Part shown: positions 1 through 64,000 of the stretch, piece by piece | How positions within the stretch are numbered: the first letter of the stretch is position 1 | How the letters are laid out: each line of letters starts with the position of its first letter | From: Branchiostoma floridae | Lineage: Eukaryota; Chordata; Leptocardii; Amphioxiformes; Branchiostomatidae | DNA: 64,000 nucleotides | NCBI RefSeq assembly: GCF_000003815.2 | Contig: NC_049982.1 | Location: forward strand, 2,009,413-2,073,412 | Direction of reading: 5' to 3' | Made by a program: the position numbers and the translations under genes | Notes under the pieces: model-generated | The model's input: only the letters and a program-made list of their open reading frames with translations | What the model was told of the DNA's origin: nothing | Databases searched by the model: none

Positions 1-323
1 CGTCAAGAATAGGAGGAACCCCTAACATCCTTGGTCGAAAACTCCAAACAACAATTCTGCATCTGCTGGGGCCGTCTTACACGTGACATACAGTTCTTGG
101 CCCTGTGAGACTTATGTCAAACCCAATAACCCAGGAACTAGAGTTAGCTTTTACTAGTTTTAGACTAGAGTAGGCACTTGTGATATTGTATTTTACACTG
201 TTTGAATCTTGTATGTTACCTGCAATTAGCCCACGGGCAAGAATTTGCAATAAAACTTGTTATTATTATAGTGCGCCAGTAGACGAGAGGGTGGAGAAGA
301 AAGTGCACACCCCTCCTGCACCT

Positions 324-373
324 TCAAAGGTCAAGTGCAAGCCAGGCAGACGGGTCGCCCAACCCACCCTTGT
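324..373 (-). CDS. Possible terminal exon of a minus-strand gene
   Basis: Reading down the minus strand, TTGTAGGCAG precedes a phase-1-compatible segment encoding KGGLGDPSAWLALDL and TGA (324-326). It would complete the reading frame from the exon at 542-643. Support is phase agreement only; no poly(A) signal is obvious before the window edge. Confidence 0.3.
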
Positions 374-541
374 CTGCCTACAATTGTCTTCCGAGACAGA
401 TGGATGCCAACAGTACTTCTGTACTTCCCAAAATTTTGAACAATCTCCTCCAGTCTTTGGACTCAGTGAGCAGTGGATTGTGAGTTACAAAAAGGCTACT
501 TGCAAAACATGACACATTTTCTTTCGTCATATATGCCTTAC

Positions 542-643
542 GGTGTTTATAGAGGATGCCCTGGCGTGGCTGATCAGCTGGTGGTTGGGATGTGTGTCCA
601 TCCCCGTCGGTGGCTGTCTTTTTACGCGGTGGAGCGTCCTCAT
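542..643 (-). CDS. Probable exon of a minus-strand receptor-tail-like gene
   Basis: A T-rich tract ending GTGTTGCAG leads into 102 nt encoding DEDAPPRKKTATDGDGHTSQ, then PPADQPRQGILYKH, with a GTAAGG donor. Phase is 1 to 1, matching the upstream exon at 770-859. Composition is polar and Pro-rich, like a cytoplasmic tail. I do not recognise the family. Confidence 0.55.
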
Positions 644-769
644 CTGCAACACAAAACATGTAAAGGTGAAGCATTTATTCTCAATTGGTGGCGCATGGTA
701 GGACAAATAATCCGGATCTACATGTACAACAGTACCTCCCATTTCAGGAAGGTAAAGACGCATCCTAAC

Positions 770-859
770 CTGGCATATCCTCATATACGGCGTCTGGGTC
801 CTCGTAAGTGCTCACGGTCTCGCCGGTGGGTTCTTCGTCTTTAGGTGCGACTTCCGCCC
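770..859 (-). CDS. Probable exon with paired tyrosine motif (minus-strand gene)
   Basis: GTTCGCAG precedes 90 nt, phase 1 to 1, ending at GTTAGG. It encodes GAEVAPKDEEPTGETVST followed by YEDPDAVYEDMP. The two YED tyrosines resemble SH2-binding sites of receptor cytoplasmic tails. It joins in frame to exons on both sides. Confidence 0.55.
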
Positions 860-909
860 CTGCGAACATAACTATCGGTTAGCGGAGCAGAAATTCAACA
901 TGATGTTTT

Positions 910-1063
910 CGCACACACAGAAACATAGAAATGAACACACACACACACAGGAACACAGACACACACACTCACATGCACATATACAAACACACATACATAC
1001 ATACATACAAACAACACAAAAACAAACACACACAAACAAACACACATACACACACGAGCCCTA
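910..1063. repeat. CA-rich simple repeat
   Basis: Imperfect (CA)n and ACAT/ACAA repeats lie between two candidate minus-strand exons. They create spurious open frames on both strands. Confidence 0.85.
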
Positions 1064-1219
1064 CCGAAACATGATGCTCTTTGGGAAAGTAAGAAGTAAA
1101 ATTTCTGAACTCATTGCACCTCCCTGTTATTATGACAACTTTAATCTTTACTCCCTGCTCTTCTTCTGTTATCATTAGCATAAGAAAAATACATACTGCA
1201 GAAGTACAATCAAACAGAC

Positions 1220-1294
1220 GTGATGCAACAACCGGAAGTTCCACTGCAGTGCCATAGACAACTGTTGGGGCCATAATGTTCCTTTCGCCCACCC
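1220..1294 (-). CDS. Possible exon of the minus-strand gene
   Basis: TTGTCAG precedes a 75-nt phase 1-to-1 segment encoding GVGERNIMAPTVVYGTAVEL and PVVAS, ending at a weak GTCTGT donor. VVYGTAVEL is a plausible phosphotyrosine site. It could be skipped without breaking the frame. Confidence 0.4.
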
Positions 1295-1486
1295 CTGACA
1301 ACGTACCGAATATCATTAACATCCATCCACGACTTCTTGAGTTATAGCTTGCCATTGCTATTCACCAACAAGTAAGCTCACGCTCACACACGTACCCGTC
1401 CGCGGAAATGTCATGTTCGTGGCAAAGGTAACCTAATAGACCCAACAATACAATATCTCTTTCACGGAGGAAGAGACGGCCCTAAC

Positions 1487-1606
1487 CTGACGTCGCCTGG
1501 TACATGGGGTTGGGGAACTCGGCAATTTCTGCTTCAGCTGTCACGTCTGGCGCTGCGGCTTCTGATGACATCCCTGTGGCTTCTGCTGCGGCTTCTGCTG
1601 ACGACA
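1487..1606 (-). CDS. Probable exon with FPNPMY motif (minus-strand gene)
   Basis: GTGTGCAG precedes 120 nt, phase 1 to 1, ending at GTTAGG. It encodes an Ala/Glu-rich stretch (SSAEAAAEATGMSSEAAAP) followed by AEIAEFPNPMYQATS. NPMY-type tails are common on amphioxus membrane receptors as I recall them. Four consecutive candidate exons all sharing phase 1 is the main support. The rest of the gene would lie at higher coordinates. Confidence 0.5.
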
Positions 1607-1650
1607 CTGCACACAACGGCGATAGCACTGTTACACAGCAATACAGCTTA

Positions 1651-1699
1651 AAGTAAGGAAAGAAAGAAAAAGAGAAAGAGAGAAAGAAAGAGAGAAGGC
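1651..1699. repeat. (GAAA)n/(GA)n purine tract
   Basis: A polypurine microsatellite of GAAA and GA units, followed by sequence with no recognisable gene. Confidence 0.85.
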
Positions 1700-1751
1700 C
1701 TAGGAAAGAAACGAAAAGACGCAGCTAACCCCAATAATGGTACAGTAAACG

Positions 1752-1981
1752 TGCACTCTCACTGCACTTGCGTCACTGCGGGGTTCGAAAGATACTCAAC
1801 GAATTTCATCAGAGATGAAAAACGAATTTTCTTACTTTTGTTGGATTTGTCGGTCTTTTAAGTTATACTTTTACGTATTGCGCAATATCTAAATTATAAA
1901 GAATCGGTGAAAATAACGAAACAGTGACGCAGTGAACGAACCCCGTGACGCAAACTTGACGCAAGTGCAGTGAGAGTGCAC
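1752..1981. mobile_element. Short inverted-repeat element, 25-bp arms
   Basis: GTGCACTCTCACTGCACTTG at the left is the perfect reverse complement of the right end, as part of a 25-bp arm (about 1752-1776 and 1957-1981). The internal sequence has no coding capacity, so it looks like a MITE. The right arm is copied again in the second unit of the neighbouring duplication, the left arm is not. Confidence 0.6.
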
Positions 1982-4236
1982 CTTAAAGCAAGGAGCTTTT
2001 ATATCTTATATAAAAGTTCCTTGCTTAAGGAAGAAAGTCATACCCGGTTCGGCTTGACTCTGTGTACTAGAGACCTCAGGTGTGACGTCATTTCCGCCTG
2101 GTTGCGTCATGTCCGGTTCAGCGACATAAATACTGGATCGAGGCGACTTCTTACAGGAGAGGTCGTAGATCGGTTCTAAACACTCGCTAGCCTTGCCGTT
2201 GGGTGTGGCCCCCTCGCCTGAACATGTACATGTTGGTTGAAAATAAAGAAAATTTAGCTAATGATAATAATCTTTATTGCATGCCTTTTTATGGCGAGTG
2301 GCAGACCCCATTTCGGCCCCTTTGAACAAACTGTTCAACATGTCGCTCTCCCTCCGCCAAGTGCCTTTCATGTGGAAGGACGCAAATGTGACTTCAATCC
2401 ACCAAGGAGGTAGTACGTGCAGCTTCTTCAAGACAAAAGTCTGTTCTCTGTGTAAAACCCAATAGACGTAGTACTTGCGACGCCACAAAATGTGAAGCTA
2501 AACAGTCAATAACACATGTATATACCATGTATTATACTTTGTAAATTTTATATACTACTCTATTTGATATGTTTCTTAATGTATTTTGTATTTCTCTCCC
2601 ACCAGTCCCTTGTAATAGCCACGGCTGCCTACAATTAAAGCTATTAACGAACGAATAAATAAATAGATATACAAATGGCGCAAATGGGGGTATCCTATAT
2701 ATGTTGCATCTAAAAACAAGCAGAGATATTTAGGATATCAACTTGATGAATGTTGTTTCAAACTGAAATATTTTCTAAACATCTTAAATATTACTGTTTA
2801 GAGCCACCATGTGTTGATTTCAGATTTCACACCCAAAATACTCGTTTTTTTCAACAAAAACGGATGCAGGTTATCTGCCGATAAAGGCGAAATAGTTTTA
2901 TAGTCAAGTCAAGTCAAGTTTATTGCACAACGATTGTAACAGGTACAATGTATGGCAAATTACGTATAACTAACAACTACAAACTACTTACATCAGTATA
3001 CTAGTCTAGCCTGATAGAAACTATGACGGCATTATATACGTAATGTTATACAATTTATACCCAGTTCTTCTCTATACAAGTCACAGGGGACCTCGGTATC
3101 TCCATATAAGGGCACGGGGACCTCGGTAGCCATGCCAGGTTCCACTTGATATACTTTTACGTATTGCAAAATATCTAAATTATAAAGAATCGGAGAAAAT
3201 AACGAAACAGTGACGCAGTGAACGAACCCCGTGACGCAAACTTGACGCAAGTGCAGTGAGAGTGCACCTTAAAGCAAGGAGCTTTTATATCTTATATAAA
3301 AGCTCCTTGCTTATGGAAGAAAGTCCTACCCGGTTCGGCTTGACTCTGTGTACTATAGACCTCAGGTGTGACGTCATTTCCGCCTGGTTGCGTCATGTCC
3401 GGTTCAGCGACATAAATACTGGACCGAGGCGACTTGTTACAGGAGACGTCGTAGATCGGTTCTAAACACTCGTTAGTCCTGTCTTTGGATGCGACTTCCT
3501 TTCCTGGACATGTTGGTTAAAAATAAAGAAAATTTAACTAATGATAATGATCTTTATTGCATGCCTTTTTTACGGCGCCTTTGAACTTTGAACAAACTGT
3601 TCAACATGTCGCTCTCCCTCCACCAAGTGCCTTTCATGTGCATGGAAGGACGCAAATGTGACTTTTATTTATTTACCTATCTATTCCACCAAGGAATTAG
3701 CACGTGCAGGTTCTTCTCTGTCTTTCTTCAAGACAAAGGTCTGGATCTCGCTGATGGGGTGGGAGGGTGTGGTTGGGTGTTCTCTGTGTAAAACCCAATG
3801 GAGGTAGTACTTGCGACGCCACAAAATGTTTAGCTAAACTGTCAATAACAGTGTGTATATACCGTGTATTATACTTCGTAGATTTTGTGTACCATTCTAC
3901 TTCACATGTTTCTGAATGTATGTTGTATTTCTCTCCCAATACCAGTCCTTTAAAATAGTCAGTGGGCAACCTTGACTACCTATAATGTAAGCCAAACGTA
4001 TAAATGAATAGATAACATCATCGGCCACAATGTGTCGATTTGACATCTCTAAATACCCGTTTTATTTTAACAATAACGGATAGAGGTTATCCGCGGATAA
4101 AAGCGAAATAGTGTTATATACGTAAACAGTTCATACCTAGTGTTTCTCCATACAAGTCACAGGGGACCTCGGTATCTCCATATATGGGCACGGGGACCTC
4201 GGTAGCTATGCCAGGTTCAACTTGATACATCGGGCA
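1865..4236. repeat. Tandem duplication, units 1865-3149 and 3150-4236
   Basis: The two units begin with the same ATACTTTTACGTATTG and stay recognisably similar to a shared end containing GGGGACCTCGGTATCTCC. Unit 1 has an extra segment near 2905-3036 (TCAAGTCAAGTCAAGTTTATTG). Unit 2 has an extra stretch near 3660-3780. Each unit holds a 19-bp-arm hairpin, a TGACGTCA element and AATAAAG tails. No gene was recognised. Confidence 0.8.
3272..3312. promoter_or_regulatory. Perfect 19-bp hairpin with 3-nt loop (second copy at about 1986-2026)
   Basis: AAGCAAGGAGCTTTTATAT is followed by CTT and its exact reverse complement. The other copy has a single arm mismatch. A TGACGTCA element and TGCGTCA follow within about 120 bp in both copies. 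The hairpin contains TATATAAAA, so it could equally be a TATA-bearing promoter or a transposon structural end. Confidence 0.55.
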
Positions 4237-4239
4237 GGG

Positions 4240-6056
4240 GACCTCGGCCTCCGCCCCTGCAAGTGTTCGAAATTAGAACACAAAAATTAGGGTTTTATCA
4301 TATGATGTGTGTGCCAAATAGAAATTACCCAAGCCACCAAATATGATTTTTGAAACGGTCAAAACATTTCAGATAGCATCCACTACCTTTCTCCGAACAG
4401 ATCGGTTGAAATCAGGTTTTTGTACCCTAACAATGCAGTGAAATGTAGAGAAGATGAAGTTTAGATATCAATCCAATAAACAGATCACTGGTGGTCCAGT
4501 TATTATATAGTCAATGTGATCTGTATCTTTGCTATATTTCATCTGCCATTTGCCAATTCTCTCATGACCTCAATGAAAAGCAGTCTGACTAAAATTCCTA
4601 GTATATATATTCCTTTGAATTCGTAGTGCATTCCTGATATTTGTGCCTGCATTCTTGTGATCGACCGGTAAGTTTTCGTCATGCTCAAAGCTTTCAAGGT
4701 GCATCTTAGTTTGAGAAATATCGAACTATTCAAATTGCGGTACCACCGCATACAAAGGCATTCCAACATTATTCGAAACATTCTCATCTCATTGGATGGA
4801 GAACCGGCCTGAACACAAAAACATGCAATGCATACCCAGGAATATACAAGTATTATCATTCACTGAAGCGGAATATACAAGTATTATCATTCAGAAGCCA
4901 TTCCTACTCATTCCGAATCTCGTGTAAAGAGCTCGAGGTAAAAGGTCCATTTCCGTCCGAATGTGGCATGAATTTTGCAAATACTTCATCCGGCTGGTTC
5001 TGCTTGATTCCTGCTGATTCACGACTGTCCCAAGGAGACGGTAGCATAGCATGGACTGGCTGTTTACCAGACATATGAAAGCGACGCCCGGCAACCTTCA
5101 AAAGCTCCGAAACCTAGCTGCTTGCGTGGGAGGTGTTAGATCATCTCGTGCTCACGAGAAATTTTCCCGTTGCCGGCTCCGCCATCTTGGTTATTTACAC
5201 ATGTTTCAAACCTCTCGTGGGCACTTTTAGTTACTTTGTATGAGTACATGAGCAGACTTAAACCTAACTCTAACATAAAAAACGACTGTTTGTGGATTTA
5301 AAAAAAAAAAGATAGGATCAACTTATGTTGGGGGATTCACGAGTGAGTCGGACCGACTGGAAGTGTAATCACCAACAATCATATGGAAATAAGATATGTT
5401 GTTGTCCAACGGAAACTATTTGCCGCTACAAGCTGTCTGAAAATGCTTTCCAAGCAATGAAATATACACTCAAGAAGGCCCTAAGGGTTCAGAACGAGAA
5501 AGATATATAATGTTTCTTCAAAATTTGTGCAAGAAGCATGATGGGGAAATGTCCTGACGGTTTCAGTTTCAGTTTATTTATTTTACCAGCAGTAACACTC
5601 AGGTACATAACAACCTGTTTTTCAGGCAATGCTGGGTAAACAAAAATACAATTTAAAAACGGGAAAAGTGAATGACGGGGGAAAGTCCAGAAACTGCGTG
5701 AGAATCTGAGGGTTTCTATAGCAACCCACGGAATTCCGTAAGGGCAGTGACAGGATGTTTGGGTCAGAACCCAGAGGCGCAGGTTTCGACTCCGCTGATA
5801 TGTTACCGATCTTGTACCCTTGTGAGATTGTGAAAGATACGACTTTCCTCACTTCACTCGGATGCTGATGAGTGCATAGTCTCGGTGACGTCCTTCTGAA
5901 AGGACGTTGTCCCGTTTTGAGAAGAGCCACCCCCAAGCTCGGGAAAGAAGCCACCACAGTTGAAGTGAGGTGATTTCCTGAAACCTTACAGTCTGGTATC
6001 GGGTTGACATCTTGAAAGTAAATCTTAAGAAAATCTTAATTAGCTCATCAGACTTA
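4240..6056. other. Intergenic stretch without a recognised gene
   Basis: AT-rich sequence with scattered open frames. A 65-codon minus-strand frame at 4904-5101 (containing KQPVHAMLPSPWDSRE) has coding-like composition, but no family was recognised and no phase-consistent neighbours were found. A GTTTCAGTTTCAGTTTATTT motif at about 5560 looks like a retroelement 3' tail in reverse orientation. Confidence 0.4.
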
Positions 6057-6172
6057 CGTCGCATTTCCAAACCGGGGAACGGCCGGGTAGTTCTCGGGGA
6101 CATTATATACATTTGTAGTTTTCGTTTCCACAGACAGCCTGGTCGGGCCCCGGTTTGGAAATGTGACGTTAA
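6057..6172. mobile_element. MITE with CATTTCCAAACCGGGG inverted ends
   Basis: The left end CGCATTTCCAAACCGGGG and the right end CCCCGGTTTGGAAATG are reverse complements flanking about 80 bp. A related, more diverged element lies near 61776-61944. The interior offers an apparent minus-strand exon (6058-6138), but the inverted ends explain it better as a transposon. Confidence 0.6.
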
Positions 6173-6178
6173 CCTTAC

Positions 6179-6829
6179 CTGTACCCTCGGGTTTGTCCAT
6201 CTCGTTCTGACCGGACATGGCCGTACTAGCCAGGCTGCTGTCTATGGCCACACTAGTCAGGCTGCTGTCTATGGCCGCACTAGTCAGGCTGCTGTCTATG
6301 GCCGCACTAGCCAGGCTGCTGTCTATGGCCGCACTAGCCAGGCTGCTGTCTATGGCCGCACTAGTCAGGCTGCTGTCTATGGCCACACTAGTCAGGCTGC
6401 TGTCTATGGCCGCACTAGTCAGGCTGCTGTCTGTGGCCGCACTAGTCAGGCTGCTGTCTATGGCCGTACTAGCCAGGCTGCTGTCTATGGCCACACTAGT
6501 CAGGCTGCTGTCTATGGCCGCACTAGTCAGGCTGCTGTCTATGGCCACACTAGTCAGGCTGCTGTCTATGGCCGCACTAGTCAGGCTGCTGTCTATGGCC
6601 GTACTAGTCAGGCTGCTGTCTATGGCCGTACTAGCCAGGCTGCTGTCTATGGCCGTACTAGTCAGGCTGCTGTCTATGGCCGTACTAGCCAGGCTGCTGT
6701 CTATGGCCGTACTAGTCAGGCTGCTGTCTATGGCCGTACTAGCCAGGCTGCTGTTTTTGGCCGTACTCGCCAGGTTGCCGGACATGGCCCAACTAGCCGG
6801 GCTGCAGCCAAACGGACCTGCCAACACCT
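6179..6829 (-). CDS. Possible minus-strand exon made of a 27-bp coding minisatellite
   Basis: On the minus strand, GTCTACCCAG precedes 651 nt (217 codons, phase 1 to 1) that end at a strong GTAAGG donor. The core is about 21 copies of a nine-residue unit AIDSSL(T/A)S(T/A/V), flanked by non-repeat EVLAGPFGCSPASWAMSGNL and SGQNEMDKPEGT. The phase matches the minus-strand exons at 0.5-1.6 kb, so it could be a Ser/Thr-rich stalk of the same gene. Because 27 is divisible by three, other frames on both strands are open too, so evidence rests on the splice sites. Confidence 0.4.
6215..6800. repeat. 27-bp minisatellite, about 21 copies
   Basis: Units of the form TATGGCCGCACTAGTCAGG plus CTGCTGTC repeat with variation confined to a few positions. 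Both flanks share CGGACATGGCC, as if outermost decayed units. Confidence 0.95.
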
Positions 6830-7640
6830 CTGGGTAGACAATCAAATTTGTTTGCACACGTCAAGAAATTCATAAATTTTCTATGCCTATTGCATTCCTT
6901 TCAAGACTTTTATATTTATATTTGTGTCTACTTTACATGTTATGTTATACATGATAGAATAAATGAATTAAAGGTCTTTATTGTACATTTTCTCCCAACC
7001 GAGCTAAGTACTGGTCACAACTTAGACAAAACAAACGTTGGTGAAAGTAGCGTAGTCTGGCATATGCGTTGGACTTCTTAATAATGAAATCAGATTAGGT
7101 TCAGATTTTTAATTTTCATACATTGTTCTCCTTTGTATGTAGCCTTATAATCAACTATCCTGTACATTCGAAGTTTGTTTGCTTTTTTCAGTTGCGCATT
7201 TACCATACATGTCGGTTAGAAAGTACATTAACTCACTAGTCAAAACAGTGAACTCAGATAATTACAAGCGACTACTTATACGCTATACCTGAGAGAGCAT
7301 TAAAGTCACTTTATTCTGTAATCAAAATATTCTGTTTCTGAGAATCTTTCTTCATTTTCATAGTATTCAGCCAATCTGGCAATTATTCATTCATTGAACG
7401 CATAATGTATTCATCTTATGCAACGAGGCAGTTCTGAGCGAGAAGGCTAATCATGGTTCTTTCTTTCTTTCTTCTCAGATCAAATAAAGAAAACGTTTTC
7501 TGTGATGCAGATGTTTTCTCATTATCTTCGCTGTTTTACATTTCTGTTGCCCCAACCACTGTTGTTGTTGATGTGTCATAATTTTGCGCGATTTACAATT
7601 TCTCAAATGTTTCGCTTACATGTAACGCTAAGTCACCTTT
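6830..7640. other. Intergenic AT-rich sequence
   Basis: No gene or strong repeat structure recognised; a short T/C tract (TTCTTTCTTTCTTTC) lies near 7460. Confidence 0.5.
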
Positions 7641-7647
7641 CTCTGCC

Positions 7648-7868
7648 TGGTACCCTATATCCGTTTTTGAAATAGATGTGTTTTTTTTTTTTCAATTTTG
7701 GGATACCAATTCGACGGACGAGGGTAGTTTCAAATTGCAGTATTTCAAAAAGATTTCAAACATTGCAATTTCAAACTACCGTCCGTCGACCTGGTCAATG
7801 TATATATAGAGAGAGAGGTATAAACGGATATAAGTTACCCCCGGATAAAGGCTATCTAGCGTTATACG
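7648..7868. mobile_element. Foldback element ending in GGATATAAGTTACCCCCGG motif
   Basis: CGACGGACGAGGGTAGTTTC at 7712 is matched in inverse at about 7770-7789. The outer ends TACCCTATATCCGT and ACGGATATAAGTTACC are also inverted relative to each other. Related arrangements occur at about 8680-8865 and 37138-37310, and the outer motif alone near 2870 and 4077. Class unknown; no coding capacity. Confidence 0.55.
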
Positions 7869-7917
7869 CCTCTTAGAGCAAAGTTAATGATTTGACTGTT
7901 TCACACGGTGCTGACAA

Positions 7918-7980
7918 GGACATTATATAGTGTCTATATTATATAGTGTCTATATTGTATAGTGCCTACCAGTATATAAT
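7918..7980. repeat. Short tandem repeat of TATATAGTGTCTATAT
   Basis: About three units of a 16-17-bp AT-rich motif lie 130-200 bp upstream of the presumed BLTP3 promoter. Confidence 0.7.
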
Positions 7981-8029
7981 GTCCTTGGTGCTGAAGAGAT
8001 TTTCAGCAGTCCATGTAAATTCAGGCACA

Positions 8030-8181
8030 GCCGCCAGGTGTCGCTGGTGCACGTGCTGCGTGTACCGCCCCTCCCGCGGTGCATGCCGGTCCGGTCAGAA
8101 TGCCCAAGATGGCGGCGGTGACACGAGATTTCATCACATAGCGGCACAGTTTGGCTTCCCTTCGCACGCCGACACACGACC
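8030..8181 (+). promoter_or_regulatory. BLTP3 promoter/5'UTR with YY1-type motif, E-box and GC-rich tract
   Basis: The sequence just upstream of the start codon is GC-rich compared with its AT-rich surroundings. It holds a CACGTG E-box (8050-8055), a GC-box-like CCGCCCC and the YY1 core AAGATGGCGGC (8106-8116). YY1 cores of this kind typically sit at or just downstream of transcription starts of TATA-less housekeeping promoters. The start site itself cannot be fixed from sequence. Confidence 0.6.
8109..8141 (+). other. Upstream ORF of 10 codons inside the YY1 motif
   Basis: The ATG embedded in the YY1 core opens a 10-codon frame ending in TAG at 8139-8141, 40 nt before the BLTP3 start. If transcription begins upstream of 8109 it would precede the main ORF. 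The BLTP3 ATG at 8182 has a strong context (ACCATGG), so reinitiation or leaky scanning would be feasible. Confidence 0.4.
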
Positions 8182-8225
8182 ATGGAGTCTTACATCAAGA
8201 AGAAGATATTAAAGCACCTTTCCAA
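8182..8225 (+). CDS. BLTP3: BLTP3 exon 1 (start codon)
   Basis: The exon encodes MESYIKKKILKHLSK, the counterpart of the human MAGIIKKQILKHLSR start. It ends in phase 2 at a consensus GTAAGT donor. The Kozak context ACCATGG and the match to the family N-terminus fix this start. Confidence 0.9.
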
Positions 8226-11200
8226 GTAAGTGCGAAAGCCAGGCCTTCAAACGGGGCCTCCGTTTGGCCACTATCCTACCTTTTCTGCGCCATAATCCCA
8301 ACGCCCTGTCGGCAAATGAATTACAGTAAGTGTGAATGTGAGATAACCAGGTGCAGATAGTGAAAGTGGATGATAATGTCTGATCTGGAGAGCTCGACTT
8401 CTGGTTTTATAGTCTTTTGCTACTTCCCACCACAAACAGGACTCCAGCAAAAGCCTTCAGCGTGCAGTCCGCCCGAATCAGATTTAATTTGTCCTCAGAA
8501 GTTTGTGTATTTGTCATGTGTTAGTGAACAGGTGATTTTGGAGGGTGTTTACCTCGGGTTCCCCTCCCCTACATGTCTGACGTGGGATATTATCTGGGAT
8601 ATGTCTAAATAAACAAACTAAAACGTAACACAGAAAAAAAGGTAATGCTGTGAGATTTACTTGTGATATTATTCCGGAGTTAATCTATATCCGTTGTATT
8701 TACTCAGTGATATATGAATATGTAATCAAGGGAATTTGGAGGGTGGTTTGAAACTATATCGCTTTGAAATTATTGCAATAATTTCAACACCACCATCCTT
8801 TGACTTGGTATCACCAAATACAATGGATATAGGTTACCCCTTGGATAAAGGTGAACCAGCGTCAGCAGTTATGAGGGGATTTTTAACACATGTCTCTAAC
8901 ATCGTCATAGAAAATGTAGCCAGCCCGGGCCTCGTTGGTGTAATTAATTTTGTATGGGGTCTGCTAGATTAGTGATTTATCAACTCTGTGACTTTGAAAT
9001 CTGACAGGTGGGTCAAACGGAGGTTTGGCCTTTGGTGATATATGTATATAATTGGGTTTGTCCAAAAATTTCCATAAATCAACAGTATAATGCAACATGT
9101 GACACAGTATGGAAATATTCATTAAAAATAAAAATAAAACAACACCAGGACTGTACTGAAGAACTTACAAGCTGCATATCTGGACATTTAGGTACAGTGG
9201 AAGCCAGTTAATTGCACGTCGGATAAATGCACACTTCGGTCTATTGCACGGAATCCCCACATCCCGTGGCTGTGTGGTCCAACTGGGTAACTTCGCATTA
9301 TTGTACACGCTGGATAACAGAATTCGCTGCCAAATTGGGTATGCAATTAAGTGGCTTTCACTGTATTTGATTCACTCCTACTGAGATAGACCCCTAATCT
9401 TTTCCATAACTGCATAAGTGTGGTGGGTTCATCTGCATTGTACATGCTCGATGTGTGGCTCTCCCCAAACATAGGACCTCCATTTTTAACACTTAATGCA
9501 AGGAACATCCCAAATGTAAACTAGGAATTTCACCTGAGAACATTTTAGAAGGAAATTGATGACATACAAAATTTTCATATTCATAAACATATAAGGGGAC
9601 TCCAACCCTGGGACTGTGGGCTTTGAACCAACATCAAACGCCTACTAGTACTGTTATACTTTTACAATGTATATTGTATGTGGATCGTACAGTAGTAACT
9701 CATGTTGTGAGCCATATACTGCTTCCTGATCGTGCAGGGCATTAGTTAATCTATGACTGAAGTCTGAACACACAGAATATGATAAACCAAACAATAGCAT
9801 AGAGTCCTCGTTTTGTCCTTTTACATTTTCTTATTTTAGTTTTACCTTATACTAGTTATAGAGAAATGACATCACATTAGCATTCTATGACATAAAGATA
9901 ACTAGACATTTTCTAATATACATGTAATATTAATATTTGCAATGCACTAAATATATATATGTGCCCCTTTTCTTTTGTAACTGCTTTGTGCGATAACATG
10001 GTAACAGGTTAAAAACTTATTCTTCATTCTAGAAACAGCAGAGAATTGATGCACAGATGTCATCCATATAATGAGATCAACATGGCCTAATTCAGACTTC
10101 TGGGAATCTCAAACAGAGTTCTGGAGAATTCCCAGAATTCTGGAAGTGTTCCAAATTTCTCTGCAATTCTCGCTGAGTTTCCCAGAATTCTGGAGAACTT
10201 GATATACTTACATGTATCGTCATTGATTCATTTTATCGGTGAATCAATAATAATAATAATGATATTCCAAGGTCAAAGAAGATGTGAAAGAACAAAATGA
10301 AGAAGTGACCATATTAGGAGGTACATGTAACATACCCTGTGACGTAGTTATGGTTAGTTGCTATATGGAGTATGGTTAGTTTGTTGATTATCAGGGCTCG
10401 AAATTCATTTTTGGGATCAGGTGCACTGGTGCGCCCAGCTTAAAGAATTGGGTACACCAAAAATTTTTTGGATGCACCACTTAAATTTAAGTAGAATGTC
10501 AGACAAAAATTAGTTACAAGCTATCAAATTCTTAAGCATGACAGACATTTTCATTATCTTTCTAACACTTAGATGTCAAGAATATGATGTATACTAGTAT
10601 ACTTGATATCTTTACATACATAAACCTAAGAAAATATTTGGGTGCACCCTGTGCACCCACTGAAAAAAATTGGGTGCACAGTTCCAATTTTGGGTGCACC
10701 TGGGTGCACATGCACCCAGTATTTCGAGCCCTGTTTATCAATATCATTCAATTGCTACTTATGTATGATTTGTTATCATTTGTTTCCCATTCAAAAGTAT
10801 TTATTAGGAGGAGGGCCTGTATAAGCCTATTTTTGGTTTCGCCCTCTTTCTCGAACATTTTTTTATACGATATTTAACTTTATTCTTCATGTACAAATAA
10901 ATAAAATAAAATCAGTATAAGTAAAGAGCACGCACTTCACTTCACTTCACTCATCCTCTTGCATGTGGTGCGTAGAGCCATGTGACAGAAGAGTGTCACA
11001 GCCTGTGTGGAGAAGGGTTCGTACGTTCCAGGTTGCGATTCAAACCTTGCTGCAGTACTAGTTTATCGGCAGCGCGCAGTGGGAGATTCCGAGAAAGTGA
11101 CTGAGTCCTAATCCTTCCAGTGGGTGTCGTTACGAGATAAAGTTCCGCCATGATGGGGTCGTTGGCTACGCTGCCCAAGTCAGCTGGTGGGGTATACAGG

Positions 11201-14200
11201 GCTGAAACTTCATTTTTCGGAATAGGTGCACTGGTGTACCCAACCTAGAATATTTTTGGGTGCACCACATAAAATAAAGTAGAATATCAGAATAACTTAA
11301 TTGCAAACCTACTATTAGTAATTTGAACGGAGCCCTTAGAAATCGGAAGTACTATGACAGTCATTTTATTTTTTTTTTCTAACACATAGATGTCAAGAAT
11401 ATGGTGTTTACTTCTAATAGTATACTGACATCTTAACATACATAAGCCTATGAAAATATTTGGGTGCACCCTGTGCACCCACAGAAAAAAATTGGGTGCA
11501 CAGTTCCAATTTTGGGTGCACCTGGGTGCACACGCACCCAGTATTTCGAGCCCTGCATAGATGTCAAGAATATGGTGTTTACTTAGTATACTGACATCTT
11601 TCCATACATAAACCTAAGAAAATATTTGGGTGCACCTGTGCACCCACAGAAAAAAATTGGGTGCACAGCTCCAATTCTGGGTGCACCTGGGTGCACATGC
11701 ACCCAGTATTTTGAGCCCTGGGTATAACTGACATGCTGATGGTCCATCCGTTAGCGACTACAGGGATTTTTTTAAACAAGGAAACTGGCGCTGCGCCCTC
11801 ATGCCCTGGCCTATGCCCCCTTACCCTCGGGAGCAGATCCTCTGGCAAGCAAAAAATTCTGATTGACCAGGGATCACATGTGGCAGGGTTCGAAATACAC
11901 AAACATAACTTGCAATTTGCATATAGTTTTTGAGATTTGCATGTAAAATCATTCTGAACTTGCAATCTTGCATGTTGAAAATACCTGGCCTATTGGAAAA
12001 ATACTGAGGAATTAGACCCCCTACTCTTAGAGTCAGACAAAAAGACAAATGTATGACTGTGTGTCTTTATCCTTTCTTGTTTTTGCCAGTAACTTTCTCT
12101 GGTAACTTAACTAGATGTAATCAAAATTCACCGATTTAAGCTAGCGATACTCGTCGCCATCGCGGCCTAAGTTGTATTTTGCATGTAAATTTTTCAAATT
12201 GCACGTAAAATTTTTGCCAACTTGCAATTTTGCATGTACCAAAAAAAAAGTATTTCGATCCCTGTGTGGCCACAGTCTTCAACTGTAATAACCTATTTCA
12301 TAATAATGTTTGGCCCCTAGGAAGCCATAAACATAAACACAAACAAACAAACAAAGCTGTCCATGTTGTGTTGCAGGTTTACTAAAGGCCTGTCTGTGGA
12401 TAAGATCTCCCTGAGCACACTAAAAGGAGAGGGGGAGCTGGTAAACACAAACATAAACACAAACAAACAAACAAACAAACAAACAAAGCTGTCCTTGTTG
12501 TGTTGCAGGTTTACTAAAGGCCTGTCTGTGGATAAGATCTCCCTGAGCACACTAAAAGGAGAGGGGGAGCTGGTAAACACAAACATAAACACAAACAAAC
12601 AAACAAACAAACAAACAAAGCTGTCCATGTTGTGTTGCAGGTTTACTAAAGGCCTGTCTGTGGATAAGATCTCCCTGAGCACACTAAAAGGGGAGGGGGA
12701 GCTGGTAAACACAAACATAAACACAAACAAACAAACAAACAAACAAAGCTGTCCATGTTGTGTTGCAGGTTTACTAAAGGCCTGTCTGTGGATAAGATCT
12801 CCCTGAGCACACTGAAAGGAGAGGGGGAACTGGTAAACACAAACATAAACACAAACAAACAAACAAACAAACCAAGCTGTCCTTGTTGTTTTGCAGGTTT
12901 ACTAAAGGCCTGTCTGTGGATAAGATATCCCTGAGCACACTGAANNNNNNNNNNNNNNNNNNNNNNNNNNNNNNNNNNNNNNNNNNNNNNNNNNNNNNNN
13001 NNNNNNNNNNNNNNNNNNNNNNNNNNNNNNNNNNNNNNNNNNNNACAAACAAACAAACAAAGCTGTCCATGTTGTGTTGCAGGTTTACTAAAGGCTTGTC
13101 TGTGGATAAGATCTCCCTGAGCACACTAAAAGGAGAGGGGGAGCTGGCCAACCTGGAGCTAGATGAGATCGTGCTTCAGGACGTGCTGGATCTGCCGACT
13201 TGGGTCACCATCAAGAAAGCCACGTGTAACAAGGTCGCCATCAAGGTCAGCCACGCAGTCTTCCATTTTCAGTTCCTTACATGTGAATGCACTGACCCTG
13301 TGACCCTGACCTCTTACATGATGCTGTAGATTCCATCATAGACACTGTATACACTATTGCTACCTTCTTTTATTAGTTTTTATGTGTTTAGATTAGAATA
13401 TTGTTTCTCATTATTGTCCTGTCAATGTCAGTGTCAATTTCCATTTATACTGTGCATGTCAGCAAGGGTAGCCTTTTCCAGAATAGATTTTAGAATATTG
13501 AACAAGCATGATACCATTTCGTTACAATACATAAACAATAATTGAAGGTCTTGTTCGAAGATTCGTCATTAAAGGTTAGACATCCAGCCAGGTAATAAGA
13601 CATGTGATATTTCAGAGAGGTTTATGTATGGAAAGATATCATGTATACTAGTATACATCATATTCTTGACATCTAAGTGTTAGAAAGATAATGAAAATGT
13701 CTGTCATGTTACTTGTTTAAGAATTTGTTAAGTTTTGTTACTAGGTTTTTTTTGCATTACTTAGATTTAAGTGTTGCACCCAAAAATGTTTTGGTGCACC
13801 CAATTTTTTAAGCTGGGTGCACCAGTGCACCTAATCCCAAAAATGAATTTCGAGCCCTGGCTTGTTTGTTGCCTGTTGATTTCACTGGTCACGACTCCAC
13901 CAACTGAGATCATGCGAGCGAGCTCGGCTCACGGCTTGGAACATCTAATTGAGTAAAGCCCAGGCAGAGTTGGAAATAAACTGTGGGCAAAAGTGCAGCC
14001 AGAATTGGAGCTGGGCACATAATAATTATGGTTGACTGGATGCAATTGTGTCTAGAATATTTATAGTATAGCTCACTGCTACCGGATGTCGTGGAGCCCC
14101 TACGACCCCTGAGGTTACGGGCCGTGAGTGAGTGAGTGAGTGAGTATAGGCTTGGATATTTGTGTGGAATTATGCTAGTATATACTGTAGCTAATAGTAA

Positions 14201-17200
14201 TAGTACATAGCATTTTTTTAACATTTAAGTGTCAGAAACAATGATAAATCTTTGTTGCTAGTGATTACTTTAAAAATGAATTTTGTTATAAAGGGACCCA
14301 GAGGCAGTATGGTTTAAGGTTTTTTTTTTTTTACATTCTACTAATTATTTCATTTTATTCTACTAATTATTTCATTTTATTCTACTAATTATTTCATTTT
14401 GTTCTTAATTATTTACACCGGGTCCCATATTTTTTTCTGTTCACCATATTTTATGGTTTTGTGCATCAGTGTGTGCCAGGCCAGTGAATGAACCAAGTAA
14501 GACATGAGCACCTATTGCCTTAAAATTAGTTTTGAGCCTTGTTCAGGTCTCTCACCAGGATATTTCACAGCATAGGGGCATCTTGTGCAAAGCCATGTGG
14601 GAAGTGATGTAGGCTTGAGTATTGTAGGGGGTCTGGGAAAATCAGCGAATTGAAGATCAGCATACTTACTGTCATTCCTGATTCTTTCAATGTAGTTTTA
14701 TGTTCACGGTTTTCACTGTGACAACTGTAACGTGAACTAATATCATTACCGATAACAAAAAACTTGTCTTGGTGACGATGACAATTCGTTCACCATGAAC
14801 ATTTAATTCAGACCGTTAAAGTTTGGTACCGAGAAGACAAAGTGCATGACAGTAGTTTACGGCATTATCATTGCAACACCTTTGAATTCCATCTCAACTT
14901 GGTTCGGTTTGACACATGGCAGCGGAACATGTGATAGTACATGTGATCAGTCCTTAATCAGCATGTTATTAATAATTGCTATTACCAGCCATTGTGAGGA
15001 AGTCCGCACAATCATAGCGATGATTCAGACATGAGCATATGTACTTACAGTCCACTGTAGAGGCCACACGATAATGTGTCAGGTTTGACACATGGCTGCA
15101 GAGTGGGATGATTCAAATGCGAGCACCTGTACTTACAGGCCACTGTAGAGGTCACACAATGTGCAGGGTTGGACAAGTCCACTATCCCCATTGTCCTGGG
15201 CAAGTGAATGTGCTGTTCGGGCAAGTGTGTGTGCTACCCCACTTGTCCGATCGGGCAAGTAAGATTTTTTCATTGAGTGAGATTTTATAGTTGTTACCAA
15301 AGTTTTACAGTCACGACATCAAACAATGGTCAACATTGAGGCTGGAAGTGGAAATGCATTTATAAAAGTGACAGTCAGTTGAATTTTGGGCAGGTGAAAA
15401 GTTGGTTTGGGCAAGTTCGCAACTAAATTTTTTATGTGCTTGCCCGATAGGACAAGTGATTTTTAGAAAACTTGTCCAACCCTGATGTGTCAGGTCAGAC
15501 ACATGGCTGCGGAGTGGTGATGATTCAGACACGAGCATATGTACTTACAGGCTACTGTAGAGGCCACATGATGTGTCATGTTGGACACGTGGCTGTGGCA
15601 TGCGCGGATTTAGGGGGGGGGCGCACCCGGCGCGCGCCCCCCCTTTGGCTGGACCCAAAAAAAAATTCGGCTGGACCGCCAAAAAAAAAGGAATTCCACA
15701 AATAAATCCAGAAAATCAGCGATAGTTTCAGCGAAGCGGCGACAATACAAAGCCGCCAACCAACAATACCAAGGCGCACTCCTCCCGCTTTTACTTCCTC
15801 ATTGTGTCGATCTTTGCGGGCATAGCCAGAATGTTTCGTAACCAGGACGTTGGCAATACTCCCGCCCTCCTTCGGAACTCGCTTATCTGACTCTAATATT
15901 GTTATTATATTTGCTATTTTGGAGCCCTATTAGCCCATGTGGACTGAGCGACGCAAGATACAATACATGTTAAACATTCATTCATTCATACTGTGACGGT
16001 AAATGTCAGGAGTAAAAATGTGTCAAACTTACGATATGTCTCCACTAAGGGACTTGACGATATTTACCGGGGGAAGGGCTGATGCAAAATGGGTCAGGTA
16101 AAAGAATCTTTTCCACTACACATTGTACGACATTTACACAAAAGAAACTAAATTAATGTTCTACTTGGAAGAGACTTGGGTACATTTTAGTGATATCGTG
16201 ACGAAAACCGCTTCAATACTGCTGTAATCATTCCAAAACGGAAGTTATTTCGGCCAACCAACAAACTTGCCGAAAAATATTCGCGCCATCATATGCATGA
16301 TTACGTCATATATGCACGCAGCAGATAGCCCGCCGTCACGAAAGTAAACATCGTAATGTTTCATCCCGTTGCCGTCCGTGAACCATTCCGTTAACAAAGA
16401 ACAGATGTACACAGGATTGATATTGATACCAATTTTAGTCTTCGTAAACTTCGTGCGAACATGGAATTACACGACAGAGGCGGCTGCAGCAAATTTCTTA
16501 TGGGGAGGGCGAACTATATTGACGTAATCCTAGGGGGTCCGGTGGCATGCTCTCCCGGAAAAATTTTGAAATCTTGACTATCCGAAACGATCTTTCCTAA
16601 CTTTTGATGGACAAATTTGCTGGCAGACTAAGCTAAGTTTAATAGCCTCTCTAGTAGGGTTTTTAGCTTATATTATTGAGGGCGACGACGCCCCCAACGT
16701 ATTTTCACAACTTTTAGCGCACGAGCCGTCGCAAGGTAGGTCTGGAGAAAAATGTTGAAATTTGAACCATCTGAAACAGGATTTTCTGCACTTTGAGGGA
16801 TAAACTTTAATGGTAGACTATGCTAAATGTAATGACATTTCTGTCAGGGGAAAAGATTTTTGATGGCGACGAGCGCCAGAGCGTCGTGGGCGCCGGAGGC
16901 GCAAGCCGTCGCCAGGCACGTCCAGAGAAAAATTGAAATCTTGACCACCTGAAACTTCATTTCCTGCGTTTTAGGGGCACATTTTGCTTGTATTTTTAAG
17001 GCCCCGTTTTAATAGGCATTTTTTTCAATGGCCCTCCCCCCGGCTCAAGACATGTTTCGATGGCCGTTCCCCCATGCCAAAAATATGATTATTGAATGTG
17101 AGATTGCTAACTATAAAAATCAGTGTTCTTTCGTTTATTATATTTGTTCAGCCCTAAAAGTCAGGGTTGATTCGTTGGTTATTTTTGCACAGAAATGGCT

Positions 17201-20200
17201 CTAAAATGCACCAGAGAGCCTCTTAATTTTAAAAAGTTCTCGGGGGAGGCCCCCCAAACCCCCCCAACGAGAGGGGGAAACCCCCCTCTCGTGCTCTCCC
17301 CCCGCGCAGCTACGCTGCGCATTCGTGGCCTTCGGCCACGACCTGAGGTGCGACAGCATATGCGCCCCCCCTTTGCAAAATCCTGGATCCGCCCCTGTGT
17401 GGTGTGTGTGAATGTGATGATTCAGAGGCGAGCACATGCACTTGCCACAGGACGAGTGTGGTGTAACACATGGATGCAGAGTGGCAATGATTCAGACATG
17501 AGCATATGTACTTACAGGCCACTGTACATTCTGTAGACTCCACATAATGAAATGGTTTGACATGTGGCTCGTGATGCCTACCCTACATGTACATGTATTA
17601 AACTGTTTGAACACACCAAGTCCCGCATTGTTCTGAATTAGTGCTGCTTAGGCCCAATCTATACACAGTTTTTGCCGATATCTGTGGATGTGTCGGGAGG
17701 GATCTGGAACGTTGGCCGCGGGACACCCGTGGCGCTTGCAGTCATAAACAGCTATATAGCCTAATGAGCCCGCGTTATATGCTAATGAGCCTTCCCAAAG
17801 TCAGGACACATCTACACGCATGCGGAAGCTGTCGGGGACCCCTGCTAAGCTATCGGGGACCCTTGCTAAGCTAATGTACGAATGGTCCGGACCTTTCGGG
17901 AGAAATTTTCCCGATATCTTTATGGCGATATTGCAGTTCCATCTAGACGCTGAAAAAAAGCTGTCGGCGAGGGGTTGTTGGCTCGCCGATATCGGGAAAA
18001 ACCGTGTCTAGATCGTGCCTTAGTCCCACAGTGTTCTCAAGTGCTGCTCTTCTCTCCCTGACATAACGTGAGAAGAACTGCTTTATTTGACCATCAACTC
18101 TGAGAAAGACAGTATCAAAGCTAAGTTGTGGAGTTGTGTTATCTTTTTGCTTTGACTTCACGAATGAAGATCCAATGTTCTTGTCCACGTTATGCTAGTA
18201 CTAGTAACCAGTGGGTGGTAAGGCCAATGGGTGATAGGAATATTTGGCCACAGCTGTTGCACAGGAATGACTGGAGCTACACAATATGCATACCCATGAT
18301 CATTTGTAATACAAAACAAACCATTAAAAAGATATTAGCTCAGTGAGCAACTCACGGTACATGTAACACAACAGTTTTTTTTAATGTTTCTAGTAAGTAC
18401 AAACTGCGTAAGACTGGACTAATAGCTTTGATCCACACAAATTGGCGTGAACCCTAATCTTCTTACTGATAATTGTGTTGGATTTTATAATGTGCTGGAG
18501 GTGAGGCTCTAGTCGTATTAAAACTCCCTCACGAAGCTCAGCTCAATAGCCGAAGCACAGGGGAAACGCAGGAGAACTACACCATGCAGAAGAGGAGATA
18601 TCTCCTGTGTGTATCATGCCCTTTTCCCCAGTCAGAGAGCTTCTAACATTTGTTTTAGAGGATATTTATCTGATAAGTTTCCTTATCGCGAATTAGAGAT
18701 TGTGATTGTTATATGTGTTCCTCATGTGATTCCTGGTAATCAGTCACACCCTAGGAGGAGAGCTGGGCAGAATTGATGGACAACAGGCTCCTATATCTTT
18801 ATCTCCAGGGCTAATTATGGGTAAAATCAATTATCCACGGATATTAGCTATGATTCTATTGGGTTTTGTGTCTATCATCCTTCAGTCATACATAATAATC
18901 ACATTGGGAAAGTGTTCTTGTATGTGTTGACTGCATGACTGAGATGGGAAAACCAGATTTACATCCTTGCCAATTTAGGACCTTAACCCTTAAACTGCCA
19001 AACCCGGATATATCTGGGTGTGGCACACAGGACATGTATATGTGTGCCAGATATATCCGTATTCCCCCGAATTAGCAACTTTGCGTGCACGTAGTGCACG
19101 AACCCTGGAAGTTAGGGATTTCGGCCTTGTTCGGCGGTTCTTTTTGGAGGTCAGCAGCCAACCCTGGCACTGATAGCATTTTATATTGCTAAAACTCTGG
19201 CAGTAATGTTGAGATCAGTGTGCAGACCATGGACTAATAGAGAATGCTTCTTACACAACCAGGTGGTACTTACATTCAGGGTTGTAGCCAGCCTGAAATC
19301 ATTTTCCGTCCCCTCAATTTTGAATCCCATCGAGTGCCCAAGGTGTGAGACGTCGTGACCTTTCTAGGTTGGTTTGAGTGCATGCACCCCCAGAAAATTT
19401 TGAAATCTAGATCCTCTGAAACAATATCTCCTGCATTTTGAGATGTACATTTTGCTGATAGACTCAACTGTTCAATTTCAACTGTTTTGATGAAAAATTA
19501 CAAAAGGGAGACAGTTTTATAATATCTTTTCAAATCGATTTTTGTCCGTCACAGAGGACGGAATGGTCAAAAAAATTTTTTCGTCCCCAGCTGCAAAATT
19601 CCGTCACAGGACGGAAGGACGGGTGCTGGCTAAAACCTTGCTTACATTAATTGCTTACGTTTCGATGTCTCTCAGACACCTTCGTCAGAGCTTCTAACTG
19701 GAGTTCTGCTTCTCACCGCTATAGTATATGTAGCCGATGTAGGTGGTGCTTTTGTGGTGAAAAAACAACGAGGGGGGATACAAGCTTAGCCACATATGGG
19801 ATTATCCCATCCGTGGCTAAGCTTGTATCCCCCCTCGTCCCGGTTCATCACTGGGGTTGACTTTCTTATCCAGAACTCCAGTTAGAACTTCTGACGAAGG
19901 TGTCTGAGAGACATCGAAACGTAAGCTATGTAAGTACCTGCTGGTTGTGTAAAAAGAGTTCTCCTATATCCTATATTCTACCAACCTGATGAAACTATTT
20001 TCGGAAGAACATGGACTAATAGGTCTGGATCAAACCTTGTGAGTCAGTGGGGTTGCTGCCTGTTGAGTCCTTGCATGCTATGGGTTCTGCACTTGGACAT
20101 GGCCTCTGCCTGCTAAATTAGTCAGATTCAGGCCTGAAAAAAAAATGTTTGTGTTTCCTGTTTCAGAACTGAAATAACTAGGGTTGGTAATTAGGTATTA

Positions 20201-23200
20201 TCTTTTCTTTTTCTTGTAATTTTTTTAGGCTGGCCAAAACTTTAGTGTGACATACAGTTGAACAAAGTAAACTGAAATGCATGAGGACACTAAGTAAGCG
20301 TCGTTCAATGTTAAACTTGAATGGTGTCCATAGAAGACACATTCATTCTTTATTAGATAGGACAGGCAGTGTTTTTACTTCTAATCAATAGAAAGCAGGC
20401 TGAGTAAAAATTCTAAATGGAAGCTACATTGTATGTGACTCCACTGCCCACCCAAAAAAAAGTGTAGGGATGGCAGGTGTTTCTAGGGTAGGTAGCCTAG
20501 GGAAACAGGAAACACAACATTTTTTTTCCTAGGCCTCAGCCATGCTACAGCTTTCACCTATGGTCCTTGTGTCGTGATGTTGACTTCCCACTCACACGTA
20601 CAAAGTCAAGGCTGTGTGTAGGGAAACATGGACTTCCGTGCGGCCTCGTTATTTTGTGGAGAGGCTCACATGGCCTTGAGTGATTGAGAAATTGAATGTT
20701 ATCCAACATTTTTACATACATGTCCACGTTCCTAGTCTGCAAGAAAGATGAATTTAACCATTGAAAATCTGCCGTCTATTAAAGTATTATGGACTGCAGC
20801 ATGCTGTCATTGGTGTTCTTATTTTACTTTTAGTTTGCATGGCTCGGAATACTTTTTTTTCTGCATACCTGCACTAGTGAAGGTAACACTGAAAATTACC
20901 TGCACCAGACAAATTTTACCTTACACCACTATGAATTTAGGAAGTATGGATCATACTATATTGTTCAGGAACTATTGCTATTTTCTCTTGTATACTTTTT
21001 AGGGGTTAACTTTCAATACTGCTAGCAACAATCCACTGCTCCACATACGCCTACATTATATGATATTTATATATAAAACCCATGGACCAGTACAGGTTAC
21101 TTTATAGGTGGTAACAGTCAATGCAGCAGTAACAGTCCACATACACCAATATGTATAAAACCCAGTACATGGACCAGTGCAGGTTAGGTGCGGGTAGACA
21201 TCAGAAATACCTGCACAGCTCCAATTTTACCTGCACTAACCTGCATGCAGGTGGTATTTCGAGCCCTGGTTTGCCAATTCTGCTGTCAAATTTCCATGGA
21301 ATGATTGGAATTTTGTCTGACAAATTGCAATGATGAGGGTATTGCCAGCCCTACCTGTGTGCTGTGTTTCTCACTGTTGAATGTAGGAAATCAAGAAGTT
21401 TAGCAGTAGGACTCATTATTATGCGAGTATCAAAAGTTGTAGTGTTAGGTACGTATCTACTAGTAGCTGTTGGTGTGGTTCAAGCTAGTCCAGATGTGAA
21501 GATTGTTTCTCATCAACTCCTGTGTTTCATTCAGTGAGAGAAACTGTAAATGTTTTGAACATGGATTGCTTATATGAGTTCCCTATGATCTGACACTAGG
21601 ACTGGGTATCGGTACAGCGTACCGGTACAAAACTGTTTTTTCTTGTTGGACTGGTCCAGAAAAATCGGACCTGAAAAAAATAGGTGGACCGGATGTTGGA
21701 CCTAATAGAAAATTAACATATTGTTTGATCAGGTATTCAAACGTTTTTGGCATGCGCACTTGCAGGTGGAAGAAAATAAAGAGTGAAACAGAGTAGAGTT
21801 TGTAGTCATATATTTCAACCTCCTAGTTTCTACCAAGTTTTACAGTCATTCGTACAGGTGCAGTTATCGTTGCAGGGTTTTAAAGTGTGACAGTGTGAGT
21901 CTAATACTCCACCAAACAGATTTCTTTGTAGTGAAATGGACCATTGGTATGAGTCATACTGAATCAGGTCCAGGTTCAGGTCCGGACCTGAATCTGATCA
22001 TCTGAACCTGAACCGGACCTGAACCTGGATTTTCTGTTCCGGTACCCAGCCCTATCTGACACTGTTAGGTCCACTGGTCATTGTGCGATCTCCATGTTAG
22101 GTGCACAAGTGTGAAATGTGTGAGCTGTGTGTGTTTGTGTTAAGTCCATATTTAACTCCAGGGCTCAGCCTGGCATATCTGGCAACAATGATGGAGCATT
22201 CATCATTTAACCAGTGCCAGGGCTCGAAATACCATCATGCAGGTTAGTGCAAGTAAAACTGGAAATGTGCCTGCCAGGTATTTCTGGTCTCTACCTGCAC
22301 CTAACCTGCACTGGTCCATGTACTGGGTTTTATACATAAATGTCATACGATGTAGATGTGGATTGTTATTAGTTGCATTAAAAATTACCACCTATAAAGT
22401 ATAAAAGAAAGAAATGGCAATGGTTCCTGATCAATTTTAGTATGGTCCATACTACTTAAATTCAGAGTGGTGCAGGTAAAATTTGTCTGGCGCAGGTAAT
22501 TTTCAATAGTATGCAGAAGTATTTCGAGCCCTGCCAGTGCCCAATGTTGTGATCACCATGGAATGGCGGCTCCATAGTGATTTTAAGCCTCAATACATAT
22601 TAAAAGTCTTGTTGTGAAAATTCTTTGATATCAGACAATCAGTCAATATTCGGGTCTCCAGTATAGAATTGTCGTGCATAAGTGCACTTCACTTTTATAC
22701 ATGAATATTGACAGGACAGCGTAAGGCAAGAGCAGTGTAATCTACCAGCAGGGCTCAAATACTTATTTTTGGAATACCTGCACTAGTGAAGGTAACATTG
22801 AAAATTACCTGCATTACTCTTAATTTAGGAAGTATGGATCGTACTAAAATTGGTCAGGAACCATTGCTTTTTTTGCTTCTATACTCTATAGGTGGTAGAA
22901 GTTAATTCAGCTAATAACAATCCACATACACTTACATCATATGACATTTATGTATAAAACCCAGGGCAGGTTAGGTGCAGGTAGATACCAAAGATACCTG
23001 TACAGCTCCAATTTTACCTGAATTAACCTGCACATATATGACAGGTAGTATTTTGCGCCCTGTACCAGTAATGCAGGGGTTTGGGCACTGCAAGGAGAAA
23101 CCTCTTACGGAGACCACTTCAACTGGATTTGTTGGCTCTCAGATTTATAGTGCTACACTGGAAAATACAGATGAAATGTGCGCACAGTTAGAATGTACAT

Positions 23201-26200
23201 TTAGTAGTAATACTTTTAAGTTTTCCTCCTTTTTTTTTTTATCTTGTTCGAAACTTGGATACTTATTCAGCAGAATCATTATTTGAATTTTTGCTTAGAA
23301 TTTCTGAAATAAATTAAAAGGAAAATAATTTCTGGTGCTTTTGTTGCCGCATTGTTGTACATTTAGGTCAAACTGGGGCTGGCTGAAAATTACTTTCATA
23401 GATTTTCCCTTAAATTTGCAGTAAGTCGGATAAAATAGAGTTATCCAGGTGTTTTTGTTGTTATGTTACTTGAAGGTTAAAGACTTATGGCATATTGGAC
23501 CATCCCATTTGTGCCCAACCTGTTTTTTCTACAGTGTTCCTGTATGTAGTACAATATGTACATGCCTGTCCTTAGTGCTGAACTCGCTGTTGCCATGCCT
23601 TCACTTGGCCTTGGAGCTGGCAAAAACACTTTGTTATACTTTAACGAGCAATTTCTAAAGAGGACAAAACCTAACAAATAAAGAATTTCTCAAACCTGTC
23701 CTTGGTGCTGACCTCTCTGTTGCCATGCCTTCACTTGGAGCCAACAAAACTACTTAAGCTGTATCTTTGTAAGACTTTAACACGCAATTTCTAAAGAGTA
23801 CAAAACCTATGAGATGAAGAATTTCCTATACCTGTCCTTGGTGCTAAACTCACAGCTGCCATGCCTTCACTTGGAGCCTACAAAACTTCTTAAGCTATAC
23901 CTTAAACTTATAGACTTAAACGAGCAATTTCTAAAGAGTACAAAACCTATCAAAACGTAGTTCCATACCTGTCCTTGGTGCTGAACTCACCATGCCTTCA
24001 CTTGGAGCCACTAAACTTCTTAAGCTTTATCTTTGTAAGACTTTTTTTTTTAACAAGCAATTTCTAAAAAGGACAAAACCTATGAGATGAAGAATCTCCC
24101 ATACCTGTCCTTGGTGCTGTACTCACTTTTGCCATGCCTTCACTGGAAAGTCAGCAAATATAGTTGAGCTGCATACATATATTATATACACTGTGCTTCC
24201 ATGCGGCTGATCTGTCCAGTGAGTCCAACTCTGGGCTTCAACTTCATGGTTTGCCTCGATGGCCGGACCCTACCTTCCGCACCCGCAAGTCAGCGAAGCC
24301 CGAGACACTACCGGCTGCTCATCCATGACTGCTACCAGTGGTTGTTGTAAATACATGCAATTTTCATCCTTAGATCCAGTGGACAAAACTGAAGACCCAC
24401 CCAATATGCCTGTACATGGACCAGATCGACATTGAGATGGAAACATGTGATGAACCCAGGGCACCCAACAACCCCTCACCTTTCATGAGCCAGGGGTAAG
24501 TACAGCTAACCCAGGTCACCCAACTAACCCACCCAACAACCCCTCACCTTTCATGAGCCAGGGGTAAGTACAGCTAACCCAGGTCACCCAACTAACCCAC
24601 CCAACAACCCCTCACCTTTCATGAGCTAGGGGTAAGTAGTTTGAGTAGTTGAGTTTTTTAATTTTATCACTTTTGTCCTTTCTTTGGGTTTCTTTTCTTT
24701 TAATACCTCTCCTTTGTCTTCTGTTTCTCTGTATTTCTGTGTTCTGTTCCTCTGTGTTTCTGTGTTCTGATGTCTCACAGTCCAACGTCAGTACCTTTAT
24801 CTAAAGACCCTGTCAAGAACCTTTCCGAGAGGAGGTATCCATTGTTATTTTCTCTCATGGATAATTTTTGTCTGTGTGGTTTTCAGTGCAATGCTGCTCC
24901 TTGTTGTATCAAAGAAGTTGCAGAGTTTTAGATAATAATTTAGCTTATTTCTAATAAAATTATTGACTGCAGATGTTTCTGAGAAGAAAGCTACAAGAGA
25001 GTTGCCCATTTTATCAATATGAAAGAATTTGCAGAATTGTTAACAATAATTTGGCTTTTTTTCGTGTAATAGTGTTGACAGCAAATATATTTGAGAAGGA
25101 AGATATAAGAGAGTGACCAACGGATGCAAAAATTTGATATACCTTACTGGTCTTTACTCTAAATTACTGGTCTTTTGAGATGCATAAGCTCTATTACTGT
25201 TACTGGTTTTGTGTGTTAAGAGGTGTTAGTGTTTATTTATTGTTTGTTTGTTTATTTTGCAGAGGTGACACGAAGTACGGTTTTGCAGAGAAGGTGGTGG
25301 ATGGGATGTCTCTGACGATCAACTCCGTCACCATCCGCTTCATCTCTCACGCCTTCCACGCATCCTTCCAGGTAAGGTCTGCACCCCACGCTGGTGTGAT
25401 ACCCTCTCTCACGCCTTCCACGCATCCTTCCAGGTAAGGTCTGAACCCAACACTGGTGTGACACCCTCTCTCACGCCCTCCACGCATCCTTCCAGGTAAG
25501 GTCTGAACCCAACGCTGGTGTGAGACCCTCTCTCACGCCTTCCACGCATCCTTCCAGGTAAGGTCTGAACCCAACACTGGTGTGAGACCCTCTCTCACGC
25601 CTTCCACGCATCCTTCCAGGTAAGGTCTGAACCCAACACTAGTGTGAGACCCTCTCTCACGCCTTCCACGCATCCTTCCAGGTAAGGTCTGAACCCAACA
25701 CTGGTGTGAGACCCTCTCTCACGCCTTCCACGCATCCTTCCAGGTAAGGTCTGAACCCAACACTAGTGTGAGACCCTCTCTCACGCCTTCCACGCATCCT
25801 TCCAGGTAACGTCTGAACCCAACGCTGGTGTGAGACCCTCTCTCACGCCTTCCACGCATCCTTCCAGGTAAGGTCTGAACCCAACACTGGTGTGAGACCC
25901 TCTCTCACGCCTTCCACGCATCCTTCCAGGTAAGGTCTGAACCCAACACTGGTGTGAGACCCTCTCTCACGCCTTTCACGCATCCTTCCAGGTAAGGTCT
26001 GAACCCAACAATGGTGTGAGACCCTCTCTCACGCCTTCCACGCATCCTTCCAGGTAAGGTCTGAACCCAACACTGGTGTGATACCCTCTCTCAGGCCTTC
26101 CACGCATCCTTCCAGGTAAGGTCTGAACCCAACACTGGTGTGAGACCCTCACGCCTTCCACGCATCCTTCCAGGTAAGGTCTGAACCCAACACTGGTGTG

Positions 26201-29200
26201 AGACCCTCACGCCTTCCACACATCCTTCCAGGTAAGGTCTGAACCCAACACTGGTGTGGGACCCTCTCTCAGGCCTTCCACGCATCCTTCCAGGTAAGGT
26301 CTGAACCCAACACTGGTTTGAGACCCTCTCTCACGCCTTCCACGCATCCTTCCAGGTAAGGTCTGAACCCAACACTGGTGTGAGACCCTCTCTCACGCCA
26401 CACATCCTTCCAGGTAAGGTCTGAACCCAACACTGGTGTGAGACCCTCTCCCACGCCTTCCATGCATCCTACCAGATACGGTTGTCTTTCCGCGCTCTTT
26501 TTATCTGTCTTCTTGCTAAATCTTAAGATCATCATTCGGATGGGCAGGTTGCACATTTACAGTCGCCTGCACTGCAGCCACGACCGATGATGATAATGAT
26601 GATGATAATGATTGTTGCACATGACTCTCTCCCGCCGTCCATCCCTATTCTCCAGTGCCAAATTATGGATACAAACAACACTCTGAGTTAATGATTTGCA
26701 ACGAGGACTTTTAATACAACTTCACACAGTATGATACAATTGAGCCAAGATAGTTGCCGGAAACTACAAGACATTGTGATCTAGTGGTCAATGGTCATTA
26801 CCTAAGTAATAACATTATACTGTATGTTGACATAGCCTTGAGCAAAACTTCACAAAACAAAACAAACACATGCACGAAAACAAAACAACACCAAGGAAAC
26901 AAGTTGGTGAGGCTTTGATCCAGAATTTGGTGCCAATGATTTTGCCACCATCATTTCCTGTCATGCTCTACTTGTTGAGCAATAAGAGCACCCCCCCCCC
27001 AGCAGTTATGAGTAATAGCAATCAGAAACCCATTATAGGCCTACCATGTACATTTTGCCGTTGTACAATAGGCTTATGGGAGCTGCTGTAAAATGCATTT
27101 AAGTTCGCGGGGATTTAATTTCGTGGCTTTGAATTCACAGTAGCGCTATCCCGCAAATTTATTATTGTTCTGTACTGTAGTCACATAATGTATTCTGAAT
27201 ATTGTGGTGGTTCTAAGTTCGCGATTCAGCGGCCACCGCCAAAACCGCAGATATAAAACCACAGCAAAAGTTTCTGCATTTATAGTATGCCCGGGGCAAG
27301 TGAAAATATGTTGTACAAAGTTCAGCTATCTTTGTAACAAAATTGTTGTTATAGAGCCATGTTAGTGGTCAGACTTGCTGGAAATTGATAGAGAAATCAA
27401 TCCTTTGGAGGATGTTTGTGTTTCTATATAAGATGTTGATTCCACTGTGACAACTTATTCCTCTTCAAATTGATTCCAATTTGGGCAAATTATTTTTCTC
27501 CTTAAGAGGGGTCTTCAGGAAAGATTTAACGTGCTTGAGAACTAACGACCCAGACATAATAAAAAGCTAATTGGTGTGTCATTACCAACTGTTCAATACG
27601 GCCGTTAGCGGAGCAACTGTGGTGGAAGTAAGATGTCTGGCGGGAATAACGAGGAAGCTAATTACCAACATCGTTAGCAAGCAGCAGCGTTTCCAGAAAC
27701 TTTGGTGTATTGATTACCTTTGGCTGTTATATCATTCTTACTTAAGCCATGGATGATTATTTGGATTACTGGGAATCCAAAATTGATGCGTGCATGCGAA
27801 GAAAATAGTTTTTGCCCAAAATGGTCAGGAATCTTGAAGAAACGAGTGTAGTTTGGTATACTGAACAATTATAGATTCTTCATTTATTTTTTTTCTTTGA
27901 CTGCCAAATTTGGCATTCTGTAACATTAGTAATGTTTTCCGATATTTGATTTGAGTTATGGCACATATTTGCTCAGTTTGCAGCTACTTTGTACGATTTT
28001 CAATTGTTTTTATCTAAATGGATAAAACTTGATGAAGGCAGGCATCATCAATAAAATAAAATCAACATGGCCTTAGCAGAAAATGATTTTTTACATAAGA
28101 CTTTTGGCTTGACGTCATTCATGAAGGCTAATTTTGGTGGACTCTACCATATTTTTGGTTCTAAGTTGTCTACTGTTGTTTACTGTTGTTTGTTGTTTGC
28201 AGCTGTCGAGAATACGAGCCCGCAGTACCACTCCTCAGTGGCAGGTGGCCGACCTTCGTATGACCCGGATCAAGGACACGGAGAGGGGGATGGTGCTCAC
28301 TTTCAAGGTCAGGGCAGAGGAGTGTTTTTTCATTAATCCCCTGGCTGCGAAAAGGAAGTAGTCAACCCACCCAATTATGGGTGATATCTTTTTTAATCTA
28401 TTATTCTCTCCTTTTATCTGGTGTCCAGGAGATTGACTTACTAATAGGCAGACCCTTGGTTTTGACATTTGTAGATAAGACTGATACCTGTACAAGTTAT
28501 GTAGTGATGAATGTCTTGTTTGGTTGTTGAACAGGAGATTGACTGGCAGACCCTGCGGATCGAGGCTGACGCTGTGAAGACGGAGAAGACAAACTACGTC
28601 TCCACTCCTGTCCGCCTCATCACCAACCAGTCCCGCATCAGGATCGTCATCAAGAAACAGCTGCATGTGAGTCAGGGTTGGGTTGTCGTGGGTGGGTTGT
28701 TATGGGTGGGTTGTCATGGGTGGGTTGTTGTTGTTGGGGGATTGGCATCAGGATCGTCATCTAGAAACAGCTGCATGTGAGTCAGGGATGGGCTGTTATG
28801 AGTGGGTTGGTGTGGGTGGGTTGGTTGGTTGTCATGGGTGGATTGTTGTTGGTAGCTATAGGTTGCTGTGGGTGGATCACTGCTGATTGGTTGTCAGCAT
28901 GGGTGGTTAATGTCATTGTTGGATTTTGTCTAGTGGGATTTCTAATTTGGAGGCTTTTGAGGGTTGGATTCCCATGTTGGTTTTTGTGGGTTACTGTACT
29001 AACTTAGATTTTAGCCTTGCATTCAAAGCAAAACAACTGAAAGTGTTTCTTTTTGCCCACGTTATTAACAGGTGACTTGATGACCCGGGTGTACATGTAT
29101 AAATACGTATCCTTCACACTCAACAGACCCAGAGTTACCAACCAGTTAAAAGTGTGTGGTTTCTCATCATAGTTTGTATGATGGTCTCTCACCGCTGTTG

Positions 29201-32200
29201 TGCCCCCCTCCCCACACAGGACTGCAGTGTAGTGTCCTCCAAGCTGCACCTGATCCTGGACGACCTGTTGTGGGTTCTGGCTGTGTGGTCTCTCACCACA
29301 GTTTGTATGATGGTCTCTCACCACTGTTGTGCCCCCCTCCCCACACAGGACTGCAGTGTAGTGTCCTCCAAGCTGCACCTGATCCTGGACGACCTGTTGT
29401 GGGTTCTGATGGACAGCCAGCTGAAGGCCATGGCCTCCTACATGCAGTCTCTCACCACAGTTTTATAATATGGTCTCTCACCACTGTTCTGCCCCCCTCC
29501 CCACACAGGACTGCAGTGTAGTGTCCTCCAAGCTGCACCTGATTCTGGATGACCTGTTGTGGATGCAGACCATGCAGTCTCTCATCACAGTTTGTATGAT
29601 GGTCTCTCACCACAGTTCTGCCCCCCTCCCCACACAGGACTGCAGTGTAGTGTCCTCCAAGCTGCACCTGATCCTGGACGACCTGTTGTGGGTTCTGACA
29701 GCCAGCCAGCTGAAGGACATGGCCTCCTACATGCAATCTCTCACCACAGTTTTATATGATGGTCTCTCACCACTGTTTTGCCCCCCTTCCACACAGGACT
29801 GCAGTGTAGTGTCCTCCAAGCTGCACCTAATCCTGGACGACCTGTTGTGGGTTCTGACGGGCAGCCAGCTGAAGGCCATGGCCTCCTACTAGCAGTCTCT
29901 CACCAGTTTTATATGATGGTCTCTCACCACTGTTGTGCCCCCTCCCCACACAGGACTGCAGTGTAGTGTCCGTGTAGTGTCCTCCAAGCTGCACCTGATC
30001 CTGGACGACCTGTTGTGGGTTCTGACGGACAGCCAGCTGAAGGCCATGGCCTCCTACATGCAGTCTCTCAGCACAGTTTTATATGATGGTCTCTCACCAC
30101 TGTTCTGCCCCCCCCTCCCCACACAGGACTGCAGTGTAGTGTCCTCCAAGCTGCACCTAATCCTGGACGACCTGTTGTGGGTTCTGACGGACAGCCAGCT
30201 GAAGGCCATGGCCTCCTACATGCAGTCTCTCAGCACAGTTTTATATGATGGTCTCTCACCACTGTTGTGCTCCCCTCCCCACACAGGACTGCAGTGTTGT
30301 GTCCTCCAAGCTGCACCTGATCCTGGACGACCTGTTGTGGGTTCTGACGGACAGCCAGCTGAAGGCCATGGCCTCCTACATGCAGTCTCTCAGCAAGCTC
30401 ATCAGGAAGTCAACGGAACAGAACAAGAGAGATGCCTCATCCCAGGTAAGGGTGCTACTGTAAATGCATTTAAGTTCGCGGGGATTTAATTTCGTGGTAG
30501 CGGGAAAATGGACTTTTCGCGGTGGTTTTAATTTCGCGGTAGCACCATGCACTGTAGTCTCTTACTGTTATGGTAAAATGTTCGCGGTGGTTTTAAATTC
30601 ACGGTGAAGCGGTCGCCGCGAAAACCGCGAACATTAATCCACCGCGAACATTTCTACAGTACTTTCATCATCATCGTCATTGTACATCTTGTTTTACACA
30701 GGTGAGGTACATTGGATACAACTTTGCAGTCTTGTTCTTTGGGCAACAATATTACTGCAGAGTTTCTTTAGAACTTTCAAACAAGGTGGAAAGATTGCCA
30801 TGACCAATTAGCTTGTTCTTTGAAAACAGACCAATCCTAACTGTCCATCGAAATCAAATGATAGTGGGTCGACCCCATCAAAATTGTGGCATTTATACAC
30901 TTTTTTTGCTTTCCTGGACTTTTCGCAAGGTGTACAGGCTGGGCTATTAAATTTGTCTATCAAATTATGACATGTCTTTAATTAGTGCTATATAGAAGTG
31001 CAGCAGGCAAAAAAAAAATGTTTGATACAACCCAAAAGACAAGGTATCCTACAGATTGAAGTTTTTTTCACCCCCCCACCTCCAGCCTTCACCACCCTCT
31101 CCGCAGCACCATGCGTCCCAGCGCCCCCAGGCAGCCGCGGGGGGTACTGCACCCCGGAACCCCCAGCTGGAGGCCGTCAGCAAGTTCTTCAGCAAATACG
31201 ACATGGTGGAGACGTCGTACCACATCTTCACGCGCCGACTAGACCTGCACCTGTGTGACGACACCAACCCCATGGAGCAAGGTGGGCACATCATATTATA
31301 ACATCAGCAGTGGACCTTCGTTTGTGGGTTAGGCCATGTCAGTCTACCTGCACCTAACCTGCACTGGTCCATGTACTGGGTTTTATACAAAGTGTCCTAT
31401 GATGTAGCATAGGTGTATGTGGATTGTTATTAGCTGCATTGGCTGTTACCACCTATTAAGTATTAAAAAAAAATAGCAATGGTTCCATAACAATTTTAGT
31501 ATGATCCATACTTCCTAAATTAAGAGTGTTATAGGTAAAATTTGCCTGGTGCATTTAATTTTCAATGTTACCTGCACAAGTGCAGATATGCAGAAAAAGG
31601 TATTTGGAGCCCTGGGCCCATGTTCATTTGATATATGGATGACATCTGTGGTCGCATCAATTTTCATCCGTCTCCAAAAAGAAAACAGTTGCAACTATAC
31701 TGTAAATTGTACAAAGCAGCTGCAAAAGGAGCATATATGTGCTGTGAATTGAAAAAAAAATGTTGTAAAACAGATGGGATGCCACAGTCAATCTTAAGGT
31801 GAAGGGGACAATAGAACTTTAAGAATCTATAGTTTGCTATACAGCGGCGCTCCCGAAATACGCGTCAACTTGCGCGAAACGTCCTTCGAAATTTCGCAGT
31901 GCGTTACGCATTCTTTCGCAGCGCGTTCCGCGAAATTTCGCAAGACGTTGCGCAGTCTTTCGCAGTGCGTTCTGCGAAATTTCGCAAGGCATTCTGCGAA
32001 GTTACGCAGCGAGTTTCGCGAAAAGCAGGAGCCTAACGCAAATTCCTACTGCGTAATTCTGCGAAACTTCCGTAGAAACACGCCGCATTCATATGCAGAC
32101 CGCCCGCGAGGTGGGCGGAGAAATATCACGGTTTGTTTACCTTTCCTTTGAAGCCGGCGCGCCAAAGGCATAGTACATATACGAGTACATGTACATACCG

Positions 32201-35200
32201 GACGGGGTAGTCGCTTCTCACAAATCTACTAGCCTCTACCTTTTGTTGTCATGTACCAAATTCAATGAAAGTCACACAAAATGAACAAAAATGCTATTAG
32301 TAATACTGCTATAAAATAACCACAGGCCTGTGTCCTTGGTAAAGTTACGAAAATACAACGTAAAAATGTACTTTTGGTTTGCAATGCCACCCTATTCATT
32401 ATTAGCCACGCCGTCATGGTGACAAATTTTGTGCCTTAGAACTTTCCTATCTTGTCAATATCTGCGTACCAACATGTGTCAGTATTTTCCTCATATTTTA
32501 CCACATAAAAGTTACGGGAAAGTTTTTTTTTTCTTTTTTTTTTCTTCCATAATTTGGAACGCTCTGAGAAACAGCCGGGGAGACTTCTATATTCGGCTAT
32601 CCTCGTTTCACATTCGGCGGGGGGTGATTCGCTTCATCTCGGCAAGGAGGTTGAAAAAGGAATCGTCGTCAGCAAATGGTGTGCTTGGAGTTCTCACGAG
32701 ATAAAACGATCTTCGTTGACAATGTTCGGTGTGCTTACATTTACAAGGAGGAAAGACGACGGGGGCACTTCCGTGTAAAGACGTCAAAATTAGCGTGCGA
32801 AAAACACTGTCTCGCAATCACATTCTGCTTGGTGCACCGTGATTTTTTTATTCCCACTTCGCTGCCTGAAATTTTGCAGTGAGAACGACCCTTTACCCCA
32901 CGACTAAAACCTGTATAGTAGCAAGTTTTCGAGTTGAGAACTACAATTTGTAGAGGACGCACGTAACCCGATCCGCATGGGAAATGCCGCTATTTGTGCC
33001 GTTACCATGGCAGCAGCTATGGCGGCAGTCTTCAGATGTACGTCTTGGACAGGGCGTGCCCGATTACACTCAAGATCCAATCAACTTGTCACCAATCACA
33101 GCCAACAGCGGCGACAAAAAAAAGGCGGTAACATTTGACATACAGATTTTTGGTTCGGTTGTTCGTATTTACATTTTGTCAGTTGCAGTTTAAACTGATA
33201 CTAAGTACATGATGGGACCAAGATGACAAAAGGTGGAGTTTCTTCATACACCGGCACATATTAGTGATGTACCTACCGTATTTCCAACATTTTGAAAAGA
33301 TGATGGTCGATCGGGTTTTAAACGCTATATGTTGGGATATGATGTAGTATACATTTGTTGATGTTTATATTATCAGCATTGCATTAGACTGGTCTGGTTT
33401 TAAATCTCACCACCAATAATTCTGAGACGCACCTAGTCCGATAGTGTCTAATTGATAAACGACTCGTTTAAATTAGGGCTAGATCGTCACCGCTGCTAAC
33501 AGCGTCCTTATTTTTCAAGCGGTATATTTTTTTGGCTTTTGTACTCATTCATACAATCCCCGCTCAACAGTCTTGCAGCATGAATTGGAAATACACAATT
33601 TCTCAAATATATGGACGAACTCTTTATTATTATTTCAACATTTTAAAACCAAGAGCTTATGATAGTTATTGCCTTATATCTGTATCAGTTGTCAAACCAA
33701 GATGTCAGAAGCTAGGATCGCTGCAAGGTTGAATGTGTTCCTTGCAGTAAGGTTGCGTCGATTGTCCGACCAGGAGCGACCGACAGTGATGTTCCGACCC
33801 AAGAGCTCCGTAACAGGTAGGTTTTCTTGGCCAAGCTGCACCCCCGATGATCAGCAATATACCAAGGAAACCAACGGATGGAAACCCAAATCCCATCTTA
33901 TAAAAACAACTACCAATACATAGTAGAAGTACAAATGTACACGTAACGTTAGTTACGCTAACAGAACTTTGAACAGATACGCAGACAAAACACGGTTAAT
34001 AAATACATTGAAAACACATAAGGTGAATGTATACCCTAAACACATAATGTTTAATGTATGCCCTGTATTGTTTCTTTCGTTCGACTGTCCGATGACCAGG
34101 GGCTGCCGCCTGCGATGCCGTAAGAAACAGAACTCCGTAAGGAACAGGTAGGTCTCCTTGGCTAAGTTGCACCCCGATGATCAGCAGTGCGCCAAGCAAG
34201 AAACCCGAATCCCATTACGCTGGCTTACAAAATCATTATCTATCGATGCTTTACTACATAGAAGTACATGTAATATTAGTTAAACTATATGACACTAACA
34301 CGTTTGAACAGATACGCAGACAAAATACAGTTAACAAATTAAAACACATAATATAATGTTGAATGAATGCCCTGTATTGTTTCCTTCGTTCAACTGTCCG
34401 GCGACCAGGAGCGGCCGTCAGCGATGTTCCTCCAAAGAGTTCCGTTAGGAACAGGTAGGTCTTGTTGGACCCCTCTGGCTCTGCACCCCCGCCGACCAGC
34501 AGCGTCATTTCAAGTGAAGCCAGACGATGAAAACCTGAATCCTAGATATCGTCTAGAAAAGTAGCTATGAATATGATATCAATACCAATAACGTTACATT
34601 GAGCATCATTCTAGCTAGAAATACAGGTTATGACCGAGCAGATATAACTTTGATATCGTTTTACATTATACATAATGTAACGTTATATTGAATATATTCA
34701 GACTTGCGAAGGAAAAGGTTAGACACCTTTTTCTTCGCAAGTCTGGTAATCTAGGATCGCTGCCAGGTTGGATGAATTCCCTGCAGCAAGGTTGCGCCAT
34801 GTGTCCATTGTCCGACGACCAGGAGAGGCTGACATCGATGTTCCGACACAGGAGCTCGTCAGCAACCGGTAGGTTTTGTTGGCCCCTGCACCCTGGACGA
34901 CCAGCAACGTCATTCCAAATCAAGTCGGCGGATGAAAACCTGAATCCTAATCCTCTAGAAAAGTAGATATCAATGCCTACTACGAAGGAGTATAGCTTTA
35001 TCTAGGAATTATGGACGGGCATTATATGGTTTTACACATGTATACAATATATAACCAATTCACGCAAATCCTGCATGTCTTATATTTCCACTTTCAAGAG
35101 GAAAAAATGTCACATTAACGATTATTCAACACTAGCTAACTTTAACGCCACCCTGACGTTAACAACGTGAGTCACCAGCAACTTCGCTGTCTGAATGCCT

Positions 35201-38200
35201 CTAGCTGCCGACAAAGATTAGACCTTCAATTACTACTGATTACAAGTTCATAGTCATTTCTAAGAATAAAATCGTCACAACAATAAAACAAGGAGCCTTG
35301 CAAAATCCTTTGTTCGCAAGGCTTGGCTTGTCTGCATGTACCATTATGCCGAAGTGGTCCCGTGGAAAGAAAACTTTTCTCTTCAAGGCTCATTTCTTTG
35401 ACCAAAGAACAACTTTGTGTAGTGTCTAATTGACAGAAATTCATTTAATTAAAATAAATCGTTCCTATATCACAATCACTATATGATATACTATACATCA
35501 GAATACACGTTTCCATATTTTACCATATTACTTTAAAAGTGGAGTCGTCCACTGACCCCTTGTGACCTTGTTTTCCTGCTGCTGCTGCGACGGCCATCTT
35601 GAAGAAATTACGCGAAACACGATTTTCACATCAACAACAACAATGATTGTTTTTTGTCACGGAATACTAAAATTGGGCCTGCTAACATACATTTCAAGAA
35701 CTTAAGATAATCAGATACAAGACTAGATTGTTTGCTTGTGAAATCTGCCGTAGTTTTCCAGTCCGTCTACATAGAAATGACGATGTAACGTTAGAGTAGA
35801 GCCGATTTCGTGTCGGTTTATCCTGGGTTTACGCAAGTACGCTATCTACGGGTCATTGACCCTTAATGTCTTGCGTTGTTCGATGTCATTTCGGTCCTCA
35901 ATCAAAGAACGTGTAACAGTTTTACGTCGACTTTTCTTAACCCTTCTGTTTGTAATCTATTCGGCTACTTATTTGATGTTGTTCATGATTTGGGACCGCA
36001 CCGCCACGCGGTCAGACGTTCTCCGAGTTGCGCTCCCGCCACGCTTTTCCAGCCCCCATATTATCTACAATTTATCAATGAATACGTGATAATAAGGACG
36101 ATCAATTGTCATGTTGATTGCATTGTGTAATCACTGCTCATTAACGACCAAAATTTGCGTAAGATTTCTTACGTAGAAGGCTTTCGCATGGGTGTTTCGA
36201 TTACGCAGGGGGATATTTCGCAGTGCGTTACGCAAACAGTTGCCAAACTTTCGCAGTGCGTTCTGCGAAATTTCGCAGTGCGTTACGCAAAATTACGGAC
36301 TGCGTTCTGCGAAATTTCGGAGTGAGTTCTGCGAAATTTCGGAGTGAGTTCTGCGAAATTTCGCAACACGTTTCGCGCAAACTGACGTATATTTCGGGAG
36401 CGCCGCTGTACCATGGTCTCTTTGTTATGTCGTTTATATTTAGTATCATGATGATTCACTTTGTTGGTTCTTGAATTCACAAAGCAAGGTGTGCACATTA
36501 TCACAAATGCCCATTATCAAACATTCTCAAGTCTGACAAACCACACAATATAACTCAATAAGCTTGTTTTTTTTTCCTATTTTTTTTTACTTACATGTAC
36601 CATGTTCATAGATTGATTATTTTGAACTTAGTATACCATTAGTGGATCATAGATCGAGCATCTAAAAAGTGTTGAGTGTGAAAACCCTTGACAGGAAAAA
36701 GGGACCGGTTGCACTGGTGGCAAGTCTACAGTCCGTCCGAGCAAGGTACACCACTGTGTAGTCTGTCGCCATGGCAACCCGCGGGGTTGTCACGGTAACA
36801 TGGTGTTGGGTCAGGATGTGTTGCCCCCCTCCCCCTTTGTGCACAGTTGTGACTTTGTATGTGACTGTTTTTTGGTAAATAAAGATGCTAACAGCACATT
36901 TCAAACAGAAGGTCGATGTTCTCTTCTAAGACTTTCCTCTTTCTCAGTCTTCCTCTCAACTTTTCTTTTTCTTCTATCCAAGATCTTGCTTTGATAATCT
37001 TGCTCTGCTTGCTTGCATCTGATTTTTCTAAATTTAAAGTTATTTTAAAAACTTCACCTCCAACACTAGTTCACCTTTTTCCAAGGGGTAACCTTTATCC
37101 ATTGCTTTTAAAACAGGCTGTTTAAGGACGTCTGCAAGTCGATGGATGTTGGTTTCAAATTACAATATATTTTATTAAAAGAATCTTTATATAGTAAGTA
37201 TTGCAGTTTGAAACCAAGTTGTCTGTCAACTTGATATACCTACTTAATAATAACCTGTTTTTTTTCAAACGATGGATATAGGTTACCCCACGGATAAAGG
37301 TGAACTAGCAATACTTTCCTTTGTTTCTATGATCTGAATCTCTTGCTACAGAAACTCCCCCTTTGCCTGGCGTTACGTTTCTGTGACCGTCTGTTACAGT
37401 AGCTCATTAAGTTGGAGTAGTTCTTATTGTGTTAATGATCATGATTCAACTGTGCATGTGACGATAGTTTATTTGCATGAATATTATTGTGCATGGGCAT
37501 GTTTTTTCTCCCAGTTCCAAACCTCGCAGGGCGTTTATGAGATTGAAAGAGACTTAAACACAATCATACAAAGTCATGAACATGTGTAGAGCTTGTTTGG
37601 GGTTTATTTGAAACAGGTGATAAACAAACATGTACTACAGCAAACGGCTTGGGCTGGAAGATAGCGTTATCTTTCACATTACTGCATGACAGGAAAGTAA
37701 ACAGAAGACCTTCTTTTACCCCCTATAGATGTGCAGAAATCCATTTGTGCAATTTTCAAAATTTTAAAGATTCAAATTATGACTTGCATGATAATTGGAT
37801 ACAATGCTCATTTCTAAGGAGTTTTGGTGTAAACTTATGACCTGCAACTGGGTAGGATACCTACCAATATTCATTACAACCCAAGTTCTCTCTTACTTAT
37901 TTAATGATAAAACAGCGCAAGTTCAAAACAGCTCAAATCACCTAATTAGCCGCCCCGGAAACCTTAAAAGTTCAACAGAAAAAACTCTGTATTGTAGAGA
38001 ATCTTGCTGACCTCCAGATGTCTTATTGATTCACTCCTGAGTCATCAGACTTCCAGTTTCTGTAAAGTCAGTGCAGTGAATGAATGAGACATTTGACAGC
38101 CAGATTGACTGAAAATTCATGGTTTGTGTACTTTCCATTGTGTTATAGCAATTATCTCAATTTGTGCAACAGATTCTAAACATAGAATAGGTTTTCATAT

Positions 38201-41200
38201 GAGCTGAAATGTTGTTATAACCAGTCCTGTGATCTTCCGAGAGAATGTTCCGTTTTCCGTTTACTTTCCTGAGCTGCCTGTAGGGTGCCCCGATGCATGT
38301 CCACAGATCGAGTCTCACTAACAGTACAGATGGTGGTGTGGTGTGCTGTTCCCGTCCTGTTGTTGTACTGACTCTGTCCTGTTTCCCACAGAAAAGTTTA
38401 ACAGAAGAACGGACGGCGGGGCCATGCAGATCACCCTCCACAGGCTGATGCTGGATTACTACCCATACCATTTTGTCGGTCAGTGGCTTTCTTATTTGTT
38501 TGGTATCAATAACACAGTAATTGCAGAAATGTGGTTGTTTTATGTTCACGGTTTTCAAACTCAAAACCACCGCAAATATTCTTCCATTACAGTATGTGAC
38601 TACAGGATGTGGTGCTACATTATCACGAACTGAAAACCACCATGAACACTCCATTTCTCCTGATGCCGCAAAATTAAATTCTTGCAAACTTAAACGCGTT
38701 TACAATAATTTCTTTTGTGAATAATTATGTTAAATGTTGAACCCAAAATCACAATCATAAAAACGTTATCATAACTTATAGTAAGATTTGATGGCCCACC
38801 CTGAAGTATTTCAAGTGACATTGATAGCATCCATTTTTGGCCATTAATTATTGCACGGCCTTTTTCTTTATGAACCCATGGTTATAACATTCTGGATTTG
38901 TAGCCAATAGGAATGGACTCTTCTGATTGGTCCAGTCCACACAACTTGGCTACATGATAGTATATGTCATGTAATGTGTCATGTTTAACACCATGTTTAC
39001 CATTTGCCCAGGCATGAATAAGAAGCACTGGTTACGCCACAATGAGTGCATGGCTACATGATAGTACATACATGTAGTGTGTCATGTTTGACACATATTT
39101 ACCATTTGAGGCATGAATAAGAAGCACTGGTTCCGCCACAATGAGTGCATGTGTGGCTACATCAGTGTAATGTGCCATGTTTGACACATGTTTACCATTT
39201 GCCAGGCATGAATAATAAGCACTGGTTCCGCCACAATGAGTGCATGTGTGGCTACATCAGTGTAATGTGCCATGTTTGACACATGTTTACCATTTGCCAG
39301 GCATGAATAAGAAGCACTGGTTCCGCCACAATGAGTGCATGGACGCGCGGGACCAATGGGCGGAGCTGCTGCTCGCAGAGTTCAAGCACCAACTCAAGGA
39401 GTGGAAAAAAGCCACTGCAGATGCTGCTGAGGGTCAGGAGTCAAAGGACGGAGGTCAGGAGGAGGTCAGAGGTCAGCAGCCTGGGGCGAGGGGTCACAAG
39501 CCTCGTCCTAAGCTGATGAGTAGTGGGATCGTCTTTAGACTGGAGGACTTTGAACTGTACCAAGTGAGTCGTCGTCAGTCTTAGAGCTAATGATATCTGC
39601 AATTGCGTTATCAGGCATGTACAAGGGGTGATCAATAAGTTCTCGGCCTCACCCAGAAATAATGTATTAAGCGCAACTCAAATTTCAAATCATTGCAGTC
39701 ATTACGTCAGGGTGTCGCCTGTAAAGTATTAATCACAATAATTTAACTTTTGGTCTACATTCATAAAAGACTTTATACGTGACATCTATATTGTCTTCAA
39801 AATTTGAGTTGTCCTTGTTATTTCTGGGTGAGGCCGAGAATTTGTCGATCACCCCTTGTACAAGAAGAGTAGTCTTAATATTAGGATATCCCTGTAACTC
39901 AATTTGCTGCGCTGCGTCACATTTGAGCACCTGGTTCCAATAGTTGGTAACTGGGAAACCCCAACTGAAATACGGGGAAGGGCATTCTGGTTGGAACTAC
40001 ACCCATCTTTCAGAAGTGACATAAAATGGGGGCCCCTTGTTGGAGGAGGTGCCTCGAGCACGTTTACCATTTGGAACAACTTTTGTTTGATAAATCAGAG
40101 TAACTGTTGTACAAACCCTTATGAATTCTTCTGTCAATTACAGAAGATTGTTATCACCATCATTTGTGCATCTGTTTCTCTCTTGCGCATCTGTTTCTCT
40201 CTTGCGCATCTGTTTCTCTCTTGCGCATCTGTTTCTCTCTTGCGCATCTGTTTCTCTCTTGCGCATCTGTTTCTCTCTTGCGCATCTGTTTCTCTCTTGG
40301 GCATCTGTTTCTCTCTTGCGCATCTGTTTCTCTCTTGCGCATCTGTTTCTCTCTTGCGCATCTGTTTCTCTCTTGCGCATCTGTTTCTCTCTTGCGCATC
40401 TGTTTCTCTCTTGCGCATCTGTTTCTCTCTTGTGCATCTGTTTCTCTAATGATAATGACAGCTATAGTAAATGTTGTGACTGGCCCTTTTTTGTTCACCT
40501 GAATCGTGTTCTTCCTCAGGTGAGCACCTCTGACACCAGACACTCCACCCCCAAGAAGTTTTTCTCGTCAGACAAGAAGGCTCTGTACCTGCCACAAGAG
40601 ATGTCAGCTGTACACCTGGAGTACACGGAGTACTACTTTCCTGAGGGAGTCGATCATCCAGGTGAGAATGGGTTTCTGTGTGGTTGTCAGTCTGCGTGTA
40701 TGTCTGTCTGTATGTTTTTGTGATTTATACCGTTCACCGGAGTACACAGAGTACTACTTTCCTGAGGGAGTCGATCATCCAGGTGAGATATGGGTGTGTG
40801 TGTGTGTGTCTGTCTGTCTGTAGGTTTATGTGATCTATACTGTTCACCAGGAGTACACGGAGTATACTACTAAGTAATTCCTGAGGGAGTCGATCATCCA
40901 GGTCAGAATTGGGTGTCTTTGTGTGTGTGTGTGTCTGTCATTTGTTTGAACAAACAGAACAATTTATTCATGAGAAGATCAGATTGGCCTGCAGGCCACT
41001 TGTCCTTGAGGTCATGAGGGAGGTAACAGTCATATTACACAGATACAGATTATATTCAGTCCTGGTAGGCCATTAACATTAAAAAAAAATGTCATGGTAA
41101 AAACATAGTAGAGTGAAAACGTGTTGTTGTTGCAGTTCCGTCCCCGAACATCTACGGCCAGGTCAACGCTATCCAGCTCACCCTGGACTACATGACTGTC

Positions 41201-44200
41201 CTGTGGGCCAACCAGTTCCTGCTCAACGTGGCACAGAGCATGGTGGGTACAGACAAACAAACAAACAAACAAACACATGTAGATAACACCAACCAGTTCC
41301 TGCTCAACGTGGCACAGAGCATGGTGGGTACAAACAAATAAACAAACAAACAAACAAACACATGTAGATAACTCAAACCAGTTCCTGCTCAACGTGGCAC
41401 AGAGCATGGTGTGTTCAAAACTTCAAAATTTAATTTCATACAAGTTTGAATAGATATCAAAGCTCTTTGCACATACCTAGTACATAATCACAGGTGACAA
41501 ACGAAATTTATCTGCATTGTACCTAAAGTATGTGATAGAATTGAAAGCAATGTCTTGCACTGAGTGTTCTAAACTTAGTTTCCATGGCGATGTGCTTGTC
41601 TCTCCTCCAGGCTGCTGCACCGATGGACCGTCAGGAGTCTGTGGAAGAGCCGGCCTCAGCCTCCCTACATGTGGACATCAGGCTGGAGATACTCATGCCA
41701 AAGGTACATGTAGATCCTTTAGGTGTTCTACAACAGTTCATTTAGGATCCATAAGACTTTACTTACAGTCTGGTCTTGTTTGTTTTAGAATTAATATTTT
41801 AAGACTTTTAAGCATTTTTTTTGTAACACCAACGCAATTCTGCCAGATACCAACTAAGGTCAATAAGACTGCCTTCTCAAAAATGTCTTCAGCAACTTTT
41901 ATTCTGGATATCTAAAGTGAACCTCAAGAATAACCTGACGTGTGTGAAAAAAGTTTAAACTTTGTTCCAACACAAAAGAAAGACTCACCATAAATTTTCG
42001 GTTGGACACTCCGACCTTCTTCAGATAGATGACTCGCTGCACTGATTTCTTTCTTTTGTGTTGGAACAAAGTTCAACTTTTTTCACTTTGGAATTTGAAG
42101 GTGAACTTTCATTCAGTTATCATAACCTGCTTTTTACCTGTGATGTTAGATCTCCCTGCCTGCAGAGAAGCCCGTCCCAGCCAGCCAGACCGCCCCCAGT
42201 CGCTGGTGGTGCAGAGTTCCCGCACCGTGCTGACGTTTGTTTGTTTGTTTGTTTGTTTGTTTGTTTAGATCTCCCTGCCTGCGGAGAAGCCCGTCCCAGA
42301 CCAGCCAGACCGCCCCCAGTCGCTGGTGGTGCAGAGTTCGCGCACGGTGCTGACCAACTCGCGGGTCGAGACCAACTCCACGCTAATGATTAGCTTTCTG
42401 GTTTATCCATAATGTTTGTTTGTTTGTTTGTTTGTTTAGATCTCCCTGCCTGCGGAGAAGCCAGTCCCAGACCAGCCAGACTGCCCCCAGTTGCTGGTGG
42501 TGCAGAGTTCGCGCACCGTGCTGATGTTTGTTTGTTTGTTTATTTATTTAGATCTCCCTGCCTGCGGAGAAGCCCGTCCCAGACCAGCCTGACCGCCCCC
42601 AGTCGCTGGTGGTGCAGAGTTCGCGCACCGTGCTGATGTTTGTTTGTTTGTTTGTTTGTTTATTTAGATCTCCTTGCCTGCGGAGAAGCCCGTCCCAGAC
42701 CAGCCTGACCGTCCCCAGTCCCTGGTAGTTCAAAGTTCGCGTACCGTGCTGACCAACTCGCGGGTCGGAACCAACTGCACGCGGGAGGACCTGAAGGCCG
42801 TGCTGGAAAACTTCTCGGCTTCCGTGCTGTTCAGGGACGAGGAGAGGTTTCCTAATAAGGACGGAGACTTCCAACAGGTTCGACTTATTTCCATCGACAA
42901 ATGGGAATTGGATATTTTCTTCAAAAAGTAACCAAAATCATATTCAGTTGCTTGAGTAACTGATTTTTGGCATAAATTGATACTATTTGTTTATATATTT
43001 GGTTTTACTACATTTGTGAAAGGACTGACATAACAGGTGACTACCATCTTAAAGTTTGCAAGATGTCAACCTGGAGACCAAATTGTTTGGGTTGATATCT
43101 ATCGGTTCGTCTAAACATGAAACTTCAGTTTATGATTTTTCTAAGACTTGGTATTAATTTTTGATTGACGTTAGAAATCTGCCTGATTTTTAAGCAATTC
43201 ACTTTATTTCTTGCGGTGATATGAGTACAATTTTCAATTCTGTTACCGTGGTCAAGAACTTGAATTTAACACAATATCTGTCGTATATCAAGCTCCATGA
43301 TGTATAGGTTATTGAAATCATTATGTTGTAATCCAATTTCAAATCAAAATTATGTTATATGAGGTCATAAATCCAAGCCTAAACATAATAATAAGTATAA
43401 TGTCATTACTCAGGTGTGCAATGAATTCTGGGACGAGGCAATGCATGATGGGATATCGTTCGACACCTCCGCTGCGCGGCCGCCGCCCATCGGGAGCACG
43501 AACTCTCAGGCCAACGTCCTGCGGGGTGAAAGGTCAAAGGACGTGTGGCTGATGTACTTTGAGCAGTTTTGGGTTGACTTTGGAGACGTTGCGAGCGCCA
43601 AGGGTCGACCTCTGCCCTTTATCGACGCTGTTCCGCTGCACTTGTGGATTTGTAAACCGCTTCAAGGTCATAGCGATCCGTCACAAACGGAAGAGAAAGG
43701 GGACACTATCGGAGCGGTTTCATCTGCCCCATCTCAGGTCAGGGGTCATAGAACCCCCCAATCACAGCGCAGGAGACATCAGTCAGGAGAAACCGACCAA
43801 TCACAGCACAGGAGACATCAGCATGCAGAGGCTGACCAATCAAAGCACAGGAGGCATCAGCATGGTGAAGCCGACCAATCGCAGCACAGGAGACATCAAC
43901 ATAAGGAAGCTGACCAATCACAGCATAGGAGACATCGGGCCGACCAGAGGCCCTTATCTAGCAGCCAATCAGGGATAAAGTCCTATCAGAGCGACCAATC
44001 AATGAAAAGGCCACATCATAGCAACCAATCAGGATCATCAAAGTCATACCAGAGGACTCAGTCCGAGCCCAGAGGTCACTCGCTGCGGCACGACGAGCGT
44101 GGCTCTCATCGCAACATGCAAAAGAGCAGCAGCCATTTTACCGAACACAGTACTAAAGACCGCCACAAAAGGGAGGCTGTGCACAAACACGAACAGGGTA

Positions 44201-47200
44201 GTAGCGATAGACACCTCCAACACTCGAGACACGAAAAACACGAGGAGGAAGCTCGTGACGAGAAGCGCAAGAGACTGATGGAATACTACCGCGGGTCGAA
44301 CGGCGGCCGCAAGGAGAAGTCTCCTGGGTCGGAGGAGGACGAACTTGTGCGAGAGATGTTCAGCAACCAGCCTCCGTCAAAGAGACTCAGTTCCACCTTC
44401 AAGACCAAGTCGCTCTCGGACAGCGACTCGAGCCCTGACCAGGAGAACGTGTTCATGAACGGGCCGGTTGGACAGAAGGGGGGAGCCGACGCGGCGGCGG
44501 CAGTGCAACAGGCGGCGGTGGTGGGGGGGGTATTTTCAGTGGCCGAGATTCCGGCCTTCCGCGAGAGGGACAGGCCGCTGGAAAGGCCTCCGGTTACGCA
44601 TCATCGCGTGATCCCTGAGGAAAGGCCCTTTCAACAGGAGTGGGAGACGACGAGACAGTCGCGGCCGATGCTCTCGCGGGAACGCTCCCTGTCGAGTCCC
44701 GAGCTGGACAAGGCCTCGGCTTTCGAGCGGATGCTTCGCGGTAAGTCGATAAGCGTGGACGAAGTCTTGTCCTCGGACGACCCGATGGACTTTGACCCGG
44801 GTGCGGAGTTCGGCCGAACGGAGGCTGACTCGCACATGTTGCTGCACACGCCATCGAAGGTCTGTGGAGTGGTGACCCACGACCAGTACCTGTTCCTGCT
44901 GCGGCTGCAGGAGTCCATTGCACAGCTGCAGGACTGCATGGAGGAGGATGCAGTCGCCATTAGGGGGCGGCCGTCCGATGTTTCCAGCTCCTGCATCGCT
45001 GGATGCTGTCGCCAGGTAAAACTCATAATGGAATATTAGGAGAATTCTTGTACACAACCAGGTTATACTTAATGTGCTTATGTTTCAGTGTCTATCAGAC
45101 ACCTTCCTTAGATCTTCTGAAGGTGTCTGATAGACACCGAAATGCAAGCAAGTAAGCACATCCTGGTTGTGTTCAAGAATTCTCCTTTATCCTATATTCT
45201 ACCAACTTGATGAAATTTTTTCGGAAGTATGGTTTCCATGGCTCCATGCGGGGCGGCTGTCCGACGTCTCAAGCTCCTGCATCGCCGGATGCTGTCGCCA
45301 GGTGAAACTCATAATCAGTTAACTTGAAAGTGTTGGTAGAAGTCATTATTGAACTAGTTCAACTGTAATATCCAACACAAAAATCAGACTCACCCAAATT
45401 TTAGACTGAACAGCACCAGTCTGTGTCAAGGAATGAACAATCCACTGCTGTCGTGACGTTGGGCACCATAGACTTCCTGCAACCTATGATCCATTGCTTA
45501 CACTGAGTCACATGTTCTATCTGCATAACGTGACATCACAACATCATTCTTTGACAAAGACTTGTGCTGTTCAGTAGAAAATTTGGGTGAGTCCAATTTT
45601 TGTGTTGGATATTACACCGTCACCGTCACTGTAACAGTTAAAATAGTTCAATAAAAGCTCATGTTTTCTTGAAACCGATAATTCTTCCCTGGTCACCGCT
45701 CCATGTTGTTTCTGCATTTCAATGTGTGTTCAGTGCCTACCCGTTAAAGATTCTTCTTTTAATGTTTACATGTTGCAGATAAAGATATTCTGCTGCACAC
45801 CTTACCTGATATTCAAAAGAGAACGCCTACAAATATTTTAATGGCATGTGTGACATTTTATGTGAATTGTTGCCCTAGTATTGTTTTTATTGTAATTACA
45901 CAATTATGGAGCTACCAGTTGTGATGTTCAGAACAGTTCAGGATATTAGCTGGATATCCTGCAAGCCTGTACATTTTGAATCAAACTTGTTAATCTTGTT
46001 TAGTGCCTGCCTGTAGTACCTTAAGTAGCCAGAAATTGTCTTACAATGACTTTCTATCCTATTGGACATCTAAAATTGTCTTCTTTCATAGTTAGGGTAT
46101 AAAAACCAGTTTCTTTCAGATCACTTCAGTGTCACTGACGAAAACTGGTGGATGCCATCTGAAACGTCTGACCGTTTCCAAAATCATATCCAGTTGCTTG
46201 AGTAACTGCTTATTGGCATATCTTTTTACCTTCATTTATGAATTTTGTCAAACTCGCCAGGTGGAGCTGTCACTCATTCTCCCTGCCCCTCCGGAGGGGA
46301 CGAGGGGTGCGGGCAGCGTGGCCGGGAGCGCGCAGGATGTCACGGGGTCACAGCGGAGAAGTTCGCTACAAACGGACACGCTCATGGTGCCGGGGTCAAC
46401 GACCCCGCGTACAACGTCGCCATCGCCGGTGGACAGCGGTATCGCGGAGAGCACGGCGGGAAACAATCACGTGGCGAAGTCGCAGAGCGACACGGCGCTC
46501 ATGAGCCTTTCGTCTGACGAGGAAAATAACGGGGGGGAAAACTCCAGGAAGAAAAGGAACCTTTCCTCCGGGGAGAGGCCTAAAAGTTTCGCGGGGGACG
46601 ACGTGACGACGTTACGCAAGTCGCCGTCGAGAGACGGCGCTGACAGCGGCAGGGGGAGCGGGAACGTAGCGGATTCAGCCAATGAGAGACAAGAAAGCAT
46701 AAAAATGGATCAACCACAGCAGGACAGGGGAGCAGTGAGTGCAATGCCAACCAAGCAGGTTTGTCTCAATATTTGTTTTGTATTGAAAATTCGTCATCAT
46801 AATTTTCGTAAGTCATATACATGATTATATAATTATTGGTCCATAATGTATGATCTTTGTTGATAAAGGTAAGCCATCCATGCAGTCAAGAACATTATGT
46901 AATCAACAAAATGTCGGACAATGATCCTATGAAATTTAATACTATATACCGTAAATGCAGAAAGTTTCGCGGTCGTTTAATCCTCGGGAGTTTTCGCAGC
47001 GGCCGCTTCACTTTTTTTTTACCACTTTCTCTTTTTCCCTGTAAACCAGGTGCCAAAACTGACCGTTTCTGACGGAACCAAGGAAGTGGCGAAGGACAGC
47101 CCTCTCTTCGAGAAGAAGTTCGGCAAGTTCAGCGACTTCTCTGCGGCTAACATCGCCGCCCAGCTTCGCATCGGCCTCCTGTCGCAGTCTCAGCTCTCGC

Positions 47201-50200
47201 TCGACGAGATGTCCCTCGACAACTTCTCGCTGGACAACATGTCCTTGGACAGCTCGGATAGTGGAGACCCGTATGTCCTGGCAGGGACTGAAATGTCCAC
47301 GCTGTCGGTCGACACCCTCTCCATCTCCTCCCAGGTGAGACTTGTTTGTTTGTTTGTTTGTTTGTTTGTTTGTTTGTTTGTTTGTTCGACAGCGGGACCC
47401 GTACGTCCTGGCAGGGACGGAAATGTCCACACTGTCGGTCGACACCCTCTCCATCTCCTCCCAGGTGAGTTTGTTTGTTTGTTTGTTTGTTTGTTGGACA
47501 GCGGGACCCGTACGTCCTGGCAGGGACCGAAATGTTCACACTGTCGGTCGACACCCTCTCCATCTCTTCCCAGGTGAGTTTGTTTGTTTGTTTGTTTGTT
47601 TGTTTGTTTGTTTGTTGGACAGTGGGGATCTGTATGTCCTGGCAGGGACGGAAATGTCCACACTGTCGGTCGACATCCTCTCCATCTCCTCCCAGATGAG
47701 TTTGTTTGTTTGTTTGTTTGTTTGTTTGTTTGTTGGACAGGGGGGATCTGTATGTCCTGGCAGGGACGGAAATGTCCACACTGTCGGTCGACACCCTCTC
47801 CATCTCCTCGCAGGTGAGTTTGTTTGTTTGTTTGTTTGTTTGTTGGACAGCAGGGATCTGTATGTCCTGGCAGGGACCGAAATGTCCACACGGTCGGTCG
47901 ACACCCTCTCCATCTCTTCCCAGGTGAGACTTGTTTGTTTTTGTTTGTTTGTTTGTTTGTTCGACAGCACGGACAGTGGGGACGCATATATCCTGTCAGA
48001 GACAGATGTGTCCACACTGTCGGTGGATACCATCTCCTTGTCTGTGAGGTGAGTTGGGTTGGTTAGTGAGCAGAATAATGTTTAATTTGTAATAGATTAG
48101 CTCTACATGTACTTCCTTTACAGAAAATGTTTCACTTCAGATTAATATGTAACCTGAATTACCTATGATGCATGTTAATGCTCCCTGCCCTCTCTAAGTA
48201 CCAGAGCTCCTATCAAACAAAATCAATCTTTAAAATTGGTACAGACTCCTTTCTCTAAAGCCCCCTTTACAAATCAAGAATTTAGCTCGGCCGAGTTGTC
48301 AGCGAGCTCTAAATTACGAGGAGGTATAACCCTGATGCCGACGAAGAAACTCTACCATTTGTTCGTAGGCATCAGGGTCATACCTCCTCCTAATTAAGAG
48401 CTCGCTAACAACTCGGCCGAGCTAAATTCTTGATTTGTAAAGGGGGCTTTAGCACACAGGACATATGAAATAAAGTATGGGGGTTGAACACACACCATTG
48501 TCAGTGGATTAACACTTTACTGTAGTTGCCTAACTGGCCCACTGGCCCAGGGCAATAGAAACAAAGAGGCGCTGAAAGGTGTTTTAATGATTTAAACTTT
48601 TGTTCACCACCCCAGGGGAGCAGGAGCGCCCCCGTCAGCCACCAGTCGTCGTTCGAGCGCGGTGGCGATGCAGAACCGACCAGACAAGCTTCGCTGGAGG
48701 ACGGCAGGGACGGACGGCCTACTGCCCTGTCAGGTGGGCTATAGTTACATTTGAGTCCTACTCAGACTTTAGGCCATGGACAGGATGGTACATTGTTACT
48801 GGTAGTTCTGTTATCCTGATAAAGGCTTGCCTCCTTCGCTGGAGGATGGCAGGGACGGACGGCCTACTGCCCTGTCAGGTAGGCTATAGTTACATTTTTG
48901 TCCTGTTCAGACTATAGGCCATGGACAGGATGGTACATTGTTACTGGTAGTTCTGTTATCCTGATAAAGGCTTGCCTCCTTCGCTGGAGGATGGCAGGGA
49001 CGGACGGCCTACTGCCCTGTCAGGTACACTGTATGCTATGATCATTCTTTGTCATACCTGGGTGGTGATAATGTTCAGTACACAATGTCCAGGGCTGTTT
49101 AGACCATGGACAGGATGGTACATTGTTTTCTGGTAGTTCTGTTGATAAAGGCTTGCCTCCTTCGCTGGAGGACGGCAGGGACGGACGGCCTACTGCCCTG
49201 TCAGGTACACTGTATGCTATGATCATTCTTTGTCATACCTGGGTGGTGGTAATGTTCAGTACACAATGTCCAGGGCTGTTCAGGGCTGTTTAGACCATGG
49301 ACAGGATGGTACATTGTTACTGGTAGTTGTGTTACCCTGATAAAGGCTTGCCTCCTTCGCTGGAGGATGGCAGGGATGGACGGCCTTCTGCCCTGTCAGG
49401 TGGGCTATAGTTACATTTTTGTCCTACTCAGACTATAGACCATGGACAGGATGGTACATTGTTACTGGTAGTTCTGTTGATAAAGGCTTGCCTCCTTCGC
49501 TGGAGGATGGCAGGGACGGACGGCCTAATGCCCTGTCAGGTGGGCTATAGTTACATTTTTGTCCTGTTCAGACTTTAGACCATGGACAGGATGGTATAAT
49601 GTTAAGTTCTGTTACCATGATAGAGGCCCCTATTGCACAATGTAAGTCTTACGTTGTACAATGTCTGTATTCTATGTTTATTGAATATTTTTGTATGGAA
49701 GAGAGCAGAGGTATACAAATGTACATGTTCAACGGCCTCCATCCATTTTGAAAGACTGTGGGTTTGGTACATAGTTTATTACGTACATGCAATACAAACC
49801 TTGTTAGAAGTGAAGGTAAAGCACAGGAGGCACAAAATGTAGTCCCAGGAAAGGTGGAACAGTTACTGCAGCCAAAGGATAGCCAATTCTTTCTGCCCTG
49901 CTTGAAGGTTTCTCATCTTTTATTGCACAGAATGTCAGTCCTTCATTTTAGCAGAAGAGTTCCCACTAAACTACATGATCATGATGTTACATTGTTTTGT
50001 TATTCTTTTACAATACCTGTATTGCAGGTGAGGGAGAGGGTGGGACCAGACCTAAGAAGGTGACGCTTGAGTACTGCGACAGCGAGAGTTCCACAGAGGA
50101 GGTCTCACAGAGCGCAGGAGGCAGTTCTGCAACCTTAGAGGACGCCAAGAACAGAAAAACTGTAAGCTCAGCTGATGGTACTCAGATTGACTAGGGCAGC

Positions 50201-53200
50201 GATGAAAAACAAACTATTCCATGTACTATAACCTTACTAGTAGTTCAGACCTTAGAGAGGGCCAAGAATAGAAAAACTGTATACTAAGCTTTAAGCTGAT
50301 GGTGCTCTGACTGGATAAGACATGTTATAGCCGCAATAAAAGACAAACTGTCTTAAGTTTGCAAAATTTTGTTTCTGAACTGACGCAGAAAAATGAATCA
50401 CCACATCTTTCAGCTGCATCGAAAAAATAACTATTCTTTTAGAACAGTTACTTTAACTATTCCAGCATGACTTTTTGTGCTTGTACCACAATGCATACAT
50501 GTATAGTGTGTAAAAGACAAACAGTAGTTGCAAAATTCAACTCATAATTTGTGCCTTGTGCCCCTAGGCCACCGTACAGTTACTTTAACTATTCCAGCAT
50601 GACTTTTTGTGCTTTGTACCACAATGCATACATGTATAGTGTGTAAAAGACAAACAGTAGTTGCAAAATTCAACTCATAATTTGTGCCTTGTGCCCCTAG
50701 GCCACCGTGCTGGTACTGCACCTGTCTGATATAGGGCTGGAGTTGTCCAACCACCAGCGAGACAACTTCACCAAACTGCAGGGGCAGACATTTCTAAGTT
50801 ATTCTTTTCCTTGCGCCCCCTAGGCCACAGTGCTGGTACTGCACCTGTCGGATATCGGGCTGGAGTTGTCGAACCACCAGCGAGACAACTTCACCAAACT
50901 GCAGGGGCAGGAAATAACCTTCGAGGAGAGGAGAGAGGTCGACGTGCAGGAATTCCTCGCAAAAATCAGCCAGAGTAAGGAAATTTCCAGTTAATCCACT
51001 TTTCGTTTTCAAAGTTCTTGCTTTGCTATTTCCACAGAAACTATTATCAATGTATTTTCCAGCATTTTCCAGGATGATTTAGAGTTCAACTTTAGCGAAC
51101 ATTTACAGCCTTGTGACAGGCGCGGGACAAAGTCTACATTGTAACCTTATCTGTCCATTTACTGGAAAATTTGTAAAAATAAGATCGTGGTATCTCATAT
51201 AATCTTGCCTCCTTAGATTTTGAACGACTTTGGGACTTCAACATTTATAGTCAAAAATTTTGAAATTTGAGGGGAAAATTCTGTACTTTTGGGTGATAGC
51301 AAATATAAAGTTTTGTGACCATTAATTAATGTATGATTTAAACGAAAGTTAAGATTTTAGCATGAAAGTTCATCTGTGTTGGTAGAATACATTATAGAAA
51401 TTGCTAAACTTTCTTTCCAACACTGAATTAATATAGGGACTTACCCTAAATTAATTCAGTGTTGGAAAGAAAGTTTAGCAATTTCTATAATGAAAGTTAA
51501 GATATTAGATTTTTAACTCACTCTGAAGGGTCTATTTCCAGATTGAAAGTGCACATTGTATACAGCTGTTATTGACTTGACTGATGTTGCGTTGCAGGAA
51601 AGAGGCATCGACGTCACATCAAATTCAGGACGATGTTTCCGACAGAGGACAGCCCTTCCCGGAGGAGAAGGGGTGATGGTCGCCGTTGTGTTTTGTCCCG
51701 TGGTTGTTAGCTGTATAGATAGGCTAGTTCAAGGTTTAGAGTTCACATGCATGGGTTCAAAGTTGAAGACCCAGGCCATTCTTTATGTCTTGCCAGGAGT
51801 CTTCAACTTTGATGGTACCTACACTGTACAATTGTGCTCAAACCTTGAATACACCTTTCTCACGCGGCGGCCATGATAGATCTAAAAAGAGTTCAATGTG
51901 GCAAACAAAAAGCTGTCCATCATAATTAGCAGTTCAACTTATGATAGTCTGCCAATTAGGAAAGCGACCATTAAGTGAATGGCTACAAATCCGTCAAAAA
52001 TTTGCATTACTATGTTTTAATTTTGCATCTCTTTAGGGACTATGGGGTCAGTCTTCACTACTCTAAATTGCTACATCTTTCGGTGCATAACACTTCTTGT
52101 AGTATTTATTATTCTATCTTGTATCATGAAAATTTGTGTGGTTTGGGGGGAAACTAAATGGGACCTGATTTTAGAAATAAGTTTTGTCTGTTTGCCTCAT
52201 TGACCTCGTCTTCGATCTATCATGGCCGCCGCGTGAGAAAGGTGTATTAGATTATTTGGCTATTTCTGAAAAATAACCAATGAAATAGGATAATGGGCTT
52301 TTGTACATCAGTGTATAACAGATTCCGGCTGCACAAAAGCATGGAATGCTTTTTGAAAAAAAAAAAAAAAAACTTTGTCGTAAATTTTTAACGCTGGTAA
52401 GACTTTATGCAAATTTTGAAAATCTAGGACAACATTGCATTTATTTCAGTTAATGTTAAAGCACATTTGACAAAGGAGTGATTGATTTTTTCTCGTCTTT
52501 CAGAGCTGTGCTACAGTAACTGCATGCTGCTTGTGTTAGCGTTCATCCAACCTTCTGTTCCCCTGTAGATTTAGGGTTTTTAAGTGTGTCGCTTCATTTT
52601 GATGCTTCGTTTCTTTTCCCTTTTCTCAGATCCATCCCATCATTCCCGGTCAGGGGCTCTCTGGTTCCTGTTACCCACAATCCTTTGTTCTTTGCAGTCG
52701 TTTACTTTGTCAATTATTCCTTTTTTTCTTAATTAATACTAATTTGATTTCTTTGTTTTCAGGAATGCATGACTTTCTCGATTCATAAAATTGTATTTTA
52801 CCAGTGAGGTCATCTTTTATTTTTGTTTATTTTAGCATTTTGCAAAAATGTAAAACTCAGAGAGTTAAGAATCCTTAGTAAATACTGAAAAGACAAGTAG
52901 ACAGTAGACGCCACCAGAAAGAAAGATATGTTGAGTTACCATCTGAACACAGCAATTGTCAACAGAAATATATCTGAGGTTGTCTGCCAGGGTAAAACTC
53001 TTGTGAAAAGTGAAAAAAAGCAACAGTCACTTAGAGTTAGACTGACTTGACTGTTTTTGGGGTTTGCTTTGGCGCTAAGTTTCAACTATGAACTTTTTAG
53101 AACACCAGGATTATGAAGTTGATGGTTTTTGTAACGTCCATAATTGCAGGAAAGAAAGACGTGCCCCTGCCCCCTCCGACGGACGCCTTTCCGCATGTGT

Positions 53201-56200
53201 CTGCTCGCCTGGAGAGCGGGCCGCACGCAGCGCGGTATTCTCCCAACGCCCCCAAGCTGGGTCACCTGGAACTGCAGCTGCAGGGCGCGGCCGGGGTCGT
53301 TACCATGTCAACGCTGACAGGGGTTGCGAGCCTGATCGAGGATGAGATTCTCACCACCCCCATGCCGATGAGAGTGGATTTCGTCGATTCGCAGTTAAGC
53401 CTTGTGGTGAGTTAACGTTTTTGGCTACACCCCAGGGGCGGAGGCCATTCTACTCGGTATTGCAACTTGTGGTGCCTCTCCAACATTTGGATGATACTGT
53501 CATCTTTTAGATTTTGCCTTTGCCATTTCATCCAATTTGAACTGATTTCCGAACATATTCAACATGTGATACATGGTTTTGTGAGAATTGATTTTCTTGT
53601 TCTTTTTTTGTTCCTCATTGTTCAACACTTTTTTGAGAATTTGTTTGTTTTTTGGTGGATGTTTTAAGACAATGTACTGCATTGTTATTACACTTTCACG
53701 TCTGTCTCTCTTGTTCTGTTGTCTCAGATCAAGCTTTTCCTACCTTTGGTAAGTCCCAAATGGCACAGACACGGTTGTTCTTAAACACAATTTGTCTTGT
53801 AAATCATCATTCTTTCTAGATGTCTGTCTAGTTGTTGCTGTTTTATTTTATACAACTCACCTTTCTTCACTTCTTCTAATTTTTTCATGAAATATTGTTT
53901 GCCATGTCGCTGATGGTCTATACCTTTGAAAGCCTTTTGTAATGACACATTGCCTTCTGAATTACCCAACGTTGAATGGAAGGAAGCAAACAATAGCAGT
54001 GCTCTAAATACCACCTGCATATGCAGGTTAGTGCAGGTAAAACTGGAGCTGTGCAGGCATTACTGGTGTCTACCTGCACCTAACCTGCACTGATCCATAT
54101 AAAGGGTTTTACATGCATAAATGTCCTGTGATGTAGGTGTATGTTGATTGTTATTAGCTGCATTGAATTTTACCACCTATTAAGTATAAATAGCAATGGT
54201 TCCCGAACAATTCTAGTATGATCCATACTTCCTAAATTCAGAGTGGTGCAGGTAAAATTTGTCTGGTGCAGGTAATTTTCAATGTTACCTGCACCTGTGC
54301 AGGTATGCAGAAAAAAGTATTTCGATCCCTGAATAGTGTGACAGATTAATCAGTGCATAATGTTATAACTTTAAAGGTAAACACCTTGCTCCCACCAATG
54401 TCCCACACACCCCACTGTGAGCAGTATGATTGTATGTCTGTTTGACCGTACATGTATGTTGTTCACCTGTGGATTTGGGTTTCCCGCTTGCTCGATTTAG
54501 GAGTTCTGGGTAAGACTTCAAGAAACTTCTGCCCTGCCCCTTTCCTGTTTTTTTTTTAAATTCCAAGAGTCAATATTTTGCACAACTCTGATCTGTGCCC
54601 TAGATATGTTCCAGTTACATGGACTTTGTAAAGGACATGAATGTTTGATTGACTTTGAAAAAAAAAATTTACTAACAATGTTACTAACCAGCAACTTTTT
54701 ATACAGTAGATTTTTTCTGCCTTTGAAATTCACGCTCATCAAGAGAGGATGTGTATTTTTGTTCGGCTTTGACCAAACGTTATGTCGTACTGTAAGAAAT
54801 CATACCAGAAAGTAAGTAATTCATGATACAATCCATGAAAGGTAGAAGCTACCTGCGCTTATCTGACACTAGCTTAGGGAACAAAATTTAAGATAAAATA
54901 AGCTAATTTAGCCTTAAAGCTAATACTATTAACCACACATATTAATCATTAGATACCTATACATGAAGTATCTTTCCCATCTACATTGTATGGACACAAA
55001 GTTTACATTGTATGGACACAAAGTAAACTCTATTCCCCCATTACCAGGACGACGGCCCTCCCCTTAACCCTGGTTCTCCCGGGACTGTCCCTCTGGACAT
55101 CCACGTGGACCGCGCCACTGTGGTACGGAGGGAGGACGGAATATTCCATCTCACCTGTAAGTAATACCGAGACTTCTGTAGAATATGGATGTATTTAAAA
55201 GTTTTTTGGTGCAAAGTAGCATCCTTAGCAGCTGGACTAGGAGTTTGAGTATGAGGTACATTGTATGTGTTCAAGTACCATAATCTTTTGAAAATTAATG
55301 TACTTTTCATGACATGCACATGTCATAGAATGATGTAGAATGATGACTATTCTGGCATGTTAGGAGTGCACTTCTGTTGTTGACAATTCAATCTCTACAC
55401 ATATATACAACTGGATGAAGTTCAGAGTTCCCATCTAGACATTTCAAGTGACATCCATCACAGACAGTCACACATTCAGTGTCACTAGAAAGTAATGCCT
55501 GAGTTCATTCTAGTGATGCTGAAGAAGAGTGATGGATGTCACTGCAAACATCCAAAAGTAATCTCCCAAATCCATCCAGCTGTCTGAGTCTGAATTGTCC
55601 TAAGATTGTTTATCTGGATAAAGATTGAATAGTTGGTAACTATGTTTCAGGTTTGGCCTCCTGGCCAGGGGTGGATAGTGCTCTGTCAGTGAGACAGACA
55701 GACTATACACACAGCTTGGTGCAGGCAGACCAGGCTACAGGCACACAGATATCATAACAGATAACATACATGTGTGGATGTTACAGGTGCAGGCAGGCCA
55801 ATGCTACAGGCACACAGATGTCACAACAGATAACATGCATGTGTGGATGTTACAGGTTTGGCCCCCTCCCCACGGCCGGATGTAGGTTTATCAGTGAGAC
55901 CAACGGACTACACACAGGCTGGTGCAGGCAGACCAGAGCTACAGGCACACAGATGTCACAACAGATAACATGCATGTGTGGATGTTACAGGTACAGGTAG
56001 ACCAGAGCTACCGGCACACAGATATCATAACAGATAACATGCATGTGTGGATGTTACAGGTTTGGCCCCCTCCCCACGGCCGGATCACAGATGTCATAAC
56101 AGATAACATGTATGTGTGGATGTTACAGGTTTGGCGCCCTCCCCACGGCCGGATGTTAGTTTATCTGTGAGACCGACAGAGTACACACAGGCTGGTGCAG

Positions 56201-58379: not shown

Positions 58380-58570
58380 CGTGTGCCCCCTCCCCACCCC
58401 ACAGCGCCCCCCTCCCCACCCCACAGCGCCCCCCTCCCACACCACTATGCTTGAGTCCGACCGCGAGAAGAACTTTCTGAGGGACCAACTCAAGAGGAGA
58501 AGTCCCAGGAAGTGATGTGCGCCCCCCTCCCCACCCCACAGCGCCCCCCTCCCCACCCCACAGCACCAGG
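58311..58570. repeat. Exon-edge duplication at the stop codon, 136 bp x 2
   Basis: The last 22 codons and stop, from ATGCTGGAGTCGGACCGCGA, are repeated at 58447-58515 as ATGCTTGAGTCCGACCGCGA to GGAAGTGA. The stops TGA lie at 58377 and 58513. The C-rich start of the 3'UTR is copied too. The copy lies within the 3'UTR, after the real stop. Confidence 0.93.
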
Positions 58571-58800
58571 GTGTGTGGTGTAATGCTACTGTACAATTAT
58601 GCGCAATCCTCCTTCCTTGCAGGCATATGAGTTGGGTTTATTTTTTGCTTGCTGTGTTACTTGCGTAGTTCCCATTATACACAGTTTTGTGTTGCTGTTA
58701 GCCCGCTCTTGTAACAACAGGAAACTGTGTACAGTAGCAACAGTGATACAATCAGAAAACAGCATATTGTTAAAGCACAGAATAAAGCCAACTCGTAAGC
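58380..58800 (+). other. BLTP3 3'UTR with candidate poly(A) signal
   Basis: C-rich sequence follows the stop, then AT-rich sequence with an AATAAA hexamer at 58781-58786, about 400 bp downstream of the stop. A second candidate, AATAAA at 63506-63511 in AT-rich sequence, would give a 5-kb 3'UTR. Sequence alone does not show which is used. Confidence 0.5.
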
Positions 58801-61275
58801 CAGGCAACAGGGGGCTAGGTTCAAAGTTGATAGTAAGAAAATCCAGGGTTTTAGTATTCAAAAATTGTGTATATATAACCTTGTCCCTGCAGAAGTGAAG
58901 TGGCCTTCTGGTCAAGATGTAAAACAAAGCAAGAAGATAATTGTTAAAGATTCTGAAGTACTTAGTAAAACATGGTGCAGAAGTTGAGATGTCAAAACCA
59001 CTAGTTTGCCTCCCAAATTTCTCCAGTCATGAACTATGATAAGGGATTGCTCACATGGTGCAGAGGTTGAGCTGTTATGACCACTATTTTGTGAATAGAA
59101 TCAGGTTGAAAGGTCACTGGATAACAAGTTCTCTCAAAGTCACGACCAGGACATTTTGGACGTTTGAACCTAAAGTTGATCAGGAAATCTACTCCAGTCA
59201 TGAACAGTCAAAAGAACAAACTTGTTCATGTTAGGAACTTTCTTCACACAGCAGAAGCACCATCTATGGTCAGTATTGCCCTGAGGAAGGTGACAGACAG
59301 TCATAAAAGTACAGTCAGGTTAAAATATGCAAAGCTGTGTGAAGAGAACTTTGTGATCCTGTCAAAACTACTGCAGCAGCAGCTACAGAATTTTTTTCCT
59401 CAATTCAGTCAGCTGAAGAACTCCCGCTTGTTGCAACATAAAAACAGGCTCTGCATCTCTGTACAGTATAAATATACTGCTCCATGTTCCCCAGCTCTTT
59501 CCGAAAAGTACAGACTGAGTGAAGATTCCAAACGTTGCTTCATGTCTGATAAGGGACTGCAACCCTTCCCAGTAGCATGCAAGCACATGTACATTGTTTG
59601 TGTATAACTTGAGGGGAGGAGCAATAGCCAGGGCCTGACCTCTCACCCTTGACCTTTGTGTATAACTTGAGGGGAGGAGCAATAGCCAGGGCCTGACCTC
59701 TCACCCTTGACCTCTCACCCTTGACCTCACCACTGACCTTACAATCCAAAGTGGGAACGCTAACCACTGCACCGCGCACGCTACACTGACTAGTTGCCTC
59801 CGACACACACAACCAACTCAGGCAGTAAAAAAAAAGAAAAGACAGATTGCATTTGTGGTAAAAAGTAACATTTTTTTTCACACTGGACAGTGTTAGAAAT
59901 TAGCGTAACGATCCAACCACACACAGAGTCGTCAAAAGAAGTCAGGAAAGATATCCTCTCTGTATATTAGAACCATTTGTAACAGTGATATAACCCATTT
60001 GCAACACAAGTAGTAGGATAAGTAATAACGGAATGCTGTATAAAGCTAGACTGCAGAAGGCTACTAAATCCTTGAATGTGAGAGCGAGAATAAAAATCAA
60101 AAGCACTGTAATATTGGCTTGTATGTACATGTAAGTTGTGAAACCAGAAAAAGCGCTGCCTTGTTAACTATGCCAGTATTTACATGTACCTTCCATTGAA
60201 AGAAGGAAGTACAAAATATGCTTCTCACTGGAGTCGGTCCATTTGGATTTCAACAGGAAAACTCAAAAGATTCTGGATTTACCTTATTTTTTTTAATTTG
60301 TAGACGTTTGCATATAGAAGATGACAAGTTTTCAGTGTGTACCAGCCTGAAAGCACAAAATAAAAGCCCTTGGCAACCATCTTTAATCGATGTTTCAAAT
60401 CTAAAGCTTGGCACCATATGAAGCAATGGAACTTCAGTTTTTGTTTGTTCGTACTTAATGTTGAAAAGAACCATTGAAACTCTGAATGTGGTGGGAGAAA
60501 GCTTCAACATAATGACTGGGAAAGAGAAAATCATGGAATTTGAAGTAAGCTCCACGCACACACAAGCAATATGAAATGTCTCTCTCAGTACGACATTCAA
60601 CATTTGGGTGAAGTTATTTGACTTGCTTTGAAGTTATTTGACTTGCTGCTGTGTACTTAATATATTATTCCTTAATATAGGCTAATTTCATGTTTCTGTT
60701 TCAAGCTTGAATGCATTTTTGAAAAACTTGAATTTCATATTAACTGCTGAATCTGCTGACTTAAGTAACATTTTCTAATGTGTTCTTTTTTTGTATTGCC
60801 ATAATTGATAAGATATTTGAGAATATAGATAAATGCTGGTGAGAAAGCCATGACAGGGTTTAGTTTGACTGTGGTGTTACTCTGAACTGCTGCTATTTTT
60901 GTTTGTTGTTTGCTTGTTGGTCTAAATATTTGTTATTTTGGAAACCGAAAGGTGTGATCTTTCTAGTGCATGACAGTGTTATTAACTCCTTTGCTGTTTT
61001 CACCATCGAGTAGCAAACTACTGTTTATTGTATGTTCCTCTCTACCTAGTCTGTCTAAAACATTGTTTATGTACAGCTCAGATTACTGAGTGTGTATGTC
61101 ATGAATACAACTAGAGCAACCATCAGTGCAATATAATGTACATTTGGTAATGTTTCATGTTAATTAATTCTGCAAGGCAGAAAGGCAATCAATTACACAT
61201 AATGATAGTAATTATTTATCTGACGGCACAAACTTTGCGGTATGTACCATGACAATTGCATATTTTCAAATGGGA
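58801..61275. other. Downstream / possible long 3'UTR sequence
   Basis: AT-rich sequence with a 147-codon open frame (59164-59607) that matches no family I know, a two-copy repeat of CTTGAGGGGAGGAGCAATAG (about 59609 and 59667), and a copy of intron 23 sequence at about 60825-60995. Transcription beyond 58.8 kb cannot be judged. Confidence 0.4.
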
Positions 61276-61402
61276 GGTTAAAGTTCAAGTCAGATGTGCT
61301 AAGTCATCACCTTTGACCTCTGACCCACCCATACCGTTGTTCATGGGAAAGGTCAAAGTTCAGGTCAGATGACTGTGTCATCACCTTTGACCTCCGACCT
61401 GT
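61276..61402. promoter_or_regulatory. Cluster of nuclear-receptor half-sites (DR1-like)
   Basis: AGGTCAAAGTTCAGGTCA on + and CACCTTTGACCTCTGACCC, ACCTTTGACCTCCGACCT in inverse contain several AGGTCA-like half-sites with one-base spacing. The segment is itself a two-copy repeat, so the sites may be incidental. Confidence 0.35.
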
Positions 61403-61775
61403 GTTCTGATACAATCCATCCATTGTAATCCATGCATTGACATACTAGTATATGAATGGTGACACATTAATAGTTTCATTCATATTGATATGTTACACCT
61501 TTGTGTACAAATTGTCATGATTGTTATGTTTAAGGACTTGAAAAGGGTGAAATCTGGTTCTTTTTGGAGAGTTGAATAGCTTGTAGATAGTGTGCGAATA
61601 TCCAGTGCAACGCCTTTTGTAAATATCGTAAAAGCAGACATTAAAACTAATGCTGAGACTTGTAAGGTTTCCTGATGAGAGAATGACATGGGATAGCCCT
61701 GTAGTACAAGAGGCATGTTCCCTACGTCAGTGTTTTCTCTACAGTAAGCCCGCTGCCTAACCCTGTGACGCCAGG

Positions 61776-61944
61776 GTCAGATTTCCAAACCACGGCCTGG
61801 TGGGGTGGCTTTGCCGGAGTGAAACATAAATTGATGATAAAAGAAATACACACAAACTATGCCAATTACTGATGGTTTTTAATATTTCATGTGTTTTGTT
61901 AAATTTTCACGCCCTGATGGTGGCCGATTTGGAAATGTGACTCT
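61776..61944. mobile_element. MITE-like element related to 6057-6172
   Basis: GTCAGATTTCCAAACCACGG and CCGATTTGGAAATGTGAC are inverted ends similar to those at 6.1 kb. Confidence 0.5.
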
Positions 61945-62581
61945 GCATAACCAGAGTACAGATACATGTATAGTACCAAAGGCTGCTCCGATAGGGAGCA
62001 GAGTAAGGCTCTACATGTAGACTGGTAGCAAATATATCCCAGTCCCCTCTCTACAATTTGTAAATGTGTACACGACCTGAAAAGTGGAGGAATGGAACTG
62101 AAAAGTTTGCAGATAATCCTTGTAAACACAGGCCAAAACATCACATGTACGCTGATCACTTCTACTAAGCAGGCTGCTTTTATGTACTGCAAGGACATTT
62201 TTTAAAAGGTGAAAAACTTAACCATGTGGTGTTAAACAGTGTGCCCATATATGACAGAACTGACATTGCCATGGTAAACATGGTTCTGTAGGACAGTGTA
62301 TCTATGACAGAATTGCCATCGCCATGGTAACCATTGTTCAGTAGACATGATAGAACAGTATATCCAAGGCCATGACAATGCCACAGAACTGACATTACCA
62401 TTGTAACCACAGCTCTGTAGAACACTGTATCCATGACACTGCCATTTAAGTCTCAGAGATGGGAGTTTTGTTGTAGCTATGGTGGTTTGTTCTCCAGTGA
62501 CTGTAACCATGGCTATGCAACATGCACATGTTGCTTTAGAACACCTAATAAAGTATGTTTTGATAGAATGGCAGATTTGCG

Positions 62582-62783
62582 TACTCTCCAAGCAGAGGTT
62601 AGGCTCCGGCTGTTTTTTAACGTTTGTTTTAGTCGTTATAATCGGGCTTTCTATTTTGTCATTTATCTTGAAGTACGCCAGCCAAACGTTAGGTTTTGAC
62701 ACAGCAAGATAAAATAATAAATAGAAAGCACGCTAAAAACGACTAAAAAAAACAGCCGGAGCCTAACCTCTGCTTGGAGAGTA
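62582..62783. mobile_element. Foldback element, TACTCTCCAAGCAGAGG ends
   Basis: TACTCTCCAAGCAGAGGTTA to CGGCTGTTTTTTA is mirrored at the right end (to 62783), and the pairing continues inward through GTCGTT...GCTTTCTATT. The 202-bp element is nearly all stem. Confidence 0.85.
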
Positions 62784-63600
62784 AGATTTGCGATATACTA
62801 GTATACCATTTGTACTTAGTACTGATACAGTACTGGACATGCCAATGTGATTTCAAGGTTAGGATATACATTCTGTAATAATTTGACAGGCATATTTATT
62901 ATAATACTGCCATATTGTATGTACTTATATGACGGATGGCTGTCATAATTTTTAACAGGCTACCACGCTGTATTAGCCACAGTACCCCAATCCCCCAACC
63001 CCCCACTAATGCAATGACAGATGAAGCCACAGATCCAAGCTTTTATTTGAACTCAATGAATCTTAAGCCATGAATGGAACGGACGTGAATGCTTTTGTAG
63101 GATTGGTGTCGTTGCATGTAGGAAAATGCTTTCTAGTTACCTCATTAATTGGAGATATTTATATAGTTAGGATATTGTGTCAATCAGACGAAAATTGTAT
63201 AATAATTGTTTTCCTGTACGCTTTGTCTGTATAATTGTGTGACAATACCGATACTGTATACAACAGTGTATGTGTTTCTATATTGGCTTCAATGATTTTC
63301 GAGGACTTCGTTTTTTTTCTGTGAAATTGCCATCCTGAATATTGGGGAAATCTGAGAATGGTGTCTTTCAATAATCAACAAGCAGATGTATGGTTCCGGC
63401 TCTGTCTCAACTTAACGCTCATGTTTTTGTAACATTTTGTACATATTATTAGTATTGTACCTTTTTCAATCGTCTCCTCCTCTTAGAGTTAGAAAGTCAC
63501 AATACAATAAAGATGCTCTTAATGTTTAAAAAAATAGGCGTAAAACACGGAGACTGACACAGATTTGTACACTTGCTTGGAAATGAGTCATACATTGTAC
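62784..63600. other. Downstream sequence with candidate distal poly(A) signal
   Basis: AT-rich sequence with AATAAA at 63506-63511. This resembles a transcript end, possibly of a long BLTP3 3'UTR. No coding sequence seen. Confidence 0.35.
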
Positions 63601-64000
63601 AAGGCTTAACACTCATGCTATTAACGTGTACTATAACTGTTGTTAAAAGCAGTTTACGCTGTAAAATAGGTTATCCCTACCCCCAACACCCTCCGGGGTG
63701 ACGTGTTGAAAATCTTTGTATACAGGGAGTTTGAAGGGGAAAAACTGCTGCTGGTTTATTTTCTGTTGAGGCGCACACCGGCATACATGTATGATATTAC
63801 TGCCCCTCCTGGGTCAGACTCTGACCGGGCACGACAGACAATCTGTACGGCAGCCGAGGCAAGGCTTTACACTCACGTACGCTATTAACGTGTACCATAA
63901 CTGCTGTTAAAAGCATTTTACGCTGTAAAATAGGTTATCCCTACCCCCAACACCCTTCGTGGTGACGTGTTGAAAAGCTTTGTATACAGGGAGTTTGAAG
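63601..64000. repeat. 260-bp tandem duplication running off the window
   Basis: Unit 1 (63601-63860) and unit 2 (63861 onward, cut at 64000) share TATTAACGTGTAC, TTACGCTGTAAAATAGGTTA and TACAGGGAGTTTGAAG. More copies may follow beyond the window. Confidence 0.85.

What the first reader, a model, noticed from the sequence alone, without database searches (positions are those of the whole stretch)
12326..58570. Exon-edge tandem duplication pervades one gene: 16 of 24 BLTP3 exons affected
Seen directly: exons 2, 3, 4, 6, 7, 10, 11, 12, 14, 15, 17, 18, 19, 20, 23 and 24 each have a boundary copied 2 to about 18 times together with flanking intron and splice site. Minisatellites spanning exon-intron boundaries have, as I recall, been described at the amphioxus Adh locus under the name mirages. 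What stands out here is the density in one gene. Such arrays multiply usable splice sites while leaving one full exon. The regularity suggests a process that favours boundaries (for example template switching or splicing-coupled events) rather than random slippage. The mechanism is inference.
Basis: partly seen in the sequence, partly recalled or inferred. Interest (0 to 1): 0.88.

Follow-up and report, generated by a model that had tools for sequence, protein, structure and literature searches.

The report
Repeated exon edges in amphioxus genes
In this lancelet gene more than half of the exons have one edge, with its splice site, copied in tandem beside the intact exon; other genes of the same genome show it too, in part with the same four-letter repeat at the copied edge, which may show how introns change or arise.

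Summary
The window holds a BLTP3A/B gene (Pfam PF24917, E 1e-255), modelled here with 26 exons and 50 splice edges. 15 of 50 edges, each in a different exon, lie in local tandem arrays of 2-19 copies; 59 of 61 extra copies keep AG or GT. Copies look mainly non-coding: changes private to one copy fall 30/36/44 on codon positions 1/2/3, those private to the real exon 4/0/17. Database proteins from other Branchiostoma assemblies contain translated copies at six edges, so assembly error is unlikely. This is the known amphioxus 'mirage'. Founder units sit on edges 5.4-fold above uniform placement, 2.5-fold after GC matching (P 2e-4); a plain coverage test is not significant. Beyond the finding: 6 of 20 arrays in 25 other 10-kb windows are, by eye, exon-edge arrays of other genes; and (AAAC)n/(GTTT)n runs mark splice edges (18 of 18 in the window, 9 of 9 in the sample, 18 of 22 in a systematic genomic set, partly judged by eye), in some loci as the end of a dispersed repeat. 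Insertion at splice edges is a candidate founding mechanism, unproven.

The parts
8182..58379 (+). BLTP3A/B (bridge-like lipid transfer protein 3) coding region, 26 exons, 1872 aa
12326..13147 (+). Exon 2 acceptor-edge array, at least 6 copies, unit 128-132 bp, (ACAA)n at the junction, 100-N gap at 12945-13044; real exon 13083-13245
24462..24638 (+). Exon 3 donor-edge array, 3 copies, 68 bp; real exon 24374-24495
25343..26482 (+). Exon 4 donor-edge array, 19 copies, 58-62 bp; real exon 25263-25371
28635..28851 (+). Exon 6 donor edge, 2 copies 110 bp apart; real exon 28535-28666
29153..30395 (+). Exon 7 acceptor-edge array, 8 copies, 129 and about 160 bp; three of the longer units join exon and intron at 5-8 bp of microhomology; real exon 30287-30445
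38947..39342 (+). Exon 11 acceptor-edge array, 4 copies, 95-99 bp; real exon 39301-39563
40608..40939 (+). Exon 12 donor-edge array, 3 copies, about 120 bp; a copy of dispersed repeat family A follows at 40967-41056; real exon 40520-40661
41208..41419 (+). Exon 13 donor-edge array, 3 copies, 81-85 bp, with (ACAA)n; real exon 41136-41242
42146..42782 (+). Exon 15 acceptor-edge array, 5 copies, 112-171 bp, with (GTTT)n; real exon 42668-42877
44964..45315 (+). Exon 16 donor edge, 2 copies 286 bp apart with 220 bp of unrelated sequence between them; real exon 43414-45015
47245..48064 (+). Exon 18 donor-edge array, 6 copies plus a diverged terminal copy (edge 48049), (GTTT)n junctions; copies also carry an acceptor-like GGACAG, the first one enclosing 72 nt in frame; real exon 47050-47334
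48689..49627 (+). Exon 19 donor-edge array, 6 copies, 140-195 bp; real exon 48616-48733
50132..50313 (+). Exon 20 donor edge, 2 diverged copies 117 bp apart; real exon 50028-50161
50444..50910 (+). Exon 21 acceptor-edge array, 3 copies, 123-133 bp; real exon 50824-50974
55642..56220 (+). Exon 25 acceptor-edge array, 4 edge copies, 69 and about 204 bp; real exon 56129-56256
58310..58568 (+). Exon 26: end of the coding sequence, stop codon and adjacent sequence repeated about twice (136 bp); not a splice edge
   Evidence: copy of the last 22 codons at 58447-58512

Best explanation
The arrays are mirage minisatellites. Shown: a short stretch spanning one edge of an existing exon is present in tandem copies, with the complete exon next to them. 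Inferred: a local duplication founded each array, and arrays grow and shrink by slippage or unequal exchange, as minisatellites do. Inferred: they are tolerated because a copied edge adds only half an exon; under exon definition a half exon tends to be passed over, the intact exon is spliced and the copies drift as intron. Shown in outline: edges are hit more often than uniform placement predicts, so tolerance alone does not explain everything. Inferred: founding breaks or insertions are favoured near splice edges, in 4 of 15 arrays here together with an (AAAC)n/(GTTT)n tract.
For: 15 of 50 edges arrayed, never both edges of one exon (random chance of the latter 0.057, so weak). Changes private to one copy 30/36/44 on codon positions 1/2/3 (P 0.27), private to the real exon 4/0/17 (P 1e-5). 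59 of 61 extra copies keep the AG or GT; 36 of 37 donor and 23 of 24 acceptor copies score at least as high as the weakest real site of the gene. 13 of 61 copies have a partner-site candidate scoring 6 or more, about the mean of real sites (five of them at exon 18). Founder placement above uniform and GC-matched expectation. Database proteins from other Branchiostoma assemblies carry translated copies at exons 2, 4, 14, 15, 16 and 18. Exon-edge arrays in other genes of the genome.
Against: Coverage test not significant. Without exon 25 the copy-private changes lean to third positions, 14/18/30 (P 0.035), without exons 25 and 18 13/15/29 (P 0.018); in four arrays of other genes they are 6/2/14, and pooled with this gene 36/38/58 (P 0.035): some copies may be, or may recently have been, coding, or exchange sequence with the exon. 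By the laxer yardstick of the weakest real site 40 of 61 copies have a partner candidate, so the half-exon argument is only weakly supported by these scores. Exonic and intronic parts do not differ clearly in length (P 0.73) or divergence (P 0.14). No RNA data: use or skipping of copies was not seen. Splice scores come from a matrix trained on this gene's own sites.
Confidence: 0.6

Rival explanations
1. Insertion model: founders are insertions at splice edges of a short element or of its (AAAC)n end alone, with a long (roughly 40-110 bp) target-site duplication that carries the exon edge; arrays then grow from [edge][filler][edge].
For: (AAAC)n runs of 16 bp or more lie only in exon-edge arrays in the window (18 of 18; exons 2, 13, 15, 18). 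Of 9 in the 25-window sample, 6 lie in two exon-edge arrays by the first count; on inspection a seventh lies in a decayed part of one of them and two lie about 24 nt before two other acceptors. All 22 plus-strand (GTTT)5 loci listed for C1:1-2.45 Mb: 18 at splice edges by eye (10 backed by homology, 3 of these weakly), 1 just after a stop codon, 3 without a visible exon. In several loci the tract is the end of a dispersed repeat family. In 14 of 15 arrays, all but exon 7, units contain at least 10 bp aligned to neither flank.
Against: 11 of 15 arrays here show no such run, and the 20 spread windows have none. Part of the filler may be diverged exon or intron. In the three loci followed 700 bp further, two with the tract at the donor and one a few bases inside the intron, no edge copy was seen on the far side. 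In exon 12 the repeat lies after the array, not inside it. The planned genome-wide control tetranucleotide got no answer. Exon 7 shows microhomology without filler in three units.
Confidence: 0.25
2. Tolerance only: tandem duplications arise anywhere; those inside exons are purged unless in frame, those at edges and in introns survive; no boundary preference exists.
For: Exon-internal arrays noted here and in the sample have units in multiples of three (39 bp in exon 16; 54/108 and 45 bp in L009, 60 bp in L016); coverage test not significant; GC matching halves the excess.
Against: Introns would then hold most arrays; 12 of 18, or 15 of 26, are on edges, above expectation in the three GC-matched versions run.
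Confidence: 0.27
3. Functional arrays: redundant splice sites or in-frame cassettes kept for alternative splicing or protein variation, for example exon 18.
For: First exon 18 unit: 72 nt, in frame, both sites strong; the diverged terminal copy keeps a reading frame (TDSGDAYILSETDVSTLSVDTISLSV) similar to the real exon; B. lanceolatum models include such copies; third-position lean of some copies.
Against: The best-scoring cassettes of the other four listed exon 18 copies are not multiples of three, and the terminal copy does not fit the phase of its neighbours (by hand); exon 2 copies are 64 nt and would shift the frame; over all arrays copy-private changes are not significantly biased.
Confidence: 0.07
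4. Assembly artefact or mis-joined haplotypes.
For: Heterozygous species (recalled); an N gap lies in one array.
Against: Copies carry private mutations, the real exon a different selection signature; proteins from other assemblies show arrays at the same edges.
Confidence: 0.02

Closest known systems
Amphioxus mirages (Adh3; globins BflGb6 and BflGb9; troponin C; PGBD5)
   Different: 15 edges of one gene; the passages I saw name one boundary per globin gene and a few elsewhere, and do not mention (AAAC)n or codon positions.
Partial exons in introns of amphioxus VCBP3
   Same: Complete or partial exons, some with canonical splice sites, lie in introns next to the exon they resemble (passage of PMC2632668).
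   Different: Not described there as tandem arrays of one edge.
Intron gain by tandem genomic duplication of an AGGT segment
   Same: Local tandem duplication around splice signals, effect hidden by splicing (passages of PMC3443670).
   Different: Here the edge of an existing intron is copied; no new intron is shown.
Introners and other transposon-born introns
   Same: Dispersed repeats at splice sites; L055 looks like a repeat inserted in a reading frame with an intron-like layout (by eye).
   Different: Arrays are copies of host exon edges; the PNAS 2022 survey (PMC9860276) has no occurrence of Branchiostoma or amphioxus in its main text (term search).
Human tandem repeats at exon-intron boundaries in segmental duplications
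   Same: Repeat variation at boundaries changes splicing or makes introns (passages of PMC2812944).
   Different: Those lie in recent human paralogs and are often retained in exons; here a conserved gene with copies that look mainly intronic.

Membership tests
[quoted passage not shown]
   15 of 50 edges
Mirage minisatellites | Either the 5' or the 3' boundary can be duplicated | tested here: met
   6 acceptor and 9 donor edges
Mirage minisatellites | Found in a cephalochordate | tested here: met
   98.5% identity over 1399 columns to a Branchiostoma floridae x belcheri protein; genome of 513 Mb; species name inferred, not given by a tool
Mirage minisatellites | Regular splicing not disturbed | not testable with these tools
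   No transcripts; indirect support from codon positions
Mirage minisatellites | Length polymorphism, also somatic | not testable with these tools
   One assembly only; database proteins of other assemblies differ in copies and units
Intron gain by AGGT tandem duplication | The duplication creates a new intron inside an exon | tested here: not met
   All 15 arrays lie at an existing intron of the model
Introner or retroelement insertion | Inserted element flanked by target-site duplications | tested here: inconclusive
   L046, L048 and L055: no edge copy within 700 bp beyond the tract; L055: about 12-bp direct repeat by eye
Introner or retroelement insertion | The same element family at several places | tested here: met
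   Family A beside the tract in L043, L046, L048, L051; family B in L050 and L055; of these, L043 and L051 show no exon; that these are retroelements is inference

The most novel reading that the evidence does not exclude
The amphioxus genome undergoes a lasting process that inserts short elements ending in (AAAC)n, or the tail alone, at splice edges, duplicating the edge as an unusually long target-site duplication. Repeated in perhaps thousands of places, it produces mirage arrays, sometimes exonises or intronises copies, and may be a source of intron and exon change in a chordate.
Probability: 0.2. Interest if true: 0.87.

Novelty: new variant of a known kind. Interest (0 to 1): 0.64.

Why it matters
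In the papers seen here mirages are reported gene by gene. One gene with 15, and the same structure in glycogen synthase, eIF3K, methionine synthase, dynein, PSME4 and others, suggest a genome-level feature that can be counted. They ask how the spliceosome passes over dozens of near-perfect splice sites, they offer a natural series from copied edge to possible new exon or intron, and they corrupt gene models: B. lanceolatum and hybrid proteins in public databases contain inserts of up to 194 residues made largely of translated array. The link to (AAAC)n makes the founding event testable.

Tried and rejected
Coverage-based circular shift: no significant edge excess; kept as a negative result. 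Longer exonic than intronic homology: suggested, not upheld with lenient scoring (9 of 15, P 0.73). First codon-position count (57/48/130) counted one change of the real exon many times; replaced by polarised counts, which leave out the three two-copy arrays (exons 6, 16, 20; 2/2/6, not polarised) and variants shared by several copies (5/4/10). Candidate exons at 24781-24834, 53728-53748 and 56942-56968 of the first 28-exon draft were dropped before all counts because the aligned Branchiostoma proteins lack them. The array at 56656-56945, next to one of them, is therefore counted as not on an edge. Myosin-head search: 142 matches (65 of 346 candidates scored); I saw no tandem repeats of one profile segment in the table, but short copies would not show. 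Alanyl-tRNA-synthetase reading of L034: Pfam and PDB searches found nothing, so it counts as reading frame plus splice site only; exons of L037, L038, L046 and L055 gave no Pfam match either; L045, L049 and L054 were not tested. A control tetranucleotide, AATG, was asked for nine times without an answer. The control used instead is the other microsatellites: 6 runs in the window, none within 100 bp of a splice edge, though one, (GT)8 at 40794, lies inside the exon 12 array; 8 other tetranucleotide runs in the sample, none at a visible exon, judged by eye.
Full report
What the gene is. A 26-exon model from 8182 to 58379 has GT-AG at every intron, no internal stop and 1872 residues. In a protein search 1784 of 7987 scored candidates passed E 0.001; 120 were listed and the best four are Branchiostoma proteins. 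The model is 98.5% identical to P0004 (B. floridae x B. belcheri hybrid, 1413 aa) over 1399 columns, 88% to P0001 (B. lanceolatum) in the longest match, and 80% to P0002 (same hybrid, other contig). The window lies at 2,009,413-2,073,412 of contig C4 of a 513-Mb genome. B. floridae is inferred; no tool named the species.

The observation. Of 50 splice edges, 15 lie in local duplications. One search lists 61 extra copies: exon 2 (5), 3 (2), 4 (18), 6 (1), 7 (7), 11 (3), 12 (2), 13 (2), 15 (4), 16 (1), 18 (5), 19 (5), 20 (1), 21 (2), 25 (3); a diverged further copy at exon 18 was found later. All but two of the 61 keep AG or GT. For acceptor arrays the full exon is the last copy, for donor arrays the first. 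No exon has both edges arrayed; with 15 random edges that has probability 0.057.

Chance. The test depends on the unit tested. Sliding the duplicated bases over the gene gives 11.4 +- 3.1 covered edges against 15 (800 of 5010 shifts reach it): not significant, because duplicated bases now make up 23% of the gene. But a 62-bp duplication that later grew to 1.1 kb was one event of 62 bp. With arrays collapsed to about one unit and units placed at random outside pure exon, 12 of 18 TRF arrays of period 40 or more are on an edge against 2.2 expected (P 7e-8), or 4.9 after GC matching (P 2e-4); 15 of 26 against 3.4 or 6.1 when 8 self-BLAST arrays are added; 15 of 19 against 9.4 (P 0.003) in the hardest version; 0 of 11 for non-exonic periods of 10-39. 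Units and assignments were entered by hand; an array counts as on an edge if its units contain copies of that edge, even where the TRF interval stops short of the real exon. Two self-BLAST clusters (36241-36376; exon-internal 43758-43936) were left out. An excess exists; its size depends on how composition is handled.

What the copies do. In exonic parts, changes private to a single copy fall 30/36/44 on codon positions 1/2/3; changes private to the real exon fall 4/0/17. The intact exon is thus the selected one and the copies drift largely as non-coding DNA. This also argues against invented copies. Reservations: without exon 25 the copy counts are 14/18/30 (P 0.035), without exons 25 and 18 13/15/29 (P 0.018); four arrays of other genes alone give 6/2/14 for copies and 1/1/1 for the real exon, pooled 36/38/58 (P 0.035) and 5/1/18. 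So some constraint on copies, or exchange with the exon, is not excluded. Copy splice sites score like real ones (36 of 37 donors and 23 of 24 acceptors at least equal to the weakest real site; 34 and 16 above the 95th percentile of intronic GT and AG), as near identity implies, so the spliceosome must pass over them for another reason. Exon definition (established model, not tested here) is one: 13 of 61 copies have a partner candidate scoring 6 or more (exon 18: 5; exons 4, 19, 25: 2 each; 12, 16: 1 each), 40 of 61 reach the weakest real site, 3 have no candidate. That is weak support. Cassettes to watch: exon 2 copies form 64-nt cassettes that would shift the frame; the first exon 18 unit forms an in-frame 72-nt cassette; the terminal exon 18 copy keeps a similar reading frame that does not fit the phase of its neighbours (by hand).

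Other assemblies. Aligned to the model, P0003 (B. lanceolatum) has inserts of 164, 103 and 94 residues at the ends of exons 4, 14 and 18, P0001 one of 194 at exon 18, and P0002 inserts of 43, 32 and 72 at exons 2, 14 and 16 (sequences). By eye these consist largely of exon-edge peptides, repeated, with intron read-through, some in a shifted frame (exon 16 in P0002, exon 14 in P0003). The 103-residue insert also holds exon 15 edge copies. Inserts without edge repeats (14 residues in P0001 and P0003, 77 in P0003) are not counted. So exons 2, 4, 15, 16 and 18 are arrayed in another assembly too, and exon 14 elsewhere but not here. Some units differ: the exon 2 unit in P0002 runs further into the exon than the 65 nt seen here. 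These are database gene models, not proven proteins.

Beyond this gene. In 25 windows of 10 kb (5 flanking the window, 20 spread over contigs C1-C4, C6, C8 and C10; 235.6 kb of letters) TRF finds 20 arrays of period 40 or more, 0.85 per 10 kb, against 3.6 in this gene. I read 7 of the 20 in full sequence and judged the other 13 from unit consensus and reading frames. Six are exon-edge arrays by eye: otopetrin-like donor (L011), glycogen synthase acceptor and donor (L013), two in L014 and one in L026. Pfam supports otopetrin (1.3e-5, below the curated cut-off) and glycogen synthase (1e-27, 2e-18); the exon peptides of the other three gave no match. Three of the six lie in the 20 spread windows (192.8 kb of letters). 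Scaled to 513 Mb this suggests thousands, with a wide error.

The (AAAC)n mark. Runs of (AAAC)4 or more: 18 in the window, all inside the arrays of exons 2, 13, 15 and 18; 9 in the sample, all in L011-L013. A first count put 6 of these 9 in exon-edge arrays; inspection put a seventh in a decayed part of the glycogen synthase array and two about 24 nt before other acceptors, one of them a glycogen synthase exon by Pfam (3.7e-14), the other untested. The 20 spread windows have none, so the mark may be regional or gene-specific. Other microsatellites as control: 6 runs in the window, none within 100 bp of an edge but one inside the exon 12 array; 8 other tetranucleotide runs in the sample, none at a visible exon. 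A whole-genome pattern search gives 3939 plus 3648 overlapping hits of (GTTT)5 and lists only the first places; I grouped these by hand into 22 loci, plus-strand runs of C1 up to 2.45 Mb, and fetched all 22. By eye 18 are at a splice edge: 10 as arrays (L034-L039, L041, L045, L053, L054) and 8 as a single run close to it (L040, L046-L050, L052, L055). L042 starts just after a dynein stop codon (Pfam Dynein_C 6e-10); L043, L044 and L051 show no exon. Homology supports 10 of the 18: eIF3K 6e-14 (98), methionine synthase 8e-15 and dynein 7e-12 (94), DNAH6 1e-4 (100), PSME4 2e-7 (99), KMO 4.5e-11 (101), a kinase 3e-9 (94), and weakly a second dynein exon 0.003 (102), CFAP61 9e-5 (95, below cut-off) and a redox domain 0.007 (94, below cut-off). 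The other 8 rest on an open frame and splice dinucleotides. Four of the 22 loci lie within 53 kb and look like one dynein gene, and L047 and L048 lie 22 kb apart, so the loci are not all independent. If 5-10% of the genome lies that near an edge (assumed; about 6% in this gene), 18 of 22 has P below 1e-14, and 11 of 22 would have 3e-6 or less.

A possible source. In L046, L048, L051 and L043 the tract borders or lies near copies of one dispersed repeat (family A; also at 40967-41056 in the window, just after the exon 12 array), and in L050 and L055 of another (family B). That these are retroelements with an (AAAC)n tail is inference. In L046 and L055 the tract begins at the donor. L055 looks like a family B copy inside a reading frame, flanked by a roughly 12-bp direct repeat, laid out as an intron; this is a by-eye reading. 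No copy of the exon edge was found within 700 bp on the far side in the three loci followed, so the long target-site duplication that would tie insertions to mirages is not shown. In 14 of 15 arrays here the units contain 10 bp or more aligned to neither flank, as an insertion would leave, though some of it may be diverged exon or intron; three units of exon 7 instead join at a clean 5-8 bp microhomology. More than one founding route is likely.

Known or new. Tandem repeats spanning exon-intron boundaries are known in amphioxus as mirages; the globin paper lists Adh3 and other genes, says that RT-PCR suggests regular splicing is not disturbed, and proposes intron gain from them (abstract and passages of PMC3087553); PGBD5 and troponin C are in a passage of PMC3902484; partial exons in introns of VCBP3 are mentioned in a passage of PMC2632668. 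Full-text searches, whose listings are in part capped and which I read as titles and abstract starts, showed no genome-wide count of mirages and no (AAAC)n link; most subscription journals are not held, and the original Adh3 paper was not seen. Hence: a new and extreme case of a known kind, plus a sequence association I have not found in print.

Noticed in passing
43758-44033: In-frame coding minisatellite in exon 16 (39-bp and about 30-bp units, 13 and 10 residues); the exon-internal arrays I noted have units in multiples of three.
   Followed up: partly
23561-24144; L032:441-4020; L033:7679-9422: Intronic array with CCTGTCCTTGGTGCTGA units; similar motifs form large arrays in L032 and L033, apparently a dispersed satellite family.
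   Followed up: no
56656-56945 and 57712-57948: Two further arrays (56 and 59 bp) in the last intron; the first ends at a possible 27-nt exon (56942-56968) that the compared proteins lack.
   Followed up: no
L046+L056, 747-1020: A further donor-edge-like array (63-bp units) on the exon after the repeat-containing intron at C1:838 kb.
   Followed up: no
6217-6778: 27-bp minisatellite of about 21 copies upstream of the gene, open in several frames.
   Followed up: no
L029:6076, L030:3114: (TTCA)n runs follow AATAAAG-like sequence, as tails of another dispersed element would; not at exon edges (by eye).
   Followed up: no
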